Positions 1 through 64,000 of a stretch of 64,000 bases of DNA are shown here, piece after piece. The notes under the pieces were generated by a model. The model ran no database searches, was not told the origin of the DNA, and worked only from the letters and a program-made list of their open reading frames with translations. The position numbers were made by a program, and so were the translations under genes. Source of the DNA: Roseobacter sp. MED193 (GTDB taxonomy: Bacteria > Pseudomonadota > Alphaproteobacteria > Rhodobacterales > Rhodobacteraceae); the NCBI RefSeq assembly GCF_000152965.1, contig NZ_AANB01000012.1, forward strand, positions 1-64,000, in the 5' to 3' direction. Positions within the stretch are counted from its first letter, which is position 1. Every line of letters starts with the position of its first letter.

Positions 1-823
1 GGGCTGACAGTGTCGCGGATCGTCTGTGCCACATGAGTGTATCGCGCAGTGTCGTCAGCTGGGTGCCGAGCAGCACTGAATAACCCGCACGTCGGTGTTG
101 CTCCAAAAGGTGGGTGGCAAAACTGTGTCGCAACGTGTGCAATGTCGCCGGCTTCTTGACCCCTGCCATATGCTTGGCTGAGGTGAAAGCGCGGCTTAAC
201 TGACGCGGCGAAATCGGGTTGATCTTCGGCTTGCCGGGAAACAGCCAGCCTTCGGGACGTGCCTCGCGCCACCAGGCCCTTAGCAACTCCAGCAAGCCGG
301 GTGACAGCATCACCTTCCGGTCCTTCTGGCCCTTGCCCAACTCGACATGGATCAGCATCCGGTCGCTGTCGATATCGCTGATCTTTAGGTTGCAGACCTC
401 GGACGCCCGAAGTCCTGCGCCGTAAGAGATGCTGAGCGCGGCCCGATACTTCAGCCCCGGTCCGGGTGCTGCCATCAGGATGTCGGACACCTCCTCGACG
501 CTGAAAACCACGGGCAGCTTGCGCGGTTCGGTGCGGAATTGCATGTAGCGCTTCATCTCCTCCCGCCCGCAGGTCATGCTGAAGAAGAACCGCAGCGCCA
601 CGATCCGCACGTTGAACGTCGACGGGGTCACCCCGCTGTCTGTCATGTGCAGCTGATACGCGCGCAGATCTTCCGGTGTCGCCGTGTCGGGTGGCCGCCC
701 AAGAAAGGCCGCGAAGTCCTTGATCGCCCGGATGTGGGACTTCTGCGCCTTCTCGCCCATCCCACGGATGCGCATGTCATCGATCATCCGCTGGCGCAGC
801 GGGGTTACTCTCTCCTCTGTCAT
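1..823 (-). pseudogene. Tyrosine recombinase/integrase, 3' end frameshifted (partial)
   Basis: Reading leftward from ATG at 821-823 (AGGAGG just upstream), about 230 codons encode a lambda-type integrase: an N-terminal SAM-like DNA-binding region (residues about 1-90), then the catalytic domain with the first Arg in GAGLRASEV, the Lys in GKGQKD and the box HTLRHSFATHLLEQ. After that box the reading continues only by changing frame: TDVRVIQ, then LLG, then DTARYTHVAQTIRDTVS with the nucleophile Tyr lie in three different frames within about 100 bases (positions about 1-115). The original frame stays open to the window edge but is nonsense. The family is the IS91-neighbour type of site-specific integrase. 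The catalytic Tyr is out of frame, so the protein should be inactive unless these are sequencing errors. Confidence 0.75.
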
Positions 824-1181
824 GGGAACCTCCTGTCGGTTGATTGAGAAGGCCCCAATCGTCAGACAAGTCAGTCAGATCGCAAAATGCGCGCTGTTAC
901 GGAGGGCTCAATCCATCAGCCGCAAGCGCCATTGCCGCGGAGCGGCTTAGTCCTCGGGCCGTTCTTGCCGGATCGGCTTATGCTGCAATTGCGAAGTCCT
1001 CCGTCCCTCACTCGGTTAGTTTGGGCTCACACCGCAAGTTCGCCGCGCTAGGCGTGAATGGCTGATCTCCGAGACCGCGGCTCTTCACCTGGTCGGGCTT
1101 GGACTAGCAGTGAGGCGGGACAAAACGACCGATCGATGAATCTCCGCTGCAAGAAACACAAACCCGTGTTAACTCTTGCGC
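824..1181. other. Intergenic region, no gene recognised
   Basis: The stretch between the integrase remnant and the EamA gene holds no convincing coding sequence. A small inverted repeat, AACAC-N6-GTGTT (1155-1170), lies immediately before the EamA start and could be an operator or leader hairpin. Nothing else is recognised. Confidence 0.4.
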
Positions 1182-2108
1182 ATGGCAACGGCATCAACAC
1201 AAAGCAGACCAGCAATACCGTACGCGCTAGCGATTGCCGGTGTTCTGTTCGCATCAGTTTGTTTTGGATTGGTTCCCTACTTCAGCCGGGGGCTGACCGA
1301 GCAGGGCATCGCACCATATGCCGTCGCATTCTATCGCTACATCGTAGCTGCAATTCTGCTGCTGCCTGTTCTCTTTAAGCACCGTCAAGCGTGGAGCGAA
1401 ATTAGTTGGGGTCTTTCAGCTGGGGCGGTGATGGGGCTGGGGTGGATTGGCTATGTGATGGCTCTGGAGACACTGCCCGCATCGACAGTGGGCGTGCTTT
1501 ACATGACCTACCCGGTTTTCACGCTGGTCATTGCCTGGGCTTTCTTCTCCGATGCACCTACGAAGCGCGCTTTGCTCGCCTCAGGCCTCATTACGGTAGC
1601 GGCCATTATAGCAGGCTCGCCTGCATCGGTGCCCCTGCAGCACATTCCTATGCTTTTGTTGTCGTTGGCAGCCCCCTTCGGCTTTGGCTTCGGTATTTGT
1701 GTTTTGGTCCACAGGCTGTCCCGCATCCCGCCGCTTGCACGCATTGCCTCCGTTTCCTTGGGATCGGTTCTTGGGCTTTTGCCGCTGATGGCTGGTGCCG
1801 ACATCGCAGAGTTGCTCCCGGCGGGGCAGTCCGACTGGGTATTAATTGTCGGAATTGGTTTGATCACGGCACTTGTGCCGCAGCTCGTTTACACGATCTG
1901 TTCGCCCCTGATCGGCGCTTCCCAAACTGCGGTCGTCGGAAGCATCGAATTGCCGACGATGTTTGCGGTTGGAGTTATTGCATTTGATGAGGTGATCACA
2001 ATGCACCAAGCCGTAGCCTGCGCCCTGGTTTTGGGCGCGATAGCGATTACCAGAAGCCGGAAGACGCGTACTGTAACAACAGTTATTGCGAGAAAGCCCA
2101 AAAAGTAA
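1182..2108 (+). CDS. EamA/DMT-family membrane transporter
   Basis: A protein of about 308 residues made almost wholly of hydrophobic segments, about ten, in two repeated halves of five, as usual for the drug/metabolite transporter (EamA) family. Visible family features are FYRYIVAAIL in the first repeat and GVLYMTYPVFTLVIAW at the end of it. These proteins sit in the inner membrane and export or exchange small metabolites; the substrate cannot be told. The ATG at 1182 is preferred over an in-frame TTG six bases earlier, although no strong ribosome site is visible. It stands alone, pointing toward the MobA-like gene after a 165-base gap. Confidence 0.8.
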   Translation: MATASTQSRPAIPYALAIAGVLFASVCFGLVPYFSRGLTEQGIAPYAVAFYRYIVAAILLLPVLFKHRQAWSEISWGLSAGAVMGLGWIGYVMALETLPASTVGVLYMTYPVFTLVIAWAFFSDAPTKRALLASGLITVAAIIAGSPASVPLQHIPMLLLSLAAPFGFGFGICVLVHRLSRIPPLARIASVSLGSVLGLLPLMAGADIAELLPAGQSDWVLIVGIGLITALVPQLVYTICSPLIGASQTAVVGSIELPTMFAVGVIAFDEVITMHQAVACALVLGAIAITRSRKTRTVTTVIARKPKK

Positions 2109-2225
2109 GTTCGGGCTCGATCGTTGAATCCGCCGCGCTGTGGATGAACGTCGGCATAGCCGAAAATGCTTAGAGTGTCATTTCGCCCCATACCGCAAAG
2201 GACCCCATCTAGCTTTCATATAGTA

Positions 2226-2237
2226 AGTATAGATACT
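2226..2237. promoter_or_regulatory. Inverted repeat in the mobA-like promoter
   Basis: AGTAT-AG-ATACT is an inverted repeat about 37 bases before the start of the MobA-like monooxygenase, inside an AT-rich stretch that is otherwise unusual here. Its place and symmetry suit a dimeric regulator. No regulator gene is adjacent, so the binding protein is unknown. Confidence 0.35.
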
Positions 2238-2273
2238 AATTAAAGCTGCGAGCTGCCAAAGTGGAGGAAACCG

Positions 2274-4205
2274 ATGCAATACTATGTCGATGGCTTCAGG
2301 CCCGGCGATCCTGACGTCAAAGCCCCTGCCCCCGGTCGTGATCGGTCTCTAAACGGTGCAATTCCAGACAAAGTCGACGTCTTGATTGCGGGCTGCGGCC
2401 CGGCCGGCCTTTGCCTTGCGGCGCAATTGGCGGGATTTTCCGAGATTACCACGATGATCGTCGAGCCCAAGCATGGCCCGATGGAAAAGGGACAAGCTGA
2501 CGGAGTGAATGTCCGCTCGATGGAGATGTTCCAGGCGTTTGGGTTCGCTGAGAAGGTCAAGCGTGAGGCCTACTGGGTCAACCAGACCACCTTCTGGAAG
2601 CCCGACCCGGGCAATTCCGACCACATCACGCGCGTCGGGATTGCTCAAGATGTCGCCGACGATCAGTCGGAAATGCCGCACACCATCGTGAACCAAGCAC
2701 GCATTCACCAGCTCTTCCTCGATGTCATGAGAAAATCGCCGACACGGCTCGAACCGCATTACGGCCTCCGCGTTCTGGACATTGAGATCGACACGGGCGC
2801 GGAGGAGTACCCAGTGACCGTGACGCTTGAGCGGGTCAAAGAAGACGGCAGTGCAGGGGAAACGCTGACCTTGCGGGCGAATTACGTCGTCGGCTGTGAT
2901 GGCGCGCGCAGCAATGTGCGCAAAGCCATCGGCGGCAAGTTGCATGGAGACGCCGCGCACCAGGCTTGGGGTGTGATGGACATTCTCGCCAATTCCGATT
3001 TTCCGGACCTGCGCCGCAAATGCCTGATCCAGTCGGCCAAAGAGGGCAATGTCCTGATCATCCCGCGTGAGGGCGGATACCTGTTCCGGATGTACGTAGA
3101 ACTCGACAAGCTCAACCCGGATGAGCGGGTTTCGAACCGCAACCTGACGTCAGACCACATCATCGCCGCCGCGAACCGGATCATGCGGCCCTACACTATC
3201 GACGTGAAAGAAGTGGTCTGGTGGTCAGTTTACGAGATCGGTCACCGCTTGACGGACAAGTTCGACGATGTGCCCGAAGGCGAAACCGCCACACGCAATC
3301 CGCGCGTCTTCACGGCGGGTGATGCCTGTCACACCCACAGCCCCAAGGCCGGCCAGGGCATGAACGTGTCGATGGGCGATACCTTCAACCTTGGTTGGAA
3401 GCTGGCGCATGTGCTGACGGGCCGGGCCGACGCCAGCCTGTTGCACAGCTATTCCGCCGAGCGTCTGGAAGAGGCAAAGCGCCTCGTCGAGACCGATCAC
3501 AAATGGGCGCGGGTGATGAGTGCGCCTCCGGGCGAATCCGAACTCGATGGCACCGACATGCCCCGCTTTCAGAAACAGTTCATCGAGAACCTCGAATTCA
3601 CCGGCGGGCTTGCCGTGCACTACGATCCGTCGCGTATCATTGCTGAGACGGAGCATCAGCGGCTTGCGACAGGTCAGATCATCGGGAAACGGTTTCATTC
3701 GGCCCCTGTGCTTCGGCTTTCCGATGCAAAGCCCCTGCACCTGGGTCATGTGGCCCAGGCTGACGGGCGCTGGCGCCTATATGCCTTCGCGGGGAAGGAC
3801 GATGTGGGAACCTCGGGTGGCGCCATTGATCGGCTCTGCGCGTGGCTGGAAAGCGATCCTGCCTCGCCGGTGCAGCGGTTCACGCGCAAGACCGAGGACA
3901 TCGACGGTCTCATCGACCTGCGCGCTGTGTTTCAGCAGGACTTCAAGTCGCTGAATTACGAAGCGATGCCGTCCCTCCTGCGTCCTGCGAAGGGTCGTTA
4001 CGGCCTGCGCGATTTCGAGAAGGTCTTTTGCGTCGATCACAAGCTTGGAGACGACATTTACGACATGCGCGGGATCGACCGGACGAAAGGCTGCACGATC
4101 GTCGTTCGCCCTGACCAATATGTCGCTCATATCCTGCCACTGGATGCCTTCGACGACCTGACGGCGTTCTTTGACGGAGTATTCAAACCACGAGACGAAG
4201 CGTAA
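2274..4205 (+). CDS. mobA: FAD-dependent 3-hydroxybenzoate 4-monooxygenase (MobA-like)
   Basis: A 643-residue flavoprotein hydroxylase, the usual length of MobA / phenol 2-monooxygenase-like enzymes. The FAD-binding GCGPAG sits near residue 40, the DG motif in VVGCDGARSNVR near 210, and the GD motif GDACHTHSPKAGQGMN near 349; the last 170 residues form the thioredoxin-like C-terminal domain of this class. The N-terminus (MQYYVDGFRPGDP) and the stretch FWKPDP closely resemble Comamonas MobA as remembered. The reaction would be NADPH- and O2-dependent conversion of 3-hydroxybenzoate to protocatechuate, which suits the pca genes 8 kb away. GGAGG lies before the ATG. Phenol 2-monooxygenase activity remains possible. 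Confidence 0.75.
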   Translation: MQYYVDGFRPGDPDVKAPAPGRDRSLNGAIPDKVDVLIAGCGPAGLCLAAQLAGFSEITTMIVEPKHGPMEKGQADGVNVRSMEMFQAFGFAEKVKREAYWVNQTTFWKPDPGNSDHITRVGIAQDVADDQSEMPHTIVNQARIHQLFLDVMRKSPTRLEPHYGLRVLDIEIDTGAEEYPVTVTLERVKEDGSAGETLTLRANYVVGCDGARSNVRKAIGGKLHGDAAHQAWGVMDILANSDFPDLRRKCLIQSAKEGNVLIIPREGGYLFRMYVELDKLNPDERVSNRNLTSDHIIAAANRIMRPYTIDVKEVVWWSVYEIGHRLTDKFDDVPEGETATRNPRVFTAGDACHTHSPKAGQGMNVSMGDTFNLGWKLAHVLTGRADASLLHSYSAERLEEAKRLVETDHKWARVMSAPPGESELDGTDMPRFQKQFIENLEFTGGLAVHYDPSRIIAETEHQRLATGQIIGKRFHSAPVLRLSDAKPLHLGHVAQADGRWRLYAFAGKDDVGTSGGAIDRLCAWLESDPASPVQRFTRKTEDIDGLIDLRAVFQQDFKSLNYEAMPSLLRPAKGRYGLRDFEKVFCVDHKLGDDIYDMRGIDRTKGCTIVVRPDQYVAHILPLDAFDDLTAFFDGVFKPRDEA

Positions 4206-4318
4206 ACGGCCGAAGGATCCATCCGCGCTGCGCTTGGCTCAAGCGCGGCGCACTCCATTTTTCGAGTGTTTATGCAGCCCTGACCGATCCTGCTTTTCAT
4301 CACTTAAGGCGAGAGACC

Positions 4319-5242
4319 ATGACCGATGTAGTTCTGTTGATGCTTCCCATCTTCACCATGATTGCCATCGGCAGTTTGTTCGTGTGGCGCGGGTGGTTTC
4401 CGACAGAGGGACTGCCGGTCCTGAACAAGTTCGTCATGAATGCCTGCATTCCGGTTCTGCTGTTCTCCGCGATTACCAATGGCGAGTCGCTTTCGGATTT
4501 CTCCTGGCTCAATTCGGTAACTTACGCCGCCGGGTCGCTTGGGTCGGTCGTGTTTCTTTGGGTGCTATTGCGGTACGGCTTTCGGGAAGCGCAGCCTCAA
4601 AGCGTCATCCTTGCTTTGGGTGGTGCGACCGCGAACACCATATTTCTGGGTTTCCCGATCGCATCGGCTTTCATTCCGGGCCGCGCTGCGGAAGCCTTTG
4701 CCTGGGTCGTTTTTGCTGAGGTTGCAATCATTATGCCGTTGATCACAACGCTTGCGCTGCTGGCCGAGGAACGCCACGAAGGAAACGCGCTATCAACCGC
4801 ACTCAAGGCGCTATTCCGGAGCCCTGTCGTGCTAGGTCTCCTTGGGGGTTTTGCCTTTCTCGCAACGGGGCTTTCGCTTCCGGGTTGGGGGGATCAGGTC
4901 GTAACCTCGATCGTCTCTGCCGCCCCTTTCGTCGCGCTCTTCGTGATAGGCGGCAGCATCCTGCAGTTTCGAATGTCGCGAAGCGGCCCGCGGGTCCTGG
5001 CTGTTACTTTGACGAAGCTTGTCGTACATCCGCTGGTCGTGGGGGTCGCGTTCTGGGCTGTCTTTGGGTGGGCGGACCCTGTAACCCGCGACGCAATTCT
5101 CTTCGCTTGCATGCCGCTTTTCCTATCGTTTGTTGCGTTCTGCGGGCGGCACTCCGTGGGAGACGTGGGTGCATCCGCGATCGTGATGTCCACCCTGCTT
5201 GGTGCTGTCACTGTCCCGGTCGTTTTGGGCTTTCTTTTCTGA
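4319..5242 (+). CDS. AEC-family transporter (auxin efflux carrier fold)
   Basis: A 307-residue integral membrane protein with about ten hydrophobic helices in two inverted repeats. It has the AEC-family stretch FVMNACIPVLLFSAI near the start and a second-half segment beginning KLVVHPLVVG. AEC transporters move organic anions such as malate or malonate across the inner membrane. It follows the MobA-like gene on the same strand after 113 bases, so uptake of the hydroxybenzoate substrate is a reasonable guess, not shown by the sequence. The ATG follows GGCGAGAGACC. Confidence 0.8.
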   Translation: MTDVVLLMLPIFTMIAIGSLFVWRGWFPTEGLPVLNKFVMNACIPVLLFSAITNGESLSDFSWLNSVTYAAGSLGSVVFLWVLLRYGFREAQPQSVILALGGATANTIFLGFPIASAFIPGRAAEAFAWVVFAEVAIIMPLITTLALLAEERHEGNALSTALKALFRSPVVLGLLGGFAFLATGLSLPGWGDQVVTSIVSAAPFVALFVIGGSILQFRMSRSGPRVLAVTLTKLVVHPLVVGVAFWAVFGWADPVTRDAILFACMPLFLSFVAFCGRHSVGDVGASAIVMSTLLGAVTVPVVLGFLF

Positions 5243-5262
5243 AACAGCGATGCAGTAGCGCT

Positions 5263-5451
5263 TCAGATGTCCCTTAGCGACAGTGAAGCTGCTGCTGCGT
5301 CTATGCAATCCGCGACCTTTTCTGCATCGCCGTTTTCATAGGCCAAAAGCAGAGACAGTTTCGCCAAAAACAGCTGGCAGTTGTCGGGGCCAACCGCGTC
5401 AATCCTGTGCGCCAAAGCCGCGTAAACATCTTCAAGCTCTTGCTGTGTCAT
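5263..5451 (-). CDS. DUF2783 family small protein
   Basis: A 62-residue, mostly helical acidic protein (MTQQELEDVYAALAHRID...). It matches the DUF2783 type, which is regularly found right after a flavin monooxygenase of the kind encoded upstream. Its start overlaps the end of that monooxygenase by 4 bases (ATGA), so the two are translationally coupled. No catalytic motif is visible. A role as partner or stabiliser of the monooxygenase is inference from this fixed pairing. Confidence 0.7.
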   Translation of the reverse strand: MTQQELEDVYAALAHRIDAVGPDNCQLFLAKLSLLLAYENGDAEKVADCIDAAAASLSLRDI

Positions 5452-7079
5452 TGCCCGGTGCCCTTTGTGAAAGTGACGGACAGTAGCGCGTTGAAAATCG
5501 TTTCAGCGCCGGTCTCCTTCCAACGTGCAGCGATATGCATGTCGGGCCGAATGAGGTAGGCCGTCATTTTCCCTGCTCCCAATTTATCTGATATTGCGCA
5601 AGGGAACGGCAGGCACATGACGCACAAAGCGTCATAAGATGGCAACAGCTCAGCGAGCTGCTCTTTCAGTTCCTGCGAGAAGCAAATTACGTTGAACCCT
5701 GCTCCCAGGCGGTCTGATAAGAAGGCTCCCCCCAGCGGCATGTCCGGCATAAGTGCGCCGACGCTGGGGCCTTCGGTGAATGCTGGATCGTCGGGGAGTA
5801 CGGCAGGGCTGTCTGCATAGGTGAACGCGGTCATCTGGCGCGGGTTGGCCAGCTCTCCGGCAAATGGCTTGGTCAACGCCAGGGAAAGTGCGGCATCCCG
5901 CATGATCCGCCAGCCTTGCGTGTTGGGCGTCATGAAACGCGCGCTTTTTGATGCATTCGCAAAAACATCCAATGTCGCGCCGCGCCGTTCAGGCGTGTAG
6001 CTGTCCAACAACGCCTCACTCGCTTTGCCGTTCAGTACCCAGCCAAGCTTCCAACCAATATTCGCTGCATCCGCGAGTCCGTTGTTCAACCCTCTGACAC
6101 CGAAGATTGGCACGATATGGGCGCTGTCGCCCACAAAAAACACCCGACCGTCGCGGTAATCATCAAGCGCGAGGGTGTTGGCGGAATAGACGCTCCACCA
6201 CTCTAGTTCCCACGGACCATCATGCCCGATATCGCGCAGGACGGAGGTGACACTATCGCGCACGGTCTGCTCTTTGATCGCGTCTTCGGTGTTTTCGTCG
6301 TCGCCCAACTGGTAGTCGATGCGCCAGATGTCATCGGGTTGTTTGTGGATCAGGACTGTCCCGCCTGGACGACATTCCGGATCGAACAGGGCACGACGGA
6401 TCGTTGGATAATCGTGCGCCATTCGGATATCGGCGATGACATACCGGCCTTCGAAGTTTTCTCCCTTGAGACGCAGGCCGCGCATCTTGCGCATCGGGCT
6501 TCTTGCACCGTCACATGCAAGGATCCAGGTCGCCTCGAACGGATAATCCCCATGCGGGTCAGAGACGGTCAGGCGCGCGCCCGTCTCGGTATCCTCGACA
6601 CCGATGACTTCGCTTTGCCAACGGACTTCAATCAGATCACTGCGTTCGACGGTCTGCCATAAGAATTGCTCGATATACTGCTGCTGCAGATTGTACATCG
6701 GGCGATATTTCTCATCTTTACTGTCCGGCATCTGGAATTCCAGAATCTGGTCGCCGCGAAAGAAAGACCGGCCGGTTGTCCAGCCTAGCGCTTTTTCCAA
6801 AAACGGTTCAACGGCACCGATCTGCTCCAGGATATAGAAACTGGGCCTCGCGATACAGATCGCCCGGCTGCCGTCGTTGAACGTGGACTTGTTGTCAAAA
6901 ACGACGGAACGGATGCCTTCCCTGGCAAGCGCAAGCGCGGCTGTCATGCCGATTGGTCCTGCGCCGACAATTGCCACCGGCGCGCTGCGCTCGGCGTTCC
7001 TCCAAGAAACATCAGGTGCGTCGAATTCCGGATACGTGAAGTAAAGAGAATCTGTCTCGCTTCGGCCTGATGGTCTCAA
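5448..7079 (-). CDS. FAD-dependent aromatic monooxygenase (MhpA/PheA superfamily)
   Basis: A class A flavin monooxygenase. The dinucleotide motif VAIVGAGPIGM is followed by GSRAICIARPS, then the DG motif in ACDGARSPMR and the FAD motif VFFVGDSAHIVP with FGVRGLNNG. The frame is open up to a TTG at 7184, but a TTG at 7079 with GGGGAG nine bases ahead gives a 543-residue protein whose YFTYPEF start is typical of this subfamily, so 7079 is chosen. The likely reaction is hydroxylation of a phenolic acid; the substrate is not evident. It is coupled to the DUF2783 gene and lies just after the TRAP transporter genes, which probably import the substrate. Confidence 0.75.
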   Translation of the reverse strand: MRPSGRSETDSLYFTYPEFDAPDVSWRNAERSAPVAIVGAGPIGMTAALALAREGIRSVVFDNKSTFNDGSRAICIARPSFYILEQIGAVEPFLEKALGWTTGRSFFRGDQILEFQMPDSKDEKYRPMYNLQQQYIEQFLWQTVERSDLIEVRWQSEVIGVEDTETGARLTVSDPHGDYPFEATWILACDGARSPMRKMRGLRLKGENFEGRYVIADIRMAHDYPTIRRALFDPECRPGGTVLIHKQPDDIWRIDYQLGDDENTEDAIKEQTVRDSVTSVLRDIGHDGPWELEWWSVYSANTLALDDYRDGRVFFVGDSAHIVPIFGVRGLNNGLADAANIGWKLGWVLNGKASEALLDSYTPERRGATLDVFANASKSARFMTPNTQGWRIMRDAALSLALTKPFAGELANPRQMTAFTYADSPAVLPDDPAFTEGPSVGALMPDMPLGGAFLSDRLGAGFNVICFSQELKEQLAELLPSYDALCVMCLPFPCAISDKLGAGKMTAYLIRPDMHIAARWKETGAETIFNALLSVTFTKGTGQ

Positions 7080-7198
7080 TTTCCGGTTCTCCCCAGGATT
7101 TGAAAAAGATACGAATTTTCTTCGGCGGCCAGACCAAAGGAGGCAGAGTTCTCGACCCCTCGGCGTGGCATACCAAGGGGTCAAGTGATTTTCGCTGA

Positions 7199-8698
7199 TT
7201 AAAGAGGCAACAATGCCAGTGTGATGAAGGGAAATGCCACAAGGATCATCACCCGGATAAGATCCGATCCGACGAAATAGAGCACAGCCTTATAGGTATC
7301 GACCATCGGTGTCTTCTTGTCCATCGCGTTGATAACAAAGAGGTTCATGCCTACGGGAGGTGTGATGAGGCCGACTTCGACCACGATCAGAACAAGGATC
7401 CCGAACCAGATTGCCGTGTATTCGACATTGACACGGTTCAGTGCGCCCTGGTTCACACCGCGCAGACCAAGCTCACGCGTCATTTCACGCGAAAGCTCCT
7501 GCCCACTTGCCAGCAGCGCCTGAGCTTCCTGCAAGACAGATGCCGATATCTCTGCACCGCTCGCGACAAGATCATCCAGCTTGGCGGACTGCAACTCGAC
7601 CATCGAGACCAAGCCAAAATCCAATTCCTGCATGATTGGCCAGAAGATCGGAATGGTCAGGAGGATCATCGACAGACTGTCCATGAGACACCCAAGCAGA
7701 AGGTAGAACACGAGGATGATCATCAAGATCAACCAGGGGCTCAGACCGCTCCCTCCAACCCATGAAGCGGCCTCTTGTGGTAGCTGGGTCAAGGCCAGAA
7801 AACCGTTGTAGAATGCTGCCCCAAGAACGATGAAGAAGATCATCGCGGAGGCACGAGCGGTCACGAAAAAGCTTTCGGAAAGGGTTGTTCGCGTCAGTCC
7901 GCCAGCAAGCCAGGCAATCAATCCGGTCCCGAAGGCTCCGACGGCCGCGCCTTCGGTCGGTGTAAACCAACCAAGATAAATGCCGCCGACAACAAGGAAG
8001 AACACCAGAAGCACAGGCCATACATCGAACAGAGCTCGAAAGCGATCAAGGTAAGGCATCCGCGCGCGCGTAGTGCCGCCGTTGGCCGGGTTGATACGGA
8101 CGTAGATCGCAATTGTGATCATGTATCCGGCCGCAGCCAGAATGCCTGGAATGAAGGCCGCGAGAAACAGCTTGGCGATGTTTTGCTCGGTCAGAATGGC
8201 ATAGATCACCAGCACAACGGATGGTGGAATCAAGATGCCCAAAGTGCCACCAGCGGCGAGTGTGGCGGTGGAAAAACCGCCAGCATAACCATAGGCTTTC
8301 AACTCGGGCAACGCGACGCGGCTCATGGTGGCCGCTGTTGCGAGGGATGATCCGCAGATTGCACCGAACCCGGCGCAGGCCCCCACAGACGCCATCGCAA
8401 CACCGCCCTTTCGATGCCCAAGCCAACTTTCCGCGGCTTTGAACAGCGATTGGCTCATGCCGCCAAGGGTCGCGAAATAGCCCATCAGAAGGAACATCGG
8501 AACGATTGACAGTGAGTAATTGGAGAAGGTTCCGAAGGTCTCCGACTTGAGCCGCGCAAAGGGAATAGTGGTATCGCCCGTCACGGCGACGAGACCCACC
8601 AGACCCGCAAGAAACATCGCAAGGCCGATCGGAACGCGAAGGAAGATCAGAATAAGAAGGGCCGGGAAAGATAGCAGCCCGATCATGAGATCACTCAA
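7199..8698 (-). CDS. dctM: TRAP transporter large permease (DctM)
   Basis: A 499-residue membrane protein of the DctM family: GTLGILIPPS in the first half and GLITPPVGMN near the C-terminus are signature stretches. It forms the channel of a Na+-driven tripartite uptake system for organic acids. A TTG start at 8698 is supported by GGAGG seven bases before it and by its overlap with the DctQ stop codon; the ATG four codons on is too far from that site. About 63 hydrophilic residues (roughly 364-426, beginning VSMVELQSAK) sit between two late helices and make the protein longer than the usual 430. The second DctM in this window lacks this insert. Confidence 0.9.
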   Translation of the reverse strand: MSDLMIGLLSFPALLILIFLRVPIGLAMFLAGLVGLVAVTGDTTIPFARLKSETFGTFSNYSLSIVPMFLLMGYFATLGGMSQSLFKAAESWLGHRKGGVAMASVGACAGFGAICGSSLATAATMSRVALPELKAYGYAGGFSTATLAAGGTLGILIPPSVVLVIYAILTEQNIAKLFLAAFIPGILAAAGYMITIAIYVRINPANGGTTRARMPYLDRFRALFDVWPVLLVFFLVVGGIYLGWFTPTEGAAVGAFGTGLIAWLAGGLTRTTLSESFFVTARASAMIFFIVLGAAFYNGFLALTQLPQEAASWVGGSGLSPWLILMIILVFYLLLGCLMDSLSMILLTIPIFWPIMQELDFGLVSMVELQSAKLDDLVASGAEISASVLQEAQALLASGQELSREMTRELGLRGVNQGALNRVNVEYTAIWFGILVLIVVEVGLITPPVGMNLFVINAMDKKTPMVDTYKAVLYFVGSDLIRVMILVAFPFITLALLPL

Positions 8699-9279
8699 TG
8701 GTCCGCCTCCAGTTCGGGCGGCAGCACGCGGTTACCCGTCGCGCTTTCGACGACCCGCATTGTTGCCACGTAGATTGAAACAATGGCGGCCACGATCGCA
8801 GCCACGAGGCTGACGGCGTAGGCCCACCAGATGGGAAACTCGAGGTAGAATGTCGTCTCTCCCGAATTGCGCTTGCTTTGCATGCCCTCGAAGAGTTGCC
8901 ACGCGATGAGAATGAGGACGGCAGCGAACACCACTTCGATGACTGCGCGAAGCAGCCGGTTCGCCCGCAAAGGCAATTTCGAAGAGAAGATATCGACGGA
9001 TGCGTGCGCACCGTTCAGTTGGCACAGCGGCAAAAAGGCGAAAATCGCAAAAGCCATTCCGGCTTCGACAATTTCGAAATCGCCCTTGATCGGCCCGACC
9101 CCTGTATTCAACAAGGCAGCTGCAAGCCCGGGCATGACCGATTGGATAAACTCTCCATTGAGTATGGTGTTCAAGGATCGGCCCAGAATTGAAAGGCATG
9201 TCAGAACGATGAGAATCGTCAGGACATAACCACCCAGCCTGGCGAAAGTCCGCGCCAGACCGTCAAAGAACGTATGCAT
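8695..9279 (-). CDS. dctQ: TRAP transporter small permease (DctQ)
   Basis: A 194-residue protein with four hydrophobic helices, the size and topology of DctQ, the small membrane subunit that pairs with DctM. The ATG at 9279 follows GGGGAGGAGCACC; a longer frame upstream has no ribosome site. The region around MAFAIFAFLPLCQLNGAHASVD is the conserved DctQ loop. It lies between the binding protein and DctM, overlapping the DctM start. Confidence 0.88.
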   Translation of the reverse strand: MHTFFDGLARTFARLGGYVLTILIVLTCLSILGRSLNTILNGEFIQSVMPGLAAALLNTGVGPIKGDFEIVEAGMAFAIFAFLPLCQLNGAHASVDIFSSKLPLRANRLLRAVIEVVFAAVLILIAWQLFEGMQSKRNSGETTFYLEFPIWWAYAVSLVAAIVAAIVSIYVATMRVVESATGNRVLPPELEADH

Positions 9280-9302
9280 GGTGCTCCTCCCCAGGCAGGT
9301 GA

Positions 9303-9330
9303 GCACCGCCGGAAAACGCTCCGGCGGTGC
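9303..9330 (-). promoter_or_regulatory. Intercistronic hairpin after dctP
   Basis: A perfect 11-bp stem (GCACCGCCGGA paired across a 6-base loop) lies between the binding protein gene and dctQ. There is no following T run, so it probably protects the upstream dctP message or attenuates rather than fully stopping transcription. The second TRAP operon has a hairpin in the same place. Confidence 0.55.
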
Positions 9331-9339
9331 GATTGGCAA

Positions 9340-10386
9340 TCAGAACTTGGCGTTGGCGCCGGCGCATTCGCCGGACATCAGCGCGCGCGCCTGATCAATC
9401 AGTGCCTGACCATCGATGCCCTTGCTGTCCATGTCGGCTACCCATTCGGCATAAACTGGCTCGACCACATCGAGCCAGGGCTGAGTGTCGGTGACCGTGT
9501 AGATCTCGTTGCCGTTATCGACAGCGATCTGCCGCGCCGGGCCATCAGCGTCGGCTTGCGTTCCACCGCCGAAGACCGAGAATTCAAGACCCGCATTTGC
9601 ATCGATGACGGCCTTGAGGTCATCTGGCAGCGAGTCGTATTTGGCCTGGTTCATGGCAACGACGAAAGTCAGCGTGTAGAGGCCTGCGCCTTCGAACTCG
9701 GTATGAAACTCGACGAGTTCCGGAACCTTAAGTGCGGTGGTAACTTCCCATGGAATGGTTGCTCCGTCGATGACGCCTTTCGACAGGCTTTCGGGGATCG
9801 AGGGCACCGGCAGACCGACAGGCGTCGCACCAACTTGTTCCAGCAATTTGTTCACAAGGCGAGAACCGCCACGGATCTTCATACCCTGCAGATCTTCCGG
9901 GCTTTCGACAGGATCAGACGTGTGGAAAGCGCCGGGGCCATGGACCCAGGTCGCCAGGATCTTGGTGTCCTTGAATTCACCGTCCCGCGTGTGCTCCTCG
10001 TGCATCTTCCAGAAAGCGCACGAAGCTGCGCGGGCATCTTGGACGAAGAAGGGCAGCTCAAAGACTTCGGTTGTGGGGAAGCGGCCAGGCGTGTAGCCCA
10101 CCACGGTCCAGATGACGTCGGCAATTCCATCGACGGCCTGGCTGTACAGCTCCGGGGGCTTACCACCCAGCTGCATCGAGGGGAAACGATCGACCTTGAT
10201 GCGGCCGTTCGAGTCGGCTTCGACCTTGTCGGCCCAGACGTCGAGAACGAGTTTCGGGACGTTGGCCTGAGCCGGTAGAAACTGGTGAAGTTTGAGCGTG
10301 ACTTCCTGAGCCAGTGCACCTGTTGCCGCCATAGCCGCGACGGCAGAACCAAGCAATAGATTCCGGGTTTTTTTCAGCATGGTCAT
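9340..10386 (-). CDS. dctP: TRAP transporter substrate-binding protein (DctP)
   Basis: A 348-residue periplasmic binding protein. A signal peptide (MTMLKKTRNLLLG then AAMAATGALAQ) precedes EVTLKLHQFLPAQ. The DctP region with its conserved Arg appears as LQGMKIRGG near residue 165, used to bind the carboxylate of the ligand, followed by the stretch VIDGATIPWEV. AGGGAGG lies seven bases before the ATG. With DctQ and DctM it forms a complete uptake system for an organic acid, probably the aromatic acid oxidised by the adjacent monooxygenase. Confidence 0.9.
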   Translation of the reverse strand: MTMLKKTRNLLLGSAVAAMAATGALAQEVTLKLHQFLPAQANVPKLVLDVWADKVEADSNGRIKVDRFPSMQLGGKPPELYSQAVDGIADVIWTVVGYTPGRFPTTEVFELPFFVQDARAASCAFWKMHEEHTRDGEFKDTKILATWVHGPGAFHTSDPVESPEDLQGMKIRGGSRLVNKLLEQVGATPVGLPVPSIPESLSKGVIDGATIPWEVTTALKVPELVEFHTEFEGAGLYTLTFVVAMNQAKYDSLPDDLKAVIDANAGLEFSVFGGGTQADADGPARQIAVDNGNEIYTVTDTQPWLDVVEPVYAEWVADMDSKGIDGQALIDQARALMSGECAGANAKF

Positions 10387-10789
10387 ATGAGTTCCTCCCT
10401 TTGACCCCTATCGAGGCAGCATTCTTTGTCCGTCATTTCGACACGCGCCCGAAGACGCGTTCGCGAGTGCCTCCCAGATCGCGAAAACTGAAGGGAGATA
10501 AGCCCTGACCAAGGGAACCTGTCACGGTCTCGGGTGATACCTTTTGAGTGGTGTGTGCGCCCGCAGGGTGTGAGTTTTCGCACAGAGCGGTTGAGGCTAT
10601 TCGACGCAACTGAAGCGCCGCTACAGCTCAAGAAAGGGGTTTTAAAACAACTGTCACGGGTCGGGGCGCGTCACGCGGAGCACGCATGGCACAGGAATAG
10701 GTCTCAGGCCAGTCCACGATGTCTATTTGCAGCGGTGAGCCTTGGCACCAGCCCACCGTCTTGTCTGCATAGGTTCGTTCTTTAGGGTC
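10387..10789. other. Promoter region of the first TRAP operon, no gene seen
   Basis: This 400-base stretch between the TRAP operon and the DUF6455 gene has no convincing coding frame. It should hold the promoter of the leftward TRAP operon and contains one copy of the shared operator-like motif at 10526-10541. Confidence 0.5.
10526..10541 (-). promoter_or_regulatory. Shared operator-like motif, copy upstream of first TRAP operon
   Basis: Read in the direction of the TRAP genes this site is GGTATCACCCGAGACC, 140 bases before the dctP start. It matches the copies before catA (GGTATCACCCGATACC) and catB (GGTATCACCCAAGACC) at 14 or 15 of 16 positions, always in the same direction relative to the gene. 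The regulator is not known; the CatR-like LysR and the MarR protein of this window are candidates. Confidence 0.55.
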
Positions 10790-11023
10790 TCAGTCCCAAC
10801 TGTTGCGGCAGTAATCTGGAGCTATGTCCAACCTGTCGTTTGTGTTCTGCAGTTGCTGACAGTCGTCATGGTGTCGGCACGCATTGCAGCGCAGGACAGC
10901 GGAGCGATAGGCGGTTGCCTGACTCACGGGGTCGCTCGCGACCGCACCTGGAATATCACATCCGAGGCGGTCGGCCATTCCGTGAATCAGGGCGCAGCTT
11001 TGTTCGAGTTTCTCGAGCATCAT
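10790..11023 (-). CDS. DUF6455 family small Cys protein
   Basis: A 77-residue protein with the pattern expected of DUF6455, a family of small proteins common in Rhodobacterales: a helical N-terminal half (MADRLGCDIPGA), then LRCNACRHHDDCQQL and a final APDYCRNSW. Cys residues spaced CxxCxxxxxC and a last YC suggest metal or redox binding, which is not demonstrated. The start at 11023 is chosen because GGAGG lies seven bases upstream; an in-frame start 10 codons earlier lacks one. It stands alone between the TRAP operon and pcaQ. Confidence 0.65.
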   Translation of the reverse strand: MMLEKLEQSCALIHGMADRLGCDIPGAVASDPVSQATAYRSAVLRCNACRHHDDCQQLQNTNDRLDIAPDYCRNSWD

Positions 11024-11165
11024 GGCATTGCCTCCAAAAGATAGGAATATCATCAGACCTTAATGATGGCATTTGATACGCATACTTACTTTGATTCAGG
11101 TCAATTCGGTTTTGGTTCTCGAGCACGAGGATGCGCACTGTATCGGAAGAGACGATCTTTACCGG

Positions 11166-12095
11166 CTAGTCGGAGTTTGCATTCGCTTCTGCGCCCCGGT
11201 TTGCAGCTCGTATCAACGCGCTGGAGAACGCCCGGATTGCAGGTGTTGGAACATCGTCTGCAATGCTCATGATGCCGACCGCACCAACGGTTGGTCCCGT
11301 GTCGACCTCCAACCGAACCAGTCTCCCCTCTTCGATGTCGCCAAGAACAACGCCGCGGCTGATGATCCAAACAGTATTTGGATCCGCCAGAGTCAGGGCG
11401 CGCCCGAATGCGGCGGATGCGGTTTCGATGCGGTTGGGAAAGAGGGGAATGCCTCTTGAGATCAACATGCGTGCCACAAGCGGACGAATGGCCGAGTCTT
11501 GTGGAGGATATAGTACCCTGAACCGGTCGAGGTCTTCGAACCGATGGATCGACCTGGCGTTGCTCTGGGGAGCGGCGACCACAACAACCTCCTCGGAGCA
11601 GAGTTGTCGAAACACCAGCCCTTGCATGGACTGGGGTCGGCCAAGCCGCCCGACCACCAGATCAAGCTTGCCGCTTCTGAGTCGAGACGTCAGGTCGGTG
11701 TGGGGTCCTTCGTGGACCTCGAGGAGTGTATCGGGGTTCCCTTTCAGGAAGGCAGAAACGGCGGCCGGCAGAAGGCCAGAGGCCACACTTGGCAGAACCC
11801 CTATATTGAGGTGTTCCTTGGCATCGCCACTTGTTCGCACGCTGCGAAGTCCATGACGCAGGGCGGCCGTCGATTGCTCTGCGAATTGCAGGAATACCTC
11901 ACCTTTTTGGGTCAATTTGATGCCGGACCTGTCTCGCTCCATGAGGTCGGTGCCCAAGATCCCCTCGAGTTCCTTGAGCGCCTTGGAGATGGCAGGTTGC
12001 GACAGGTTCAGCTCGGCAGCGGCCTTCTTGAAACTGCCGGCGCGGGCGATTGCGCTGAAGGTGTCGAGATGCCGGAATTTGATGCGTCGGTCCAT
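11166..12095 (-). CDS. pcaQ: LysR-type regulator PcaQ
   Basis: A LysR-type regulator of 309 residues: winged helix-turn-helix at residues about 4-62 (IKFRHLDTFSAIARAGSFKKAA...LSQPAISKALKELE), then a periplasmic-binding-like effector domain. The MDRRIKFRHL start and the wording of the helix-turn-helix match PcaQ, which activates protocatechuate genes in response to 3-carboxymuconate-type pathway intermediates in rhizobia and agrobacteria. It is transcribed away from pobA-pcaCHG across a 93-base gap, the normal arrangement for a LysR regulator and its target. Start 12095 is preferred over one ten codons upstream. Confidence 0.82.
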   Translation of the reverse strand: MDRRIKFRHLDTFSAIARAGSFKKAAAELNLSQPAISKALKELEGILGTDLMERDRSGIKLTQKGEVFLQFAEQSTAALRHGLRSVRTSGDAKEHLNIGVLPSVASGLLPAAVSAFLKGNPDTLLEVHEGPHTDLTSRLRSGKLDLVVGRLGRPQSMQGLVFRQLCSEEVVVVAAPQSNARSIHRFEDLDRFRVLYPPQDSAIRPLVARMLISRGIPLFPNRIETASAAFGRALTLADPNTVWIISRGVVLGDIEEGRLVRLEVDTGPTVGAVGIMSIADDVPTPAIRAFSSALIRAANRGAEANANSD

Positions 12096-12135
12096 TACTT
12101 TCCCATAAAAGAAACTCAAAACCACTTTTCTTCAT

Positions 12136-12161
12136 TTTTCATGCCGTTTTCAACATGAGAA
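12136..12161. promoter_or_regulatory. Candidate PcaQ operator in the pcaQ/pobA gap
   Basis: An interrupted inverted repeat, TTTTCATG-N10-CATGAGAA (7 of 8 arm positions pair), is centred in the divergent promoter region. Its T-N11-A-like geometry and position suit a LysR-family dimer, so PcaQ is the obvious candidate. No copy of the GGTAT-N7-TACC motif occurs here, which suggests this unit is regulated separately from the benzoate side. Confidence 0.4.
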
Positions 12162-12188
12162 TATGCTGGAGAACATGAGGAGAGTGTC

Positions 12189-13358
12189 ATGAAAACCCAA
12201 GTCGCAATTATTGGCGGCGGCCCCTCGGGTCTTCTGCTGTCGCAACTGCTGCACACTCGCGGCATCGAGAGCATCGTTCTGGAACGCAAAACCAAGGATT
12301 ACGTCCTGAGCCGGATCAGAGCGGGTGTGCTGGAACAAGGGCTGGTGCGGCTTTTGGAGGAAGCGGGGTGCGCGGAACGGCTCCATGCCGAGGGCTATGT
12401 GCACGATGGCACGCTGGTGTCTTACGGCGACGAGATGTTCCGCGTTGATTTTACCGAACACACGGGGACGCCGGTGATCGTCTACGGTCAGACCGAGGTC
12501 ACCCGCGATCTCTATGCCGCCCGGGAAGCGGCTGGTGGTATCATCGAATACGAGGTCGAAGACGTCGTCATCAACAACGCCGACAGCGACGCGCCCTATA
12601 TCACCTACACTGTCGGCGGCGAGCCGCGCCGCGTGGACTGTGATTTTGTGGCTGGTTGCGATGGGTTCCACGGGATCAGCCGTCAGACCATCCCGCTCGA
12701 TGTGCGCCGGGAATACGAGAAAGTGTACCCGTTTGGGTGGCTCGGCATTCTCAGCGAAACGCCGCCTGTCAACCACGAGCTCATTTATGCGAACTCGACC
12801 CGTGGATTTGCGCTCTGCTCGATGCGCAACGAAAACCTCAGCCGCTACTACATCCAGTGTTCGCTAAGCGACAAACCGGAGGACTGGACTGACGAGGCTT
12901 TCTGGCAAGAACTGAAACGGCGCATTCCGGCAGACCAGGCCGCAAAACTTGTGACCGGTCCTTCAATCGAGAAATCCATCGCACCGCTGCGGTCCTTCGT
13001 CACCGAGCCGATGCGCTATGGCAATTTGTTCCTCTGTGGGGACGCCGCCCACATCGTACCGCCGACCGGGGCCAAGGGGCTGAACACGGCGGCCTCGGAC
13101 GTGCATTATCTCTACAATGGTCTGCGCGCGTTCTACGAGACCGGGTCGCGCGAGGGCATCGACAGCTACTCCGAGAAAGCGCTCAAGCGCGTCTGGAAGG
13201 CGGAACGGTTCAGCTGGTGGTTCTCATCGCTGATGCACCGCTATCCGCACCAGTCCGAGTTCGATCTGAAGATGCAGATTGCCGATCTCGAATTTCTGCG
13301 CAGCAACAAGGCCGCGCAACAGGCGATGGCCGAAAACTACGTCGGCCTGCCCTACTGA
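12189..13358 (+). CDS. pobA: 4-hydroxybenzoate 3-monooxygenase (PobA)
   Basis: A 389-residue flavoprotein, the standard PobA length. GGGPSG (residues 9-14) binds FAD, SRIRAGVLEQG near 40 is a PobA hallmark, the DG motif appears in VAGCDGFHGISR, and GDAAHIVPPTGAKGLN (about 283) closes the FAD site. It converts 4-hydroxybenzoate with NADPH and O2 to protocatechuate in the cytoplasm. GAGGAGAG precedes the ATG. It is the first gene of pobA-pcaC-pcaH-pcaG, which carries protocatechuate past ring cleavage. Confidence 0.95.
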   Translation: MKTQVAIIGGGPSGLLLSQLLHTRGIESIVLERKTKDYVLSRIRAGVLEQGLVRLLEEAGCAERLHAEGYVHDGTLVSYGDEMFRVDFTEHTGTPVIVYGQTEVTRDLYAAREAAGGIIEYEVEDVVINNADSDAPYITYTVGGEPRRVDCDFVAGCDGFHGISRQTIPLDVRREYEKVYPFGWLGILSETPPVNHELIYANSTRGFALCSMRNENLSRYYIQCSLSDKPEDWTDEAFWQELKRRIPADQAAKLVTGPSIEKSIAPLRSFVTEPMRYGNLFLCGDAAHIVPPTGAKGLNTAASDVHYLYNGLRAFYETGSREGIDSYSEKALKRVWKAERFSWWFSSLMHRYPHQSEFDLKMQIADLEFLRSNKAAQQAMAENYVGLPY

Positions 13359-13379
13359 TCTGAACCGAAAGGCAGCTAG

Positions 13380-13763
13380 ATGACTGATCGATATAACACA
13401 GGCATGGCGACCCGGCGGTCCGTTCTGGGCGATGCCCATGTGAACCGCGCAGAGGCGGCAAAGTCAGATTTCGACCTTCCGTTTCAAACGCTCATCACGG
13501 AAGGCGCCTGGGGCACGGTCTGGGCCGATGACAGCATCAGCCGCCGGGAGCGGTCGATGCTGACGCTCGCCCTGTTGGCGGCCACGGGCAATTTCGAGGA
13601 AATCCCGATGCACATTCGCGCCACGGCCAATACCGGCGCGTCAAAAGACGATGTGATGCAGGCACTGCTACACGTCGCAATCTACGCCGGCGTGCCAAAA
13701 GCCAATCATGCCATCAAGCTGGCCAAATCAACCTACGCGGAAATGGAGGAAATGACATCATGA
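13380..13763 (+). CDS. pcaC: 4-carboxymuconolactone decarboxylase (PcaC)
   Basis: A 127-residue protein of the carboxymuconolactone decarboxylase fold, the normal size for a stand-alone PcaC. Family stretches are [13 protein letters not shown] and [15 protein letters not shown], followed by [12 protein letters not shown]. It decarboxylates 4-carboxymuconolactone to 3-oxoadipate enol-lactone. It lies 21 bases after pobA, and its stop overlaps the pcaH start (ATGA). It is not fused to PcaD as in some bacteria; the lactonase is encoded separately near 23 kb. Confidence 0.93.
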
Positions 13764-14488
13764 CGACACCGGGAGAGTTCTACCAACGGGACCGGTCTGT
13801 GCATCCGCCAGCCCTGACCCCGAACTACAAGACATCTGTCGCACGCAGCCCACGCTATTCGCTGATCAGTCTGCAAAATTCGGTCTCGGAGATCACCGGC
13901 CCGGTCTTCGGTCACAACGATATTGACGCGGGCGATAACGATCTGCTGACCAATTACGCCAAGGCGGGCGAAAGCCCGATCGGCGAACGCATCATCCTGC
14001 ACGGACGGGTGCTGGATGAGAACGTGAAACCCGTGCCGAACACCCTTGTCGAGGTTTGGCAGGCCAATGCTGGCGGACGCTACCGGCACAAGAAGGACAC
14101 CTACCTTGCCCCCATCGAGCCGAATTTCGGTGGCTGCGGCCGGACGCTCACGGACGAGAACGGCTATTACTATTTTCGCACCGTGAAGCCGGGTGCCTAT
14201 CCCTGGCGCAACATGGTCAACAACTGGCGGCCCGCGCATGTGCATGTCTCGGTCTTTGGCTCGAGCTTCGTCCAGCGCCTGATCACGCAGTGCTATTTCG
14301 AGGGCGACCCGCTCATTCCGATCTGCCCGATTGTGCAAACAATTCCGGATCCCGATGCCATCGAACAACTCACAGCCAAGCTCGATCTCAAGGCAAGCAT
14401 CCCGCTCGACACAATCGCCTACAGGTTTGACATCGTGCTGCGCGGGCGCCGGTCCACACTTTTCGAGAACCGTCTGGAAGGAAACTGA
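13760..14488 (+). CDS. pcaH: Protocatechuate 3,4-dioxygenase beta subunit (PcaH)
   Basis: A 242-residue intradiol dioxygenase subunit. The beta-type N-terminus ([19 protein letters not shown]) precedes the core [16 protein letters not shown], whose Tyr is an iron ligand; the second Tyr lies in the GAYPWRN region and the two His in [11 protein letters not shown]. PcaH carries the non-heme Fe(III) that opens the protocatechuate ring to 3-carboxy-cis,cis-muconate. It overlaps pcaC by 4 bases and is followed three bases later by pcaG. Confidence 0.95.
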
Positions 14489-14491
14489 ACC

Positions 14492-15112
14492 ATGTCGGAG
14501 CAACTGAATTACCTGAAGGAGTCCGCATCGCAGACCGCTGGACCATATGTGCATATCGGCCTGGCACCCGGCGCGGCGGGTTTCGATATCTACAAGCAGG
14601 AGCTGGGCTGGGACATCGCGGGACCGAATGCCAAGGGCGAACGCATCCGCGTCGAGGGGCGGGTCATCGACGGCATGGGCGCGCCGATCAAGGATGTGCT
14701 GCTGGAGGTTTGGCAAGCCAATGCGGAGGGCCACCATGCCCATCCGGAGGGCGGCGGCCCGGTCGAAGACGGCTTCCGTGGCTGGGGGCGCGTCATCACC
14801 GATTTCGAGACCGGTGAATGGGGCTTCGACACGGTCAAGCCGGGCAAGACCCGGGGGCGCAACGTCGGAACGCAAGCGCCGCATCTGAACTTCTGGATCG
14901 TGGCGCGCGGCATCAATATCGGCCTGAACACCCGGATGTATTTCGACGACGAGGTCGAGGCCAACGCCAAGGATCCGGTGCTGAACCTGATCGAATGGGA
15001 ACACCGGCGGGCCACCCTTGTTGCCAAGCGAAGCGAACGGGATGGTGTGCTGGTCTACCGCTTCGACATCACGTTGCAGGGCGAGGACGAAACGGTCTTC
15101 TTCGACGTTTGA
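14492..15112 (+). CDS. pcaG: Protocatechuate 3,4-dioxygenase alpha subunit (PcaG)
   Basis: A 206-residue intradiol dioxygenase subunit of alpha type. It shares the fold core (LLEVWQANAEGHHAHP, then FRGWGRVITD) but has APHLNFWIVARG where the beta subunit has its iron-binding His pair, as expected for the non-metal alpha chain. It pairs with PcaH in the active oligomer. It is the last gene of the rightward operon; a hairpin follows in the 83-base gap before the convergent pcaB. Confidence 0.95.
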   Translation: MSEQLNYLKESASQTAGPYVHIGLAPGAAGFDIYKQELGWDIAGPNAKGERIRVEGRVIDGMGAPIKDVLLEVWQANAEGHHAHPEGGGPVEDGFRGWGRVITDFETGEWGFDTVKPGKTRGRNVGTQAPHLNFWIVARGINIGLNTRMYFDDEVEANAKDPVLNLIEWEHRRATLVAKRSERDGVLVYRFDITLQGEDETVFFDV

Positions 15113-15155
15113 AAAACCCGTTTGGCATCTTTCGCTCTTACGACGGATGCCAAAC
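15113..15155 (-). terminator. Terminator between pcaG and pcaB
   Basis: A 10-bp perfect stem (GTTTGGCATC at 15120-15129 with GATGCCAAAC at 15146-15155) separates the convergent genes. On the leftward strand it is followed by GGGTTTTTC, so it fits a rho-independent terminator for the long leftward operon ending in pcaB. Rightward it lacks a T run and may only slow transcription from pcaG. Confidence 0.6.
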
Positions 15156-15195
15156 GCCGCTGTGGTCGCAAAACGGCCATGCCCATCGCGGTCAT

Positions 15196-16257
15196 TTACG
15201 CTGTTTGCTGACTGCCGATCCGTTTGATTGACGCGATCAGGCCGTCTGTGTGACGCAAGGATGCTCCTGTTGCTTCTGCCATGGCGGGCAAGGTCATCCA
15301 TTCCAGCGCCAAGGCCGACCCGGAGCGTTCCTGTTCGTGGATCATCGACTGAGCCAGCAGCCCCTGTTGATGCGCGACAAAGCGCGACAATGCGACAATG
15401 GCCTCGGCCAGAACGGGGTTCTGTTTGTGCGGCATCGCCGATGATCCACCACCGCCGTCCAAAACGATCTCATCGACCCCCTGCTGGGTCATCAGGGCAA
15501 TGTCCTGACCGATCTTGCCAAGGCTGCCAGATACAAGAGTGAGCCAGTGACCAAAGCCAACCAAAGACGTCCGATCTGTGTGCCACACCGGTCCAAGAGA
15601 CAGTCCAAGGGCGTGGGCGACGTGTTCGGCCACCAACTCTGCATGATCGGCTGGCGTGTCACGCTTCCCGACGGCTCCACCAACCTGCACTTTCGCAAGG
15701 TCCTGTCTCAGCGCCTGTATCCGGGACTGATGGTCCACTAATGGGCGCAGCCAGGATGACACGCGCAAGCCAACCGTTGCAGGGACGGCGGCTTGCATCC
15801 TCGTTCGTGCCATGAGCGGCAGGTCGCGCGACGCATCAAGCAGGGTTTCCAACCGATCGACCAGAGTTGCCAGTCGATCTTCCAACTCGTCCAGAACATT
15901 CAGGCAAGTGAGAACCATGGCTGTGTCGATGACATCCTGGCTTGTGGCGCCCGTGTGAATTGCACTCGCGACACGCGTCTCGCGGCCCTCCCGCAAGGAC
16001 GCAACCAGGCCGGGGACAGGCAGTCCATCCTTGTCGCTCGCTGCTGAGTAGTCGCGCCAAGAGGACTGGGCAATCACCTCAACCGCAGCATCTGCTTCGA
16101 AGCGGGTGATTTGCCCGGCTGCCTCCAAAGCCCGCGTCCAAGCGACCTCGAAGCGGCACATCCTGGCCAGAAATGCATCGACGCCGAATTCAGCCGCGAT
16201 GGTTTGATCACGGAACAAGGTGCCGAACAGGCCGGATTGAAGAAACGGGTTCGTCAT
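15196..16257 (-). CDS. pcaB: 3-carboxy-cis,cis-muconate cycloisomerase (PcaB)
   Basis: A 353-residue member of the fumarase/aspartase superfamily with the signature GGGGSSAMPHKQNPVLAE near residue 260, which contains the catalytic Ser loop. The segments GATSQDVIDTA and MARTRMQAAVPATVG are typical of PcaB. It lactonises 3-carboxymuconate to 4-carboxymuconolactone. Unusually it is on the strand opposite pcaCHG and lies last in the leftward run after the malic enzyme gene (69 bases). It is about 90 residues shorter than the longer PcaB forms, similar to the short proteobacterial ones. Confidence 0.88.
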   Translation of the reverse strand: MTNPFLQSGLFGTLFRDQTIAAEFGVDAFLARMCRFEVAWTRALEAAGQITRFEADAAVEVIAQSSWRDYSAASDKDGLPVPGLVASLREGRETRVASAIHTGATSQDVIDTAMVLTCLNVLDELEDRLATLVDRLETLLDASRDLPLMARTRMQAAVPATVGLRVSSWLRPLVDHQSRIQALRQDLAKVQVGGAVGKRDTPADHAELVAEHVAHALGLSLGPVWHTDRTSLVGFGHWLTLVSGSLGKIGQDIALMTQQGVDEIVLDGGGGSSAMPHKQNPVLAEAIVALSRFVAHQQGLLAQSMIHEQERSGSALALEWMTLPAMAEATGASLRHTDGLIASIKRIGSQQTA

Positions 16258-16326
16258 GCTGTGATTGTTACCAAAAAAGACGCCATCGCCCAGAACCTTC
16301 TCCTCGCGGGTATTGCGATGCGGACC

Positions 16327-18594
16327 TCAGGCACTGTTTTTTGCAGCATCGACCGCCGCTAGGGCGGTCAAGTTCAACAGTCCCCTCACAGTCACTGACT
16401 GCGATGCGATGTGAACCGGCTTGGCGGCTCCAACAAGGATCGGCCCAACAGAAACACCCTCACCCATTTCACGCAGGAGGTTGAGCGCTATATGCGCGGC
16501 ATCCGCGTTGGGCATGACCAAAAGGTTTGCCGGGCCCTTAAGCGTGGAATGTGCATAGGCACGTTCGCGCTGCGCGGGGTCGAGGGCCGCGTTGACGTGC
16601 ATTTCTCCATCAACCTCGAAGTCGACAGATGTCCCGCGCAAGAGATCGAGCGCCTGACGCATCTTGACGGCAGACGGGCTGGGTCGATCTCCGAAATTGG
16701 CGTGGCTGATCAGCGCCGCGCGTGGGGTGACACCCATCCTTCGGACAGCACGTGCCGAAAGGATGGCGATTTCGGCGATGTCCTCTGCCGTCGGATCGAG
16801 ATTTGCATAAGCATCGGCAATGAAGATCGTACCCTTGGCCATGACTAGGGCGTTCAGCGTCGACAGCGCACGCGCGCCGTCCCTTCGGCCAATGATCTTC
16901 TCGACCATGCCGAGCTGGTGTCCGAACCGTCCGCCGGTGCCGCAGATGACCGCGTCGACCTTGTCATGCGCGAGCAGAAGGTTCGCCAGCACGGTGCGGT
17001 CGTTTCTGACCCAGCGTTCGGCTTCGACCACGTTGATCCCGTCGCGGCCAATTCGCTTGTGCAGGTCCTCTGACAGCGCACTGCGATCCATCGTGTGCGG
17101 GTCGACGATTTCAATGTCCGTCCCGTTCGCCAGGCTCAATCCAAGGTCCTTGATCTTCGCCTCGATCCGCTCGACTGATCCGATCAGTACTGGCTTGGCG
17201 ATGCCCTGACGGATGGCTTGATCTGCACAATGCAGAACACGCTCTTCGACACCTTCCGCGAATGCAATCCGAACGGGATTACGCATCGCGAGGTCAAAGA
17301 CCGGTTTCATCAGAAGACCGGACCGGAACACATGCCGACGCAGCTCTTCCCGGTAGGCGTCGAGATCCTCGATCGGTCTTGCGGCCACACCGCTCTTCAT
17401 CGCGGCTTCGGCGACAAGCGGTGCGATCTCAATGATGAGACGCGGATCGAACGGTTTGGGAATGATGTAATCACGCCCGAATTTCAGACTGTCGATGCCG
17501 TAAGCCGCCAGGACCGTGTGTGGCGCGGCCTTCCGCGTCATTTCGGAAATGCCGATGGCACAGGCGCGCTTCATCTCTTCGTTGATTTCAGTGGCACCGC
17601 AGTCAAGCGCCCCTCGGAATATGAAGGGGAAACAGAGAACGTTGTTCACCTGGTTGGGATAGTCACTGCGGCCTGTAGCGATGATCGCGTCGTCCCGCAC
17701 CTCCCGCACAAGCTCGGGGCGTAGTTCCGGTTCGGGGTTGGCCATCGCAAAAATGATGGGTTGGTCAGCCATGCTGGCAACCATCTCCTTGGTCACCGCA
17801 CCAGCAACGGAGAGCCCGAGGAAGATATCGCTATCAACCATGGCCTCGGCCAGATCGCGTGCGTTGGTCTTGGCCGCATACGCCCCTTTGTATTGATCGA
17901 GATTGTCCCGTTCCGTGTGGATTGGCCCCTTGCTGTCACAAACGATGATGTTGTCCTTGGAAGCGCCAAAACTCACCAAAAGGTCAAGACAAGCCAGAGA
18001 CGCCGCCCCTGCACCGTTGGCAACGATCCGGACGTCCTCGATACGCTTTTCGACAAGCCGAAGCGCGTTCAGAATGCCTGCGGCGGTGACGATGGCCGTG
18101 CCATGCTGATCGTCATGGAACACCGGGATGCCCATGCGTTGTTTCAAAGCCTTTTCGATGACAAAGCATTCGGGGGCCTTGATGTCCTCAAGGTTGATGC
18201 CGCCGAAGCTGGGCTCCAGTCGTGCGACCGCTTCGATGAACTGGGTCGGGTCGGTTTCATCGACCTCCAGGTCGACGCAGTCGAGGCCTGAGAATTTCTT
18301 GAAGAGCGCGGCCTTGCCTTCCATCACAGGCTTGGAGGCCAGAGCGCCGATGTTGCCGAGGCCCAGAACCGCCGTCCCGTTTGTGATCACCGCGACCGTG
18401 TGCGCGCGGGCGGTATACAGAGCCGCCGTCGCCGGATCGGCCGCGATCTCCTCGCAAGGGTAGGCGACGCCCGGGCTGTAGGCCAGTGCGAGATCATGCT
18501 GGGTCGTCATCGGCTTCGTGGGCAGTGTCTGCATCTTCCCCGCCGGTCCACGCGCGTGATAATCCAGAGCTTCGGTTTTTAGATCGGTGGTCAT
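16327..18594 (-). CDS. maeB: NADP-dependent malic enzyme, MaeB type
   Basis: A 755-residue two-domain protein. Residues about 1-430 are the malic enzyme part (AYSPGVAYPC, then GLGNIGALASKPVMEGK and PVFHDDQHGTAIV). The rest is the phosphotransacetylase-like regulatory domain found in MaeB, ending LLNLTALAAVDAAKN. It oxidatively decarboxylates malate to pyruvate with NADP+. The start at 18594 follows GAGGGAATACC. Within this operon it would turn C4 acids from the 3-oxoadipate pathway into pyruvate and NADPH, supplying acetyl-CoA (needed by BKACE) and reducing power for hydroxylases; that link is inference. Confidence 0.9.
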   Translation of the reverse strand: MTTDLKTEALDYHARGPAGKMQTLPTKPMTTQHDLALAYSPGVAYPCEEIAADPATAALYTARAHTVAVITNGTAVLGLGNIGALASKPVMEGKAALFKKFSGLDCVDLEVDETDPTQFIEAVARLEPSFGGINLEDIKAPECFVIEKALKQRMGIPVFHDDQHGTAIVTAAGILNALRLVEKRIEDVRIVANGAGAASLACLDLLVSFGASKDNIIVCDSKGPIHTERDNLDQYKGAYAAKTNARDLAEAMVDSDIFLGLSVAGAVTKEMVASMADQPIIFAMANPEPELRPELVREVRDDAIIATGRSDYPNQVNNVLCFPFIFRGALDCGATEINEEMKRACAIGISEMTRKAAPHTVLAAYGIDSLKFGRDYIIPKPFDPRLIIEIAPLVAEAAMKSGVAARPIEDLDAYREELRRHVFRSGLLMKPVFDLAMRNPVRIAFAEGVEERVLHCADQAIRQGIAKPVLIGSVERIEAKIKDLGLSLANGTDIEIVDPHTMDRSALSEDLHKRIGRDGINVVEAERWVRNDRTVLANLLLAHDKVDAVICGTGGRFGHQLGMVEKIIGRRDGARALSTLNALVMAKGTIFIADAYANLDPTAEDIAEIAILSARAVRRMGVTPRAALISHANFGDRPSPSAVKMRQALDLLRGTSVDFEVDGEMHVNAALDPAQRERAYAHSTLKGPANLLVMPNADAAHIALNLLREMGEGVSVGPILVGAAKPVHIASQSVTVRGLLNLTALAAVDAAKNSA

Positions 18595-18676
18595 GGTATT
18601 CCCTCGTCGAGCCAAATGGTCAGGACGATCATTTGTCGTTCCTAAACTGGCTATCTCTTGATGAATGTTCTTTCGT

Positions 18677-19885
18677 TCAGGTCTTTGTGCCGTTCTTCAA
18701 AGCCGTCACTGCTTTTGTCAGGAAGTGGACGGCGATCCCCACAACGACACCCCAGAACGCAGCGCCGATCCCGAACAGGGACACGCCTGATGCGGTGAAT
18801 ATGAAGGTCAGCAAACCCGCCTGCACATCATCCGAAGCCAGCATCGCGCTCGTGAACTTCAGGATTGGCTGTAGCAGGGCCAGACCCGCCAGAAGGGCGA
18901 TGAGGGCCGAAGGCAACAGGATCAGGATCTCGACGATGCTTCCGGCAAAAAGTCCGCCGAGACAGAAGAAGACGCCACACGCCACGCCCGCGACATAGCG
19001 GCGGTCGGGGTCTTCATGGCTGTCTGGCCCTGCGCAGAAGGCCGCGGTGATTGACGCCAAGGCGGTTGTGATCCCGCCCAGGAACGCGCCTGCAACAGAC
19101 ACGAGGCCCCCGACGATAAGGATCGGGTTGGCAGAGACTGAGAAACCGCTGGCACGCAGGATTGCCATACCGGGAAGGTACTGACCACTCAAAGTTGTGA
19201 TCAGCAAAGGGAGCGCGAGGCTGAGCATGGCGCCTGTAGAGAAGGTGGCACCGGTCACCTCTGGGCTTGCAAAGGCGAGGCTCACCGTGCCTACCGAGGC
19301 GTCGTAGAAGACTGCGCTGATGAGCAGAGCCGAGGCGAGCAGGACAAGCATGGCGTAGCGGGGAAAGATGACGGCACTCATGGCGAAGACCGCAATGAGA
19401 AGCCCGATTGCTGCTGGGTCACTGGCCAAGCCACCCGCGGCTTTAAGGCCGAAGCCAAAAAGGATGCCGGCCATCATCCCATTGGTCACGGACGGTGGCA
19501 GGAATTGCACGAGCCGTTCGAACACCCCCGACACACCGATCAGCACGAGAACCGCTGCCACAGCAATGTAGGCACCAACCATCTCTGCGGGCGACAGCGA
19601 CGTTCCCAGAGCAATCAACAGGACTGTGCCCGGGGCAGACCACGCCATCGCGATGGGCACGCGAAACCACAGGCTGAGACCTATGCTCGAGAGGCCCGCT
19701 GCCACTGAGATCGCAAAGACCCAGGACGAGAAGGCTTCCTTCCCGATGCCCATGGCCTCGGCAGCGCTTAGATAGATGAGAAGCGGCCCTGCATAGGACA
19801 CGAGGACGGCCAGAAATCCGGCTCCGATTGCGGAACCGGAGATGTCACTCAGGCGCGGTCGCCGATATCCGATCGCATCAGACAA
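18677..19885 (-). CDS. benE: Benzoate/H+ symporter, BenE family
   Basis: A membrane protein of about 402 residues and 11-12 helices with BenE-family stretches: [28 protein letters not shown] and [28 protein letters not shown]. BenE takes up benzoate with protons across the inner membrane. The likely start is the TTG at 19885, preceded by GAGG and overlapping the end of the CoA-transferase B gene by 8 bases; no ATG is near, and longer frames run into that gene. Its place in an operon otherwise devoted to 3-oxoadipate breakdown ties the operon to benzoate growth. Confidence 0.85.
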
Positions 19886-20501
19886 TCGTGGCCTCGGTTG
19901 CCTTGACGATGTCTTCGCGGCTGACACCATCCGCACATTCCACGATGTGCAGACCCTTGTTGGTGACATCGAGCACACCGAGATTGGTGATGATGCGGTC
20001 GACCACACCCTTGCCGGTTAGCGGCAAGGTGCATTCCTTGAGCACCTTGCTATCACCGTGTTTGTTGGTGTGATCCATCACCACGATGACCCGGCCCACG
20101 CCGGCAACGAGGTCCATCGCGCCGCCCATGCCCTTCACGAGCTTGCCGGGGATCATCCAGTTCGCCAGATCGCCTTTCTCCGACACTTCCATCGCGCCCA
20201 GCACGGCCGCTGCGATCTTGCCACCGCGGATCATTCCGAAACTGGTGGCGCTGTCGAAATAGGACGTACGCGCAAGTTCGGTGATTGTCTGCTTGCCAGC
20301 ATTGATCAGGTCTGGATCCTCTTCACCCTCGAAGGGGAACGGACCCATTCCGAGCATGCCGTTTTCCGACTGTAGCGTGATGTCCTTGTCGCCCACATAG
20401 TTGGCGACAAGCGTCGGGATGCCGATCCCGAGGTTCACATACATGCCGTCTTCGAGTTCCTGCGCGGCGCGCGCCGCCATTTGATTGCGATCCCAGGGCA
20501 T
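19878..20501 (-). CDS. 3-oxoacid CoA-transferase subunit B (SCOT type; PcaJ-like)
   Basis: A 207-residue CoA-transferase B chain. The stretch LGIGIPTL, then [14 protein letters not shown] holds the catalytic Glu (SENG), followed by [11 protein letters not shown] and [10 protein letters not shown]. The wording closely follows succinyl-CoA:3-ketoacid (acetoacetate) transferase rather than Pseudomonas PcaJ as remembered. It would move CoA from succinyl-CoA to acetoacetate or 3-oxoadipate. It overlaps subunit A by one base at its start and BenE by 8 bases at its end. Confidence 0.85.
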
Positions 20502-21205
20502 TATGCGTCCTCCCGCTTGCGAACGGTGCGTTGTTCAATCCGTTTCTCATGCGCGCCCTGAATCAAGCGGTGCACATAGATACCCGGAAGATGGATGTGG
20601 TCCGGGTCGATGGACCCGCGCGGAACGATCTCCTCAACCTCGGCCACACAGAACCTGCCGCACATGGCGGCGGGCGGGTTGAAGTTGCGGGCGGTCTTGC
20701 GGAAGATCAGATTGCCCGTGTCGTCGGCCTTCCACGCCTTGACGATGGAGAGATCGGCAAAGATTCCCTCCTCAAGGATATATTCCTTCTCACCCCACAC
20801 CTTCACTTCCTTGCCCTCGGCGATCTGGGTGCCAACCCCGGTCTGGGTGTAAAAGCCCGGGATCCCCGCACCGCCAGCGCGCATGCGCTCGGCAAGAGTC
20901 CCTTGCGGGTTGAACTCCAGCTCCAGTTCGCCTGCCAGGTACTGGCGCATGAACTCGGCATTCTCGCCGACATAGGACGACATCATCTTCTTGATCTGGC
21001 GGGTTGCGAGAAGCTTTCCGAGACCGAAGTCATCAACTCCGGCATTGTTCGACGCCACGGTCAGATTCTTGACGCCACTGTCGACCAGCGCGTCGATCAG
21101 CAATTCTGGAATGCCACAGAGCCCAAAGCCCCCGGCGGCAATCAACATGCCGTCATGCAAAAGGCCATCCAGCGCCTCTGCCGCCGTGCCATAGACTTTC
21201 TTCAT
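20501..21205 (-). CDS. 3-oxoacid CoA-transferase subunit A (SCOT type; PcaI-like)
   Basis: A 234-residue CoA-transferase A chain starting [12 protein letters not shown]. It has [38 protein letters not shown] and [15 protein letters not shown], a series that matches mitochondrial and bacterial SCOT almost word for word, whereas P. putida PcaI reads differently at the GENAEF position. Acetoacetate is therefore at least as likely a substrate as 3-oxoadipate. The start at 21205 overlaps the BKACE stop (ATGA). A longer upstream frame lies wholly inside BKACE and is rejected. Confidence 0.85.
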
Positions 21206-22062
21206 GCTGCGTGTCCTTTCTCTGCACTCTCGGACAGGCGCAGTCCGAGAATGCGGCGCGCCTCTTGCCAGCTTGCCACCGGGCGATTGTTTCTGTTGCA
21301 AATCTCCACGGCCCGGCGCACGAGGGCGGCATTCGAAGGTGCCAGCGTATCGCGGTCGAGGCGGACATTATCCTCAAGCCCCGTTCGGGCATGACCACCC
21401 GCAGCGATGGCCCATTCGTTCAGTTTGAGCTGATTGGCTCCGATGCCGGCCGCGCACCACGGCGCGTCGTCACCAAACAGGCGGTGCACCGTGTGGATGT
21501 AATAGTCGAACACGTCGCGATCGACCGGCATCGCGTTCTTCACACCCATGACGAACTGCACGTAGGGGGTTCCGGCGAGCTGGCCCTTGTCGGCCATGTC
21601 TTTGGCCTTGAGAATATGGCTGAGGTCGAAGGCCTCGATCTCGGGCTTGACGTCGTATTTCAGCATTTCGCTGGCCAGCCAGTCGACAAGATCCGGTGGG
21701 TTCTCATAGACGCGTGTCGGGAAATTGTTCGATCCAACCGACAAGGAGGCCATGTCAGGTTTCAGCGACAACATCCCGCCACGGGTTTGACCCGCGCCCG
21801 ACCGTCCACCGGTGGAAAACTGGATGATCATGCCGGGGCAATGCTTTTCGATCCCCTCCTTCAGAGCGGCAAACTTGTCCGGGTCCGACGACGGGGTTTC
21901 ATCGTCATTGCGCACATGCGCGTGAACAATGGTCGCTCCGGCCTCGAAGGCTTCTTGGGTCGATTCCACCTGTTCCGATACACTGATCGGAACAGCCGGA
22001 TTGTTGGCTTTCGTGGGCAGGCTGCCCGTGATCGCCACACAGATAATGCAGGGATTGGTCAT
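21202..22062 (-). CDS. Beta-keto acid cleavage enzyme (BKACE, DUF849)
   Basis: A 286-residue TIM-barrel enzyme of the DUF849/BKACE family, whose founding member is Kce, the 3-keto-5-aminohexanoate cleavage enzyme. The zinc-binding pair lies in ATIVHAHVR (His47, His49), with the family segments [11 protein letters not shown] and RPDMASL-like [14 protein letters not shown], and AGIGANQL near 215. The reaction class is beta-keto acid + acetyl-CoA to acetoacetate + an acyl-CoA. In this operon 3-oxoadipate is the natural candidate, giving succinyl-CoA and acetoacetate. The neighbouring SCOT-type genes would then handle acetoacetate. Substrate is inference. Confidence 0.85.
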
Positions 22063-22079
22063 GATCGTCGTCCGTGTTG

Positions 22080-22107
22080 GACACTCCAGGCAGGAGTCCG
22101 GAGTGTC
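22080..22107 (-). promoter_or_regulatory. Intercistronic hairpin before BKACE
   Basis: GACACTCC (22080-22087) pairs with GGAGTGTC (22100-22107) across 12 bases, between the 47-residue ORF and BKACE. There is no T run. It may be a processing or attenuation hairpin within the operon. Confidence 0.4.
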
Positions 22108-22122
22108 TGGGTCTATCAGGGC

Positions 22123-22266
22123 TCAGGAGTGTTCATCCACAAGGCTCGGCGCGGTGGTCGAGGCTTCGGCAGCCTGGCGCTCTTCATCCGTGAAGAACAT
22201 CCAGACGACATCGGCCTTATTGTGTCTCTTGCATCCAGGGCATGGGTTGTTCGCGTTCTTGCACAT
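22123..22266 (-). CDS. Small Cys-motif protein, 47 residues, unknown
   Basis: An unlisted short frame with an excellent ribosome site (GGAGGAGG, five bases before ATG). The protein starts MCKNANNPCPGCKRHNKAD, continues VVWMFFTDEERQAAE and ends LVDEHS. Cys at 2, 9 and 12 (CxxxxxxCxxC) suggest metal or Fe-S binding. It sits between the lactonase and BKACE in the leftward operon. I do not recognise the family. The strong ribosome site, position in the operon and coding-like composition favour a real gene. Confidence 0.6.
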   Translation of the reverse strand: MCKNANNPCPGCKRHNKADVVWMFFTDEERQAAEASTTAPSLVDEHS

Positions 22267-22295
22267 GGCTCCTCCTCCCGTGCAGGGTTGATCGG

Positions 22296-23153
22296 TCAGG
22301 CAGCCTCCGCCGCCCGCTTCGGCATTTTTTCCAGGGCTTCGACAAAAAACGGGCGGAACCCTTCGGGATGTTCGCTCATCGGGAAATGGCCCAGTTCATC
22401 CATGACGGACAAAGTGGCACCCGGAATTGCCTTGGCCGTGCGCTCGGCGTCTTCCGGCGTACAGGTCAGGTCGTACGCGCCGACGATGATGTGTACGGGC
22501 GTCTGTGCCGTATCGATGGTCGGCAAGCGCGGGATCAGGCTGTCGTCCTTGGTGTAAAAGCTCAGATCGCCCCGGAAGACACCGGGTCCGCTCTGCATGA
22601 ACATCCACAGCGTGTTCCAGCGCTCGGAAGCGGGCGCATAGGGCGAGATATTCGCGGAAACGAGTGCCGCGCCCATTTCGCCGCCGTGAGCGTCAGGGCG
22701 ATGGAACCAGTCAATGTCATACCAGGCGGGCTGGAAATCCGACGCCTCGATCGCGATGAAACCACTGAATTTCTCAGGATGCAGCGCCGCGAGCTGTAGG
22801 GCGATGCGCCCACCCATCGAACAGCCCGCCAGCACGGGACGGTCCAGACCCAACCCGTCGATCACAGCCAGAATCGTCTCGATGTAGGCTTCGGTCGTCA
22901 GCAGGTATTCCTGGGTTTCGAAACCTTCGGGCGGCAGCGACTTGCCGTGCCATGGCATGTCGAACGCGATCAGACGGTTCGACGTCGTGATCTCGGCATC
23001 GTTCATCAGGTGACGCCACTGGCGGGTATCCGCGCCCGCAGTATGCAGGCAGATGACGGGACGGCCTTGTCCCGCCTCTTCGAAATAGATGCGACGGGGG
23101 GCCCCTTCGATCATGACGGTGACATAGCGGCCAGTGATGGGTTCGATGCTCAT
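22296..23153 (-). CDS. pcaD: Alpha/beta hydrolase, probable 3-oxoadipate enol-lactonase (PcaD/CatD-like)
   Basis: A 285-residue alpha/beta hydrolase: CLHTAGADTRQW oxyanion loop near 36, DMPWHGKS, nucleophile elbow GCSMGG (Ser112), acid in IVGAYDLTCTPED and His in DELGHFPMSEHPE. It is slightly longer than the usual 260-residue PcaD. Both pathway branches need an enol-lactone hydrolase and no other candidate is seen, so this assignment is likely but rests on context. Start 23153 overlaps the upstream SCP2-like gene by ATGA. Its N-terminal stretch differs from typical PcaD, so another lactone or ester is possible. Confidence 0.65.
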   Translation of the reverse strand: MSIEPITGRYVTVMIEGAPRRIYFEEAGQGRPVICLHTAGADTRQWRHLMNDAEITTSNRLIAFDMPWHGKSLPPEGFETQEYLLTTEAYIETILAVIDGLGLDRPVLAGCSMGGRIALQLAALHPEKFSGFIAIEASDFQPAWYDIDWFHRPDAHGGEMGAALVSANISPYAPASERWNTLWMFMQSGPGVFRGDLSFYTKDDSLIPRLPTIDTAQTPVHIIVGAYDLTCTPEDAERTAKAIPGATLSVMDELGHFPMSEHPEGFRPFFVEALEKMPKRAAEAA

Positions 23154-23551
23154 GCTGCCACCTCCTCTTTCGCGCGGGCAAGGCCCAAGACTTCCTTGAA
23201 GAAACGCAGGTTTTTCACGAGGCTCAGGATGTCGCCGTCGATCCGGCCACGGCCGATCTTCACCAGGCCAAATATGTCGTGGAAACCGGGTTCGGGACGC
23301 GCCTGCCAGAACTTGTCCAACGCTTCTGCATCTGTCCGCAACGCAAAGCGCCAAGGCGTTTTGCGGCTGGGACCTTCGACGACGGACACGATGTGACCTT
23401 TCTCGAAGGTCAGGTAGTATTCGTTCCCGTCGATCTCGATCAGAACCGTTTCGGAAAACAACCGGCCAAGGCGCTGCAAATGCGGCGTTGCCTCAAGGCG
23501 CGTTTGAATTTGCTTGAAGGTATTGATCACCTTGGTCTCCCATGCGTTCAT
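23150..23551 (-). CDS. SCP2-like small protein of unknown role
   Basis: A 133-residue protein with one central beta-rich core (VLIEIDGNEYYLTFEKGHI, then VVEGPSRKTPWRFALRTD) that resembles the SCP-2 sterol-carrier fold, which holds small hydrophobic ligands. It has no signal peptide or membrane segment. It is the first gene of the leftward operon and is coupled to the lactonase gene by an ATGA overlap. No muconolactone isomerase (CatC) gene is found in the window, and this protein occupies the place where one would be expected. It is not similar in sequence to CatC. Confidence 0.6.
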   Translation of the reverse strand: MNAWETKVINTFKQIQTRLEATPHLQRLGRLFSETVLIEIDGNEYYLTFEKGHIVSVVEGPSRKTPWRFALRTDAEALDKFWQARPEPGFHDIFGLVKIGRGRIDGDILSLVKNLRFFKEVLGLARAKEEVAA

Positions 23552-23602
23552 AAGCTATCCCATAGCTGCCACGATCAGCCGCGCCGGTGCCATGCCATAG
23601 AG

Positions 23603-23618
23603 GGTATGGCTCAATACT
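23603..23618. promoter_or_regulatory. Operator-like motif, distal copy in the catA divergent promoter
   Basis: GGTATGGCTCAATACT fits the GGTAT-N7-TACC pattern at all but the last base and lies 69 bases from the stronger copy, 52 bases before the start of the leftward SCP2-like gene. Paired sites in a divergent promoter are usual for LysR or MarR control. Confidence 0.4.
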
Positions 23619-23671
23619 CTACGTTGCTGACCGCAGGGTTTTTGTAATCGCGCAACGAGCAGCTCACTGGC

Positions 23672-23687
23672 GGTATCACCCGATACC
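23672..23687. promoter_or_regulatory. Operator-like motif, main copy in the catA divergent promoter
   Basis: GGTATCACCCGATACC, extended by one base each side to a perfect interrupted inverted repeat CGGTATC-ACCC-GATACCG (23671-23688). It is the most symmetrical copy of the motif also found before catB, the first TRAP operon and, in weaker form, hipO and dadA. It lies 110 bases before the catA start in the 245-base gap between catA and the leftward operon. Confidence 0.6.
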
Positions 23688-23796
23688 GCAGCGGGCATTG
23701 GGTAAGCACGGGATTCGGTGAAGTCTGTTTTTGCGACGAGGGGCATTGACGCACCTCGCTACCGGACATTCAGACTGCCAGGAGGAGGAAATACCC

Positions 23797-24672
23797 ATGG
23801 GCATCGTCAACCAAGACAACATCACCGACGTCGTGATCGACAGCCTCGGCAAGCATGGCGACATCACTGACCGCGAGCGTGAGATCGCAACCGGCCTGAT
23901 CAAGCACATGCACGCCTTCGTGAAGGACGTGAAACTGCAGCACGACGAGTTTCTTGCCGCCTGCGATTACCTTGCCCGCGCCGGCAAGCTTTGCGACGAC
24001 AACCGCCAGGAATTCATCCTTCTGGGCGATATTCTCGGCATCGAGGTTCTGGTCGACATGATGACCAACCCGGTCGAAGGTGGCGAAAGCGAGTCCACCG
24101 TGCTCGGCCCATTCTACCGTGAGAACCCGCCGGTCCTGCCCAAAGGTGCGTCGACCATCCAGAAGCACTTCGACAATGAGGAAACCGCTTATTTCGAAGG
24201 CTACATCAAGGATGAGAACGGCAACGGCATCGCAGGCGTGACGCTCGATGTCTGGGAAGATGCGCCAAACGGCATCTACGAAAACCTCGACCCGGATCAG
24301 CCAGAATACAACCTGCGGGGCCGTTTCGAGACCGACGAGAACGGCCACTACGCCTTTGTTGCAGTCCGCCCGGTCCCCTATCCGATCCCGGATGATGAAA
24401 CTGCTGGCGAGCTGCTGCGCTTCATGGGTCACCACCCGAACCGCCCCGGCCACATGCACTTCATTATTTCCAAAGACGGTTACCGCCCGCTGATCAGCCA
24501 GATCTATGATGCAGACAGCGCGTGGCTGGACGAAGACAGCGTGTTCGCCGTCAAAGAAAGCCTGATCGGCAAGTTCAAGCCTGCCGACAAGGACCTGGGC
24601 ACCGACCTGCATTTCGAATTCGACTTCGTGCTCAAGGAAGGCGTCTCCGAGCAGGCCGTCGCCGCCGAATAA
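23797..24672 (+). CDS. catA: Catechol 1,2-dioxygenase (CatA)
   Basis: A 291-residue intradiol dioxygenase with the helical N-terminal linker domain typical of catechol-type enzymes, then STVLGPFYRENPP near 108, LDVWEDAPNGIY (first Tyr ligand), GRFETDENGHYAF (second Tyr region) and GHHPNRPGHMHFII (two His ligands). It opens catechol to cis,cis-muconate. GGAGGAGG precedes the ATG at 23797; a longer frame upstream has no site. The benzoate dioxygenase genes nearby make catechol the likely substrate, though hydroxyquinol-type dioxygenases look similar. Confidence 0.85.
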   Translation: MGIVNQDNITDVVIDSLGKHGDITDREREIATGLIKHMHAFVKDVKLQHDEFLAACDYLARAGKLCDDNRQEFILLGDILGIEVLVDMMTNPVEGGESESTVLGPFYRENPPVLPKGASTIQKHFDNEETAYFEGYIKDENGNGIAGVTLDVWEDAPNGIYENLDPDQPEYNLRGRFETDENGHYAFVAVRPVPYPIPDDETAGELLRFMGHHPNRPGHMHFIISKDGYRPLISQIYDADSAWLDEDSVFAVKESLIGKFKPADKDLGTDLHFEFDFVLKEGVSEQAVAAE

Positions 24673-24695
24673 TCCCCGATGCCTCCCTGAAGACT

Positions 24696-24722
24696 GGCCC
24701 CCACTATGTGGGGGCCTTTTTT
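24696..24722 (+). terminator. Rho-independent terminator after catA
   Basis: A perfect 9-bp GC stem (GGCCCCCAC / GTGGGGGCC, 3-base loop) followed by TTTTTT ends the catA transcript before the LysR gene. Confidence 0.9.
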
Positions 24723-24768
24723 CGTTTCGAGGTTTGGCGTAACCTAAGATATTGGGAGGGCAGTAAAA

Positions 24769-25668
24769 ATGAATTTCAAACAGCTGACCTATTTTATAGC
24801 GGTCGCCGAAGAACTGCATTTCGGGCGCGCCGCCGAGCGCCTCGATATGGCGCAACCGCCACTCAGCCGACAGATCAAGCAGCTCGAGGACGAACTGGAG
24901 GCAATTCTCTTCAATAGGGGGCGCAGCGCGATCACTCTGACACAGGCCGGCGAACGCCTCCTCAAGCGGGGAAAGGCAATCGTGGCGCAGTTGGAGGATA
25001 CACGGCTCGAAGTGCGGCGGCTGGGCCAGGGAGCGGAAGGCCGCCTTCGGATCGGCTTCGTCGGATCGGCGACATTCGGAATTCTGCCAAACATCATCCG
25101 GTCATACCGCGCGAATTACCCGGAGATGAATCTCAGCCTTACTCCGATGAACAACGCGCAACTCTACAGGGCGCTCGTCTCTCGTGAAATAGACGTGGCT
25201 TTTGCACGCCCGACGCTCAAGGACCCCGAGTTCCTTTCAAAACATCTCGTCGAGGAAAAACTGATCCTCGCTTTGCCAGATATCGTTGACACGGGTAACC
25301 GCACGGTCGCGAAACTCGAACGCCTCATGACCCATAATCTGATCCTCTATCCAGAACGCCCCCGTCCGAGCTATGCGGATATGGTGATCAAAGCTGTTGA
25401 AGATGCGGGCTTCAAGGCACCGATGCGCCTGTGGTGCATGGATCTTCAAACCGCCTTGAGCCTCGTCGCGGTCGGAGAAGGGGTATGCATCGTTCCGGAG
25501 TCCGTCTCCAACGCGCCGCGCAAAGGTATGAAGTTCCTCAACATCGAGCCGGAGATCGCGCGCACCGAGCTATCGGTCAATTACCGTGTCGATGAACAGG
25601 GTGTACACGTGAAGAATTTCGTCAACATCGCACAGAAAGTGGCGCGAAAGAGCCCTGTGAAGAAATAG
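24769..25668 (+). CDS. catR: LysR-type regulator, CatR/BenM-like
   Basis: A 299-residue LysR protein with the helix-turn-helix at residues about 2-60 (FKQLTYFIAVAEELHFGRAAERL...QPPLSRQIKQLE), a wording shared with CatR, BenM and CatM. The effector domain (IGFVGSATFGILPNIIRSYR, then VSREIDVAFARP) has the pattern of the muconate-responsive group. It follows catA after a terminator and faces benD. It probably senses cis,cis-muconate and/or benzoate and controls the ben and cat genes. It is a candidate binder of the recurring GGTAT-N7-TACC motif. Confidence 0.8.
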   Translation: MNFKQLTYFIAVAEELHFGRAAERLDMAQPPLSRQIKQLEDELEAILFNRGRSAITLTQAGERLLKRGKAIVAQLEDTRLEVRRLGQGAEGRLRIGFVGSATFGILPNIIRSYRANYPEMNLSLTPMNNAQLYRALVSREIDVAFARPTLKDPEFLSKHLVEEKLILALPDIVDTGNRTVAKLERLMTHNLILYPERPRPSYADMVIKAVEDAGFKAPMRLWCMDLQTALSLVAVGEGVCIVPESVSNAPRKGMKFLNIEPEIARTELSVNYRVDEQGVHVKNFVNIAQKVARKSPVKK

Positions 25669-25786
25669 CCTCCGGTCGGACGGATCAGAAACCTGCAAAT
25701 ACCATCTGGCGAGGGTCAATTAGATCCGCGCCAGCCCCAAAAGCAGAAGTTGCAGGTCGTTGCATCTTTTCCAGACAGTTCCGGAT

Positions 25787-26566
25787 CTAGCCGAGATCCC
25801 CTCCGCCAACAGGAACAGTGACGCCCGTGATGTAAGACGCATCTTCCGACGCCAGAAACAGGATTGGCCCAACCTGCTCGTCAAGCGTGCCGTAGCGCTT
25901 CATCAAAGAGGACTGGATGGTCTGGTCGACGATGGTCTGGTACCAATCCTCACGCTGTTCCTCCTCCGCATTCGGATTGCGCGGAACGACGCGCGGAGGC
26001 GCTTCGGTGCCGCCAGGCGCTGTCGCAACAACGCGGATCCCGCGTTCGGCCACTTCCCAGGCAAGACTTGCCGTGATCGCGTTGACCCCGCCCTTTGCCG
26101 CAGCATAAGGGACGCGGTTCAAACCGCGCGTGGCGATCGACGAAACGTTGACGATCACACCGCTTGCGCATGGCAACATATGCTCGATCGCGGCGCGGCA
26201 GCAGAACAGCGTTGGAAAAAGCGACCGACGTACTTCGGCTTCGATCTGTTTCGGCTCGTAGTGCTCATATGGCTTGGCCCAGATCGTGCCGCCAACGTTG
26301 TTCACCAGAATGTCGATCCGGCCCCACAGGTCCACAGCCTTTTGCATGGCTTTTTCGCACCCAGCCCATGTTTCCAGATTGACCGAGATCGCCTCGGCCG
26401 TGCCGCCCGCGTCTCGGATCGCGGTGACCACGTCCTTGCGGGCGGGCGAACGGTCTACGATCAGCACGCTGGCACCTTCACTGGCTGCGCGTTCTGCAAC
26501 GCGGCGACCGATGCCTTGCGCGGCACCGGTTACGACCATGACCTTGTCTTCGAAACGACGTGTCAT
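25787..26566 (-). CDS. benD: Benzoate diol dehydrogenase (BenD), SDR family
   Basis: A 259-residue short-chain dehydrogenase: VVTGAAQGIGRRVAE (NAD binding, residues 11-25), DILVNNVGG, then Ser in VNVSSIATRG and the YAAAKGG catalytic Tyr/Lys pair. The size and the PVGGGDLG end fit BenD, which oxidises 1,6-dihydroxycyclohexadiene-carboxylate to catechol and CO2 with NAD+. It overlaps the benC stop by ATGA and is the last gene of the catB-benABCD operon. Confidence 0.9.
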   Translation of the reverse strand: MTRRFEDKVMVVTGAAQGIGRRVAERAASEGASVLIVDRSPARKDVVTAIRDAGGTAEAISVNLETWAGCEKAMQKAVDLWGRIDILVNNVGGTIWAKPYEHYEPKQIEAEVRRSLFPTLFCCRAAIEHMLPCASGVIVNVSSIATRGLNRVPYAAAKGGVNAITASLAWEVAERGIRVVATAPGGTEAPPRVVPRNPNAEEEQREDWYQTIVDQTIQSSLMKRYGTLDEQVGPILFLASEDASYITGVTVPVGGGDLG

Positions 26567-27585
26567 GCGGCTTCCTCAGCGGCCTCGGTCGGGTTGAACT
26601 TCTCATAGAAGAAGTTGGCGGGCGCTACGCCAAGTTCGTCGAAATGCGTGCGCACTGCGTCGACCATCGGAGGCGGGCCACACAGATAGACGTCACAATC
26701 GCCGTCATTCAAATCCTCGGCCGTCACGTGATCGGTGACGAAGCCCTTGCGCTCGTGGGCGTCTTCCTCGGCCGCAAGGATTGTTATCACAGTGACATTG
26801 CCGATCTTTTCAGCAAGCGCGTTGACGCGGTCAAGTTCCACAAGATCAGCGGCGCGGGTCACGGCATAGTAGAGGACAATGGGTTGGTCAGAGCCCTGCT
26901 CCGCCACCTGTTCCAACATCGACAGAAATGGCGCCAGTCCCGTTCCGCCCGCGAGCCACAGTTGTGCGCGTTCGATCGGGCGCAGGTAGAAAGCACCCAT
27001 GGGGCCGGTTGCCGTCAATGCATCACCCGCTTTGACCTGCCCGCCGAGGTAGCTGCTCATCACACCACCCGGCAGGTTGCGGATCAGGAAGGTCGCTTCG
27101 TCGGCACCCGGCGCAGACGAGAAAGAGTAAGACCGATGCTTATCCGTTCCCGGAACCGTCAGGTTCACGTATTGGCCCGGCAAAAAGCCGATGGGTTTGG
27201 ACAACTTCACCCGAAGGCCGAAAGAGGTCTCGGAGAGTTGGTCCACACCTTGCACTTCAGCTTCGACAGCTTCCGGCGCGGTTTTGCAGATTGCAGACGA
27301 GGCCGGGACGCGCACGACGCAATCGCTTTCAGGCGTCATCTGGCACGTGAGCGCATAGCCCTCTTCGGCTTCCTCGTCGCTCATGGATTCGTCCATGTAG
27401 AATTCCAGCTCGTACTCGCCTTTCTCGACAAAGCACTTGCAGGTACCGCAGACGCCGTCGCGGCAATCCATCGGCAGATTGATTTTCTGACGGAAGGCCG
27501 CATCGGTCACCTTCTCATCGTCATCGCACTGGATGATGCGCGTCACACCATCTTCAAAATTCAGGGCAATGTTGTAGGTCGTCAT
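26563..27585 (-). CDS. benC: Benzoate 1,2-dioxygenase electron transfer component (BenC)
   Basis: A 340-residue reductase. The N-terminal plant-type [2Fe-2S] domain has CRDGVCGTCKCF and a fourth Cys in YALTCQMTP. The FAD domain has RSYSFSSAPG, the NAD domain has GGTGLAPFLSML and a C-terminal VYLCGPPPMVDAV. It passes electrons from NADH to the Rieske centre of BenAB. Domain order and length match BenC/XylZ. It is followed by benD with a 4-base overlap. Confidence 0.93.
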   Translation of the reverse strand: MTTYNIALNFEDGVTRIIQCDDDEKVTDAAFRQKINLPMDCRDGVCGTCKCFVEKGEYELEFYMDESMSDEEAEEGYALTCQMTPESDCVVRVPASSAICKTAPEAVEAEVQGVDQLSETSFGLRVKLSKPIGFLPGQYVNLTVPGTDKHRSYSFSSAPGADEATFLIRNLPGGVMSSYLGGQVKAGDALTATGPMGAFYLRPIERAQLWLAGGTGLAPFLSMLEQVAEQGSDQPIVLYYAVTRAADLVELDRVNALAEKIGNVTVITILAAEEDAHERKGFVTDHVTAEDLNDGDCDVYLCGPPPMVDAVRTHFDELGVAPANFFYEKFNPTEAAEEAA

Positions 27586-27603
27586 GGCGTGCTCCTCCCT
27601 TTG

Positions 27604-27629
27604 CCGCGCACCCCTGAACGGGTGCGCGG
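27604..27629 (-). promoter_or_regulatory. Hairpin between benB and benC
   Basis: A perfect 10-bp stem, CCGCGCACCC / GGGTGCGCGG with a 6-base loop, lies between the two genes without a T run. It likely sets relative message stability, giving more BenAB than BenC. Confidence 0.5.
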
Positions 27630-27657
27630 GGATTTGATCTGTTCCGGATTGCCGGGA

Positions 27658-28185
27658 TCAGGTGTGATAAACGTCGATCACGTGGTGGATGTGATCGTTT
27701 TTCAGGACCACCTTCTTGTCGGTGATCAGTGGCTTGGGACCGCTGGTGTCGATCGTGTAGAACGACGTGCCCCAGTGCTGGTCGGTCTTGCCATAGCGAT
27801 AGCTCAGCGTCTGCCAGTTGAAACGTAGCTTGATTTCACTGCCTTCCCGGCTCAGCACCTCGATGCCCGACAGGTAGTGGTTGGTGCGCGGCTCCGGCAG
27901 AGAGGTCGCCGACGACCGGTCTGTCTTGATCCGGAAAACACGGTCCTCAATCCCCTGCTTGTTGGGGTAATACATGAGAGACATTTCGTTCTGCGGGTCT
28001 TCCGTCAGCGTGTCGTAGTCATCCCACGCCGGCATCCAGAACGGGCAGTCCTTGTGATAGAAGGTCAGCCAGGTGTCCCATTCGCGATCGTCCAAAGCAC
28101 GGGCCTCTGCGAAGAGAAAAGCCTGTATTTCGTCATAGCTCATGGCCGTGGCGGCGTCATTGCGTTCAAGTGTTGCGGTATTCAT
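27658..28185 (-). CDS. benB: Benzoate 1,2-dioxygenase small subunit (BenB)
   Basis: A 175-residue ring-hydroxylating dioxygenase beta subunit. Family segments are EARALDDREWDTWLTFYH, CPFWMPAWDDYDTLTEDPQNEMSL-like wording (split as CPFWMPAWDD and DPQNEMSLMYY) and RVFRIKTDRSSA. It has no metal site and supports the catalytic alpha subunit in an alpha3beta3 enzyme. It starts 12 bases after benA. Confidence 0.94.
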   Translation of the reverse strand: MNTATLERNDAATAMSYDEIQAFLFAEARALDDREWDTWLTFYHKDCPFWMPAWDDYDTLTEDPQNEMSLMYYPNKQGIEDRVFRIKTDRSSATSLPEPRTNHYLSGIEVLSREGSEIKLRFNWQTLSYRYGKTDQHWGTSFYTIDTSGPKPLITDKKVVLKNDHIHHVIDVYHT

Positions 28186-28197
28186 GTCGTTTCCTCT

Positions 28198-29586
28198 TCA
28201 TTCAGCCGCGACAGCCGCGCCGGGTGCTGTTTCGCGTTCCTTGGCGATGGCTTCGCCCATGCGCTCGGACCAGTTGCTGTGCTGGATGACGAAGAGACCT
28301 TCGTCCTCGGTGCGGGCACCGGACATGACCGGGTTGATGCCCAGGGCCTTGGCGTCTTCATCCGGGCCTTCGATCCATTGGGTTGCGCCACGGGTCAGGT
28401 CATTCCACTTTGCATGGGATGCCCCGGCATAGCCGCGCTGCGTGGCCCGGAATTCCTCTGTGTCGTCAGGTGTCGCCATGCCGGAGGCATTGAAGAAATC
28501 CTCGTATTGGCGGATGCGGCGGGTGCGCGCTTCCTGGCTCTCGCCCTTGGGGGCGATGCAGTAGATGGTGACCTCGGTTTCGTTGACGCTGATCGGACGG
28601 AAGACGCGGATCTGCGAACTGAACTGGTCCATCAGGAACACATTCGGATAAAGGCAGAGGTTGCGCAGCACGCCAACCATCCAGTCAGCCTTGGTCTTGC
28701 CGAACTTCTCGGTCCATTCCTCGAGCCGCGGATAGCCGGGCCGATTGGTCGGGTCCGCCCATTCGGTCCAAAGCAGGATGTGGCCGTTCTCATAGGCGTG
28801 GAACCCGCCGCGCTGCTTGGCCCATTTCGAGGCGTCGGTCGCCTTGATGTTGTCTTCCTTGCCATCATCCGTGCGGTGCGCGGTGGTGGCAACATAGTTC
28901 CAGTGCACGGCCGAGACGTGGTAGCCGTCCGCACCGTTTTCGGCCTGCAGCTTCCAGTTGCCGTCATAGGTATACGTTGACGATCCGCGCAGCACTTCCA
29001 GACCCTCATCGGCCTGATCAACCATGATGTCGATCATCTTGCGGGCTTCGCCAAGGTACTCTTCCAGCGGCTTCACATCCGCATTCAGCGACCCGAACAG
29101 GAAACCGCGATAGCTTTCGAACCGAGCGACCTTGGTCAGGTCATGGCTGCCATCCTTGTTGAACTGCTCAGGATAGCCCGCGCCCTTCGGATCCTTGACT
29201 TTCAGGAGCTTGCCGGTGTTCGAGAAGGTCCAGCCGTGGAACGGGCAGGTGAAGGTCTTCTGGTTGCGGCGCTTGAAGCGGCAGAGCTGCGCGCCCCGGT
29301 GTGAACAGGCATTGACCAGCGCGTGCAGTTCGCCGTCCTTGTCGCGGGTGATAACGACGGGCGTGCGACCCATGGTCAGCGTGAAATAGTCGCCCGGCTC
29401 CGGGATCTGGCTCTCATGGGCCATGTACATCCAGTTGCCTTCGAAGATGTGCTTGATCTCAAGCTCGAACAGCTCTTCGTCGGTGAAGATGTCCCTACGG
29501 CAACGGAAAATGCCGTTCTCCGGGTCGTCCTGGATCGCGCCATCAAGGCGCGCCTCGAATTCATCGAGATTCGATTGAGTAAACAT
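28198..29586 (-). CDS. benA: Benzoate 1,2-dioxygenase large subunit (BenA)
   Basis: A 462-residue Rieske oxygenase. The Rieske cluster is bound by CSHRGAQLC (Cys-x-His) and CPFHGWTF (Cys-x2-His) near residues 92-116. The catalytic Fe site contains [15 protein letters not shown] (two His). The substrate-domain and length agree with BenA. With BenB and BenC it dihydroxylates benzoate to the cis-diol. GAGGAGGACCAC precedes the ATG. catB lies 71 bases upstream on the same strand, so catB-benABCD is probably one transcript. Confidence 0.95.
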
Positions 29587-29657
29587 GTGTGGTCCTCCTC
29601 CTGGCTGCCGTGACGCCTTTGGTGCGTTGTGGCTGGGTTTGATATCGTGTCGCTCGG

Positions 29658-30806
29658 TTACTGTCCGGCGACGGCCTTAATGGTCCGCCCGCCGTCACGG
29701 CGGAAGAAATCGATTTTGTCGGGGTCGAGCGTTGCGCCGATACCTGTTCCTTTGGGGATATCGACGCAGAAATCGCAGTAAATAATCGGCTCAGCGAGAA
29801 TATCTTCTGTCAGCAGAAGCGGGCCGAACAACTCCGTTCCCCAAGCCAGATCTTCGACCGTTGAGAACAGCTGGAGCGCTGCGGCGGTGCTCAATCCGGT
29901 TTCCAGCATCGTACCGCCGTAAAGGCCAAGACCCGCCGACTGCCCGATCGCGATAACCTCGGATGCGCGCTTGAGTCCACCGGACTGTCCAATCTTGACA
30001 GCGAAGACATCGGCGGCATGTGCCGCTGCCACTTCGAGAGCATCCTCCGGGCCATTCAGCGCCTCGTCCGCCATGACGGCGATCTCGTAGCCACTGGTGA
30101 GTTCGGCCATTGCCTTGCGATAACGCGCGGGAACGGGTTGTTCGACAAGCTCGCATCCGGCGTCCTGCAGACCCTTCAGCCCCCAGCGTGCATCCTGCAG
30201 CGACCAGGCGGTGTTGATGTCGACGCGCACGCTCGCGGCATCCCCCACGGCTTCCTTGATCCGCGCCACGTGAGCCACATCGTCACGAACCGACCGTTTA
30301 CCAATCTTCAGCTTGAAGATGTTGTGGCGGCGCGTTTCGATCATCTCCTGGGCTTCGGCGATGTCTGTGTCGGAGTTGCCCGACGCCAGTGTCCACGCGA
30401 CCGGTAGCTTGTCATGTACAGCACCGCCAAAAAGCTGCGACACCGGGACATTCAGGCGTTTGCCCAATCCGTCCCAAAGCGCGATTTCGACCGCCGTCTT
30501 TGCGATGCGGTTGCCCTTGACGATCTTGTCGACAAGCTGGATCGCGCCATTCACATCGTCAGCGCCGCGACCGATCAGAGCCGGAGCGATATAGGTATCA
30601 ATTGCGGACTGGATGCTTTCGGGGCTTTCCGCACCATAGCTCAACCCGCCGATCGTTGTCCCTTCGCCGATACCTTCGGACCCGTCCGAAAACTTGATCT
30701 TGACCAGAACCGCGGTCTGCGTCCGCATTGTGGCCATTGAGAGTACGTGCCCTCGGATGGTCGGGATATCGAGGATCAGGGTCTCGATCTGGTCGATCTT
30801 GGTCAC
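29658..30806 (-). CDS. catB: Muconate cycloisomerase (CatB)
   Basis: An enolase-superfamily enzyme of about 382 residues. The N-terminal capping part has [13 protein letters not shown]; the KxK catalytic motif is in [10 protein letters not shown], metal ligands are in [15 protein letters not shown] and VMADEAL, and the general acid/base Lys in [11 protein letters not shown]. It converts cis,cis-muconate to muconolactone. The chosen GTG at 30806 ([10 protein letters not shown]) gives family length; the frame extends further without a ribosome site. Dipeptide epimerases share the fold, but the ben/cat context settles it. Confidence 0.85.
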
Positions 30807-30996
30807 TGGGTTCACCACATCTGCAAAGTTTCGTTGAGATGCAGATTGCCCGCCCAAGCTGGATTCTGTCGATGATGGGTGGGGTCTTGGGTGATACCCT
30901 GGGATGACAGAACCTAAGTTCGGTCGGCAATCATCAGGCGCCGCAACGCGCGACGCCTGAAGAAATCTCGGTTTTTTCTGGGGGTGGCAACCGGCG
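30807..30996 (-). promoter_or_regulatory. catB: Promoter region of catB-benABCD with shared motif
   Basis: This gap separates bhcD from catB. It contains the motif GGTATCACCCAAGACC in the direction of catB (30883-30898), 77 bases before the start, and a 7-bp hairpin (TCAGGCG 30934-30940 with CGCCTGA 30954-30960) that may end the bhcD transcript. The motif copy matches the catA copy at 14 of 16 positions. Confidence 0.55.
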
Positions 30997-31962
30997 TTAG
31001 AAATCCACCTCAATCGCAACGCCTTTTTCCACCGCGAGATCTACGACAGCCGACGCAACCGCGAGGTCCTGAAGGCCGACACCAGTTCCGTCAAAAAGCG
31101 TGATCTGATCGTCCGATATGCGGCCCGGGTTTGTCCCGTTAATCACCGCGCCGATCTGATGAATGTCACTCTGTTCGATCAACCCTTCCGCCACCGCGTG
31201 CTGGGCCTCGCCGATTGAGATCGATTGCGCCACTTCGTCGGTGAAAACCGTAGCGCGGGCCAACAGTGCGGCCTCGACCTCCTGCTTGCCTTTGGTGTCC
31301 GTGCCCATGCAGGCGACGTGCGTACCAGGGCCGACGTGTTCCGCCATCAACGACGGCGCAAAGGCGCTGGTGATCGAGATGATCACATCAGCCTCGACCA
31401 TGCCGGGAAGGTCCACTGCTTCGAAAGGCAAGACAGCCTCGCGGGCCACTTTCTCGATATTGGGCAGCATCTCCGGGTGGTAATTCCAGCCTATGACCTT
31501 TTCGAACGAGCGCTGTTCGAGTGCCGCGCGCAGTTGAAAGGTCGCCTGATGGCCCGCACCAATCATTCCGATGACCGTCGCATTTTCACGGGCCAGATGC
31601 TTGATCGAGACTGAAGAGGCAGCTGCGGTCCGCAAGGCCGTAAGCAGGTTGCCGCCCACCATCGCCGAGGGCTTTCCGGTATCCGGGTCGAACAGGAACA
31701 CCGTGGACTGGTGATTGATCAGACCGCGCTTTTCCAGATTGTTTGGCCAATACCCTCCAGCCTTCAGCCCGAGTGTCAGGCCAGCTTTGTCAAAACCACC
31801 CTTGAAGCCATAAAGCGCGTCTTCGTGACCGATCGCTTCGCGGACCACGGAGAAATTGTAGGCATCGCCAGAGGCCATTGCGGCAAAGACACTTTCAACG
31901 GCCTCAAAGGCGGCCGCACGTGTCATCAAATCAGCGATTTCCTGTTCAGGTATGATCAGCAT
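30997..31962 (-). CDS. bhcD: Iminosuccinate reductase (BhcD), ornithine cyclodeaminase family
   Basis: A 321-residue protein of the ornithine cyclodeaminase/mu-crystallin fold with NAD(P) motif TVIGMIGAGHQATFQLRAA near 128 and GGNLLTALRTAAASS before it. BhcD of the beta-hydroxyaspartate cycle is of this family and about this length and reduces iminosuccinate to aspartate. The assignment rests on its being the third enzyme after BhcB- and BhcC-like genes. Ectoine-utilisation EutC is also of this family, but that pathway lacks a threonine-aldolase-type partner. GGAGATTGA precedes the ATG. Confidence 0.8.
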   Translation of the reverse strand: MLIIPEQEIADLMTRAAAFEAVESVFAAMASGDAYNFSVVREAIGHEDALYGFKGGFDKAGLTLGLKAGGYWPNNLEKRGLINHQSTVFLFDPDTGKPSAMVGGNLLTALRTAAASSVSIKHLARENATVIGMIGAGHQATFQLRAALEQRSFEKVIGWNYHPEMLPNIEKVAREAVLPFEAVDLPGMVEADVIISITSAFAPSLMAEHVGPGTHVACMGTDTKGKQEVEAALLARATVFTDEVAQSISIGEAQHAVAEGLIEQSDIHQIGAVINGTNPGRISDDQITLFDGTGVGLQDLAVASAVVDLAVEKGVAIEVDF

Positions 31963-32031
31963 TTCAATCTCCTATTTGTCTTGATCCGCCCGTACGCTGT
32001 CGCAGAGAGGATCGCGTTGCGCACGGGCGGA

Positions 32032-32077
32032 GGGCCAGCGGGGAGAGGGCTGGCCCGACCTGCCCCAGCGGGCAGGT
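32032..32077 (-). promoter_or_regulatory. Two tandem hairpins between bhcC and bhcD
   Basis: Two perfect 8-bp stems lie back to back (GGGCCAGC/GCTGGCCC at 32032-32056 and ACCTGCCC/GGGCAGGT at 32058-32077) in the 115-base gap. They have no T run, so they probably tune relative expression or stability of bhcC and bhcD messages. Confidence 0.5.
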
Positions 32078-33244
32078 TCAGTACGCCCGCCCCCGCGCGG
32101 ACACAGGCCAGACGGTTTCGACTTTGCCGTTGCGCACGCCGACATACCAATCATGCACGTTGGCCGTCGGATCACAGTGGCCGGGCACAAGCTTCAGCTT
32201 TTCATTGACCTTCAACACGCCCTTGGGGTCGGCGATCACGCCGTGCTCGTCCGAGCATTTCACGTACTCAACATCATCGCGCCCGTAGATGAACGGCAGT
32301 CCGCTGTCGACGGATTGTGCTTTGAGACCCGCGTCACAAATCGCCTTGTCCGCCTTGGCGTGGCTCATCACGCTGGTTAGGATGAAGAAGGCATTTTCCC
32401 ATTCACCGGCATCGATCCGTTTTCCGTCCTGGTCAAGGATGCGGCCATAGTCTGCGTCCATGAATGCATAAGAGCCGCACTGGAGTTCATTGTAGAGACC
32501 CGAATTCGACTCGAAATAGTAGGAACCTGTCCCGCCGCCCGACACGAGATCGGTCTCGATCCCCTCGTCTTTCAGCGCGTTCACGGCATCCTGAACCTGC
32601 CTAATAGCCGTGTCGATCTTGGCCTTGCGGTCGTCAAAGCTGTCCATGTGCTGCATCGCGCCCTGATAGGCCTGGATGCCGCGATAGGTCAGATTGTCGG
32701 CCGCGACGACGGCCTTGGCGATCTCGACAACCGCCGGTGTTGTCGTGACGCCACAGCGCCCTGCCCCGCAGTCGATCTCGATGAAGACGCCCAGCTCTGT
32801 CCCGGCATTTTTCGCCGCCGACGAAAGGTCGGCAACACTGGCCACATCGTCGACGCAGACAATAACTTCGCCGCCGCTGAACTTCGGCAGTTGGACAAGT
32901 CGGGCGATCTTACCCGGATCGCGAACCTGGTTGGAGACCAGTATTTCCTTGATGCCCGCGCGTGCGAAAACTTCCGCCTCGGAAACCTTCTGACAGCAGA
33001 CGCCAATCGCGCCGCCAATTTCCATCTGCAGCTTCAGCACATCGACCGACTTGTGCATCTTGCCATGTGCGCGGTGCCGCATGCCATGCGCCTTGGCATA
33101 GTCACCCATTTTCTTGATGTTACGTTCAAGCGCGTCCAGATCAAGGACCAACGCAGGTGTCTGGATATCGGCCGCATCCATGCCGGGCTTGGCGGGAATA
33201 TCGAAACCAACTTCGTAGGCGTCGAAATCAATAGAATCTTTCAT
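32078..33244 (-). CDS. bhcC: Beta-hydroxyaspartate aldolase (BhcC), D-threonine aldolase fold
   Basis: A 388-residue PLP enzyme of the alanine racemase / D-threonine aldolase fold (fold type III). The PLP Lys is expected in RHRAHGKMHKS near residue 58; FIEIDCGAGRCG, SGGGTGSYYFESN and a C-terminal PGHCDPTANVHDWYVGVR (His/Asp metal ligands) are hallmarks. BhcC joins glycine and glyoxylate to (2R,3S)-beta-hydroxyaspartate. Length matches the Paracoccus enzyme as remembered (387). The start follows AAGGAGACTTCCC. A D-threonine aldolase acting on other hydroxy amino acids is the alternative. Confidence 0.83.
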   Translation of the reverse strand: MKDSIDFDAYEVGFDIPAKPGMDAADIQTPALVLDLDALERNIKKMGDYAKAHGMRHRAHGKMHKSVDVLKLQMEIGGAIGVCCQKVSEAEVFARAGIKEILVSNQVRDPGKIARLVQLPKFSGGEVIVCVDDVASVADLSSAAKNAGTELGVFIEIDCGAGRCGVTTTPAVVEIAKAVVAADNLTYRGIQAYQGAMQHMDSFDDRKAKIDTAIRQVQDAVNALKDEGIETDLVSGGGTGSYYFESNSGLYNELQCGSYAFMDADYGRILDQDGKRIDAGEWENAFFILTSVMSHAKADKAICDAGLKAQSVDSGLPFIYGRDDVEYVKCSDEHGVIADPKGVLKVNEKLKLVPGHCDPTANVHDWYVGVRNGKVETVWPVSARGRAY

Positions 33245-33258
33245 GGGAAGTCTCCTTG

Positions 33259-34215
33259 TCAGCCCAATGCCCAGGGCAATTTGTCCAGATCGACGTTGCC
33301 GCCGGTGATGATGATGCCAACCCGCTTGCCCTCGAACGCGTCGGGGTTCTTGAGAATGGTCGCGAGCGGGACGGCAGATGACGGCTCCATCACGATCCGC
33401 AAATGCTTCCAAATTAGCTTCATCGCATCGATGATTTCTTGTTCGGACGCCGTGTAGATCTCGGAGACGTGGTTTGACACGAAATGCCAGGTCAGTTCCT
33501 TGAGCGGCACCAGCAGGCCATCGGCGATGGTCTTGGGCGCGTCATCGGCGATGATGTGTCCCGCCTTGAAGCTGCGGTAGGCATCGTCGGCCTGCTCTGG
33601 CTCGGCCGCGATCACCTTGGTTTGCGGGGCCAGGGTTGAGAGTGTCAAGCATGTGCCCGAGATCATGCCGCCGCCGCCAATTGGCGCCACGACCATGTCG
33701 AGACCGTCAGTCTGCTCCATGAACTCCTTTGAACAGGTGCCCTGTCCCGCAATCACGCGGGGATCATTATACGGGTGGACGAAATCGCCGCCTGTCTTCG
33801 CTTGAACTTCGGCAAAAGTCGCCTCGCGTGATGTGGTCGATGGTTTGCATTCCGTGATCTTGCCACCATAGCGGCGCACCGTATCCTTCTTGGCCTGTGG
33901 TGCGGTGCGCGGCATCACCACGTTGCAGGGAATGCCGCGCAGCATTGCCGCATAAGACAGGCAGGACGCATGGTTGCCCGAAGAATGGGTCGCAACGCCC
34001 TTTTCGGCCTGCGCGTCATCCAGCCCGAAGACCGCATTGGTGGCCCCGCGTACTTTGAACGCACCGGGTTCCTGGAAGTTCTCGCACTTGAAGAAGAGTT
34101 GGCAACCCGCCAGGTCACTCAGATAGTCGGATGTCCGCACCGGCGTGCGGCGGATATGCGGCGCGATCCGGACATGCGCAGCGAGCATATCGTCGTAGGT
34201 TGGGATGTACATCAT
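33259..34215 (-). CDS. bhcB: Beta-hydroxyaspartate dehydratase (BhcB), threonine dehydratase fold
   Basis: A 318-residue PLP enzyme of fold type II. The PLP Lys lies in GAFKVRGATNAV near 53, the phosphate-binding loop is VVAPIGGGGMISG, and SSGNHASCLSYAA is the substrate loop. It resembles serine/threonine dehydratases and hydroxyaspartate dehydratase. In the beta-hydroxyaspartate cycle BhcB turns hydroxyaspartate into iminosuccinate. Its ATG overlaps the stop of the DadA-like gene (ATGA), and bhcC follows 14 bases later, so the genes are tightly coupled. Confidence 0.83.
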   Translation of the reverse strand: MMYIPTYDDMLAAHVRIAPHIRRTPVRTSDYLSDLAGCQLFFKCENFQEPGAFKVRGATNAVFGLDDAQAEKGVATHSSGNHASCLSYAAMLRGIPCNVVMPRTAPQAKKDTVRRYGGKITECKPSTTSREATFAEVQAKTGGDFVHPYNDPRVIAGQGTCSKEFMEQTDGLDMVVAPIGGGGMISGTCLTLSTLAPQTKVIAAEPEQADDAYRSFKAGHIIADDAPKTIADGLLVPLKELTWHFVSNHVSEIYTASEQEIIDAMKLIWKHLRIVMEPSSAVPLATILKNPDAFEGKRVGIIITGGNVDLDKLPWALG

Positions 34216-35495
34216 ACGGCTCCCTGAGATGCTAGAGTGGTGGGCGTTCTCGCCGACGTTGTCTTTGAGCAGTTGACTGTATTGGACGCGGCGACGGTCT
34301 CGGCCACCATCTCCGCGGTGACGGCGGACAGGGTCCAACCCAAGTGGCCATGTCCGGTGTTGTAGAACACACGGTCACGCGCGCCCTGCCCTACCCTGGG
34401 CATCATATTCGGCATCATCGGGCGCAGGCCCGCCCACGGGATCGCGTGCTCGGTGCTCACATCGGGAAAAAACCGTTCGCACCACTTCACCAGTGGGCGA
34501 ATGCGGTCATCGCGGATGTCCATGTTATATCCATTGAACTCCGCCGTGCCCGCGATCCTGAAACGATCTTTACCTAAGCGGCTGGTGACCACCTTGGCTT
34601 CATCGTCCAGCAAGCTGATCCATGGTGCGGCGCTCTGGCTTTCTTCGTCATCAAGCCGCACGGTGATCGAGTATCCCTTGACCGGATAAACGTTCACCCG
34701 GTCGCCGACCTGCGCCGCGATGGCGCGGCTTTCTACGCCCGCACAGACAACAATGCCGTCAAAGGTCTCGGTCTGGCTTTCGTTGTTCCGGCTCCAGGTG
34801 AGGCGCACCTCTTTCTTGTCCACGGCAAGCGCCTCGACATCAGTCCCGAACCGCAGCACCGCGCCACCCTTCTCGATGGATTTGGCGAGGCCCGTTGTGT
34901 AGCGGTGAATGTCGCCGGTAAAGTCGCTTTCGGTGTAATAGCCGCCGTAAAACTCTCCACTGAGCGCGGGTTCGATCTGCCGAACTTCTTCGGGGGCAAC
35001 CGCGCGGCGGTCCAGCCCGCCCTCGGCCAACAGCGTGTTGACCTCGGTCGCGTGATCGAATTCCGATTTGTCGGTATAAATGTGCAAGATACCACGGTTC
35101 TCGCAGTCAAACTCGAATCCGTGGCGCTCGGCTTTGTCGCGCAACAGGCCACGTGCAGCAATGGCCATGCGGGTCGTCTCGACCGTGTTGGCGCGGTATT
35201 GCGGGATCGAGGCCACGAACTCGGCCATCCAGCTGTACTTGTGCCAACTGGGCTTTGGGTTAACCAGCAGCGGTGCCCCGCGGCTCAGCATCCATTTCAT
35301 GCCCTTAAAGACTGTCGACCAGCGGGTCCAGGTCTCGGCATTCGATGCCGAGAGCTGGCCTCCGTTGGCGAAAGACGTTTGCATCGCCGCATAGCGGTTA
35401 CGATCAAACAAGGTGACGTCATAGCCCCGGTCCATCAGGCTGGACGCAGTTGTAACGCCGGTGATCCCGGCGCCGATTACAGCAATTCTGGTCAT
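34212..35495 (-). CDS. DadA-like FAD-dependent amino acid dehydrogenase
   Basis: A 427-residue flavoprotein of the DAO family: IAVIGAGITGVTTASSLMDRGYDVTLFDR at the N-terminus (given in parts: GAGITG binds FAD), TSFANGGQLSASNAE typical of DadA, and a C-terminal FYNTGHGHLGWTLS FAD contact. DadA-type enzymes oxidatively deaminate D-amino acids. Here it is the first gene behind a glycine riboswitch and coupled to bhcB, in the place where BhcA (aspartate-glyoxylate aminotransferase) would sit. It may oxidise glycine or sarcosine-like substrates to glyoxylate; that is inference. Start 35495 follows GGGAGGATACC. Confidence 0.75.
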   Translation of the reverse strand: MTRIAVIGAGITGVTTASSLMDRGYDVTLFDRNRYAAMQTSFANGGQLSASNAETWTRWSTVFKGMKWMLSRGAPLLVNPKPSWHKYSWMAEFVASIPQYRANTVETTRMAIAARGLLRDKAERHGFEFDCENRGILHIYTDKSEFDHATEVNTLLAEGGLDRRAVAPEEVRQIEPALSGEFYGGYYTESDFTGDIHRYTTGLAKSIEKGGAVLRFGTDVEALAVDKKEVRLTWSRNNESQTETFDGIVVCAGVESRAIAAQVGDRVNVYPVKGYSITVRLDDEESQSAAPWISLLDDEAKVVTSRLGKDRFRIAGTAEFNGYNMDIRDDRIRPLVKWCERFFPDVSTEHAIPWAGLRPMMPNMMPRVGQGARDRVFYNTGHGHLGWTLSAVTAEMVAETVAASNTVNCSKTTSARTPTTLASQGAV

Positions 35496-35602
35496 GGTAT
35501 CCTCCCGCGACCCAGGTTTCGTCCTGCCGGATGGCAGGTCCAATCCCCTCTGTCGCAGGTCACGGGCTTTGTCCCGAAACGCACTTCAGATCGCCGCGCT
35601 GA

Positions 35603-35674
35603 TCACAGTCCTTTTGCCTGAGAGGTGCCGGGGGGTTGCTCCTTCGGCGCCGACTGGGTCGGCCTCTCCTGTGA
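35603..35674 (-). ncRNA. Glycine riboswitch, single aptamer
   Basis: Reading leftward, the P1 arms TCACAG and CTGTGA (35669-35674 and 35603-35608) enclose GGAGAGGCC, GGCGCCGAAGGAGCAA and CCTCTCAGGCAAAAGGAC, the conserved blocks of the gcvT glycine riboswitch. Only one aptamer is seen. It lies in the leader of the DadA-like gene, 108 bases before its start. A hairpin CCTGCC-ATCC-GGCAGG (35527-35542) lies between aptamer and start and may be part of the expression platform. It should couple this operon to glycine supply. Confidence 0.92.
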
Positions 35675-35680
35675 CAGCTT

Positions 35681-35730
35681 GGTAGGCTGAAATACCACTA
35701 GATCGCAGGTATTCTCATGTCAAGACTATT
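35681..35730 (-). promoter_or_regulatory. Promoter and operator-like motif of the dadA-bhcBCD operon
   Basis: In the 56 bases between the MarR gene and the riboswitch, TTGACA (35718-35723) is a perfect -35 box; the -10 is weak (TAGTGG after 17 bases). Immediately before the aptamer is GGTATTTCAGCCTACC (35681-35696), which keeps the GGTAT-N7-TACC frame of the shared motif but not its inner CACCC. An additional ATACC-N11-GGTAT inverted repeat (35692-35713) overlaps the promoter. Confidence 0.45.
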
Positions 35731-36219
35731 TTAGCGTGAGCCTTTATTGGTCTCTTGAGTCAACGCGGATTGATAGTCTTCCGAGGTCACCCATGCGCCC
35801 AGACGTGCGAGAATCTCATTGAAAGCCCGCAACTCTTGTGCGGACAGTGGATCCGTCAGGATTACCTCTAATCGATCTGACAAGCGTCGGGCTACTTGCC
35901 GAACCTTTTTCCCCTTCGACGTTGTAGAGAGCAGGAATACGCGTGCGTCTTCGGTAGAGTTTTCGCGCTCAATCAATCCAGAAGCGATCAAATTTTGAAT
36001 GATGCGTGAGGTCAAACTTCTATCAAAACCCGTTATTTTTGAGATTTTCGCGAATGTAGTGCCGGGTGTGTCGTCAATCAGTCGCAAGACACGCAGATCG
36101 CGAATTCGACATCCCGTCTCGCTCAGGAAAATCTCATCATTAGCTTGGATCGCCTCCTGCGCAACGATGTTCAGCCGGTAAGTCAGGCGTTCATTTTTGA
36201 ATGTCTTGTCGCTCTGCAC
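35731..36219 (-). CDS. MarR-family regulator
   Basis: A 162-residue winged helix protein: FAKISKITGFDRSLTSRIIQNLIASGLIERE is the recognition region (about residues 56-86), followed by the wing ARVFLLSTTSKGKKV. MarR proteins bind short palindromes as dimers and release DNA when they bind aromatic acids. It starts at a GTG (36219) and is divergent from the hippuricase-like gene, with the 19-bp palindrome TGATACCGGAAAGGTATCA between them. It is the likely local regulator of hipO-TRAP and perhaps of dadA-bhcBCD downstream. Confidence 0.85.
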   Translation of the reverse strand: MQSDKTFKNERLTYRLNIVAQEAIQANDEIFLSETGCRIRDLRVLRLIDDTPGTTFAKISKITGFDRSLTSRIIQNLIASGLIERENSTEDARVFLLSTTSKGKKVRQVARRLSDRLEVILTDPLSAQELRAFNEILARLGAWVTSEDYQSALTQETNKGSR

Positions 36220-36238
36220 GATTCACTGCCCCTGTCTT

Positions 36239-36266
36239 TGATACCGGAAAGGTATCATCTCTTACC
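36239..36266. promoter_or_regulatory. Operator region between MarR and hippuricase-like gene
   Basis: TGATACCGGAAAGGTATCA (36239-36257) is a perfect 7-bp-arm palindrome and contains ATAC-N7-GTAT, the consensus described for BenM/CatM of Acinetobacter. Overlapping it, GGTATCATCTCTTACC (36251-36266) matches the catA-type motif at 12 of 16 positions, 100 bases before the hydrolase start. Either MarR or the CatR-like protein could bind. Confidence 0.55.
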
Positions 36267-36365
36267 CTGCTTTCCACACAAAATAGTCTTAACAAGAAAC
36301 TATCTTGCATGACAAGTATCGCCGTGCAACATTCTTATCTTGCGACTAACCGGAGGTCTAAGAAG

Positions 36366-37556
36366 ATGTTCACCACCTGGTACGAGACACAAAGCAGAAC
36401 ATCGCAGAACTGGTTGCAGACCCTGCACCGCCATCCAGAGACCGGCTTCGAAGTCGCGCGTACAGCTGCCTTTGTAGCTGATCGTTTGAGCGAATTAGGT
36501 TACACGGTTGTGACGGGCATCGCCGGTACCGGGGTCGTTGGTACACTGCATGGTCAGGACGCGTCACCAGAGTCACCCGGTCGCTGTATTGCATTCCGCG
36601 CTGAGCTTGACGGGCTGCCGATGCAGGAAAAGGCCAAGGTAGACTACGCCTCCGAAGACCCCAGCCGATTTCATGGCTGTGGGCATGACGGACACATGGT
36701 CACCGCGCTGACGGCCGCCGCCTACCTCGCAGAGCATCGGCAATTCGACGGGACGGTCCGCTTCATCTTTCAGCCTGCCGAGGAACTCTTGACCGGTGCC
36801 CGCGCCATGATCGCTGACGGCCTCTTCGATCGTTTCCCCTGCGATGAAATCTACGCGCTTCACAATTCACCTGACTTGCCTGCCGGTCAGGTAGGCATTC
36901 CTACTACGGCAGCTCTGTCTTCGGCGGACAATATCGACGTTACGATCCGTGCCAACGGAGCGCATGGATCCATGCCACACACCGGCGAAGATGCGATCCT
37001 CGCAGCGGCACAACTGATCACATCCGTCCAGCAGGCCACGACCCGTCTGGTGGATGCGCGGGAAGCAGGCGTGATCTCCTTTGGTCTGTTTCAAGGCGGC
37101 ACTGCGCGGAACATTCTACCAGAGGCTGTCCGGCTGGAAGGCACGATGCGCACGACGTCCTCAACGGTGCGTGACCGCCTCGCCGATCTGCTTCAGGACG
37201 CTGTACGCGCGACCGAGCTGCTGTTTGGCGTTCTCATTGAGATCGACGTCGAAAAGGTGGCACCCGTCACGTTGAACGACCCCACATGCGTATCCGCTGC
37301 CGTCTCATCCGCAACTCGCGTTGTGGGGGTGGAGCGTGTCGTCGAAAACGCACGCAACTTGATGGCCTCCGAGGATTTCTCCGAACTCTCGTCGATCGTC
37401 CCCGGAGCGTATTTCTTCATCGGCCAAGGCGGCTACGCCCCGCACCACCCCGAATTCGTCTTTGACCCGGACATCATCCCGGTCGGAGCCGCTATCTTTG
37501 CCGATCTGGCAAAGCTCCGCACGAGCAAGACGCTCAACTCTCACAAACTGACCTGA
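36366..37556 (+). CDS. hipO: M20 amidohydrolase, probable hippurate hydrolase
   Basis: A 396-residue M20 metallopeptidase of the hippuricase / amidohydrolase group. FRAELDGLPMQEK and HGCGHDGHMVTAL carry metal ligands; FQPAEELLTGARAMI holds the catalytic Glu; HGSMPHTGEDAI lies in the lid domain, and MASEDFS is the C-terminal motif. Such enzymes cut N-acyl amino acids. A benzoate operon on one side and a glycine-controlled operon on the other make N-benzoylglycine the natural substrate, giving benzoate and glycine; this is inference. Start 36366 follows CGGAGG. dctP follows 28 bases later. Confidence 0.7.
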   Translation: MFTTWYETQSRTSQNWLQTLHRHPETGFEVARTAAFVADRLSELGYTVVTGIAGTGVVGTLHGQDASPESPGRCIAFRAELDGLPMQEKAKVDYASEDPSRFHGCGHDGHMVTALTAAAYLAEHRQFDGTVRFIFQPAEELLTGARAMIADGLFDRFPCDEIYALHNSPDLPAGQVGIPTTAALSSADNIDVTIRANGAHGSMPHTGEDAILAAAQLITSVQQATTRLVDAREAGVISFGLFQGGTARNILPEAVRLEGTMRTTSSTVRDRLADLLQDAVRATELLFGVLIEIDVEKVAPVTLNDPTCVSAAVSSATRVVGVERVVENARNLMASEDFSELSSIVPGAYFFIGQGGYAPHHPEFVFDPDIIPVGAAIFADLAKLRTSKTLNSHKLT

Positions 37557-37584
37557 ATCAGATATCATCCTAGGGAGGATCCAG

Positions 37585-38622
37585 ATGATCAACTTCACCA
37601 CAAAAATGCTCAAGGGCGCGGTCGCCGCAACAGCCCTCGTGTCCGCCACGGCTCAGATCGCCAGTGCCGAGGTTCTGACCATGTCGTCCTGGGTGCCGCC
37701 GACCCATTTCGTCCACACCGATTTCCTGGTGCCTTTCACCGAGAAAGTGGCCGAAGTCACCGAAGGCCGTGTGACCGTTACAATCCTGCCCGCTCCGCTG
37801 GCCAGCCCGCCCCAGCACTGGGAACTCGCCCGCAACGGTGTCGCGGACATCACCTGGGGCAACTTCACATATGAGCCCGAGCGCTTTGTGTCGATGTGGT
37901 TTGCCGAATTCCCCAATGCAGGCACCAATGCCGAGGCTCAAAGCCGTGCCCTTTGGCAAACCTACGAGACTTACCTTGCCGACAACGCAGCCTTTGACGG
38001 TGTCAAAATGCTTGGCGTCGGCATGTTCGGTGGTGGTCAACTGCATCATGGGTCCGAGACTGTGACCTCGCCTGAGGACGTGGCCAACGTAAAGTTCCGC
38101 ATGGGTGGGCCGATTCAGGAAAAACTGCTGACGTCGCTTGGTGCGGTTCCTGTCGCAGCACCGGCGACGAAGGCCTATGAAATGCTGGAAAGCGGTGTCA
38201 TCGACGGCTCCCTGCACACCATGGAATCCGTGGTGAACTTCCGCCTCGAGGACAGCCTGAAGCACCACACGATTTTCCCGAACGGTTTCTACGACGCGAC
38301 CTTCTTTGTCATCATGAATGGCGCCAAGTGGGACGGCCTTTCAGACGAAGACAAGGCCGCCATCGAAGGCATCATCGGTGAAGAGCTTTCGGCGGCATGG
38401 GGCAAAAACTTCGACCTGCAGAACCCTGCCGCAACCGAGAAACTGGGCGCAGCTGGTCATGACATCGTGGAGGCCTCGCCGGAGCTGATCGCTGCGGTGG
38501 ATACGATCTACGACACAATGGTCGCCGACTGGGTGGAAGCCGCGAAAGCCGCCGGTGTCGCGGATCCGCAGGCGATGCTGACGTTCTACAACGACACCTA
38601 CAAGTCGCTCGCTGGCGAATGA
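37585..38622 (+). CDS. dctP: TRAP transporter substrate-binding protein (DctP), second set
   Basis: A 345-residue periplasmic binding protein with signal peptide (MINFTTKMLKGAVAATALV...ASAEV). The DctP region has VTSPEDVANVKFRMGGP with the ligand-binding Arg and SGVIDGSLHTMESV. It starts 28 bases after the hydrolase gene, so both are likely one transcript and this TRAP probably imports the hydrolase substrate. GGGAGG lies before the ATG. Confidence 0.9.
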   Translation: MINFTTKMLKGAVAATALVSATAQIASAEVLTMSSWVPPTHFVHTDFLVPFTEKVAEVTEGRVTVTILPAPLASPPQHWELARNGVADITWGNFTYEPERFVSMWFAEFPNAGTNAEAQSRALWQTYETYLADNAAFDGVKMLGVGMFGGGQLHHGSETVTSPEDVANVKFRMGGPIQEKLLTSLGAVPVAAPATKAYEMLESGVIDGSLHTMESVVNFRLEDSLKHHTIFPNGFYDATFFVIMNGAKWDGLSDEDKAAIEGIIGEELSAAWGKNFDLQNPAATEKLGAAGHDIVEASPELIAAVDTIYDTMVADWVEAAKAAGVADPQAMLTFYNDTYKSLAGE

Positions 38623-38641
38623 GCCGAGTGTGAAGCACTAG

Positions 38642-38672
38642 CGGAGGCCGGGAAAACGGCCTCCGATTTTTT
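38642..38672 (+). terminator. Terminator/attenuator after second dctP
   Basis: A perfect 9-bp stem (CGGAGGCCG / CGGCCTCCG, loop GGAAAA) followed by ATTTTTT. It lies within the operon between dctP and dctQ, where partial termination gives excess binding protein over permease. Confidence 0.88.
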
Positions 38673-38689
38673 AGGGAGGAGACAAGATC

Positions 38690-39190
38690 ATGCAGTCCAT
38701 GGCATGGAAAATTCGCCGGGGGGTCGAAACGGTCATGGCACTGTTCCTTCTGGCAATGGTCGCACTGACCTTCGCCGACGTGATCGGACGCCGCATTGTG
38801 GGCAAGCCGATCTACGGGGCAAACGACATCACCGAGCACCTGATGGCGCTGGTCGTATTTGCCGGGCTGCCTTTGGTAACAGCCGCTGGTGCGCATCTCA
38901 CCATCGACCTTCTCGACAAGCTTGTAAGCAAGCCCTGGATGGCGTGGTGGCGCGTGCTGATCTCGATACTTGTGACCGTGGTACTTGCTGTCATCGCATG
39001 GCTCTTCGTGAAGCACGGTTTGAACGCCTCCCGCATTTTCGAAGTGAGCCAGGCTTTGCGCGTTCCCCGGGGGCCACTTTATTTCTTCATGGCCGCAAGC
39101 TGCGCCCTGTCCGCCTTGGCCGCACTGGCCGTCACATTCACCGGCCCGATGGTCGACCCCGAAGACACCCATGAGGAGGAAGCGCTATGA
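38690..39190 (+). CDS. dctQ: TRAP transporter small permease (DctQ), second set
   Basis: A 166-residue protein with four hydrophobic helices and the DctQ stretch FADVIGRRIVGKPIYGANDITE, then VAGAHLTIDLLD-like TAAGAHLTIDLLDKL. It is the small membrane subunit of the tripartite transporter. GGGAGGAGAC precedes the ATG, and its stop overlaps the DctM start by 4 bases. Confidence 0.9.
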   Translation: MQSMAWKIRRGVETVMALFLLAMVALTFADVIGRRIVGKPIYGANDITEHLMALVVFAGLPLVTAAGAHLTIDLLDKLVSKPWMAWWRVLISILVTVVLAVIAWLFVKHGLNASRIFEVSQALRVPRGPLYFFMAASCALSALAALAVTFTGPMVDPEDTHEEEAL

Positions 39191-40479
39191 TTGTCGGCTC
39201 CATCGCTATGATTTCGGCCATACTTTTGGCCTTCCTGCGGGTTCCACTCGCCTTTTCTCTTCTGGCGGTTTCGGTCGCGGGGATCGGTTTTGCAATCAAC
39301 TGGAATATCGCGTTTCAACTCCTTCCACTGACGATCTCGGACGCAGTCTTGTCATATGACCTCGCCGTGGTGCCCATGTTCATCCTGATGGGCAACGTGA
39401 TCTCAAAAACCGGGATCGCGCACGACCTCTTCCGTGCCGCCTATGCCTTCGTTGGCCATGTGCGTGGCGGGCTGTCGCTGTCGACGATGGTCGCCTGTTC
39501 CGGCTTTTCCGCTGTCTGCGGGTCCAGTTATGCCACGGCCGCAACCATGGCCAAGGTCGCCTACCCCAGCATGAAAAAGTACAACTATTCGGACGAACTC
39601 GCGGCAGGCACGATCGCTGCAGGCGGTACATTGGGAATTCTGATCCCGCCATCGATCATCATGGTGGTCTACGGCATCCTGACCCAGACAAATATCGGAG
39701 ATCTGTTCATTGCTGGGGTCATTCCCGGGCTCCTCGGCCTTGCGCTTTACATGATTGCCATTCGCGTGGTCGCCGCGCGCAATCCCGAACATGCACCGCA
39801 AGGCGAACTGACGGCTTGGCCGGACCGGCTGAAGGCACTGTCGGGCATCTGGCCATTCGTCCTGCTATTCGGCCTGATCATCGGAGGCCTCTACGCCAAA
39901 CTGTTCACACCAACCGAAGCAGCTGGCATGGGTGCAGGCCTGGCCATCCTGATCGCAACCTTTCACGGGCGTCTGACCTGGAAAGTGCTGCGGACGGTTA
40001 TCATCGACACGGCCTACACATCGGTATCGCTCTACACGGTCCTCTTCGGCGCGTTGATGCTCTCCAAGCTTCTGACCCTGTCCGGACTTGCGGCAGGTGT
40101 TCTTGCCCTGGTGCAATCTACAGGTCTCGAAGGCTATGCGCTGATTTTCGCGATCATGCTGGTGTTCCTGGTTCTGGGCTGCGTGATGGACTCCATGGCG
40201 ATCATCCTGATCTTTGTGCCGCTCTTCGCGCCGATCGTCGTGTCGCAGGGGTTCGACCTGGTTTGGTTCGGAATCATCGTGATCGTGGTCACTGAAATCG
40301 CGCTCGTCACACCGCCGGTCGGCATGAACGTGTTTGTCTTGAAGGCTGTGCTGCCTGATGTACCGGTCGTTCGCATCTTCAAGGGGCTCGTTCCGTTCAT
40401 CGCGGTCGATGTCGTGCGGTTGGCGCTGCTGGTGGCGTTTCCTGCAATCACTCTTTGGCTGGGTACAACGGTTGGTTAG
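39187..40479 (+). CDS. dctM: TRAP transporter large permease (DctM), second set
   Basis: A 430-residue DctM of normal length with about twelve helices. GGTLGILIPPSIIMVVYG in the first half and ALVTPPVGMNVFVLK near the C-terminus are family signatures. It lacks the long hydrophilic insert of the first DctM in the window. It ends the hydrolase-TRAP operon. Confidence 0.92.
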   Translation: MIVGSIAMISAILLAFLRVPLAFSLLAVSVAGIGFAINWNIAFQLLPLTISDAVLSYDLAVVPMFILMGNVISKTGIAHDLFRAAYAFVGHVRGGLSLSTMVACSGFSAVCGSSYATAATMAKVAYPSMKKYNYSDELAAGTIAAGGTLGILIPPSIIMVVYGILTQTNIGDLFIAGVIPGLLGLALYMIAIRVVAARNPEHAPQGELTAWPDRLKALSGIWPFVLLFGLIIGGLYAKLFTPTEAAGMGAGLAILIATFHGRLTWKVLRTVIIDTAYTSVSLYTVLFGALMLSKLLTLSGLAAGVLALVQSTGLEGYALIFAIMLVFLVLGCVMDSMAIILIFVPLFAPIVVSQGFDLVWFGIIVIVVTEIALVTPPVGMNVFVLKAVLPDVPVVRIFKGLVPFIAVDVVRLALLVAFPAITLWLGTTVG

Positions 40480-40805
40480 CGGGACACGCAAGTCAGGCGG
40501 CAGATGAACCCGATTCATTCCCTGCCGCCTGTACGCTTTGTTTCCAACACCTTTGAAGCACCCGTCGTCGTCTCGAAACACATTCTACTTGAAGGCACAT
40601 CATGGTTTCTAAAGAGCCAAAGCTACCGAATGCCGATGAAGGGCTAGCTCAGACCAAAGTTGACGAAAAGTCGACCTTACTTGCCCGAGTTTGCAAGAGG
40701 TTCTGGCGTTACACAGAAAAGACCAGACAGATGGCCATAAAACCATTCAAAGGAATCTTATGAATGGTGGGGCGATCGCTCAAATTCGAACTCTTGTTGA
40801 CGCCC
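40480..40805. other. Intergenic region after the second TRAP operon
   Basis: This 326-base stretch lies between convergent genes. It contains one short possible frame (40602-40763) and no recognisable terminator with a T run. Confidence 0.4.
40602..40763 (+). CDS. Possible small protein, 53 residues, unknown
   Basis: A short frame beginning MVSKEPKLPNADEG with GAAGG six bases before the ATG and ending MAIKPFKGIL. The protein is basic at its C-terminal half, with no membrane or signal segment. I do not recognise it. The base composition is more AT-rich than the neighbouring genes. It may be a chance frame in a decayed stretch. Confidence 0.3.
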   Translation: MVSKEPKLPNADEGLAQTKVDEKSTLLARVCKRFWRYTEKTRQMAIKPFKGIL

Positions 40806-41762
40806 TCACCCAAGAAGCGTCGCAATATGCGCCGGCGCTTTTGACACCACGCCCAAAGGATTGAGAGCCTTGATCGAGTAATAACCGTGCAGAATGCGGT
40901 CCATGTCCACGGTTTCACGTACGCCAGGGATCTGTGCAATAAGCGCGAGATAGGCCCAGAGACGCGGGTAATCCCGGATTTCGCGGCGGTTGGTCTTGAA
41001 GAGACCGTGATAGACTGCATCGAACCGGATGAGTGTTACAAAGGCCCGGATGTCCGTCTCCGTCAGCGTGTCGCCGAATAGGAAGTCACCGGTCAGCAAC
41101 TCCTCGAGTTCGTCCAGCATCGCGAAGATGCCATCCATCGCTTCGTCATAGGCCGCCTGCGTCGTTGCAAATCCGGCCTTGTAGACCCCGTTGTTGAGCA
41201 GGTTGTAGAGACGCGGGTTGAGTGCATCGATCTCTGCCGCGTACGCTTTGGGATACAGGCGGATCTCGGAAGGCACGAGGTGCTCGAAAGCTGTGTCCAG
41301 CATGCGCAGGATATCCGCGCTTTCGTTGTTCACCATCACGTTCCGTTTCATGTCCCAAAGGACCGGAACCGTCGCACGTCCAGTAAACTTCGGATCGGCG
41401 CGGGTGTAGAGTTCATGCACATAACGCGCGCCAAACATCGGGTCTTCGACAGCGCCGGGAAAACCGCCGAAACTCCAGCCCTGATCGGTCAAAGTCGGGT
41501 TTACCACAATCACCTCGATCATGTCCTCTAGGCCCTTCAGCTTCCGGGCGATCAGCGTGCGCGATGCCCAGGGGCAGATCAGCGCAACATAGAGCCGGTA
41601 TCGACCGGGCTCGGCTTCGAAACCGCCCTCCCCCGTCGGTCCGGCGCGACCATCCGCCGTGATCCAGTTGCGAAAGCTCGAGACCTGGCGCACAAAGCGC
41701 CCTTGCTCGTCGGCCTTCTGCACCGGTTGCCAGTTTTCCATCCATTTCCCGTCGACAAGCAT
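40806..41762 (-). CDS. Glutathionyl-hydroquinone reductase (xi-class GST)
   Basis: A 318-residue glutathione transferase of the YqjG/PcpF type. The N-terminal thioredoxin-like domain has ALICPWASRTLIARKLKG with the catalytic Cys in CPWA, preceded by the long N-terminal loop of this class; the helical domain has TETDIRAFVTLIRFD and YPRLWAYL. These cytoplasmic enzymes reduce glutathionyl-hydroquinones with GSH, protecting against quinones formed from aromatic compounds. It lies 12 bases after the DODA-like gene on the same strand, so co-transcription is likely. Confidence 0.9.
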   Translation of the reverse strand: MLVDGKWMENWQPVQKADEQGRFVRQVSSFRNWITADGRAGPTGEGGFEAEPGRYRLYVALICPWASRTLIARKLKGLEDMIEVIVVNPTLTDQGWSFGGFPGAVEDPMFGARYVHELYTRADPKFTGRATVPVLWDMKRNVMVNNESADILRMLDTAFEHLVPSEIRLYPKAYAAEIDALNPRLYNLLNNGVYKAGFATTQAAYDEAMDGIFAMLDELEELLTGDFLFGDTLTETDIRAFVTLIRFDAVYHGLFKTNRREIRDYPRLWAYLALIAQIPGVRETVDMDRILHGYYSIKALNPLGVVSKAPAHIATLLG

Positions 41763-41774
41763 GGGTCTGTCCCC

Positions 41775-42596
41775 TCAGTTTGCGTGAAAGATGAACGACC
41801 GCATCGACACCGATCCCAGATCGATGGCATCGGTCATGAAGGTCAGGTCGTCGCGCGCGTCTGAGGCGCCGGCGATGGTCAGCGCGGGCAGATAATGGTC
41901 TACCGTGGGGTGCGCCGCGGGCAGAAGTGTGCCAAGATTTTTGGCATCCGCCAGCGCGGCGAAATCCCGGTCGGCCAAGCGGTCGGCAAAGAGGGCGTCA
42001 AACTCCAGCGCGAACTCCAGAGGCTCTCCACCGCGCCGCATGGCGCGCAGGTTGTGGACGACATTGCCAGACCCCAGGATCAAAACGCCACGGTTGCGCA
42101 GTTCCGACAGGGTCCGACCGATGTCGAGCTGATGTGCAAGCCCACGGCTCATGTCGATCGAGACCTGGAATACCGGAACGTCCGCTTCCGGGTAGAGAAA
42201 CTTGAGGACGGCCCAGGCCCCGTGATCAAGCCCCCAGCGGTCATCTTCCTGCGCCCGGTGGCTCTTCAAGAGCGTGACGACCTCCTGAGCCAGATCGGGC
42301 TGGCCGGGCGCGAGGTATGCCTGCGCATAGAGGGCTTCAGGGAAGCCGTAGAAATCGTGAATCGTGCGCGGCATGGCCGAGACGTCGACCAGCGTAGTGT
42401 CCCGCGTCATCCAGTGCGCCGACACCACGAGAATGGCCTTGGGTCGCGGGAGACTCTTGCCAAGGACAGACCAGGCCCGGCTGTAGGCATTGTCCTCGAT
42501 CACGTTCATCGGGCTGCCGTGCCCAAGGAAAACGAGCGGCAACCGATCGGAGGGGGCGAGGCGGTCGCGAAGGTCCTGCAGGCTTTGCGTTTGCAT
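41775..42596 (-). CDS. DODA-type (4,5-DOPA) extradiol dioxygenase, YgiD-like
   Basis: A 273-residue class III extradiol dioxygenase-fold protein. FLGHGSPMNVIED near 23 contains a metal-binding His, VVSAHWMTRDT another, and LILGSGNVVHNLR near 177 the third region. It would cleave 3,4-dihydroxyphenyl compounds such as DOPA or other catechols. The start at 42596 is chosen since upstream residues of the longer frame overlap DoxX. It sits in a DoxX-DODA-GST cluster beside a LysR gene. Confidence 0.83.
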   Translation of the reverse strand: MQTQSLQDLRDRLAPSDRLPLVFLGHGSPMNVIEDNAYSRAWSVLGKSLPRPKAILVVSAHWMTRDTTLVDVSAMPRTIHDFYGFPEALYAQAYLAPGQPDLAQEVVTLLKSHRAQEDDRWGLDHGAWAVLKFLYPEADVPVFQVSIDMSRGLAHQLDIGRTLSELRNRGVLILGSGNVVHNLRAMRRGGEPLEFALEFDALFADRLADRDFAALADAKNLGTLLPAAHPTVDHYLPALTIAGASDARDDLTFMTDAIDLGSVSMRSFIFHAN

Positions 42597-42654
42597 GAGA
42601 GGTCTCCCGAGTTGGGCCGGACCGCCAAGAGGCGATCCGGTGGTGTGATTGGCC

Positions 42655-43086
42655 TCAGGCAAACTTGCCGAGGGTGCGGTCGAAGACTGGGAGTCGGAGC
42701 GCGTGGGCACCGGCGCCCAAGAGCAGGATCACGCCCTGAACAACGGCCCAGAACAGTGGGAATTCCCAGCCGCCGCCCTCGTTGGAGAAGGTCCAACCGA
42801 AGCCCGAATGCGCCCAAACTGACCCGAGCAGGATCGCGATGAGCGGAATCGAGACGGCGCGAACGCCCACGCCGAGGATCAGTGCCAGGCCGCCGCCCAG
42901 TTCGCCGAGGATGGTCAGGTAAGCGAAGAAACCGGGCAGGCCGAGGCTTTCGAAGAAGGCCACGGTGCCGGGGATGGTGAAAAGGCTCACCTTCATCCAG
43001 CCGTGGGCGAGGAAGGCGACGCCGCTTGTGACCCGAAGGACAAGTGCCGCGTAATCGGTATTGTTAGTTTCAGAATTGGTGGACAT
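42655..43086 (-). CDS. DoxX family membrane protein
   Basis: A 143-residue protein with four hydrophobic helices and the DoxX stretch LVLRVTSGVAFLAHGWMK, then FFESLGLPGFFAYLTILGE and GGGLALILGVGVRAV. The family is linked to quinone or thiol redox stress; its exact job is unknown. It is divergent from the LysR gene at 43231 and probably the first gene of the DoxX-DODA-GST operon that this LysR controls. Confidence 0.88.
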   Translation of the reverse strand: MSTNSETNNTDYAALVLRVTSGVAFLAHGWMKVSLFTIPGTVAFFESLGLPGFFAYLTILGELGGGLALILGVGVRAVSIPLIAILLGSVWAHSGFGWTFSNEGGGWEFPLFWAVVQGVILLLGAGAHALRLPVFDRTLGKFA

Positions 43087-43230
43087 GTCAGTCGCTCCTA
43101 AGGGTTTGATCAGGCCACTTGCTGCACAAGTGACGAATTGTTTCTGATGTCCACAACCTAAGCCTTGCAGACCATCAACAAAATTGAGATGTTAGAGAAT
43201 GACTATCTTCAAAATGTTCTGAATAGGGCC

Positions 43231-44136
43231 ATGGACCGCATCGACCAGATCCGCGCCTTTGTCGCCACTGCCCAGACCGGGTCCTTCACGGCTGCCGCAG
43301 ACCAGATGGGCATTTCGAACCGGCTGACATCCAAATACGTCGCCGAACTGGAAGCGCGGCTCGGCGTCCGCCTCCTGCAACGCACGACCCGCAGGGTCGG
43401 CTTAACGCCGGCTGGCGAAGACCTGCTCACGCGCGCCCCCGCGCTACTGGATGACTTCGACGCTGTTTTGAGTGAGGTTACTGAGAGTTCGAAAGGGTTC
43501 TCCGGAACACTGCGCGTTTCCGCTCCTATCACGTTCGGAGAAATCTATGTCGTCGGCATGCTGGCCCGTTTCGCCGCCGCTCATCCAGCAGTGTCAATTG
43601 AACTGAGGCTCGACGACAAATATCTCGACCTCGCATCCGAGGGCCTGGATCTGACCTTCCGGCTTGGCCACTTCGACCAGGCCTCCCTCAAGGTTCGCCG
43701 TCTGGGAGAGTTTCGCAGCGTTCTGGTCGCAAGTCCGGATTACCTGGCCAGATGCGGGACGCCGACGACGCCAGAAGAGCTCTCAAACCATGCGTGTATT
43801 GTCGATACGAACCGGCGGAACCCACGCCGCTGGATGTTTCGCAAAGGCGGCTCAGAGACGATTGCGCATGTGACCGGTCGATTTCACGTCAATTCCGCAA
43901 GTGCCGCCGTGGCGCTGGCGATCAGTGGTATCGGACTCGCTTACGTGCCGAGTTTCGCCTTGCGCGGGGCCGTCAAGTCCGGCGATCTCGTCGCACTTCT
44001 CGATGAATACCGGTCTGAAAGCGGCCCGGTTGGCGCAGCCTATTTGGAAGGCCGCACGCTGCCTCGCAAGGTTCGAGCGCTAATCGATTTCGCTTTGAGC
44101 GACATAAAGTCGTTGAAACCCTTGCAGGCCCTTTGA
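43231..44136 (+). CDS. LysR-type regulator
   Basis: A 301-residue LysR protein: MDRIDQIRAFVATAQTGSF starts the helix-turn-helix, followed by NRLTSKYVAELEARLGVRLLQRTTRR, then the effector domain. This CrgA-like group often controls a divergent DoxX or quinone-related operon. The ATG at 43231 is preferred over an upstream in-frame start since the helix-turn-helix begins at once. It faces doxX across 144 bases. Confidence 0.88.
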   Translation: MDRIDQIRAFVATAQTGSFTAAADQMGISNRLTSKYVAELEARLGVRLLQRTTRRVGLTPAGEDLLTRAPALLDDFDAVLSEVTESSKGFSGTLRVSAPITFGEIYVVGMLARFAAAHPAVSIELRLDDKYLDLASEGLDLTFRLGHFDQASLKVRRLGEFRSVLVASPDYLARCGTPTTPEELSNHACIVDTNRRNPRRWMFRKGGSETIAHVTGRFHVNSASAAVALAISGIGLAYVPSFALRGAVKSGDLVALLDEYRSESGPVGAAYLEGRTLPRKVRALIDFALSDIKSLKPLQAL

Positions 44137-44201
44137 CGAAGATTAGGAAGCTTGTCCTGATAGGAAGAGACCGGTTCCCGCGGTATCAGGGTGCGGCAGA
44201 T

Positions 44202-45268
44202 CTAATGTGAAGCTTGCCACATCCGATAACGCCCCTGCCTAGTCACCTCCCGGATCAAGCCCTGCGCTTCCATCCAGCTAAGGTTACGTTGAACAGCAGT
44301 GCGGCTAGCTCCGGTCAGGTTCTCGGCCATCGGGGCCGATATCATCGGCCATTCGGTCAGCACGGCGCGAAGGGCAGGTGGCGTTCTACCGGAAAGCCGA
44401 CTCATCTCTTTTTCGGTTTTGGACGTCCAAGTCTCGATATCATTCAGATGTCGCATCGCCGTCAGTATTGCGCTGTTCATGCCATCCAGCCAGCCGGTCA
44501 ACCTCTTTGGTGGCAAGCCAGAGGCGCGCAGCCCCCCTGCCCCACCCATAGCCAGCGGTGCAAAGATGGCTCCGTCTCCGTCGCTGACTGCGATCCTTGC
44601 TGCGGTGACAGCGGCCTCAATCCGGTCTCCATGTTGCCCGAGGCCCGCGAGGCTCCAGAGATGAAAGCCCATGCAAGCCCGCGTGATCGGGTGAAGATCG
44701 GCTGCGGCTGCCATCACCTCCAACCATCCGCGCGCGCGATCCTCAAGCCGCTCGGCGCTGTCTTCGATGGTCCCAGGATCGCGGCGGTCGAGGAAGGCCG
44801 CCAAATCGATCTCCGGGCGCGGACCACCAGTCAAGCGCCGAACGGCCCACCCGACCCGAGTCAGTCCTCCGGATCGACCTGAACGCCTGACAGTCGCATG
44901 GACATCCAAAGTGCCAGGCGATCAGAACTCACCCGATCTCCCGCAAACCAGCTCAGGTCTGCAGCCTCGATCAGTGCGAGCCGATGCCGCCAACCTTCCG
45001 GGCCGCGCAACAACCTGTCGTCCAGCGCACCCAAGCGTCCGGCAACTGTTGCGAGGCGAGCAGCACAGCACGCTTCCGCATTCACCCATTCGTCGATGAC
45101 ACCCGTTTCAGGCGGTTCCGCCCGCGGTCCGGGAGGTAGGTAATCCGGTTCATCTTCGATGGGTCCCGGAAGAAACCAGAGGTCGTCCTCCGAAGCATCC
45201 TGACCCCCCTCGGTAGTGACGAGAGGATCGTCGAAATAATCAGGGTTATTCGATGTTTGTGGATTCAT
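44202..45268 (-). pseudogene. RHE_PE00001/DUF1612-type HTH plasmid protein, split by frameshift
   Basis: Two frames together make one protein. The first (45268 to 44861) ends RLSGVQVDPED and stops; the second continues in another frame with LTRVGWAVRRLTGG through a C-terminal helix-turn-helix (PMAENLTGASRTAVQRNLSWM) to 44202. Restoring one C in GAGGAC(C)TGACTC near 44865 would join them into about 355 residues, the size of the RHE_PE00001-like family common on rhizobial and Rhodobacterales plasmids. The gene is therefore broken by a one-base loss or contains a sequencing error. Family name is from memory of its wording. Confidence 0.65.
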
Positions 45269-45269
45269 G

Positions 45270-45295
45270 TGTGCAAAATACTAATCTTTTGCACA
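45270..45295. promoter_or_regulatory. Inverted repeat upstream of the split HTH gene
   Basis: TGTGCAAAA-N8-TTTTGCACA is a perfect 9-bp-arm inverted repeat that begins two bases before the ATG of the leftward HTH gene. Its position suggests self-control by that helix-turn-helix protein or control by another dimeric repressor. Confidence 0.5.
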
Positions 45296-45566
45296 TTACC
45301 CAAGTGATTTGGTGGCCATTGTCCGCTCTCTTCATATTGTACGCGCGCGCGACTGTCGGCGGAAGTTCTCAGATCGCGCTCAGCGCAAGGAAGCCAAGGG
45401 ATTATGCGCCAGCGCGACGAGAGAACACCTACTTGCACTCGTTTACAAACAGTCGATTGATGACTTGTTCCGGATTTGTAAAGAGCCAGAGAAAGGGAAG
45501 CCCGGGTGCCGGGCTTGAAAGGATAGAGAAAGCCTCATCCGGGCCCGGCTTCTAAGGATCCGAATC
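45296..45566. other. Leader and promoter region of the long ParB-like gene
   Basis: No gene is seen. The rightward leader contains a perfect hairpin AAGCCCGG-GTG-CCGGGCTT (45498-45516) about 50 bases before the ATG. Similar hairpin leaders precede other backbone genes in this region. Confidence 0.45.
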
Positions 45567-47726
45567 ATGGCTAAGACCACAACCCGAACCAAACCCACCA
45601 CCGTTAAGAAGTCCGAAGCTGCCGGATCGGCCGCGCCTGAAGGCGCTGCCGACATCCGGATGATCCCGCTCAACCAACTTGAGCCGAGCCCGCTTAACGT
45701 CCGCAAGGTTGCGGCAAGCGCCAGCGATGACGCAGAACTTTTTGCCAGCATCCGCGAGACCGGCATCAAGCAGAACCTGGTGGTTCATGCGCTGTCAGAT
45801 ACGCGTTTCGCCGTCGATGCCGGCGGTCGTCGCCTCAAGGCGTTGAAGCAGCTTGCCGAGGACGGTGTCATCCCCGCTGATCACCCGGTGCCTTGTCTCA
45901 TCGAAGATGAGCGCAATGCCATCCTCACCTCCACCACCGAAAACCTCCAGCGCGCGGCGATGCATCCGGCCGACCAGTTCGAGGCTTTTGAGGCGATGAT
46001 CGCCGAGGGTCGCAGTGAAGATGAAATCGCGCTGAAGTTTGGCGTCTCGGTCGACTTGGTGCGCCGTCGGCTCAAACTCGCCCGTGTCGCGCCCGAGATC
46101 ATCGAGCAGTTCCGTGCTGGCGACCTGACCCTCGAATGCGTGATGGCCTTCACCCTGACCGACGATCATGATCGCCAGTTGGCGGTCTGGAACGCAGTGA
46201 AGGGCGGCTATCACATCCATCCGCAAAGCATCAAACGCCAGCTGACCGAGACGGCGCATTCGGCGAACTCGGCGCTCGGGCGCTTTGTCGGCATCGAGGC
46301 CTATGAGGCGGCGGGCGGGGTTCTGCTGCGCGACCTCTTTGACGATCGCGCCAGCGCCCATATGGAAAACCCCGAGCTCCTAGAGCGCCTCGCTATCGAG
46401 AAGCTGCAGGCTGCGGCCAAACCCTTCGAGGCGGCGTGGAAATGGGTCGAGGTGCATCTTTCGGTGGATTACGGCGCGTTTCGCAGTTTCGGGCGGGTCT
46501 ATCCGCAGGATGTCGATCCCGATCCGGAATTGCTCGCCGAAGAGACCCGCCTCATCGCGCGCGAGGAAGAACTGGCGGCGCAGAATGACGGCGAAGACTG
46601 GACTGATGCAGAGACGGAAGAATATTACGCCATTGAGCCGCGTCTTCGCGAGATCGAGGCCTTGCAACGTGAGCGGCAACCTTACGCGGACGAAGACCGC
46701 GCCATCGCTGGCGTCGTTCTGACCATCGGCCATGACGGAGCGCAGCGCGTCGAGAAAGGCCTGGTGAGGCCCGAGGATATTCCCGCCGCGCCTAAGCCCG
46801 ACGAGACCACCGAAGATGCGGGAGGGGCCGCCTCCCCTGCCCGACCAAACGTGACGCCGCCGACCTCCTCGACGCCGGTGCCGACCTCAGATCCGGCCGC
46901 GACTTTGCGCAAAGCCGACGGAATTTCGGCGAGCCTGGCCGACGATCTCCGGGCCACGCGCCAGCACATCCTGCGGGCGCATCTGGCGGCGGATTTCGAG
47001 GTGGCGTTCGACGCGATGCTCTATGCGCTCTGCGAGCAGGCTCTGGGGCGGTCCTACAACAACGAGGCGCTCGATATCTCGATCCGACCTTTCCAGGCGC
47101 AAAACCGCGAGGTACTGCATGCGGATACCGTCGCCCAGAAAATGCTCGAGGCGCTGGAACAGGACCTCGCCACCGACTGGATGACGCTGGAGAAACCTGA
47201 GGACTTCCGGGCGATGTCGGCACTGCCGATTGCGGACAAACAGGCGCTTTTTGCCTGGGCGACGGGTCTGGCGGTCAAGCCGCAGCTCTCCTCCGACAAT
47301 CGCCCCTCCGCGATCATCGAGGAGATCGGCGGGCGGCTTGATGTCGATGTGGCAGCCTGTTGGCGCCCTACTGCGCAGAACTACTGGGGCCGGGTCAACA
47401 AGGGGCATGCAGTTGCCACGGCGCGTAAGCTGATTGGCGATGACTACGCCGAGGAGCGCAACCGCGAGCGCAAAGGCGACATTGCCGCTGCGATGGAGCG
47501 GGCTTTTGCAGAAACCGCTGGTGAGACGGAAGGTTTCGACGCCGCAACGGTCGCCAAGACCACGCTCTGGTTGCCCGATGGGATGGTGTTCGCTGGCGCG
47601 TCCCGCTCTGACGTCGTGGAGGTGCCTGATCAGGTTGATCCCGAACCAGCAGCAGATATGTCCGATGGCGTATCGGACGAAGAACCGTCGTCCCTGCCCG
47701 CCTTCCTCAGCGGCGATGCGGCCTGA
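45567..47726 (+). CDS. Large ParB/RepB/Spo0J N-terminal domain protein
   Basis: A 719-residue protein. Residues about 30-120 are a ParB N-terminal domain (IRMIPLNQLEPSPLNVRKV, then VDAGGRRLKALKQL and ENLQRAAMHPADQFEAF), followed by the KorB-like helix-turn-helix (EIALKFGVSVDLVRRRLKLARV). The long remainder (about 300-719) is specific to this group of plasmid proteins. It is distinct from the RepB at 62 kb. It heads the backbone block and probably acts in plasmid DNA handling; partitioning is not assured as there is no adjacent ParA. Confidence 0.85.
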   Translation: MAKTTTRTKPTTVKKSEAAGSAAPEGAADIRMIPLNQLEPSPLNVRKVAASASDDAELFASIRETGIKQNLVVHALSDTRFAVDAGGRRLKALKQLAEDGVIPADHPVPCLIEDERNAILTSTTENLQRAAMHPADQFEAFEAMIAEGRSEDEIALKFGVSVDLVRRRLKLARVAPEIIEQFRAGDLTLECVMAFTLTDDHDRQLAVWNAVKGGYHIHPQSIKRQLTETAHSANSALGRFVGIEAYEAAGGVLLRDLFDDRASAHMENPELLERLAIEKLQAAAKPFEAAWKWVEVHLSVDYGAFRSFGRVYPQDVDPDPELLAEETRLIAREEELAAQNDGEDWTDAETEEYYAIEPRLREIEALQRERQPYADEDRAIAGVVLTIGHDGAQRVEKGLVRPEDIPAAPKPDETTEDAGGAASPARPNVTPPTSSTPVPTSDPAATLRKADGISASLADDLRATRQHILRAHLAADFEVAFDAMLYALCEQALGRSYNNEALDISIRPFQAQNREVLHADTVAQKMLEALEQDLATDWMTLEKPEDFRAMSALPIADKQALFAWATGLAVKPQLSSDNRPSAIIEEIGGRLDVDVAACWRPTAQNYWGRVNKGHAVATARKLIGDDYAEERNRERKGDIAAAMERAFAETAGETEGFDAATVAKTTLWLPDGMVFAGASRSDVVEVPDQVDPEPAADMSDGVSDEEPSSLPAFLSGDAA

Positions 47727-47766
47727 TCTAGCAAGCCATTATCCGAATTCCACAGACAATCTGGGC

Positions 47767-47785
47767 CGCCCTCGCGCAGAGGGCG
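47767..47785 (+). promoter_or_regulatory. Hairpin leader of the DUF3768 gene
   Basis: CGCCCTC-GCGCA-GAGGGCG forms a 7-bp stem 68 bases before the DUF3768 start. The flanking wording (GGGCGACCCTTTCCGACTGACGG) resembles the leader before the 98-residue gene at 49763. Confidence 0.4.
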
Positions 47786-48221
47786 ACCCTTTCCGACTGA
47801 CGGGTTGCCTACAGCCGATACCGGATCGGCTGGCTCGTCCCGGAGACATCTCATGACCACCGCACTCGATCTCGATCCCTTTCGGGAAGCCGCAATGATC
47901 GCCGCGCAGAATGATGCGTTTCGCCGCTCCATCCTCGGCAATCCTCCCGTTGCCGATGCCCCGCAGGGCCAGTTCGTGATGACCCGCGGCGTCGCGGCGC
48001 TTGGGCCCGACGCCCAACTGGAGCTCACTCGCCATGTAGCCGCGTTTGACGCCTTCAATGCCGACAGCGACCCGCAGGGATGGCACGAAATGGGGGGCAT
48101 CGAATTCGATGGCACGACGGTCTGGTTCAAGATTGATGGGGTGGATGCTCCCTCCCACAACGGCATCGCAATGTGCCAGACTGGCTTTGTTGGAAGTCAG
48201 TGAGAATGAAAGGAAGCATCC

Positions 48222-49256
48222 ATGACCGACGTTAGCATTTTAGCCATCGACCTTGCAAAGCACAGTTTTCAGGTTTGTGCGACGACCGCCGAGGGCGTCA
48301 TCGTGTTCAATCGTAAGTATACGCGCGGCAAGCTGAGCGAGCTTTTGGCCAATCATCCTCAATGTCTGGTAGCGATGGAGGCATGTGCCACCAGCCACTA
48401 TTGGGGCCGCGAGGCGCAGGGCCACGGGCATGACGTCAGGTTGATCCCTCCGATCTACGTGAAGCCATTTGTCAAACGCAGCAAGAATGACGCCAATGAC
48501 GCGGCGGCGATTGCAGTGGCTGTGCGGCAGCCAGACATGCGGTTCGTTGCGGTCAAGAGCCCGGATCAACAAGCGCAGGCCATGCTGTTTCGAACCCATC
48601 AAACTTTCACACGCCAGCGGTCACAATTGCTGATCACCCTGCGCGGTCATTTGGCCGAACACGGGATCATCGTTGCAAAGGGCAATGCGGCCCTAATCGC
48701 CTACGAAAAGGTTCTTGAGGCAGAGCCTGACCTTGTTCCCGATCTGGTGTTGGAAGCAGCGCGGCTTTATTTCCATCAAATTGCCCAACTCAACAATTCC
48801 ATCGCCGCCTTCGAGCGGCAGATGAAAGACACAGCGAAGCGCAATGATACGGCGCGCAGGCTTCAGACCATGCCGGGCATCGGGCCAATCAACGCCGCCG
48901 CATTCTTGGCGTTTGCGCCGCCAATGGAGAGCTTCAAACGGGGTCGTGATTTTGCTGCCTGGCTCGGCTTAGTTCCGCGACAGCATTCGACCGGAGGCAA
49001 GACCAGATTGGGCCGTGTCAGTAAGATGGGACAGTCCGATATGCGAAGGCTCCTGATCACAGGTGCAACCGTCTGCCTCAGGTGGGCTGTTGCAAAAGGC
49101 ATCGACCCTCAAAGCTGGTTGGGTCGGCTGTTGGCCCGCAAACCCGCCAAGATGGTGGCGGTCGCGATGGCAAACAAAATGGCGCGCGCCCTTTGGGCCA
49201 TGATGACGAAAGGGCAGGATTACTCGGGCAGTCTGGTGCAATACGCCAAGATGTAA
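48222..49256 (+). CDS. IS110-family transposase (IS1111 group)
   Basis: A 344-residue DEDD recombinase. The N-terminal RuvC-like domain begins ILAIDLAKHSFQV (first Asp), with Glu in VAMEACATSHYWGRE and Asp pair in KNDANDAAAIA. The C-terminal Tnp_20 domain has TMPGIGPINAAAFLA, FAAWLGLVPRQHSTGGK (with the conserved Ser) and RRLLITGATVCLRW. GAAAGGAAGC precedes the ATG. It appears intact. Confidence 0.93.
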   Translation: MTDVSILAIDLAKHSFQVCATTAEGVIVFNRKYTRGKLSELLANHPQCLVAMEACATSHYWGREAQGHGHDVRLIPPIYVKPFVKRSKNDANDAAAIAVAVRQPDMRFVAVKSPDQQAQAMLFRTHQTFTRQRSQLLITLRGHLAEHGIIVAKGNAALIAYEKVLEAEPDLVPDLVLEAARLYFHQIAQLNNSIAAFERQMKDTAKRNDTARRLQTMPGIGPINAAAFLAFAPPMESFKRGRDFAAWLGLVPRQHSTGGKTRLGRVSKMGQSDMRRLLITGATVCLRWAVAKGIDPQSWLGRLLARKPAKMVAVAMANKMARALWAMMTKGQDYSGSLVQYAKM

Positions 49257-49547
49257 CCGAGAACAAAGATCCGTTTCGGCCTGCATAACAGCAACAGACT
49301 GAACCGGTGAAGTGAGGAGACCAACAGACGATTATGGGCGCAATGATCACGTTCAGCTTTGGGAAAACCATATAGAGGTCAAGGACATAAAAGTCCGAAA
49401 GATCGATTTGGACCCCGAGCTCACGAACACCATAACGGCCGGTGGCAGACCTAAGCCACATGCACAGGCCTGACACACGACCGGTACCGATCACGCAAGC
49501 CAGAACCGTCTGAAAATCACCTTGCGAAACCGGGAGCATCCACACAC
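49257..49547 (+). ncRNA. Candidate bridge RNA region of the IS1111-group element
   Basis: The noncoding right part of the element, where IS1111-group elements carry their guide RNA. CATATAG (49369-49375) is complementary to the target right of the insertion (CTATATG), and AAGATCGA (49399-49406) matches the target left of it (AAGATTGA) at 7 of 8 bases. The two flank a small hairpin GGAC-ATAAAA-GTCC (49383-49396), the layout of a target-binding loop. Downstream, ACACACGA (49473-49480) repeats the element right end plus core. Read by eye, not folded. Confidence 0.5.
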
Positions 49548-49672
49548 GACCTATATGACGTCGACTACACATATGGTTCGCCCGAACCCTCTGATCCCGC
49601 GCTGACGCGCCGCGTGCTGACTCTGCTTCTCCCGTCGGAATACTGACGCCTCCAATCCCTACTCACCGCCCC

Positions 49673-49699
49673 GGACCGCCCTTGCACAAAGGGCGGTCC
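49673..49699 (+). promoter_or_regulatory. Hairpin leader of the 98-residue gene
   Basis: GGACCGCCCTT-GCACA-AAGGGCGGTCC is a perfect 11-bp stem 64 bases before the start at 49763. It may be a terminator for the DUF3768 transcript without a T run or a leader element; the sequence around it resembles the DUF3768 leader. Confidence 0.45.
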
Positions 49700-49762
49700 T
49701 TTCGCGCTGGCGGGTTCCAAGGGGCGCGATACCCGCGCCTTGCCCGCCACAGGAGACCTCAG

Positions 49763-50059
49763 ATGGCCAAAACACTCGACTACCAGATCACCCTTTATCC
49801 CGCACATCGCGATGGCGCCTTCGTCGTCACCGAGTTCCAGATGATGGCGAACTACCCCGAAAAGCGCATCCAGGCTGCGGGTATGGACGACCTCATCGAC
49901 AAGGTGACGCAATTCGCGATGGAGCATGGTGAGAGCTGTAGCGCCTCTGTGCGCTGCCTCGCTCCGCGCAAACCGCCCGGGTTCAAGCGCGCGACCGAGA
50001 ACCTCTATTTCAACCTGGTTGACCGAACGGCTGAGAAACGCGGCGACGCTGCGGCCTGA
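49763..50059 (+). CDS. Hypothetical plasmid backbone protein, 98 residues
   Basis: A small soluble protein starting MAKTLDYQITLYPAHRDGAF, with alternating strand-like segments and a basic C-terminal region (RKPPGFKRATENLYFNLV). No known motif is recognised. AGGAGACC lies before the ATG. It belongs to a row of short genes (DUF3768, DUF6878, DUF6915) that commonly travel together on Rhodobacterales and rhizobial plasmids. Confidence 0.7.
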   Translation: MAKTLDYQITLYPAHRDGAFVVTEFQMMANYPEKRIQAAGMDDLIDKVTQFAMEHGESCSASVRCLAPRKPPGFKRATENLYFNLVDRTAEKRGDAAA

Positions 50060-50136
50060 AACCGCCCACAGGAAATTCTGGGCGGCCTGTCTGAGCGGTC
50101 GCCCTCCCCTTCCGTCAATTCCAAAGGACCAAAGAC

Positions 50137-50520
50137 ATGACACAAGCGACTGATTTCTACGCACAGATGCTCGAAGCCCAGAAACGTGCAGCCGAAGAGC
50201 GAGTCGAGACGCGCGCGGCGCTGCTCTCCGAGTTACGCGCCCTCGGCGTGACCAGCATCGAGGTGCAATATGAAGGCTATGGGGATGCCGGCAATGTCGA
50301 GGACGTTGTCGTGACGCCTGACACGATCACCCTCACGGAAGAGCTACGGCGCCGCGTCGAGGACTTCGGCTGGGACTTCGCCTATGCGCTGAGCCCCGGC
50401 TTCGAGAACAACGAGGGCGGCTATGGCGAACTGACCTGGTCGCTCGAGACCGACAAGATCGATGTCAGCCACTCGAACCGCTATATTGAGACCGACACCA
50501 CCGAACATGAGGGGCTCTGA
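50137..50520 (+). CDS. DUF6878 family protein
   Basis: A 127-residue protein: a helical N-terminal part (FYAQMLEAQKRAAEERVE), then VTSIEVQYEGYGDAGNVEDV and a C-terminal GFENNEGGYGELTWSL, the wording of DUF6878. The function is unknown. AAAGGACCAAAGAC precedes the ATG. One base separates its stop from the next start. Confidence 0.7.
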   Translation: MTQATDFYAQMLEAQKRAAEERVETRAALLSELRALGVTSIEVQYEGYGDAGNVEDVVVTPDTITLTEELRRRVEDFGWDFAYALSPGFENNEGGYGELTWSLETDKIDVSHSNRYIETDTTEHEGL

Positions 50521-50521
50521 C

Positions 50522-50998
50522 ATGGCACACCCCCTCCATCACGCCGAAAGCTCGGCCCGAAAATTCGGCGGTATTCCAGATGATTACCAGCATGTGCATG
50601 ATTGGTTCGACTCATCCAAAGAGCATCTAGGTCTTTTCATTCACAGAGCACATCGGCACCACACGCTCGGGATCTTTGAGGCTGAGCGGTTGTTTGGTCG
50701 CAGCCTGACCAACAGCGCGGGCCGGGTCGTCCCGATCCGCTGGATCGGCGAGCAGCATGTGCGCGAAGACTGCCAGGGGCGGATCCCGTCGCTGGCGGAC
50801 TGGCTCGGACGCATTCAGCCCGAACCCTGGATGGCCAATGGCCGGATCGACAACGACCCGACGCAGATTGGCAGCGACCCGCGTGCGGCCTGGGCCACGG
50901 CGGTCTCCAATCACCAGACCATTCTCGGCTTTGAAGATTGGCTTCTGAAGGTCTCGGTCGAGCACGTCCAGCATCGCCAGAACCGCGCCGCCGCCTGA
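50522..50998 (+). CDS. DUF6915 family protein
   Basis: A 158-residue protein starting MAHPLHHAESSARKFGG, with HDWFDSSKEHLGLFIHRAHRHHT and VPIRWIGEQHVREDCQG, the pattern of DUF6915. It is rich in His, and no catalytic assignment can be made. The ATG at 50522 follows the DUF6878 stop by one base, so translation is probably coupled. Confidence 0.7.
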   Translation: MAHPLHHAESSARKFGGIPDDYQHVHDWFDSSKEHLGLFIHRAHRHHTLGIFEAERLFGRSLTNSAGRVVPIRWIGEQHVREDCQGRIPSLADWLGRIQPEPWMANGRIDNDPTQIGSDPRAAWATAVSNHQTILGFEDWLLKVSVEHVQHRQNRAAA

Positions 50999-51103
50999 TC
51001 CGCCGGGCGGCAAACTCACCAACCACCTGACCACGTCCCAATCGACCTGCTCGAGCCCCAACCGGCTTGGCGGGTCGATTGCGTTTCAAGAAAGGAAATC
51101 GAC

Positions 51104-51733
51104 ATGCACGACCCCGTCTACGAGGAGGTCCACCAGGGCCACAACATCAAGATCTACCACGACCCCGATTCTGAGAGCCCGCGCGAGTGGTGCAACCTCG
51201 GAACGCTGATCTGCTGGCACCGGCGCTATCGGCTGGGTGACAGCCATCAGCACGACAGCCCTGAGGCGTTTCTGCGCAATCTTGCCGATGTCTCGGATCA
51301 GAGCGACCTCTCGATGGACCGTCTGCGGGACCGCGCCGAATGCAAGGCAATCATCCTGCCCGTCTTTCTCTATGACCATTCCGGCCTCGCGATGAACACC
51401 ATCGGGTTTCACTGCCCTTGGGATTCCGGCCAGGTCGGTTTTGTCTACATGACGCTCGCAGATGTGCGAAACGAATTCGGTGTAAAACGCGTGACCAAGG
51501 CCCTGCGCGAAAAGGCTGTAGACGTTTTACGTGGTGAGATCGTCGACTACGATTCTTACCTTGGCGGCAGGGTCTATGGTTACGTCGTCGAACAGGGTGG
51601 CGAGGAGATCGACGCTTGCTGGGGGTTTGTTGGCGGCTATGAGACGCATTGTTTGCCGGAGGCGCGGAATGCTGTTCCTCGGTCCGATCCCCATGCGCCA
51701 CCCGCGACCGGTGCATTGACCGCATATCCATAG
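51104..51733 (+). CDS. Hypothetical plasmid backbone protein, 209 residues
   Basis: A soluble protein starting MHDPVYEEVHQGHNIKIYHD. It has an aromatic, Cys/His-rich first half (EWCNLGTLICWHRRYRLGD), then LPVFLYDHSGLAMNT and DACWGFVGGYETHCLPEA. I do not recognise its domain with certainty; similar unnamed proteins accompany the strawberry-notch gene on plasmids. AAAGGAAATCGAC precedes the ATG. A terminator lies 170 bases downstream. Confidence 0.65.
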   Translation: MHDPVYEEVHQGHNIKIYHDPDSESPREWCNLGTLICWHRRYRLGDSHQHDSPEAFLRNLADVSDQSDLSMDRLRDRAECKAIILPVFLYDHSGLAMNTIGFHCPWDSGQVGFVYMTLADVRNEFGVKRVTKALREKAVDVLRGEIVDYDSYLGGRVYGYVVEQGGEEIDACWGFVGGYETHCLPEARNAVPRSDPHAPPATGALTAYP

Positions 51734-52248
51734 AATAACTCGCCGCCACAGACCGGAACTATGGGCAGCACCCGATCGCGCGCACGCATTGCTGCATTGC
51801 AGAGAAGTCATGGCCCGCCCATTGTGCGACTGCAGCATTGCTCCTATGTTTGCTCTTGTGATCGGTTCTCTCCTCCTCCCTGAGCCGATCCGGAATAATC
51901 GGCGGCATCCACCTCCTCCCGGATGCCGCCTTTTTATTTGCAGATCCCCATTCTGAGTTCTTGCGATTTCTCCTGGTTGGCCATTCGGTCCCCGAAATTG
52001 CTTTGTGTCGGTTCCGTTTCGTTGGAGGTGCCCAAAATGCAGGCACGGCCGTGTCCCAGCAGCCTGGCATGGGTTTGCGCGACAACGCCCACAGCATCAT
52101 CCCCAGATTTTGTGGAAAAGTTCTCGCTGCCAAGACTTCAGTTTTCGAGGCCATGAAAGAGCGAGAGGCAGGGCGGGAGGGGTGACCCCTCCCGGGTGAG
52201 AGAGTGCGCGCGGGGCTCGGGGCCAACCCACAACCCCGGAGATTGCCG
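51734..52248. other. Intergenic region with one terminator
   Basis: No gene is recognised in this 515-base gap; frames present on both strands lack ribosome sites and family features. It holds the rho-independent terminator at 51901-51937 and presumably the promoter of the strawberry-notch operon. Confidence 0.5.
51901..51937 (+). terminator. Rho-independent terminator
   Basis: GGCGGCATCC / GGATGCCGCC, a perfect 10-bp stem with a 10-base loop, followed by TTTTTATTT. It ends the rightward run of small backbone genes. Confidence 0.92.
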
Positions 52249-55200
52249 ATGAACGCTCACCCCCATTCCGTCCAACTTGCAACCGAGCCCGAAGCCCCTG
52301 CCCTGCCCGCGGCTGCAGGCTTCGCCGAGCAACTGATGCAGGCTGCGAAAACCCTCCTCCCTCTGTTCGAAGCGGGCAGGTCTATCGACGCTGCCGCCCT
52401 TCGTGCCGCCATGGAAGAGGCTTTCGGCGCAAATGACACCAGTGGCACCTGGGTCTGGAAAGACGCCTATGAGGCCGCTGAGGTGGCCCAGATCCTGATG
52501 CTTTCGCGCTACGGCGCGCTGATGCAACGCCAAGCGGCCACGCCGCACGCCTTCCTCAACATGATTGAACATCTCGCCGGTCTGGCGCCGTCGCACACGC
52601 GGCGTTCCGAAGACAGCGTGCGCTTGCAACAATTCTCGACCCCTCTTCCGCTCGCGGCCATTGTTGCGCAGGCGGCGGGGTTTCGCGGTGACGACCTGGT
52701 TCTGGAACCCTCCGCAGGCACCGGCATGCTGGCGATCTTCGCCCGTATCGCAGGTGCGCGTTTGTCGCTGAATGAACTTGCCGAAACCCGCCGCAATTTG
52801 CTGCAACAACTCTTTCCGGAGGCAGTCGTCTCGGATCACGATGCCGCGTCGATCGACGACCGTCTCGATAGGTCGATCACGCCCTCGGTCATCGTGATGA
52901 ACCCGCCGTTTTCGGCTGCGAACCATGTCGAAGGTCAGTTCCGGCAGGCGACCAGCCAACATGTTCTGTCTTCCCTTGCTCGCCTCGCGCCCGGTGGGCG
53001 TCTCCTTGTCATCACCGGCGAGAGTTTCCGTCCCTCCACCAAGTGCTTCCAGTCGACGTTCCAGCGGATAGGCCAGAGCTCAGAGGTGGTGTTTTCCGCC
53101 GCCATCGACGGCAAGGTCTTTTCGCGGCATGGCACTTCGATCGACACCCGGTTGACGGTGATCGACAAGCGCGCGATGGGCGAAGGCGAGACCGCACCTG
53201 TCAACATCGATGGCGCCTATCATCCGACCTGCGCGACCACGGCCGCTCTTCTCTCCGCCGTGCTGACCCATTGTCCCGAGCGCCGCAGCCCCCCGCCCTG
53301 CCCTACCAGTTCGGCCTTGTCGGTGCCGACCCGCCCGACCCGCACCAACCTCCATGCCCTGCGCAACGCCGCCCGCCAGGAAACCCGTGCCCTCGCCGAG
53401 GAACGCGCGCGACATCCGTTTGACGACATCGAGATGGCCCCGCTCGACTATCTGCCGAAAGCCTGGAGTGAACCGGACGGCGTATTGCAGGATACGGTCT
53501 ACGAGGCCTATGACCTTCAGGCGATCAGGATCGACAGCGCGGTGGAGCATCCCACTGCACTTGTGCAATCTGCTGCCATGGCCTCGGTCCCGCCGCCCGT
53601 CCCGACCTACCGCCCCGTCCTGCCGAAGACTCTTGTCGCCGACGGTCTCCTCTCCGCGCCGCAGCTCGAAAGCGTCATCTATGCGGGCAATGCCCACGAG
53701 ACGCATCTGAAGGGCTGGTTCAAACGCGGCGAGATCGAAGGCCAGCTGATGGCAGCCGCCGAGGGTGACGAGGGTGCATTCCGCCTGCGCAAGGGCTGGT
53801 TCCTCGGCGATGGCACCGGCTGCGGCAAGGGGCGGCAGGTCGCGGGCATCATCCTCGACAACTGGCTCAAAGGGCGCCGCCGCGCGGCCTGGGTCTCAAA
53901 AAGCGACAAGCTCATCGAGGATGCGCGTCGCGACTGGATGGCGCTCGGTGGGCGCGAAAGCGATATCGTGCCGCTCTCGAAGTTCCGTCAGGGGAGCGAT
54001 ATCCGCCTGCCCGAGGGCATCCTCTTCGTCACTTATGCCACGCTGCGCTCGGCCGAACGCGAGGGGAAAGCCTCCCGCCTCGACCAGGTGACGTCCTGGC
54101 TCGGCGAGGGGTTCGACGGGGTCATCGCTTTCGACGAAAGCCACGCCATGGCGAACGCCGCCGGCGAAAAGTCCGACCGCGGCGACAAGAAGGCGTCGCA
54201 GCAAGGTCTCGCCGGCCTCGCACTGCAGAACGCGGCTCCTGATGCCCGCGTGCTCTACGTCTCGGCCACCGGGGCGACGGTTGTCGGCAATCTCGCCTAT
54301 GCCTCCCGCCTCGGTCTCTGGGGTACGGGAGATTTCCCCTTCGTGACGCGGGCCGAGTTTGTCGCCGCGATGGAGGCCGGGGGCATTGCGGCCATGGAGA
54401 TGATCTCGCGGGACCTGAAGGCGCTTGGGCTCTATCTGGCGCGGTCCCTTTCCTATGCCGGGGTCGAATACGAGATGCTGGTGCACGACCTGACCCCCGC
54501 CCAGGTCGCGATCTACGACAACTACGCCGACGCCTATCAGATCATTCACACCAACCTCGAGGCGGCCCTTCAGGCCTCGGGTATTTCCTCCGAGACCGGC
54601 ACGCTGAACGCCCAGGCGAAATCCGCCGCGCGCTCAGCCTTCGAGAGCAACAAGCAGCGCTTCTTCAATCATCTCATCACCGCCATGAAATGCCCCTCGC
54701 TGATCCGCGCGATCGAGGCGGACCTGGCGGCGGGTCATGCGGCGGTGATCCAGGTGGTCTCGACCAGCGAGGCTGTGATGGAACGCCGCCTCGAGGAGAT
54801 CCCGCCCTCGGACTGGGATGATCTGCAGGTCGATTTTACGCCGAGGGAGAACATCATGGACTACCTGATGCATTCGTTCCCGACGCAGCTCTTCGAGCCC
54901 TACACCGACGAGAATGGCGATCTGCGCTCGCGCCCCGCTCTCGATGCGGATGGCAACCCGATTACCTGCCGCGAGGCTGAGCGGCGCCGGGATGAGCTCG
55001 TCGAGCATCTGGGTGCCCTCGCCCCGTTGCAGGGTGCGCTCGACCAGATCCTCTGGCATTTCGGCGGGGACGCGGTGGCCGAGGTCACGGGGCGCAAGCG
55101 GCGCATCGTGAAAACGCGCGAAGGGCGGCTCAAGGTCGAGAACCGCGCCGCCTCCTCCAACCTCGGCGAGACGCAGGCCTTCATGGACGATGCTAAGCGC

Positions 55201-56646
55201 ATCCTGATCTTCTCCGATGCCGGGGGCACCGGGCGCAGCTATCATGCCGATCTGGAGGCCAAGAACCAGCGCCTGCGGGTGCATTACCTTCTGGAGCCCG
55301 GCTGGAAGGCGGACAATGCGATCCAGGGGCTGGGGCGCACCAATCGCACCAATCAGGCGCAGCCGCCGCTCTTTCGCCCCGTCGCGACCAATGTGAAAGG
55401 TGAGAAGCGGTTTCTCTCCACCATCGCCCGCCGCCTCGACACGCTCGGTGCCATCACCAAGGGGCAACGCGAGACCGGCGGGCAGAACATGTTCCGCGCC
55501 GAGGACAACCTTGAGAGTCCCTACGCACGCGCTGCGCTGCGGCAGTTCTTCTACAAGCTGCGTGCGGGCAAGATCGAGGCCTGCTCTTACGCCAAATTCC
55601 AGGAGATGACCGGGCTGACGCTCGATGAGGCGGACGGCACGATGAAAGAGAATCTGCCGCCGATCCGGCAGTTCCTGAACCGCTGCCTTGCGCTGAGGAT
55701 CGACATGCAGGACGCAATTTTCGAGGCCTTTGGTGGGTTTCTTTCGGCGATCATCGAGGACGCGCGTCAGGCAGGCACGCTCGATGTCGGGCTAGAGACC
55801 CTGCGCGCAGAGAAGTTCGTCATCACCGACCGCAGGGTCATCTTCGAGCACGAGGCGACGGGGGCGACGGCGACTGCGCTGACGGTGGAACGCACGGATC
55901 GCAACGATCCGCTGACCCTGCCCCGCGTCAAAGCAATCTGCGCCGATATGAAGGGTGCGACGCTCTGTTGGAACAAGACCTCCAAGCGTGCGGCGCTGAT
56001 GGTGAAGGCGCCGGCCTTCATGGACGAGGATGGCGTGCCGATCCTGCGGGTGAAGCTTCTGCGACCCATGGCCACCGAGATCCTCGCCCTTTCCGAGTTC
56101 TCGAGATCGCATTGGGAGGAGATCGATGACGCGATGTTCGAGCATCTCTGGCAGGCCGAGGTCGACGCGGTGCCGAAGTTTACCACATCGAAGATCACGT
56201 TGATCTGTGGGCTTCTCCTGCCGATCTGGGACAGGCTCCCTTCGGACAACATGCGCATTTACCGTCTTCAGACCGAAGATGGGGAACGCGCCATCGGGCG
56301 TCTCGTCAGCCAGGAGCAGCTCTTGAACGTTTATGCGCGGCTCGGGCTCGATTGTCAGATCGAGATGACGCCTCAAGAGGTCTTTGCTGCGGTGATGCAT
56401 GCGAAGACGACCTTGAACCTGCTTGGTGGCTACCAGCTGCGCCGGTCGCTGGTGATGGGACAGCCAAGGCTTGAGCTCATCGGCGCGTCGGGCGCGGTCC
56501 TGCCCGCACTGAAAGCGATGGGTTGTTTCACCGAGGTGATCCAGTGGAAGACGCGGGTGTTCATCCCTGTGGACGGCACCGACGTGTTGGCACGGGTGCT
56601 CTCCGAACATCCGGTTGGAACCAGCGCAGCGGGTACCGCCGCATGA
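52249..56646 (+). CDS. Strawberry-notch-type helicase with N-terminal methyltransferase-like domain
   Basis: A 1465-residue protein. Residues about 140-330 form a class I methyltransferase-like domain with EPSAGTGM (near 154) and NPPFSA (near 217), as in N6-adenine methylases. The following superfamily II ATPase has a Walker A variant GDGTGCGKGRQ near 520 and box II DESHAMANAAG near 628, then a helicase C part with FSDAGGTGRSYHADLEAKNQ split around 1000 and GLGRTNRTNQAQ. This is the bacterial strawberry-notch family, common on alphaproteobacterial plasmids, with a suspected role in DNA transfer or defence evasion. It overlaps the next gene by ATGA. Confidence 0.88.
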   Translation: MNAHPHSVQLATEPEAPALPAAAGFAEQLMQAAKTLLPLFEAGRSIDAAALRAAMEEAFGANDTSGTWVWKDAYEAAEVAQILMLSRYGALMQRQAATPHAFLNMIEHLAGLAPSHTRRSEDSVRLQQFSTPLPLAAIVAQAAGFRGDDLVLEPSAGTGMLAIFARIAGARLSLNELAETRRNLLQQLFPEAVVSDHDAASIDDRLDRSITPSVIVMNPPFSAANHVEGQFRQATSQHVLSSLARLAPGGRLLVITGESFRPSTKCFQSTFQRIGQSSEVVFSAAIDGKVFSRHGTSIDTRLTVIDKRAMGEGETAPVNIDGAYHPTCATTAALLSAVLTHCPERRSPPPCPTSSALSVPTRPTRTNLHALRNAARQETRALAEERARHPFDDIEMAPLDYLPKAWSEPDGVLQDTVYEAYDLQAIRIDSAVEHPTALVQSAAMASVPPPVPTYRPVLPKTLVADGLLSAPQLESVIYAGNAHETHLKGWFKRGEIEGQLMAAAEGDEGAFRLRKGWFLGDGTGCGKGRQVAGIILDNWLKGRRRAAWVSKSDKLIEDARRDWMALGGRESDIVPLSKFRQGSDIRLPEGILFVTYATLRSAEREGKASRLDQVTSWLGEGFDGVIAFDESHAMANAAGEKSDRGDKKASQQGLAGLALQNAAPDARVLYVSATGATVVGNLAYASRLGLWGTGDFPFVTRAEFVAAMEAGGIAAMEMISRDLKALGLYLARSLSYAGVEYEMLVHDLTPAQVAIYDNYADAYQIIHTNLEAALQASGISSETGTLNAQAKSAARSAFESNKQRFFNHLITAMKCPSLIRAIEADLAAGHAAVIQVVSTSEAVMERRLEEIPPSDWDDLQVDFTPRENIMDYLMHSFPTQLFEPYTDENGDLRSRPALDADGNPITCREAERRRDELVEHLGALAPLQGALDQILWHFGGDAVAEVTGRKRRIVKTREGRLKVENRAASSNLGETQAFMDDAKRILIFSDAGGTGRSYHADLEAKNQRLRVHYLLEPGWKADNAIQGLGRTNRTNQAQPPLFRPVATNVKGEKRFLSTIARRLDTLGAITKGQRETGGQNMFRAEDNLESPYARAALRQFFYKLRAGKIEACSYAKFQEMTGLTLDEADGTMKENLPPIRQFLNRCLALRIDMQDAIFEAFGGFLSAIIEDARQAGTLDVGLETLRAEKFVITDRRVIFEHEATGATATALTVERTDRNDPLTLPRVKAICADMKGATLCWNKTSKRAALMVKAPAFMDEDGVPILRVKLLRPMATEILALSEFSRSHWEEIDDAMFEHLWQAEVDAVPKFTTSKITLICGLLLPIWDRLPSDNMRIYRLQTEDGERAIGRLVSQEQLLNVYARLGLDCQIEMTPQEVFAAVMHAKTTLNLLGGYQLRRSLVMGQPRLELIGASGAVLPALKAMGCFTEVIQWKTRVFIPVDGTDVLARVLSEHPVGTSAAGTAA

Positions 56647-57689
56647 ACGCGCGTCGCAGTATCGCAGACCTCTCGGCCGATGTGGCTGATCGCGCCGAGA
56701 GTTTCTGCCGCCAGTATTTCCCCGAGGGGCGCAGGCAGGGCAACTATTGGCAGGTTGGCGATACCTCGGGCGCGAAGGGCCAGAGCCTCGCCATCCGGCT
56801 GCAGGCGCAGGGTGGTCGTAAAGCCGGGTCATGGCAAGACTTCGCGACGGGAGAGTATGGCGACCTGATCGACCTGCTGCATGAGCGACTTGGCTCGGTC
56901 ACGCTCAAGGAAACGCTGAGGGAGGCTCGGTCCTTCCTGGGCGAAGCCCCCTGCCCTGCCGTTCCGCATGCCACTCGAAACCCCGAGCCCCCGGATGCCG
57001 CCTCCGGCAAACGCATTGCGCGAGCGCGGAAGCTCTTTGCCGTAGGCAAGCCGGTGCTTGGCACCTTGGCTGCCACCTATCTGCAAGCGCGCGGTATCAC
57101 GCGGCTGGGTCCGGCCCTGCGTTATCACCCGCGGATATTCCTGTGGCGGGGCGAGGACGATTCCGATCCGCCGCAAAGTGCCCCTGCCCTGCTCGCAAAA
57201 ATCACCGACAATCGGGGCCAGATCACCGGATGCGCTCGTTTCTATCTCGACCCGTCCACCGGCGGTTTGGCCGCGATCGAGAGCCCGAAACGGATCCTCG
57301 GGCAGCTGCACGGCCATGCCATCCGCTTCTGGTCGGGCAAGGCGCGCTCCGACCTCATCGTCGGCGAAGGTCTCGAGAACACCCTCTCGGTCGGCACGGC
57401 TCTGCCGGAGTTCGACCTCGCCTCCTGTCTCACCGCCACACATCTTGGTCTCTTCATCCCGCCGCCGGGGATCAAGCGTATCTGGATCGCGCGGGACGAT
57501 GACGAAGCTGGACGTAACGCATCACAGAAATTGCGTAACCATTGGGAATCGCTAGGAATTGCCTGTGGTGATCTCGTGCCGACCATGGGGGATTTCAACG
57601 ACGATCTGCGGGCTCTTGGCAAGGATGCGCTGCGCCGGTCCCTGTTAGGGGCCATGAAAGCACAAAGTCTGGAGATCGAGGACAGGTGA
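56643..57689 (+). CDS. Toprim domain (DUF7146) primase-like protein
   Basis: A 348-residue protein. The N-terminal half (SFCRQYFPEGRRQGNYWQVGD, then AGSWQDFATGEYGDLIDLLHE) resembles a zinc-less primase entry domain. The C-terminal Toprim part has LIVGEGLENTLS (Glu near 241) and IARDDDEAGRNA (Asp pair near 284), the metal-binding motif of Toprim. Together they suit the DUF7146 group thought to make primers or process plasmid DNA. Its ATG overlaps the helicase stop (ATGA), so they are expressed together. Confidence 0.82.
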   Translation: MNARRSIADLSADVADRAESFCRQYFPEGRRQGNYWQVGDTSGAKGQSLAIRLQAQGGRKAGSWQDFATGEYGDLIDLLHERLGSVTLKETLREARSFLGEAPCPAVPHATRNPEPPDAASGKRIARARKLFAVGKPVLGTLAATYLQARGITRLGPALRYHPRIFLWRGEDDSDPPQSAPALLAKITDNRGQITGCARFYLDPSTGGLAAIESPKRILGQLHGHAIRFWSGKARSDLIVGEGLENTLSVGTALPEFDLASCLTATHLGLFIPPPGIKRIWIARDDDEAGRNASQKLRNHWESLGIACGDLVPTMGDFNDDLRALGKDALRRSLLGAMKAQSLEIEDR

Positions 57690-58000
57690 GCGCCAGCCCC
57701 CTCTGTGACGCCCGACAGGGCAAAGGTTCCGCCGGTTCGATCTGATCCCGTTTGGATAAGGGGAGCGATGGACCGGCGGGTCGGAGCTGAGTGCTCCTCG
57801 CCCGGGCAGCAATGCGCCCCGTACCAGAAAATTCCCCTGCCCCACCACATGACCGTGGCGGGCCATTCCTCGCGGGGACAATTTTCCGGCCCGGGTCACA
57901 TTCTCCGCTGCGCTCCGATCCTGACGGATGCGGCCCGGTCGCCGCCGGTCCTGTTATCGCCCCATCCAAATCGGGTCAGATCAAACAGAGGAACCAGACA
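57690..58000. other. Intergenic region before the DUF2493 gene
   Basis: A GC-rich 311-base gap with short partial inverted repeats, for example GGTTCCGCCGG near 57724 and CCGGCGGGTC near 57773. No gene is supported, although the DUF2493 frame extends upstream through it without a ribosome site. Confidence 0.4.
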
Positions 58001-58912
58001 ATGCCCCATCAGACAGACATCCAAGAGGAAACCGGCGCAACCTCCGCCATCCTCGACCACCTGGCGCTTCACGGCGCAACGCCCGGGCCCGGCGAGACCG
58101 ATCATCGCCCCCTGCCCCAGCCTGACGAAGTCGACCTCGCCATGGCGACCCTCTTCGAGACCACCATCGGCCTTCTCAACGGTAGCCAGCTGGAAGACAA
58201 TCTCGAAGAGATGCTCTGGTCCCTGACCTCGATCTTCCATCGCCGACTGACCCATATCCAGAAGCTTCTCGACGATAACGAATTCGAGGTCCGGGAAAGT
58301 CTGGCGGTCCAGGACGGCTCCGAGGTCGCCTCGGTCGAGCTGGAGCGCCTCCAGATGATCGGGCTTAAACTCTGGGACCATCGCGACGCCTTCGAGCAGA
58401 TGCGCGATTTGGCCGTGGACCACTTCTCGGCCGCCACCGGCTCACCCTGGCTGCCCCGCACCGGATCAAAGGTCTCCCATCGCGGTCTCACCTCCGCCGT
58501 GGTGGACAGCCGGGCCTATCTCTCGGCCAAGCGCCGCAAGGAGACCGAGGTACACTGCCCCGAAGGCACGCGGATCGCTTTCTCGGGTGGAGACTATCAG
58601 GCTTACGATCTGATCTGGTCCGTCCTCGATGCCACCCATGCGAAATACCCCGACATGGTGCTCTTGCACGGCGGCACGCCCAAAGGCGCAGAGATGATCG
58701 CGGCTCGCTGGGCAGATACCCGTGGTGTCACTCAGGTGGTCTTCAAGCCCGACTGGAAGAGCCACGGCAAGGCCGCCCCTTTCAAGCGCAACGACAAGAT
58801 GCTCGAAACCATGCCTCAGGGTCTGATCGCCACCCCCGGTTCGGGCATCACCGAGAACATTGTCGACAAGGCCCGCAAGCTCGGGATCCGCATCAAGAGG
58901 ATCGGGGCTTAG
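58001..58912 (+). CDS. DUF2493 domain protein
   Basis: A 303-residue protein. The C-terminal 110 residues are the DUF2493 (SLOG-like) nucleotide-binding domain: GTRIAFSGGDYQAYD near 190, MVLLHGGTPKGAEMIAARWA, then FKPDWKSHGKAAPFKRN and TPGSGITENIVDKA. The N-terminal 180 residues are helical. The family is widespread on plasmids and the ligand is unknown. The start 58001 follows AGAGGAACCAGACA. Confidence 0.85.
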   Translation: MPHQTDIQEETGATSAILDHLALHGATPGPGETDHRPLPQPDEVDLAMATLFETTIGLLNGSQLEDNLEEMLWSLTSIFHRRLTHIQKLLDDNEFEVRESLAVQDGSEVASVELERLQMIGLKLWDHRDAFEQMRDLAVDHFSAATGSPWLPRTGSKVSHRGLTSAVVDSRAYLSAKRRKETEVHCPEGTRIAFSGGDYQAYDLIWSVLDATHAKYPDMVLLHGGTPKGAEMIAARWADTRGVTQVVFKPDWKSHGKAAPFKRNDKMLETMPQGLIATPGSGITENIVDKARKLGIRIKRIGA

Positions 58913-58920
58913 GCCCCGGT

Positions 58921-59214
58921 TCACGCCCCGCGCAAAAGGTCCTGCACAACAGAAGGCTTCTTTGCGATCAGGGCCAACAGAACCTGGGCCGGGCCTGTCG
59001 GTTGCCGACGCCCGTGTTCCCAGTTCAGCAGCGTACCTTTCGCGACGCCAATGCTCTTGGCGAACTCAGCCTGGGACAGGCCAGTCCGTTGCCGAACTTG
59101 GGCGACATCGACTTCAGCAACGGAAACTTCATGCACCTTCGCGTTTGCTAAGTCGCCATTCGCGAAGGCAAGCGCCTCTTCCAGGCCCTTGGATACGGAT
59201 TCAAATGCACTCAT
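58921..59214 (-). CDS. HTH antitoxin of a type II toxin-antitoxin pair
   Basis: A 97-residue protein whose C-terminal half is an Xre-type helix-turn-helix (VRQRTGLSQAEFAKSIGVAKGTLLNWEHGRRQPTG, positions about 40-75). This is the NadS/HigA-like antitoxin layout. It follows the toxin gene with a 4-base overlap, the reversed (toxin-first) order usual for higBA. It should neutralise the toxin and repress the pair, helping to maintain the plasmid. Confidence 0.85.
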   Translation of the reverse strand: MSAFESVSKGLEEALAFANGDLANAKVHEVSVAEVDVAQVRQRTGLSQAEFAKSIGVAKGTLLNWEHGRRQPTGPAQVLLALIAKKPSVVQDLLRGA

Positions 59215-59552
59215 GTTGCGTCTCCATATTTCGCGACAAGCGCCTTGCTCATCTCTACCGCAGCAGCCTGTTCGGTCTTCGACAGGTTGGCTTTCTCATT
59301 CTTGGCGAAGACCGTGATCAGAAAGATCGGCATATGGGTCCCGCCAAAGACATACACCGTCCTGAAGCCGCCACTCTTGCCGCTCCTCTCTCTCGGGATG
59401 CGGACTTTGCGTAACCCGCCACCAAGAGAAATGCCCGCTTCCGGATTGGCGGCAATGAAGTTGATCGCCGCCTCACGTTCCTGGTCCGACATGATTGCCT
59501 TGGCGCGCCTTTGGAATTCGGGCAGTTCGACCACTGTTTGCAATCGCGTCAT
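59211..59552 (-). CDS. RelE/HigB-type toxin
   Basis: A 113-residue RelE-fold protein: VVELPEFQRRAKAIMS, AAINFIAANPEAGISLGGGLRKVRIP, GFRTVYVFGG and FLITVFAKNEKANLSKTE, the pattern of HigB/RelE mRNA interferases, with basic residues in the core. The ATG at 59552 is preferred over two upstream in-frame starts since GGAAC precedes it and the fold begins here. It is coupled to the antitoxin gene. Confidence 0.85.
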   Translation of the reverse strand: MTRLQTVVELPEFQRRAKAIMSDQEREAAINFIAANPEAGISLGGGLRKVRIPRERSGKSGGFRTVYVFGGTHMPIFLITVFAKNEKANLSKTEQAAAVEMSKALVAKYGDAT

Positions 59553-59609
59553 GTGAAGTTCCATATAGGTTTCGGCGGCGTATGTGTCAATGACGTATAG
59601 CATGCACAC

Positions 59610-60189
59610 TGGAAGGGCAAGTCAGCGACGGTTGCAAGAGTCGGGCAGTATGCCCTTTCAGTTGGTTGCGGCGACCAATGGCCAAGTGTCCTGTCGTATG
59701 TATTGACCGAACCGACCAGCCGGGCAGTCATATCGGGCGATTGGATGGTTGCGGTGTCACGTGACGACCCGGCCTTTCGTTCCACGCTCTGACCGCCTCG
59801 AGTACTCATCTGCATCCTGGGCGCTTCAGCGAAGACAATGGGCGCGGTAGTGATCCTGTGGATGCGACTTTGACGTCTGGGTTTTGTCTTTATCAGCGAT
59901 CAGTTTAGAAGGGAGCCAAGATCCCTGGCATCTCCCTCGTCTGTTCACTCACCTTCCTTCGAGGCCACCGCACTTCTCCCGATGTCTGAGTTGCATGACA
60001 TGCTGGTCGCAGCTGTCGTCCCGCCCACAAGGGTTGTCACCGATCTTTTTCCCCTGACCCTGTGGGTCATTCCTCGCGAGGCAAAAAGACCGGCGCCTGC
60101 CCCTCTCCGCTACGCTTCGCCTTCGGTGTGGCCGGGCCTTGGCCAGCTGCAAAGTGACCATCATTGCAACGCAAACAGGGAGAAGAGCA
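59610..60189. other. Intergenic region between the toxin gene and DUF736
   Basis: No coding sequence is supported in these 580 bases. It should contain the divergent promoters of the toxin-antitoxin pair and of DUF736. A GGGAGAAGAGC ribosome site precedes the DUF736 start. Confidence 0.45.
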
Positions 60190-60528
60190 ATGACCACGAA
60201 CTGCATCAAATTCACCAGCACCGACATCGAAACCGCCAAGGGCACAGGCTCCATCTCGACCCTGACTTTTGATCTCGACATCACGGTCGAACCCGTCGCG
60301 AGCACGAACCCGATGGCCCCCACGCACCGCGTCCTCGGCCGCTCTCCGCGCGGCAAGCTGGTCGAGTGCGGCGGCATCTGGAAGAAGCAGAACAAGGAGA
60401 CCGGCGCCGACTACTACACGCTGACCATCCGCGATCACGGCTTCAACGCCAACCTCGGCAAGGCCGCGAACCAGGACGATCCGTCCCTACAGGCCGTCAT
60501 CCCCTGGGGTCCGAAAGACGTCGCGTGA
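60190..60528 (+). CDS. DUF736 family protein
   Basis: A 112-residue protein with alternating beta strands: NCIKFTSTDIETAKGTGSIS at the start, then THRVLGRSPRGKLVECGGIWKK and TLTIRDHGFNANLG. DUF736 proteins are short, abundant on rhizobial and Rhodobacterales plasmids, and of unknown job. It lies upstream of repA on the same strand, separated by the long palindrome. Confidence 0.85.
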   Translation: MTTNCIKFTSTDIETAKGTGSISTLTFDLDITVEPVASTNPMAPTHRVLGRSPRGKLVECGGIWKKQNKETGADYYTLTIRDHGFNANLGKAANQDDPSLQAVIPWGPKDVA

Positions 60529-60565
60529 CGGCTAGGGCCGGTCGGCTCCCTGCCGATCGGCCCAT

Positions 60566-60605
60566 CAAAACTCCAATCTTGAACGCGTTCAAGATTGGAG
60601 TTTTG
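60566..60605. promoter_or_regulatory. Perfect 40-bp palindrome upstream of repA, candidate parS/operator
   Basis: Each half reads CAAAACTCCAATCTTGAACG and the other half is its exact complement. The inner 18 bp, TCTTGAACGCGTTCAAGA (60577-60594), recurs exactly within repB at 62825-62842. Compatibility-group-specific palindromes near repABC serve as parS sites. The outer arms followed by TTTTG could also end the DUF736 transcript. Confidence 0.7.
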
Positions 60606-60736
60606 GGGTCGTGGAGCTTCAAAATAAGCGCCTGAAACCCATAGGCGCGTGGTATCTTTATCTTTCTTCCAAAACCGTGCTACCATCGAAGCAGAATCGA
60701 GTCGAACTCGGACCCAACCGAAGTCAGGACTTAGGA

Positions 60737-62092
60737 ATGAGCGGTAGTCTAGAACAGTTTTTGACGGACCTGTCACGTGGGCTTGAGCGCACGATGGTGG
60801 CAGTGAACAAGGAACTCACCTTGCGTCAGCGCATAAAGCGCACGTGGTCCATGCGCCAGTGCGCAAGGTTTCTGAACGTGAGTATTCAGTATCTCACCAA
60901 GTTCGCCAATTCGAGCGACGACTTTCCTGCGGGCGAATATGTTGGAAGAGAGCGCGTTTTCACGCTTTCCGAGTTGATGCACATGCGGGCCCTTCTGGCG
61001 GCCTCGGCAAAGCGGCCGTACGATTACCTGGCCTGGCGGAAGCCTGATGCACCTTTGCCCGTCATCTCATTTGCAAGCCAGAAAGGCGGCACTGCCAAAA
61101 GCCTGAGCGCCGCGCATTTCGCCCAGTATCTCAGTTTGCACTACGGCATGCGTGTTGGTGTCATGGATGCCGACCCGCAAAGTACAATAACGCTCTACTT
61201 CGTCGGGGGAGAGGGTCTTCCCCAGATGCCCGACGAGAACACCGCCTCCATGGTGGACTTTGCCGGCCTCTTCCAGTCTGAAGATGCGCCATACACCGAT
61301 CACGATGCGCAGACGCTCGACAGTTTCTTTCTCAAGACCTCGTGGCCGGGGCTGCGTCTGCTGCCGGCACATGGCGAAACGTCTGAGGGTGAGATTCAGA
61401 TTGCGCGCCTTGTGCGCGAGGCCCCCTCCGGAAAGAGCTTCTATCGCTACCTGCGCGATGCCATTGATCGGTGGAAGGCGGGGCACCCACCAAAGACGCT
61501 GCCCAACGAATTGGTAGTCGAGGGCAAGGTCGATCAGCAGCGGCTGGATGCTGCGCTGACCGAGACCCTCGATGTCATCATAATCGACTATCAACCCGCG
61601 TTGACACTTTTCCAGCTGAATAACGTGATTGCGTCGACTTCTCTGGTCATCCCGCAAACCATGAAGGGGTTCGACATCGCAACGCTGTCGACCTTTGTGA
61701 CCGGCCTGCTGGGGATGCTTCAGCACATTCTGGCCCATGAAAGGATCGAGATCGGAACCGGTGCGAACATGCTGTTGCCGACAATCGTCCAACGGTCCAA
61801 TGCGCAGGACCTTAACCACATCGGAAACCTGCTAGAACATTGCCCCACGGAAATTCTGCCGGTGTTTTATCTGCGTTCCGACGCGATCTCAAATGCGTCA
61901 GACGTCTATCAGTCCGTATACGAGTATGAGCCGGACACGCCGGGAAAGCGCAAGGGGATCAACCGGTTCATCATGAATGCCGATGCCGTGAATGACGCCA
62001 TAGTATCGCGGCTCTGGCCAGGACTCGAACGCGGCTACGCTGATGCATGGATGGACGAATTCTACGAAGATGACGGCGAGGGCGAAGCATGA
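60737..62092 (+). CDS. repA: RepA, ParA-type partition ATPase of the RepABC replicon
   Basis: A 451-residue protein. The N-terminal part (about 20-80) has a MerR-like helix-turn-helix (RTWSMRQCARFLNVSIQYLTKFA). The deviant Walker A SFASQKGGTAKS lies near residue 110-121, Walker A' in MDADPQSTITLYF and Walker B in DVIIIDYQPALTLFQL. RepA with RepB separates plasmid copies and represses the operon. The ATG at 60737 is followed at the end by repB with a 4-base overlap. It is longer than typical 400-residue RepA. Confidence 0.88.
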   Translation: MSGSLEQFLTDLSRGLERTMVAVNKELTLRQRIKRTWSMRQCARFLNVSIQYLTKFANSSDDFPAGEYVGRERVFTLSELMHMRALLAASAKRPYDYLAWRKPDAPLPVISFASQKGGTAKSLSAAHFAQYLSLHYGMRVGVMDADPQSTITLYFVGGEGLPQMPDENTASMVDFAGLFQSEDAPYTDHDAQTLDSFFLKTSWPGLRLLPAHGETSEGEIQIARLVREAPSGKSFYRYLRDAIDRWKAGHPPKTLPNELVVEGKVDQQRLDAALTETLDVIIIDYQPALTLFQLNNVIASTSLVIPQTMKGFDIATLSTFVTGLLGMLQHILAHERIEIGTGANMLLPTIVQRSNAQDLNHIGNLLEHCPTEILPVFYLRSDAISNASDVYQSVYEYEPDTPGKRKGINRFIMNADAVNDAIVSRLWPGLERGYADAWMDEFYEDDGEGEA

Positions 62093-63111
62093 AACGCAGT
62101 ATTCCTAGGTCGTTGGTCAGCAAGGCTACCAACCCTGACGCATCCAAGGAGCGCACGCCCGGTTCCGAAGGCCGGGCAGAACCGGGTGATGCTGTTTCCA
62201 CTCCTTTCAAGGGGGCCGGCAGCGCTTGGAAATCAGGGGCGCTTGCGCAGTCGCAAGCCGCCGTGGAGCGAAGCAGAGCCGAGCTTTGTTCGGATATCCT
62301 TAACGGCCGCCACGAGATAAGCCTGTCGCCAGACCAGATCTCAGATCCGATGGGGACCGACCGCCGTCAAGACTGGATGTCTCAGGAAGCATTCAGGTCC
62401 CTGGTAAGCAGCATTGCCTCGAACGGGCAGGACACACCCATTCTGGTGTGGCCCGAGGATCCGGACTGGCAGCCGGATCCGTTGGAGCCGTCGAACGTCA
62501 CTGGCGTTCCATTTGTGATGCTTACAGGACGCCGCCGACTGGCTGCTGCGTCGGAGCTGGGTTTACCCCTTCGTGCAATCCTAGCTTCGCCGGACGCGCG
62601 AAACGCCGAGAACAGCAAGTTTGAGATGTTGTTTCTGCGGTTCCGCGAGAATGAGGAGCGCGAGAATCTTAGCCCATTTGAGCGGTTGGTTTCGATTGGT
62701 GAAATGTATGAAACGCTGGCTTCTGGCGAAGACAAGCTGACAGCTGTGGCTTTCGCAAAGAAAATTGGCGTGCATGAGAGCCTAGTCTCGCGAGCAAGGT
62801 CTGTCTTCGCTGCGCAAGATCAAATCTTGAACGCGTTCAAGAATGTCTACGACATGAGCTTTCGCGACTTGCAAGGAGCCTTGGCGAGCTTGGAGAGGGT
62901 GAACACCTCCAAGCCAAAACCGAAGGCAAAGCCCAGTAAGCTCACGGTCAAACGCAAGGTGGGCAAACGAAATCTTTCGGCGACTTCAGTCGATGGGAAC
63001 TTATCCATCAAGGTTGCAGGTGTGCCGATTGACCAAGAGCGTCTCGAGAAGCTCGGAGACTTAGTCGCCGACTACTTGAGCGCCGAAGGTTCGGGGAAGG
63101 ATTCCGACTGA
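62089..63111 (+). CDS. repB: RepB, ParB-type partition protein of the RepABC replicon
   Basis: A 340-residue ParB-family protein. The N-terminal basic region is followed by the ParB domain (ISLSPDQISDP, VSSIASNGQDTPILVW, MLTGRRRLAAASELGL, RENEERENLSPFERLVS) and a KorB-like helix-turn-helix (TAVAFAKKIGVHESLVSRARSV, about 222-243). It binds parS sites. The 18-bp palindrome TCTTGAACGCGTTCAAGA lies in its own coding sequence. Confidence 0.9.
   Translation: MKRSIPRSLVSKATNPDASKERTPGSEGRAEPGDAVSTPFKGAGSAWKSGALAQSQAAVERSRAELCSDILNGRHEISLSPDQISDPMGTDRRQDWMSQEAFRSLVSSIASNGQDTPILVWPEDPDWQPDPLEPSNVTGVPFVMLTGRRRLAAASELGLPLRAILASPDARNAENSKFEMLFLRFRENEERENLSPFERLVSIGEMYETLASGEDKLTAVAFAKKIGVHESLVSRARSVFAAQDQILNAFKNVYDMSFRDLQGALASLERVNTSKPKPKAKPSKLTVKRKVGKRNLSATSVDGNLSIKVAGVPIDQERLEKLGDLVADYLSAEGSGKDSD
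62825..62842. promoter_or_regulatory. Candidate parS site inside repB
   Basis: TCTTGAACGCGTTCAAGA, a perfect 18-bp palindrome, is identical to the core of the 40-bp palindrome upstream of repA. Its exact repetition inside a coding region within the same replicon argues for a protein-binding site. Confidence 0.7.
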
Positions 63112-63337
63112 CGACAATGCCAGCGGCATACTTTCCGGAACGACGAGGTAAGGAGCAAAAAGGAACGACAATCGAAGCAAAGGCAAAAGAAAAGCCCCCA
63201 AGCGGTGTGGCCTGAGAGCTGATCTTAATGGTTTGGTCGCCTTCAAGATAAGTCTCGCAGGATTCACTGTCAACGACGAACGCTCCTGAGCGAACGGCTT
63301 TCTTTTGCCTCCACATAACCGGAGGTGAGATACAGGC
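63112..63337. other. repB-repC intergenic region, possible countertranscribed RNA
   Basis: A 226-base gap without a gene, where RepABC replicons encode an antisense RNA that limits repC. On the leftward strand, a GC-rich hairpin-like stretch around 63195-63215 is followed by CTTTTCTTTT, a possible terminator for such an RNA. A small palindrome CGCTCCTGAGCG (63282-63293) and a T-rich stretch precede the repC ribosome site GGAGGTGAG. The RNA itself is inferred from the family. Confidence 0.4.
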
Positions 63338-64000
63338 ATGAAACATACAGGTTGGCGCAAGCCGACGCCGGGTCTTGGGGTTGCTGAGCAACTTGCCCAA
63401 GCCGGTGAACGGGTAGCAGTACCCAAAACACGGGCCTTCGTGGCACTCAAGCGCGTGGGGGCACATATCGGCTTGAAGGCCGGGGACATGATGCTCCTCG
63501 ACACGCTCGGGGCGTTCACCCAGGCCCAGGACTGGGATGAGGGGCAGCGTCCGATCGTCTGGGCGTCGAACGCCTATCTGATGGAGCAAACGGGTTTTTC
63601 GCGGTCTGCCCTCAAGCGCCACGCGCGACGCCTTGCTGAGATCGGCGTGATCTCCTTCCAGGATAGCCCCAATGGCAAGCGGTGGGGCCGCAGGGACGCA
63701 GAGGGGCGGATCGTCGAGGCCTATGGCTTCGATCTGTCGCCGCTTTCAGCCCGTGTTGAGGAGTTCGAGGAGCTCCATGCCGATTTGCAGGCCGAGCGCG
63801 AACTCTGCCAGCGCCTGAAGCGCCAGATCACTGTGGCGCGCCGGATGATCCGAGCCCGGATCGAGGCAGCTCTCAGCAGCGCGCTGCGTGGGCCCTGGAG
63901 CCAATTCACGGGGCTTTTCGAGGAGCTTCTCGACCGGCTACCGCGCCGACACGAAGCGTCCGAACAGCTGGTGCGCTTGCTCACATGGTTCAAGGAACTC
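63338..64000 (+). CDS. repC: RepC replication initiator, N-terminal part (runs off the window)
   Basis: 221 codons are open to the end of the window. The protein starts MKHTGWRKPTPGLGVAEQLA and has the RepC winged-helix region (WASNAYLMEQTGFSRSALKRH, then RRLAEIGVISFQDSPNGKRWG), followed by a helical linker. RepC starts replication of RepABC plasmids. GGAGGTGAGATACAGGC precedes the ATG. The gene would need roughly 200 more codons to reach the family length. Confidence 0.9.
   Translation, partial: MKHTGWRKPTPGLGVAEQLAQAGERVAVPKTRAFVALKRVGAHIGLKAGDMMLLDTLGAFTQAQDWDEGQRPIVWASNAYLMEQTGFSRSALKRHARRLAEIGVISFQDSPNGKRWGRRDAEGRIVEAYGFDLSPLSARVEEFEELHADLQAERELCQRLKRQITVARRMIRARIEAALSSALRGPWSQFTGLFEELLDRLPRRHEASEQLVRLLTWFKEL

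Follow-up and report, generated by a model that had tools for sequence, protein, structure and literature searches.

Does the locus described here allow its bacterium to import hippurate (N-benzoylglycine) and to use both halves of the molecule? Animals commonly excrete hippurate as waste. In the window analysed, a stretch of 64,000 nt, genes for a MarR regulator, an M20 amidohydrolase and a TRAP import system diverge from a glycine riboswitch, behind which come DAO-bhcBCD-catB-benABCD, with catA-like, BenE and 3-oxoadipate genes beyond benABCD. We use DAO as shorthand for the FAD amino-acid dehydrogenase-like gene that comes first after the riboswitch. Genes were called with NCBIfam profiles and their cut-offs, with Pfam profiles and with Rfam RF00504. 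The first-pass annotation had proposed a complete hippurate module on a plasmid; NCBIfam and Pfam matches found the genes it named where it had placed them. The plasmid location was confirmed as well: the contig, of 166,719 bases and from a host of the Rhodobacter-Roseobacter group, carries ParA-like (60611), RepC-type (63338) and ParB-type (45567) genes. The locus is a new arrangement of known parts. Its genes, their order, the aptamer, the poor genome-wide match to BhcA and the conservation in relatives were all observed directly.

Hydrolase, importer and regulator

The proposed hippurate hydrolase is a 396-aa M20 amidohydrolase of the hippuricase/aminoacylase type (36366..37556, plus strand; TIGR01891 315 bits, cut-off 154; Pfam M20 and M20_dimer), whose start at 36366 is shared by seven aligned orthologs. 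It has the M20 architecture and the predicted metal-ligand residues; C105, H107, E140, H166 and H360, which we take to be the M20 metal ligands, are kept in 34 of 34 aligned sequences. Catalytic and dimerisation domains and conserved predicted metal ligands are shared with the HipO hippuricase and other M20 aminoacylases, a likeness drawn from family profiles; unlike HipO, the enzyme is encoded together with TRAP import genes and a MarR regulator. M20 similarity cannot separate hippurate from other N-acyl amino acids as substrate, and the M20 structure matches were uninformative in this respect.

All three TRAP subunits follow on the plus strand: the solute-binding protein DctP, a proposed aromatic-acid binder (37585..38622; Pfam DctP; nearest PDB chain 4p56), the small permease DctQ (38690..39190; Pfam DctQ) and the large permease DctM (39187..40479; TIGR00786 313 bits, cut-off 268). 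The structure predicted for DctP (pLDDT 86.5) has as its closest solved structures with a ligand named in the title mainly aromatic-acid binders, and proteins binding coumarate, cinnamate, ferulate and caffeate come early among the matches, at 22-35% identity. Judged by this model, the binding protein most resembles aromatic-acid binders. It recalls the TarP-type aromatic-acid transporters in this fold (TarPQM; PMC3610893, in the part accessible), and differs from them in its 22-35% identity and in being encoded with an amidohydrolase.

Between the riboswitch and the hydrolase, and divergent from the latter, lies a MarR-family regulator (35731..36219, minus strand; Pfam MarR) that the first-pass annotation had not listed. 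It is present in 28 of the 30 ortholog loci having at least 700 bases upstream.

Genes for the proposed benzoate half

The ben genes and catB lie on the minus strand: catB, a muconate cycloisomerase gene whose start was set at the start of the profile match (29658..30797; TIGR02534 503 bits, cut-off 335), benA (28198..29586; TIGR03229 795 bits, cut-off 781), benB (27658..28185; TIGR03232 247 bits, cut-off 226), benC (26563..27585; NF040810 510 bits, cut-off 430) and benD (25787..26566; NF040811 435 bits, cut-off 380). On the plus strand follow an AlsR/BenM/CatM-like LysR-type regulator (24769..25668), whose best 25 NCBIfam matches are all below cut-off, and a catA-like intradiol ring-cleavage dioxygenase (23731..24672; Pfam Dioxygenase_C and Dioxygenase_N; 156 bits, cut-off 359). 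The remaining genes are again on the minus strand. They encode a PcaD-like alpha/beta hydrolase, its start placed by analogy with locus L001 (22296..23153; TIGR02427 72 bits, cut-off 256), a 3-oxoadipate:acetyl-CoA cleavage enzyme (BKACE; 21202..22062; NF053568 500 bits, cut-off 350), 3-oxoacid CoA-transferase subunits A (20501..21301, longest frame; TIGR02429 238 bits, cut-off 129) and B (19878..20501; TIGR02428 320 bits, cut-off 244) and the benzoate/H+ symporter BenE (18677..20008, longest frame; TIGR00843 333 bits, cut-off 203). The catA-like and PcaD-like assignments are family-level predictions.

No gene for CatC, the muconolactone isomerase, was recognised when the plasmid was searched with motif patterns and selected frames with profiles, which is a weak test. 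As a candidate for it we considered a conserved 133-aa protein (23150..23551, minus strand), which is 78-91% identical in 8 other loci (7 genomes) and for which Pfam and NCBIfam gave nothing at E 10; it was set aside for lack of any profile match. Since this step had no recognised gene, the completeness proposed in the first-pass annotation stays tentative. Compared with the known benABCD-cat pathway, BenA, B, C and D and the muconate cycloisomerase agree at equivalog level, whereas the window has its ben genes 3' of a glycine riboswitch operon, uses a BKACE and, among the genes scanned, holds no thiolase.

Glycine riboswitch, DAO and bhc genes

A single glycine riboswitch aptamer (35596..35681, minus strand; RF00504 59.2 bits, gathering score 32) precedes DAO (34212..35495, minus strand; NF009074 705 bits, cut-off 494), an FAD amino-acid dehydrogenase/oxidase gene that takes the position of bhcA and, we propose, encodes a glycine dehydrogenase. 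DAO homologs occur in 42 of 394 family genomes (E 1e-150). A glycine aptamer adjoins each of the 29 DAO homologs scanned. Among the hydrolase loci, the aptamer was found in 17/17 with DAO and in 0/14 without it. These associations suggest that DAO, controlled by a glycine sensor, oxidises some of the glycine to glyoxylate; glycine would be both its substrate and the ON signal of the riboswitch. Among the open-access matches listed, judged by titles and abstract beginnings, none paired a glycine riboswitch with a D-amino acid dehydrogenase gene.

Downstream on the minus strand lie bhcB, for beta-hydroxyaspartate dehydratase (33259..34206; NF045641 582 bits, cut-off 550), bhcC, for 3-hydroxy-D-aspartate aldolase (32078..33244; NF045642 728 bits, cut-off 690; the only bhcC match in the genome at E 1e-10), and bhcD, for iminosuccinate reductase (30997..31962; NF045643 581 bits, cut-off 500). 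Neither bhcA nor bhcR had a match at E 1e-40 in the window, to which the bhcR search was confined; genome-wide, the best BhcA match was 37% identical and reached 260 bits where the cut-off is 650. The claim that enzymes of the beta-hydroxyaspartate cycle adjoin the riboswitch is upheld for bhcB, bhcC and bhcD and not for bhcA, whose absence and replacement by DAO had escaped the first-pass annotation, as had the lack of bhcR next to the operon.

The known beta-hydroxyaspartate cycle takes in glyoxylate, which BhcC joins with glycine; BhcB and BhcD convert the product to aspartate. The accessible part of PMC11323563 agrees with these reactions and describes BhcR as activating the known bhc cluster, with glyoxylate. 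The bhcR, bhcABCD cluster of Paracoccus denitrificans and the window share bhcB, bhcC and bhcD at equivalog level and in the same order. In contrast to Paracoccus, the window lacks bhcA and bhcR, their place being taken by a gene for an FAD dehydrogenase and by the glycine riboswitch, and links its bhc genes to the hydrolase and ben genes. Because bhcA and an adjacent bhcR are missing, the canonical cycle is rejected as a full description. In open-access titles and abstract beginnings, no description of bhcBCD without bhcA was among the matches listed.

The BhcC tree gave a clean split, with a Gemmobacter copy among the canonical ones, and would suggest two independent recruitments of bhcBCD. 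We dropped this idea: the trees of BhcB and BhcD, mixed and of poor resolution, do not repeat the split, and exchange with canonical copies therefore explains the pattern equally well. The disagreement of the three trees counts against the proposed module.

Distribution in relatives

Surveys that scored at most four candidates per genome located the hydrolase in six of the 394 family genomes (E 1e-110), at a distance of 853-871 bases from DAO in every case, and benA in 15 (E 1e-200), including all six with the hydrolase (hypergeometric 1e-9, kinship ignored). The co-occurrence of hydrolase, DAO and benA spans six genera of this sample. DctM lies 3' of the hydrolase in all 27 loci with 3.5 kb of downstream sequence. 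The order DAO-(bhcBCD)-catB-benA with short gaps recurs in 13 named loci (L087-L089, L092-L094, L098, L100-L102, L104, L105 and L112) and in genomes G330 and G369. Both benA and DAO (at least 75% identity) are each found in 17 of 31 hydrolase ortholog loci and in none of 49 loci of more distant M20 genes; 17 of these 49, from Bradyrhizobium, have a DAO homolog of 58-62% identity, under the 75% threshold, about 7 kb away. None of 33 other DAO loci, examined as a control, had ben, bhc or hydrolase genes within the stretch examined. A chance neighbourhood is disfavoured by the family co-occurrence, this control and the contrast between the 31 and the 49 loci.

The association of the hydrolase-TRAP unit with ben and bhc genes, as first proposed, holds for part of the relatives. 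benA was unseen in 14 of the 31 ortholog loci, some of which end at contig ends. Thiothrix MAGs carry the unit without ben or bhc nearby, and G492, an almost complete genome from the family of the window's host, has MarR-M20-TRAP without ben, bhc or DAO nearby and no benA match at E 1e-60. In another set of 15 genomes, nine gave no benA match at E 1e-150; these are 8 MAGs and the isolate Sulfitobacter undariae. The Leisingera and Tabrizicola-type clusters lack DAO. Conversely, the hydrolase is missing from 9 of the 15 benA genomes among the 394; at E 1e-110 it is missing from G369, which has TRAP, MarR, DAO and ben, and from G330, which has MarR, DAO, bhcBCD and ben on a contig that starts beside MarR. 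Taken together, the relatives favour the hippurate reading.

Proposed pathway and alternative explanations

We consider it probable that the locus serves the catabolism of hippurate, or of a closely similar aroylglycine with a substituted ring, and that both halves are used. All substrates and fluxes of the module are our inference; that the substrate is hippurate or a close aroylglycine appears likely from gene content and context. The TRAP system would import the aroylglycine and the M20 hydrolase would split it into an aromatic acid and glycine. Import and splitting are favoured by the neighbourhood, by the genome co-occurrence, by the riboswitch and by the predicted fold of the binding protein; the relatives with hydrolase-TRAP and no ben genes speak against a joint module. 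The benzoate half would pass via catechol, with BenABCD, the catA-like dioxygenase, CatB, the PcaD-like hydrolase, the CoA-transferase and BKACE leading it to central metabolism, and the glycine half would go to aspartate. Free glycine would bind the riboswitch and switch the operon, DAO would turn part of it into glyoxylate and ammonia, BhcC would join glyoxylate with the remaining glycine, and BhcB and BhcD would convert the product to aspartate without loss of CO2. BhcA would be dispensable because the input is glycine and not glyoxylate.

We are more hesitant, with doubt slightly outweighing belief, about a glycine-fed, BhcA-free beta-hydroxyaspartate route under the riboswitch whose transcript perhaps runs through catB-benABCD. 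If the operon is co-transcribed through ben, as we infer, hippurate-derived glycine would therefore be the signal for degradation of the benzoate half. A scan for terminators and promoters between bhcD and catB gave about as many sites as shuffled sequences, which speaks neither for nor against read-through.

The true substrate might instead be ring-hydroxylated (salicylurate, 3- or 4-hydroxyhippurate) or another N-aroylglycine, benzoate being one of several acids released. In the Leisingera loci L001 and L103, the hydrolase-TRAP unit lies beside two FAD monooxygenases, of one of which the window holds an 84% identical copy (2274-4205), together with pobA and protocatechuate genes; moreover, hydroxycinnamates are ligands of solved TRAP binding proteins that resemble DctP. 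However, these monooxygenases accompany the hydrolase in 2 of 31 ortholog loci and benA in 17 of 31, and we regard this explanation as rather unlikely.

It is improbable, in our view, that the genes are independent neighbours, the hydrolase and TRAP serving an unrelated N-acyl amino acid such as an auxin conjugate and the glycine and benzoate operons being merely adjacent. Hydrolase-TRAP units with neither ben nor DAO close by (L108, L109 and G492), genomes that combine DAO with ben but lack the hydrolase (G330 and G369) and the solved hydrolase relative 1xmb, an auxin-conjugate hydrolase, would fit such an arrangement, but not the co-occurrence of hydrolase, DAO and benA across genera, a linkage that the 49 distant M20 genes, judged by identical thresholds, do not show. 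We give still less credence to DAO being a D-amino acid dehydrogenase, with an amino-acid half other than glycine and Bhc enzymes serving glyoxylate from elsewhere. Its best profile, NF009074, is indeed that of D-amino acid dehydrogenase; against this stand the glycine aptamers that accompany DAO throughout and the two PDB entries that it matches at a threshold of E 1e-10, both glycine oxidases of weak similarity.

Biological significance

The first-pass annotation had considered the arrangement undescribed, and among the open-access matches listed, in titles and abstract beginnings, we likewise found no hippurate-benzoate-glycine cluster. If the hippurate reading is true, a transferable unit for the import of hippurate and the use of its two halves would account for the ability of such bacteria to live on this compound. 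The BhcA-free, riboswitch-controlled form would mean that the role of the beta-hydroxyaspartate enzymes extends to the use of glycine as a carbon source, by a carbon-conserving route from glycine to aspartate. These predictions would extend to the wider riboswitch-DAO pair, given the DAO homologs in 42 of 394 genomes of the family.

Organization of the gene cluster

The genome of Roseobacter sp. MED193 comprises 4.67 Mb in 4 contigs. Contig C3 (166,719 bases, the window being its first 64 kb) is considered a plasmid because ParA-like, RepC-type and ParB-type genes are present. On the minus strand, a glycine aptamer (35596-35681, 59.2 bits) is followed 3' by the gene of an FAD amino-acid dehydrogenase/oxidase-type protein (DAO, 34212..35495), bhcB, bhcC, bhcD, catB, benA, benB, benC and benD. 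The widest intergenic gap between DAO and benD is about 200 bases, and from these gap sizes a single long transcript is therefore possible. CatA-like, PcaD-like, CoA-transferase, BKACE (3-oxoadipate:acetyl-CoA cleavage enzyme) and BenE genes lie beyond benD. A MarR regulator separates this operon from the plus-strand genes of the M20 hydrolase (36366..37556) and of three TRAP components (DctP, DctQ and DctM, 37585..40479).

A conserved 133-aa protein is encoded between the catA-like and PcaD-like genes (23150-23551); it matches no family of Pfam or NCBIfam at E 10 and shows 78-91% identity in 8 further loci of 7 genomes. GST, 4,5-DOPA dioxygenase-type, DoxX/HvfX-like and LysR genes adjoin the TRAP genes (40806-44136), an order kept in loci L087 and L091. 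The plasmid carries additional aromatic-compound genes, namely a phenol-hydroxylase-type FAD monooxygenase (2274-4205; 84% to a Leisingera gene near its hydrolase-TRAP unit) and, at 5448-15112, a second FAD monooxygenase adjoining a second TRAP system, with pobA, pcaC, pcaH and pcaG. A 1480-aa open frame of coding-like composition (52204-56646), with no NCBIfam match at E 1e-20, is followed by a Toprim/DUF7146 protein.

Distribution of the hydrolase and its neighbours

Among 394 genomes of the family, the hydrolase was found in 6 (E 1e-110), from six genera, and in all 6 DAO is located 853-871 bases away. benA was detected in 15 genomes (E 1e-200), including all 6 with the hydrolase (hypergeometric 1e-9, kinship ignored); 9 of the 15 have benA without the hydrolase. 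In an order-wide draw the hydrolase occurs in 12 of 390 genomes, 11 of which carry benA. The exception is G492, where neither ben nor DAO lies within about 9 kb and benA was not found at E 1e-60.

The best 80 matches of a contig scan for the hydrolase comprised 31 orthologs (at least 49% identity) and 49 M20 loci of lower similarity. Under thresholds set in this analysis, with DAO counted at 75% identity, benA and DAO are each present in 17 of the 31 ortholog loci, the complete bhcBCD set in 6, and MarR and DctM in 28 each; benA, DAO, bhcBCD and TRAP were found in none of the 49 distant loci and MarR in one. Where at least 8 kb of upstream sequence is available, 15 of 21 orthologs among these 80 matches have benA. 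In 17 of the 49 distant loci, which belong to Bradyrhizobium and include L123, L128, L134 and L141, the M20 gene (about 43%) is some 7 kb from a DAO homolog (58-62%); all four of these loci that were scanned with the aptamer model carry a glycine aptamer.

Several variants were observed. DAO with bhcBCD is found in the window, Primorskyibacter, Ruegeria marina, an Ahrensia MAG, Roseovarius gaetbuli, Nioella ostreopsis and Gemmobacter aestuarii, and without a detected hydrolase in genomes G330 and G153. DAO lacks a full adjoining bhcBCD in two Marivita, two other Nioella, Loktanella, Thetidibacter and a Roseinatronobacter group of three. The Tabrizicola group has ben and no DAO. In Leisingera, FAD monooxygenases adjoin the hydrolase-TRAP unit; benA in L001 is located at a distance of about 22 kb. 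benA is located elsewhere in the genome for L095, L099, L103 and L110, and was not found genome-wide at E 1e-150 for L090, L091, L096, L097, L106, L107, L108, L109 and L111 (L114 left out). The survey of other genomes suggested by the first-pass annotation gives a mixed picture: benA accompanies the hydrolase in 17 of the 31 ortholog loci, and G492 as well as Thiothrix and Cocleimonas MAGs have the hydrolase and no nearby ben.

Glycine aptamer and DAO

Scoring 150 of the 319 first-look candidates of the whole genome gave three glycine aptamer matches: the one in the window and two close to each other on contig C1. A DAO homolog is present in 42 family genomes (E 1e-150). An aptamer adjoins it in 29 of 29 loci scanned besides the window (20/20 and 9/9; 12 lower-scoring DAO loci left out), and none was found in the plasmid loci L001-L004, which have no DAO (0/4). 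A model built from 26 aptamers, partly from the same genomes as the scanned loci, detected the aptamer in 17 of 17 hydrolase loci with DAO, whereas it was found in 0 of 14 without. Most DAO homologs occur apart from the module, as 33 of 41 other DAO loci have no ben, bhc or hydrolase reference match within up to about 10 kb on each side. We infer that glycine is the substrate of DAO.

An alignment of 14 sequences (the window and 13 relatives) shows strong conservation of the 5' UTR between aptamer and DAO (35480-35596, minus strand), with the blocks TCTGAAG and ACAGAGGGGA, and good folding was calculated for the leader as a whole (z -3.0). The UTR may be a degenerate second aptamer, of the kind called 'ghost', plus an expression platform.

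A proposed beta-hydroxyaspartate route without bhcA

The riboswitch is separated from bhcB by the gene of an FAD protein (profile NF009074, 705 bits), and neither bhcA nor bhcR has a match within the window at E 1e-40. BhcA's role could still be taken by an aminotransferase, the top BhcA match in the whole genome, at 37% identity; it scores 260 bits, far under the family cut-off of 650. bhcC has one match in the whole genome. Among 27 genomes checked for BhcA and BhcC elsewhere, four with DAO-type bhcBCD (G000, G330, G153 and G396) have no BhcA above 37%. The nine genomes whose DAO lacks a full adjoining bhcBCD, and also G369, have a BhcA match of at least 62% and one BhcC elsewhere. In G421, from the group without DAO, no BhcC was found at E 1e-60.

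In L052 (G153, without BhcA above 37%) the DAO match adjoining bhcBCD contains an in-frame stop. Downstream of DAO in L095 (Thetidibacter halocola), a partial bhcB match (76%, near 7480) looks like a remnant of a lost bhcBCD.

In the BhcC tree (32 rows) the DAO-type proteins, 8 DAO rows and one from a cut contig, form a supported group (100/100), and the Gemmobacter protein falls outside it among canonical copies (98/92). The BhcB (31 rows) and BhcD (25 rows) trees do not reproduce this split; in both, the labels intermingle and many forks stay open, so we make no claim on how often bhcBCD joined the DAO operon. It is likely that canonical copies were exchanged with those of the operon.

According to PMC11323563, Paracoccus bhcABCD is activated by BhcR with glyoxylate, whereas the operon in the window would sense glycine.

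Predicted substrate

The nearest solved relative of DctP is 4p56 (E 6e-60), whose ligand we take to be mandelate. The AlphaFold model of DctP matched 4p56 first, followed by TarP_Sse in complex with coumarate or cinnamate, by marine binding proteins described as 'specific for aromatic acid ligands' and by TarP_Csal complexes of ferulate, coumarate or caffeate, a few intervening titles being incomplete; pyroglutamate binders follow from rank 28. These matches suggest an aromatic carboxylate as ligand without singling out hippurate. The solved relatives of the hydrolase (YxeP, an auxin-conjugate hydrolase, N-acylglutamine aminoacylase and other M20 enzymes) do not reveal its specificity, nor do five residues invariant in 34 sequences, presumably the M20 metal ligands.

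Against a hippurate module stand two of the nine genomes with benA and no hydrolase, G330 and G369, in which DAO and MarR, and in G369 also TRAP genes, lie beside ben without the hydrolase. CatC was likewise not recognised, in a weak test of the plasmid only. A gene neighbourhood can make a substrate probable at most; hippurate or a near analogue is the most likely one.

Overall, the hydrolase, TRAP, DAO, bhc and ben genes form a real, recurring catabolic supercluster of known parts. Judged by titles and the start of abstracts, none of the open-access papers listed in literature searches describes the variant of the beta-hydroxyaspartate route that this supercluster is predicted to include, which would operate without bhcA and under the control of glycine.
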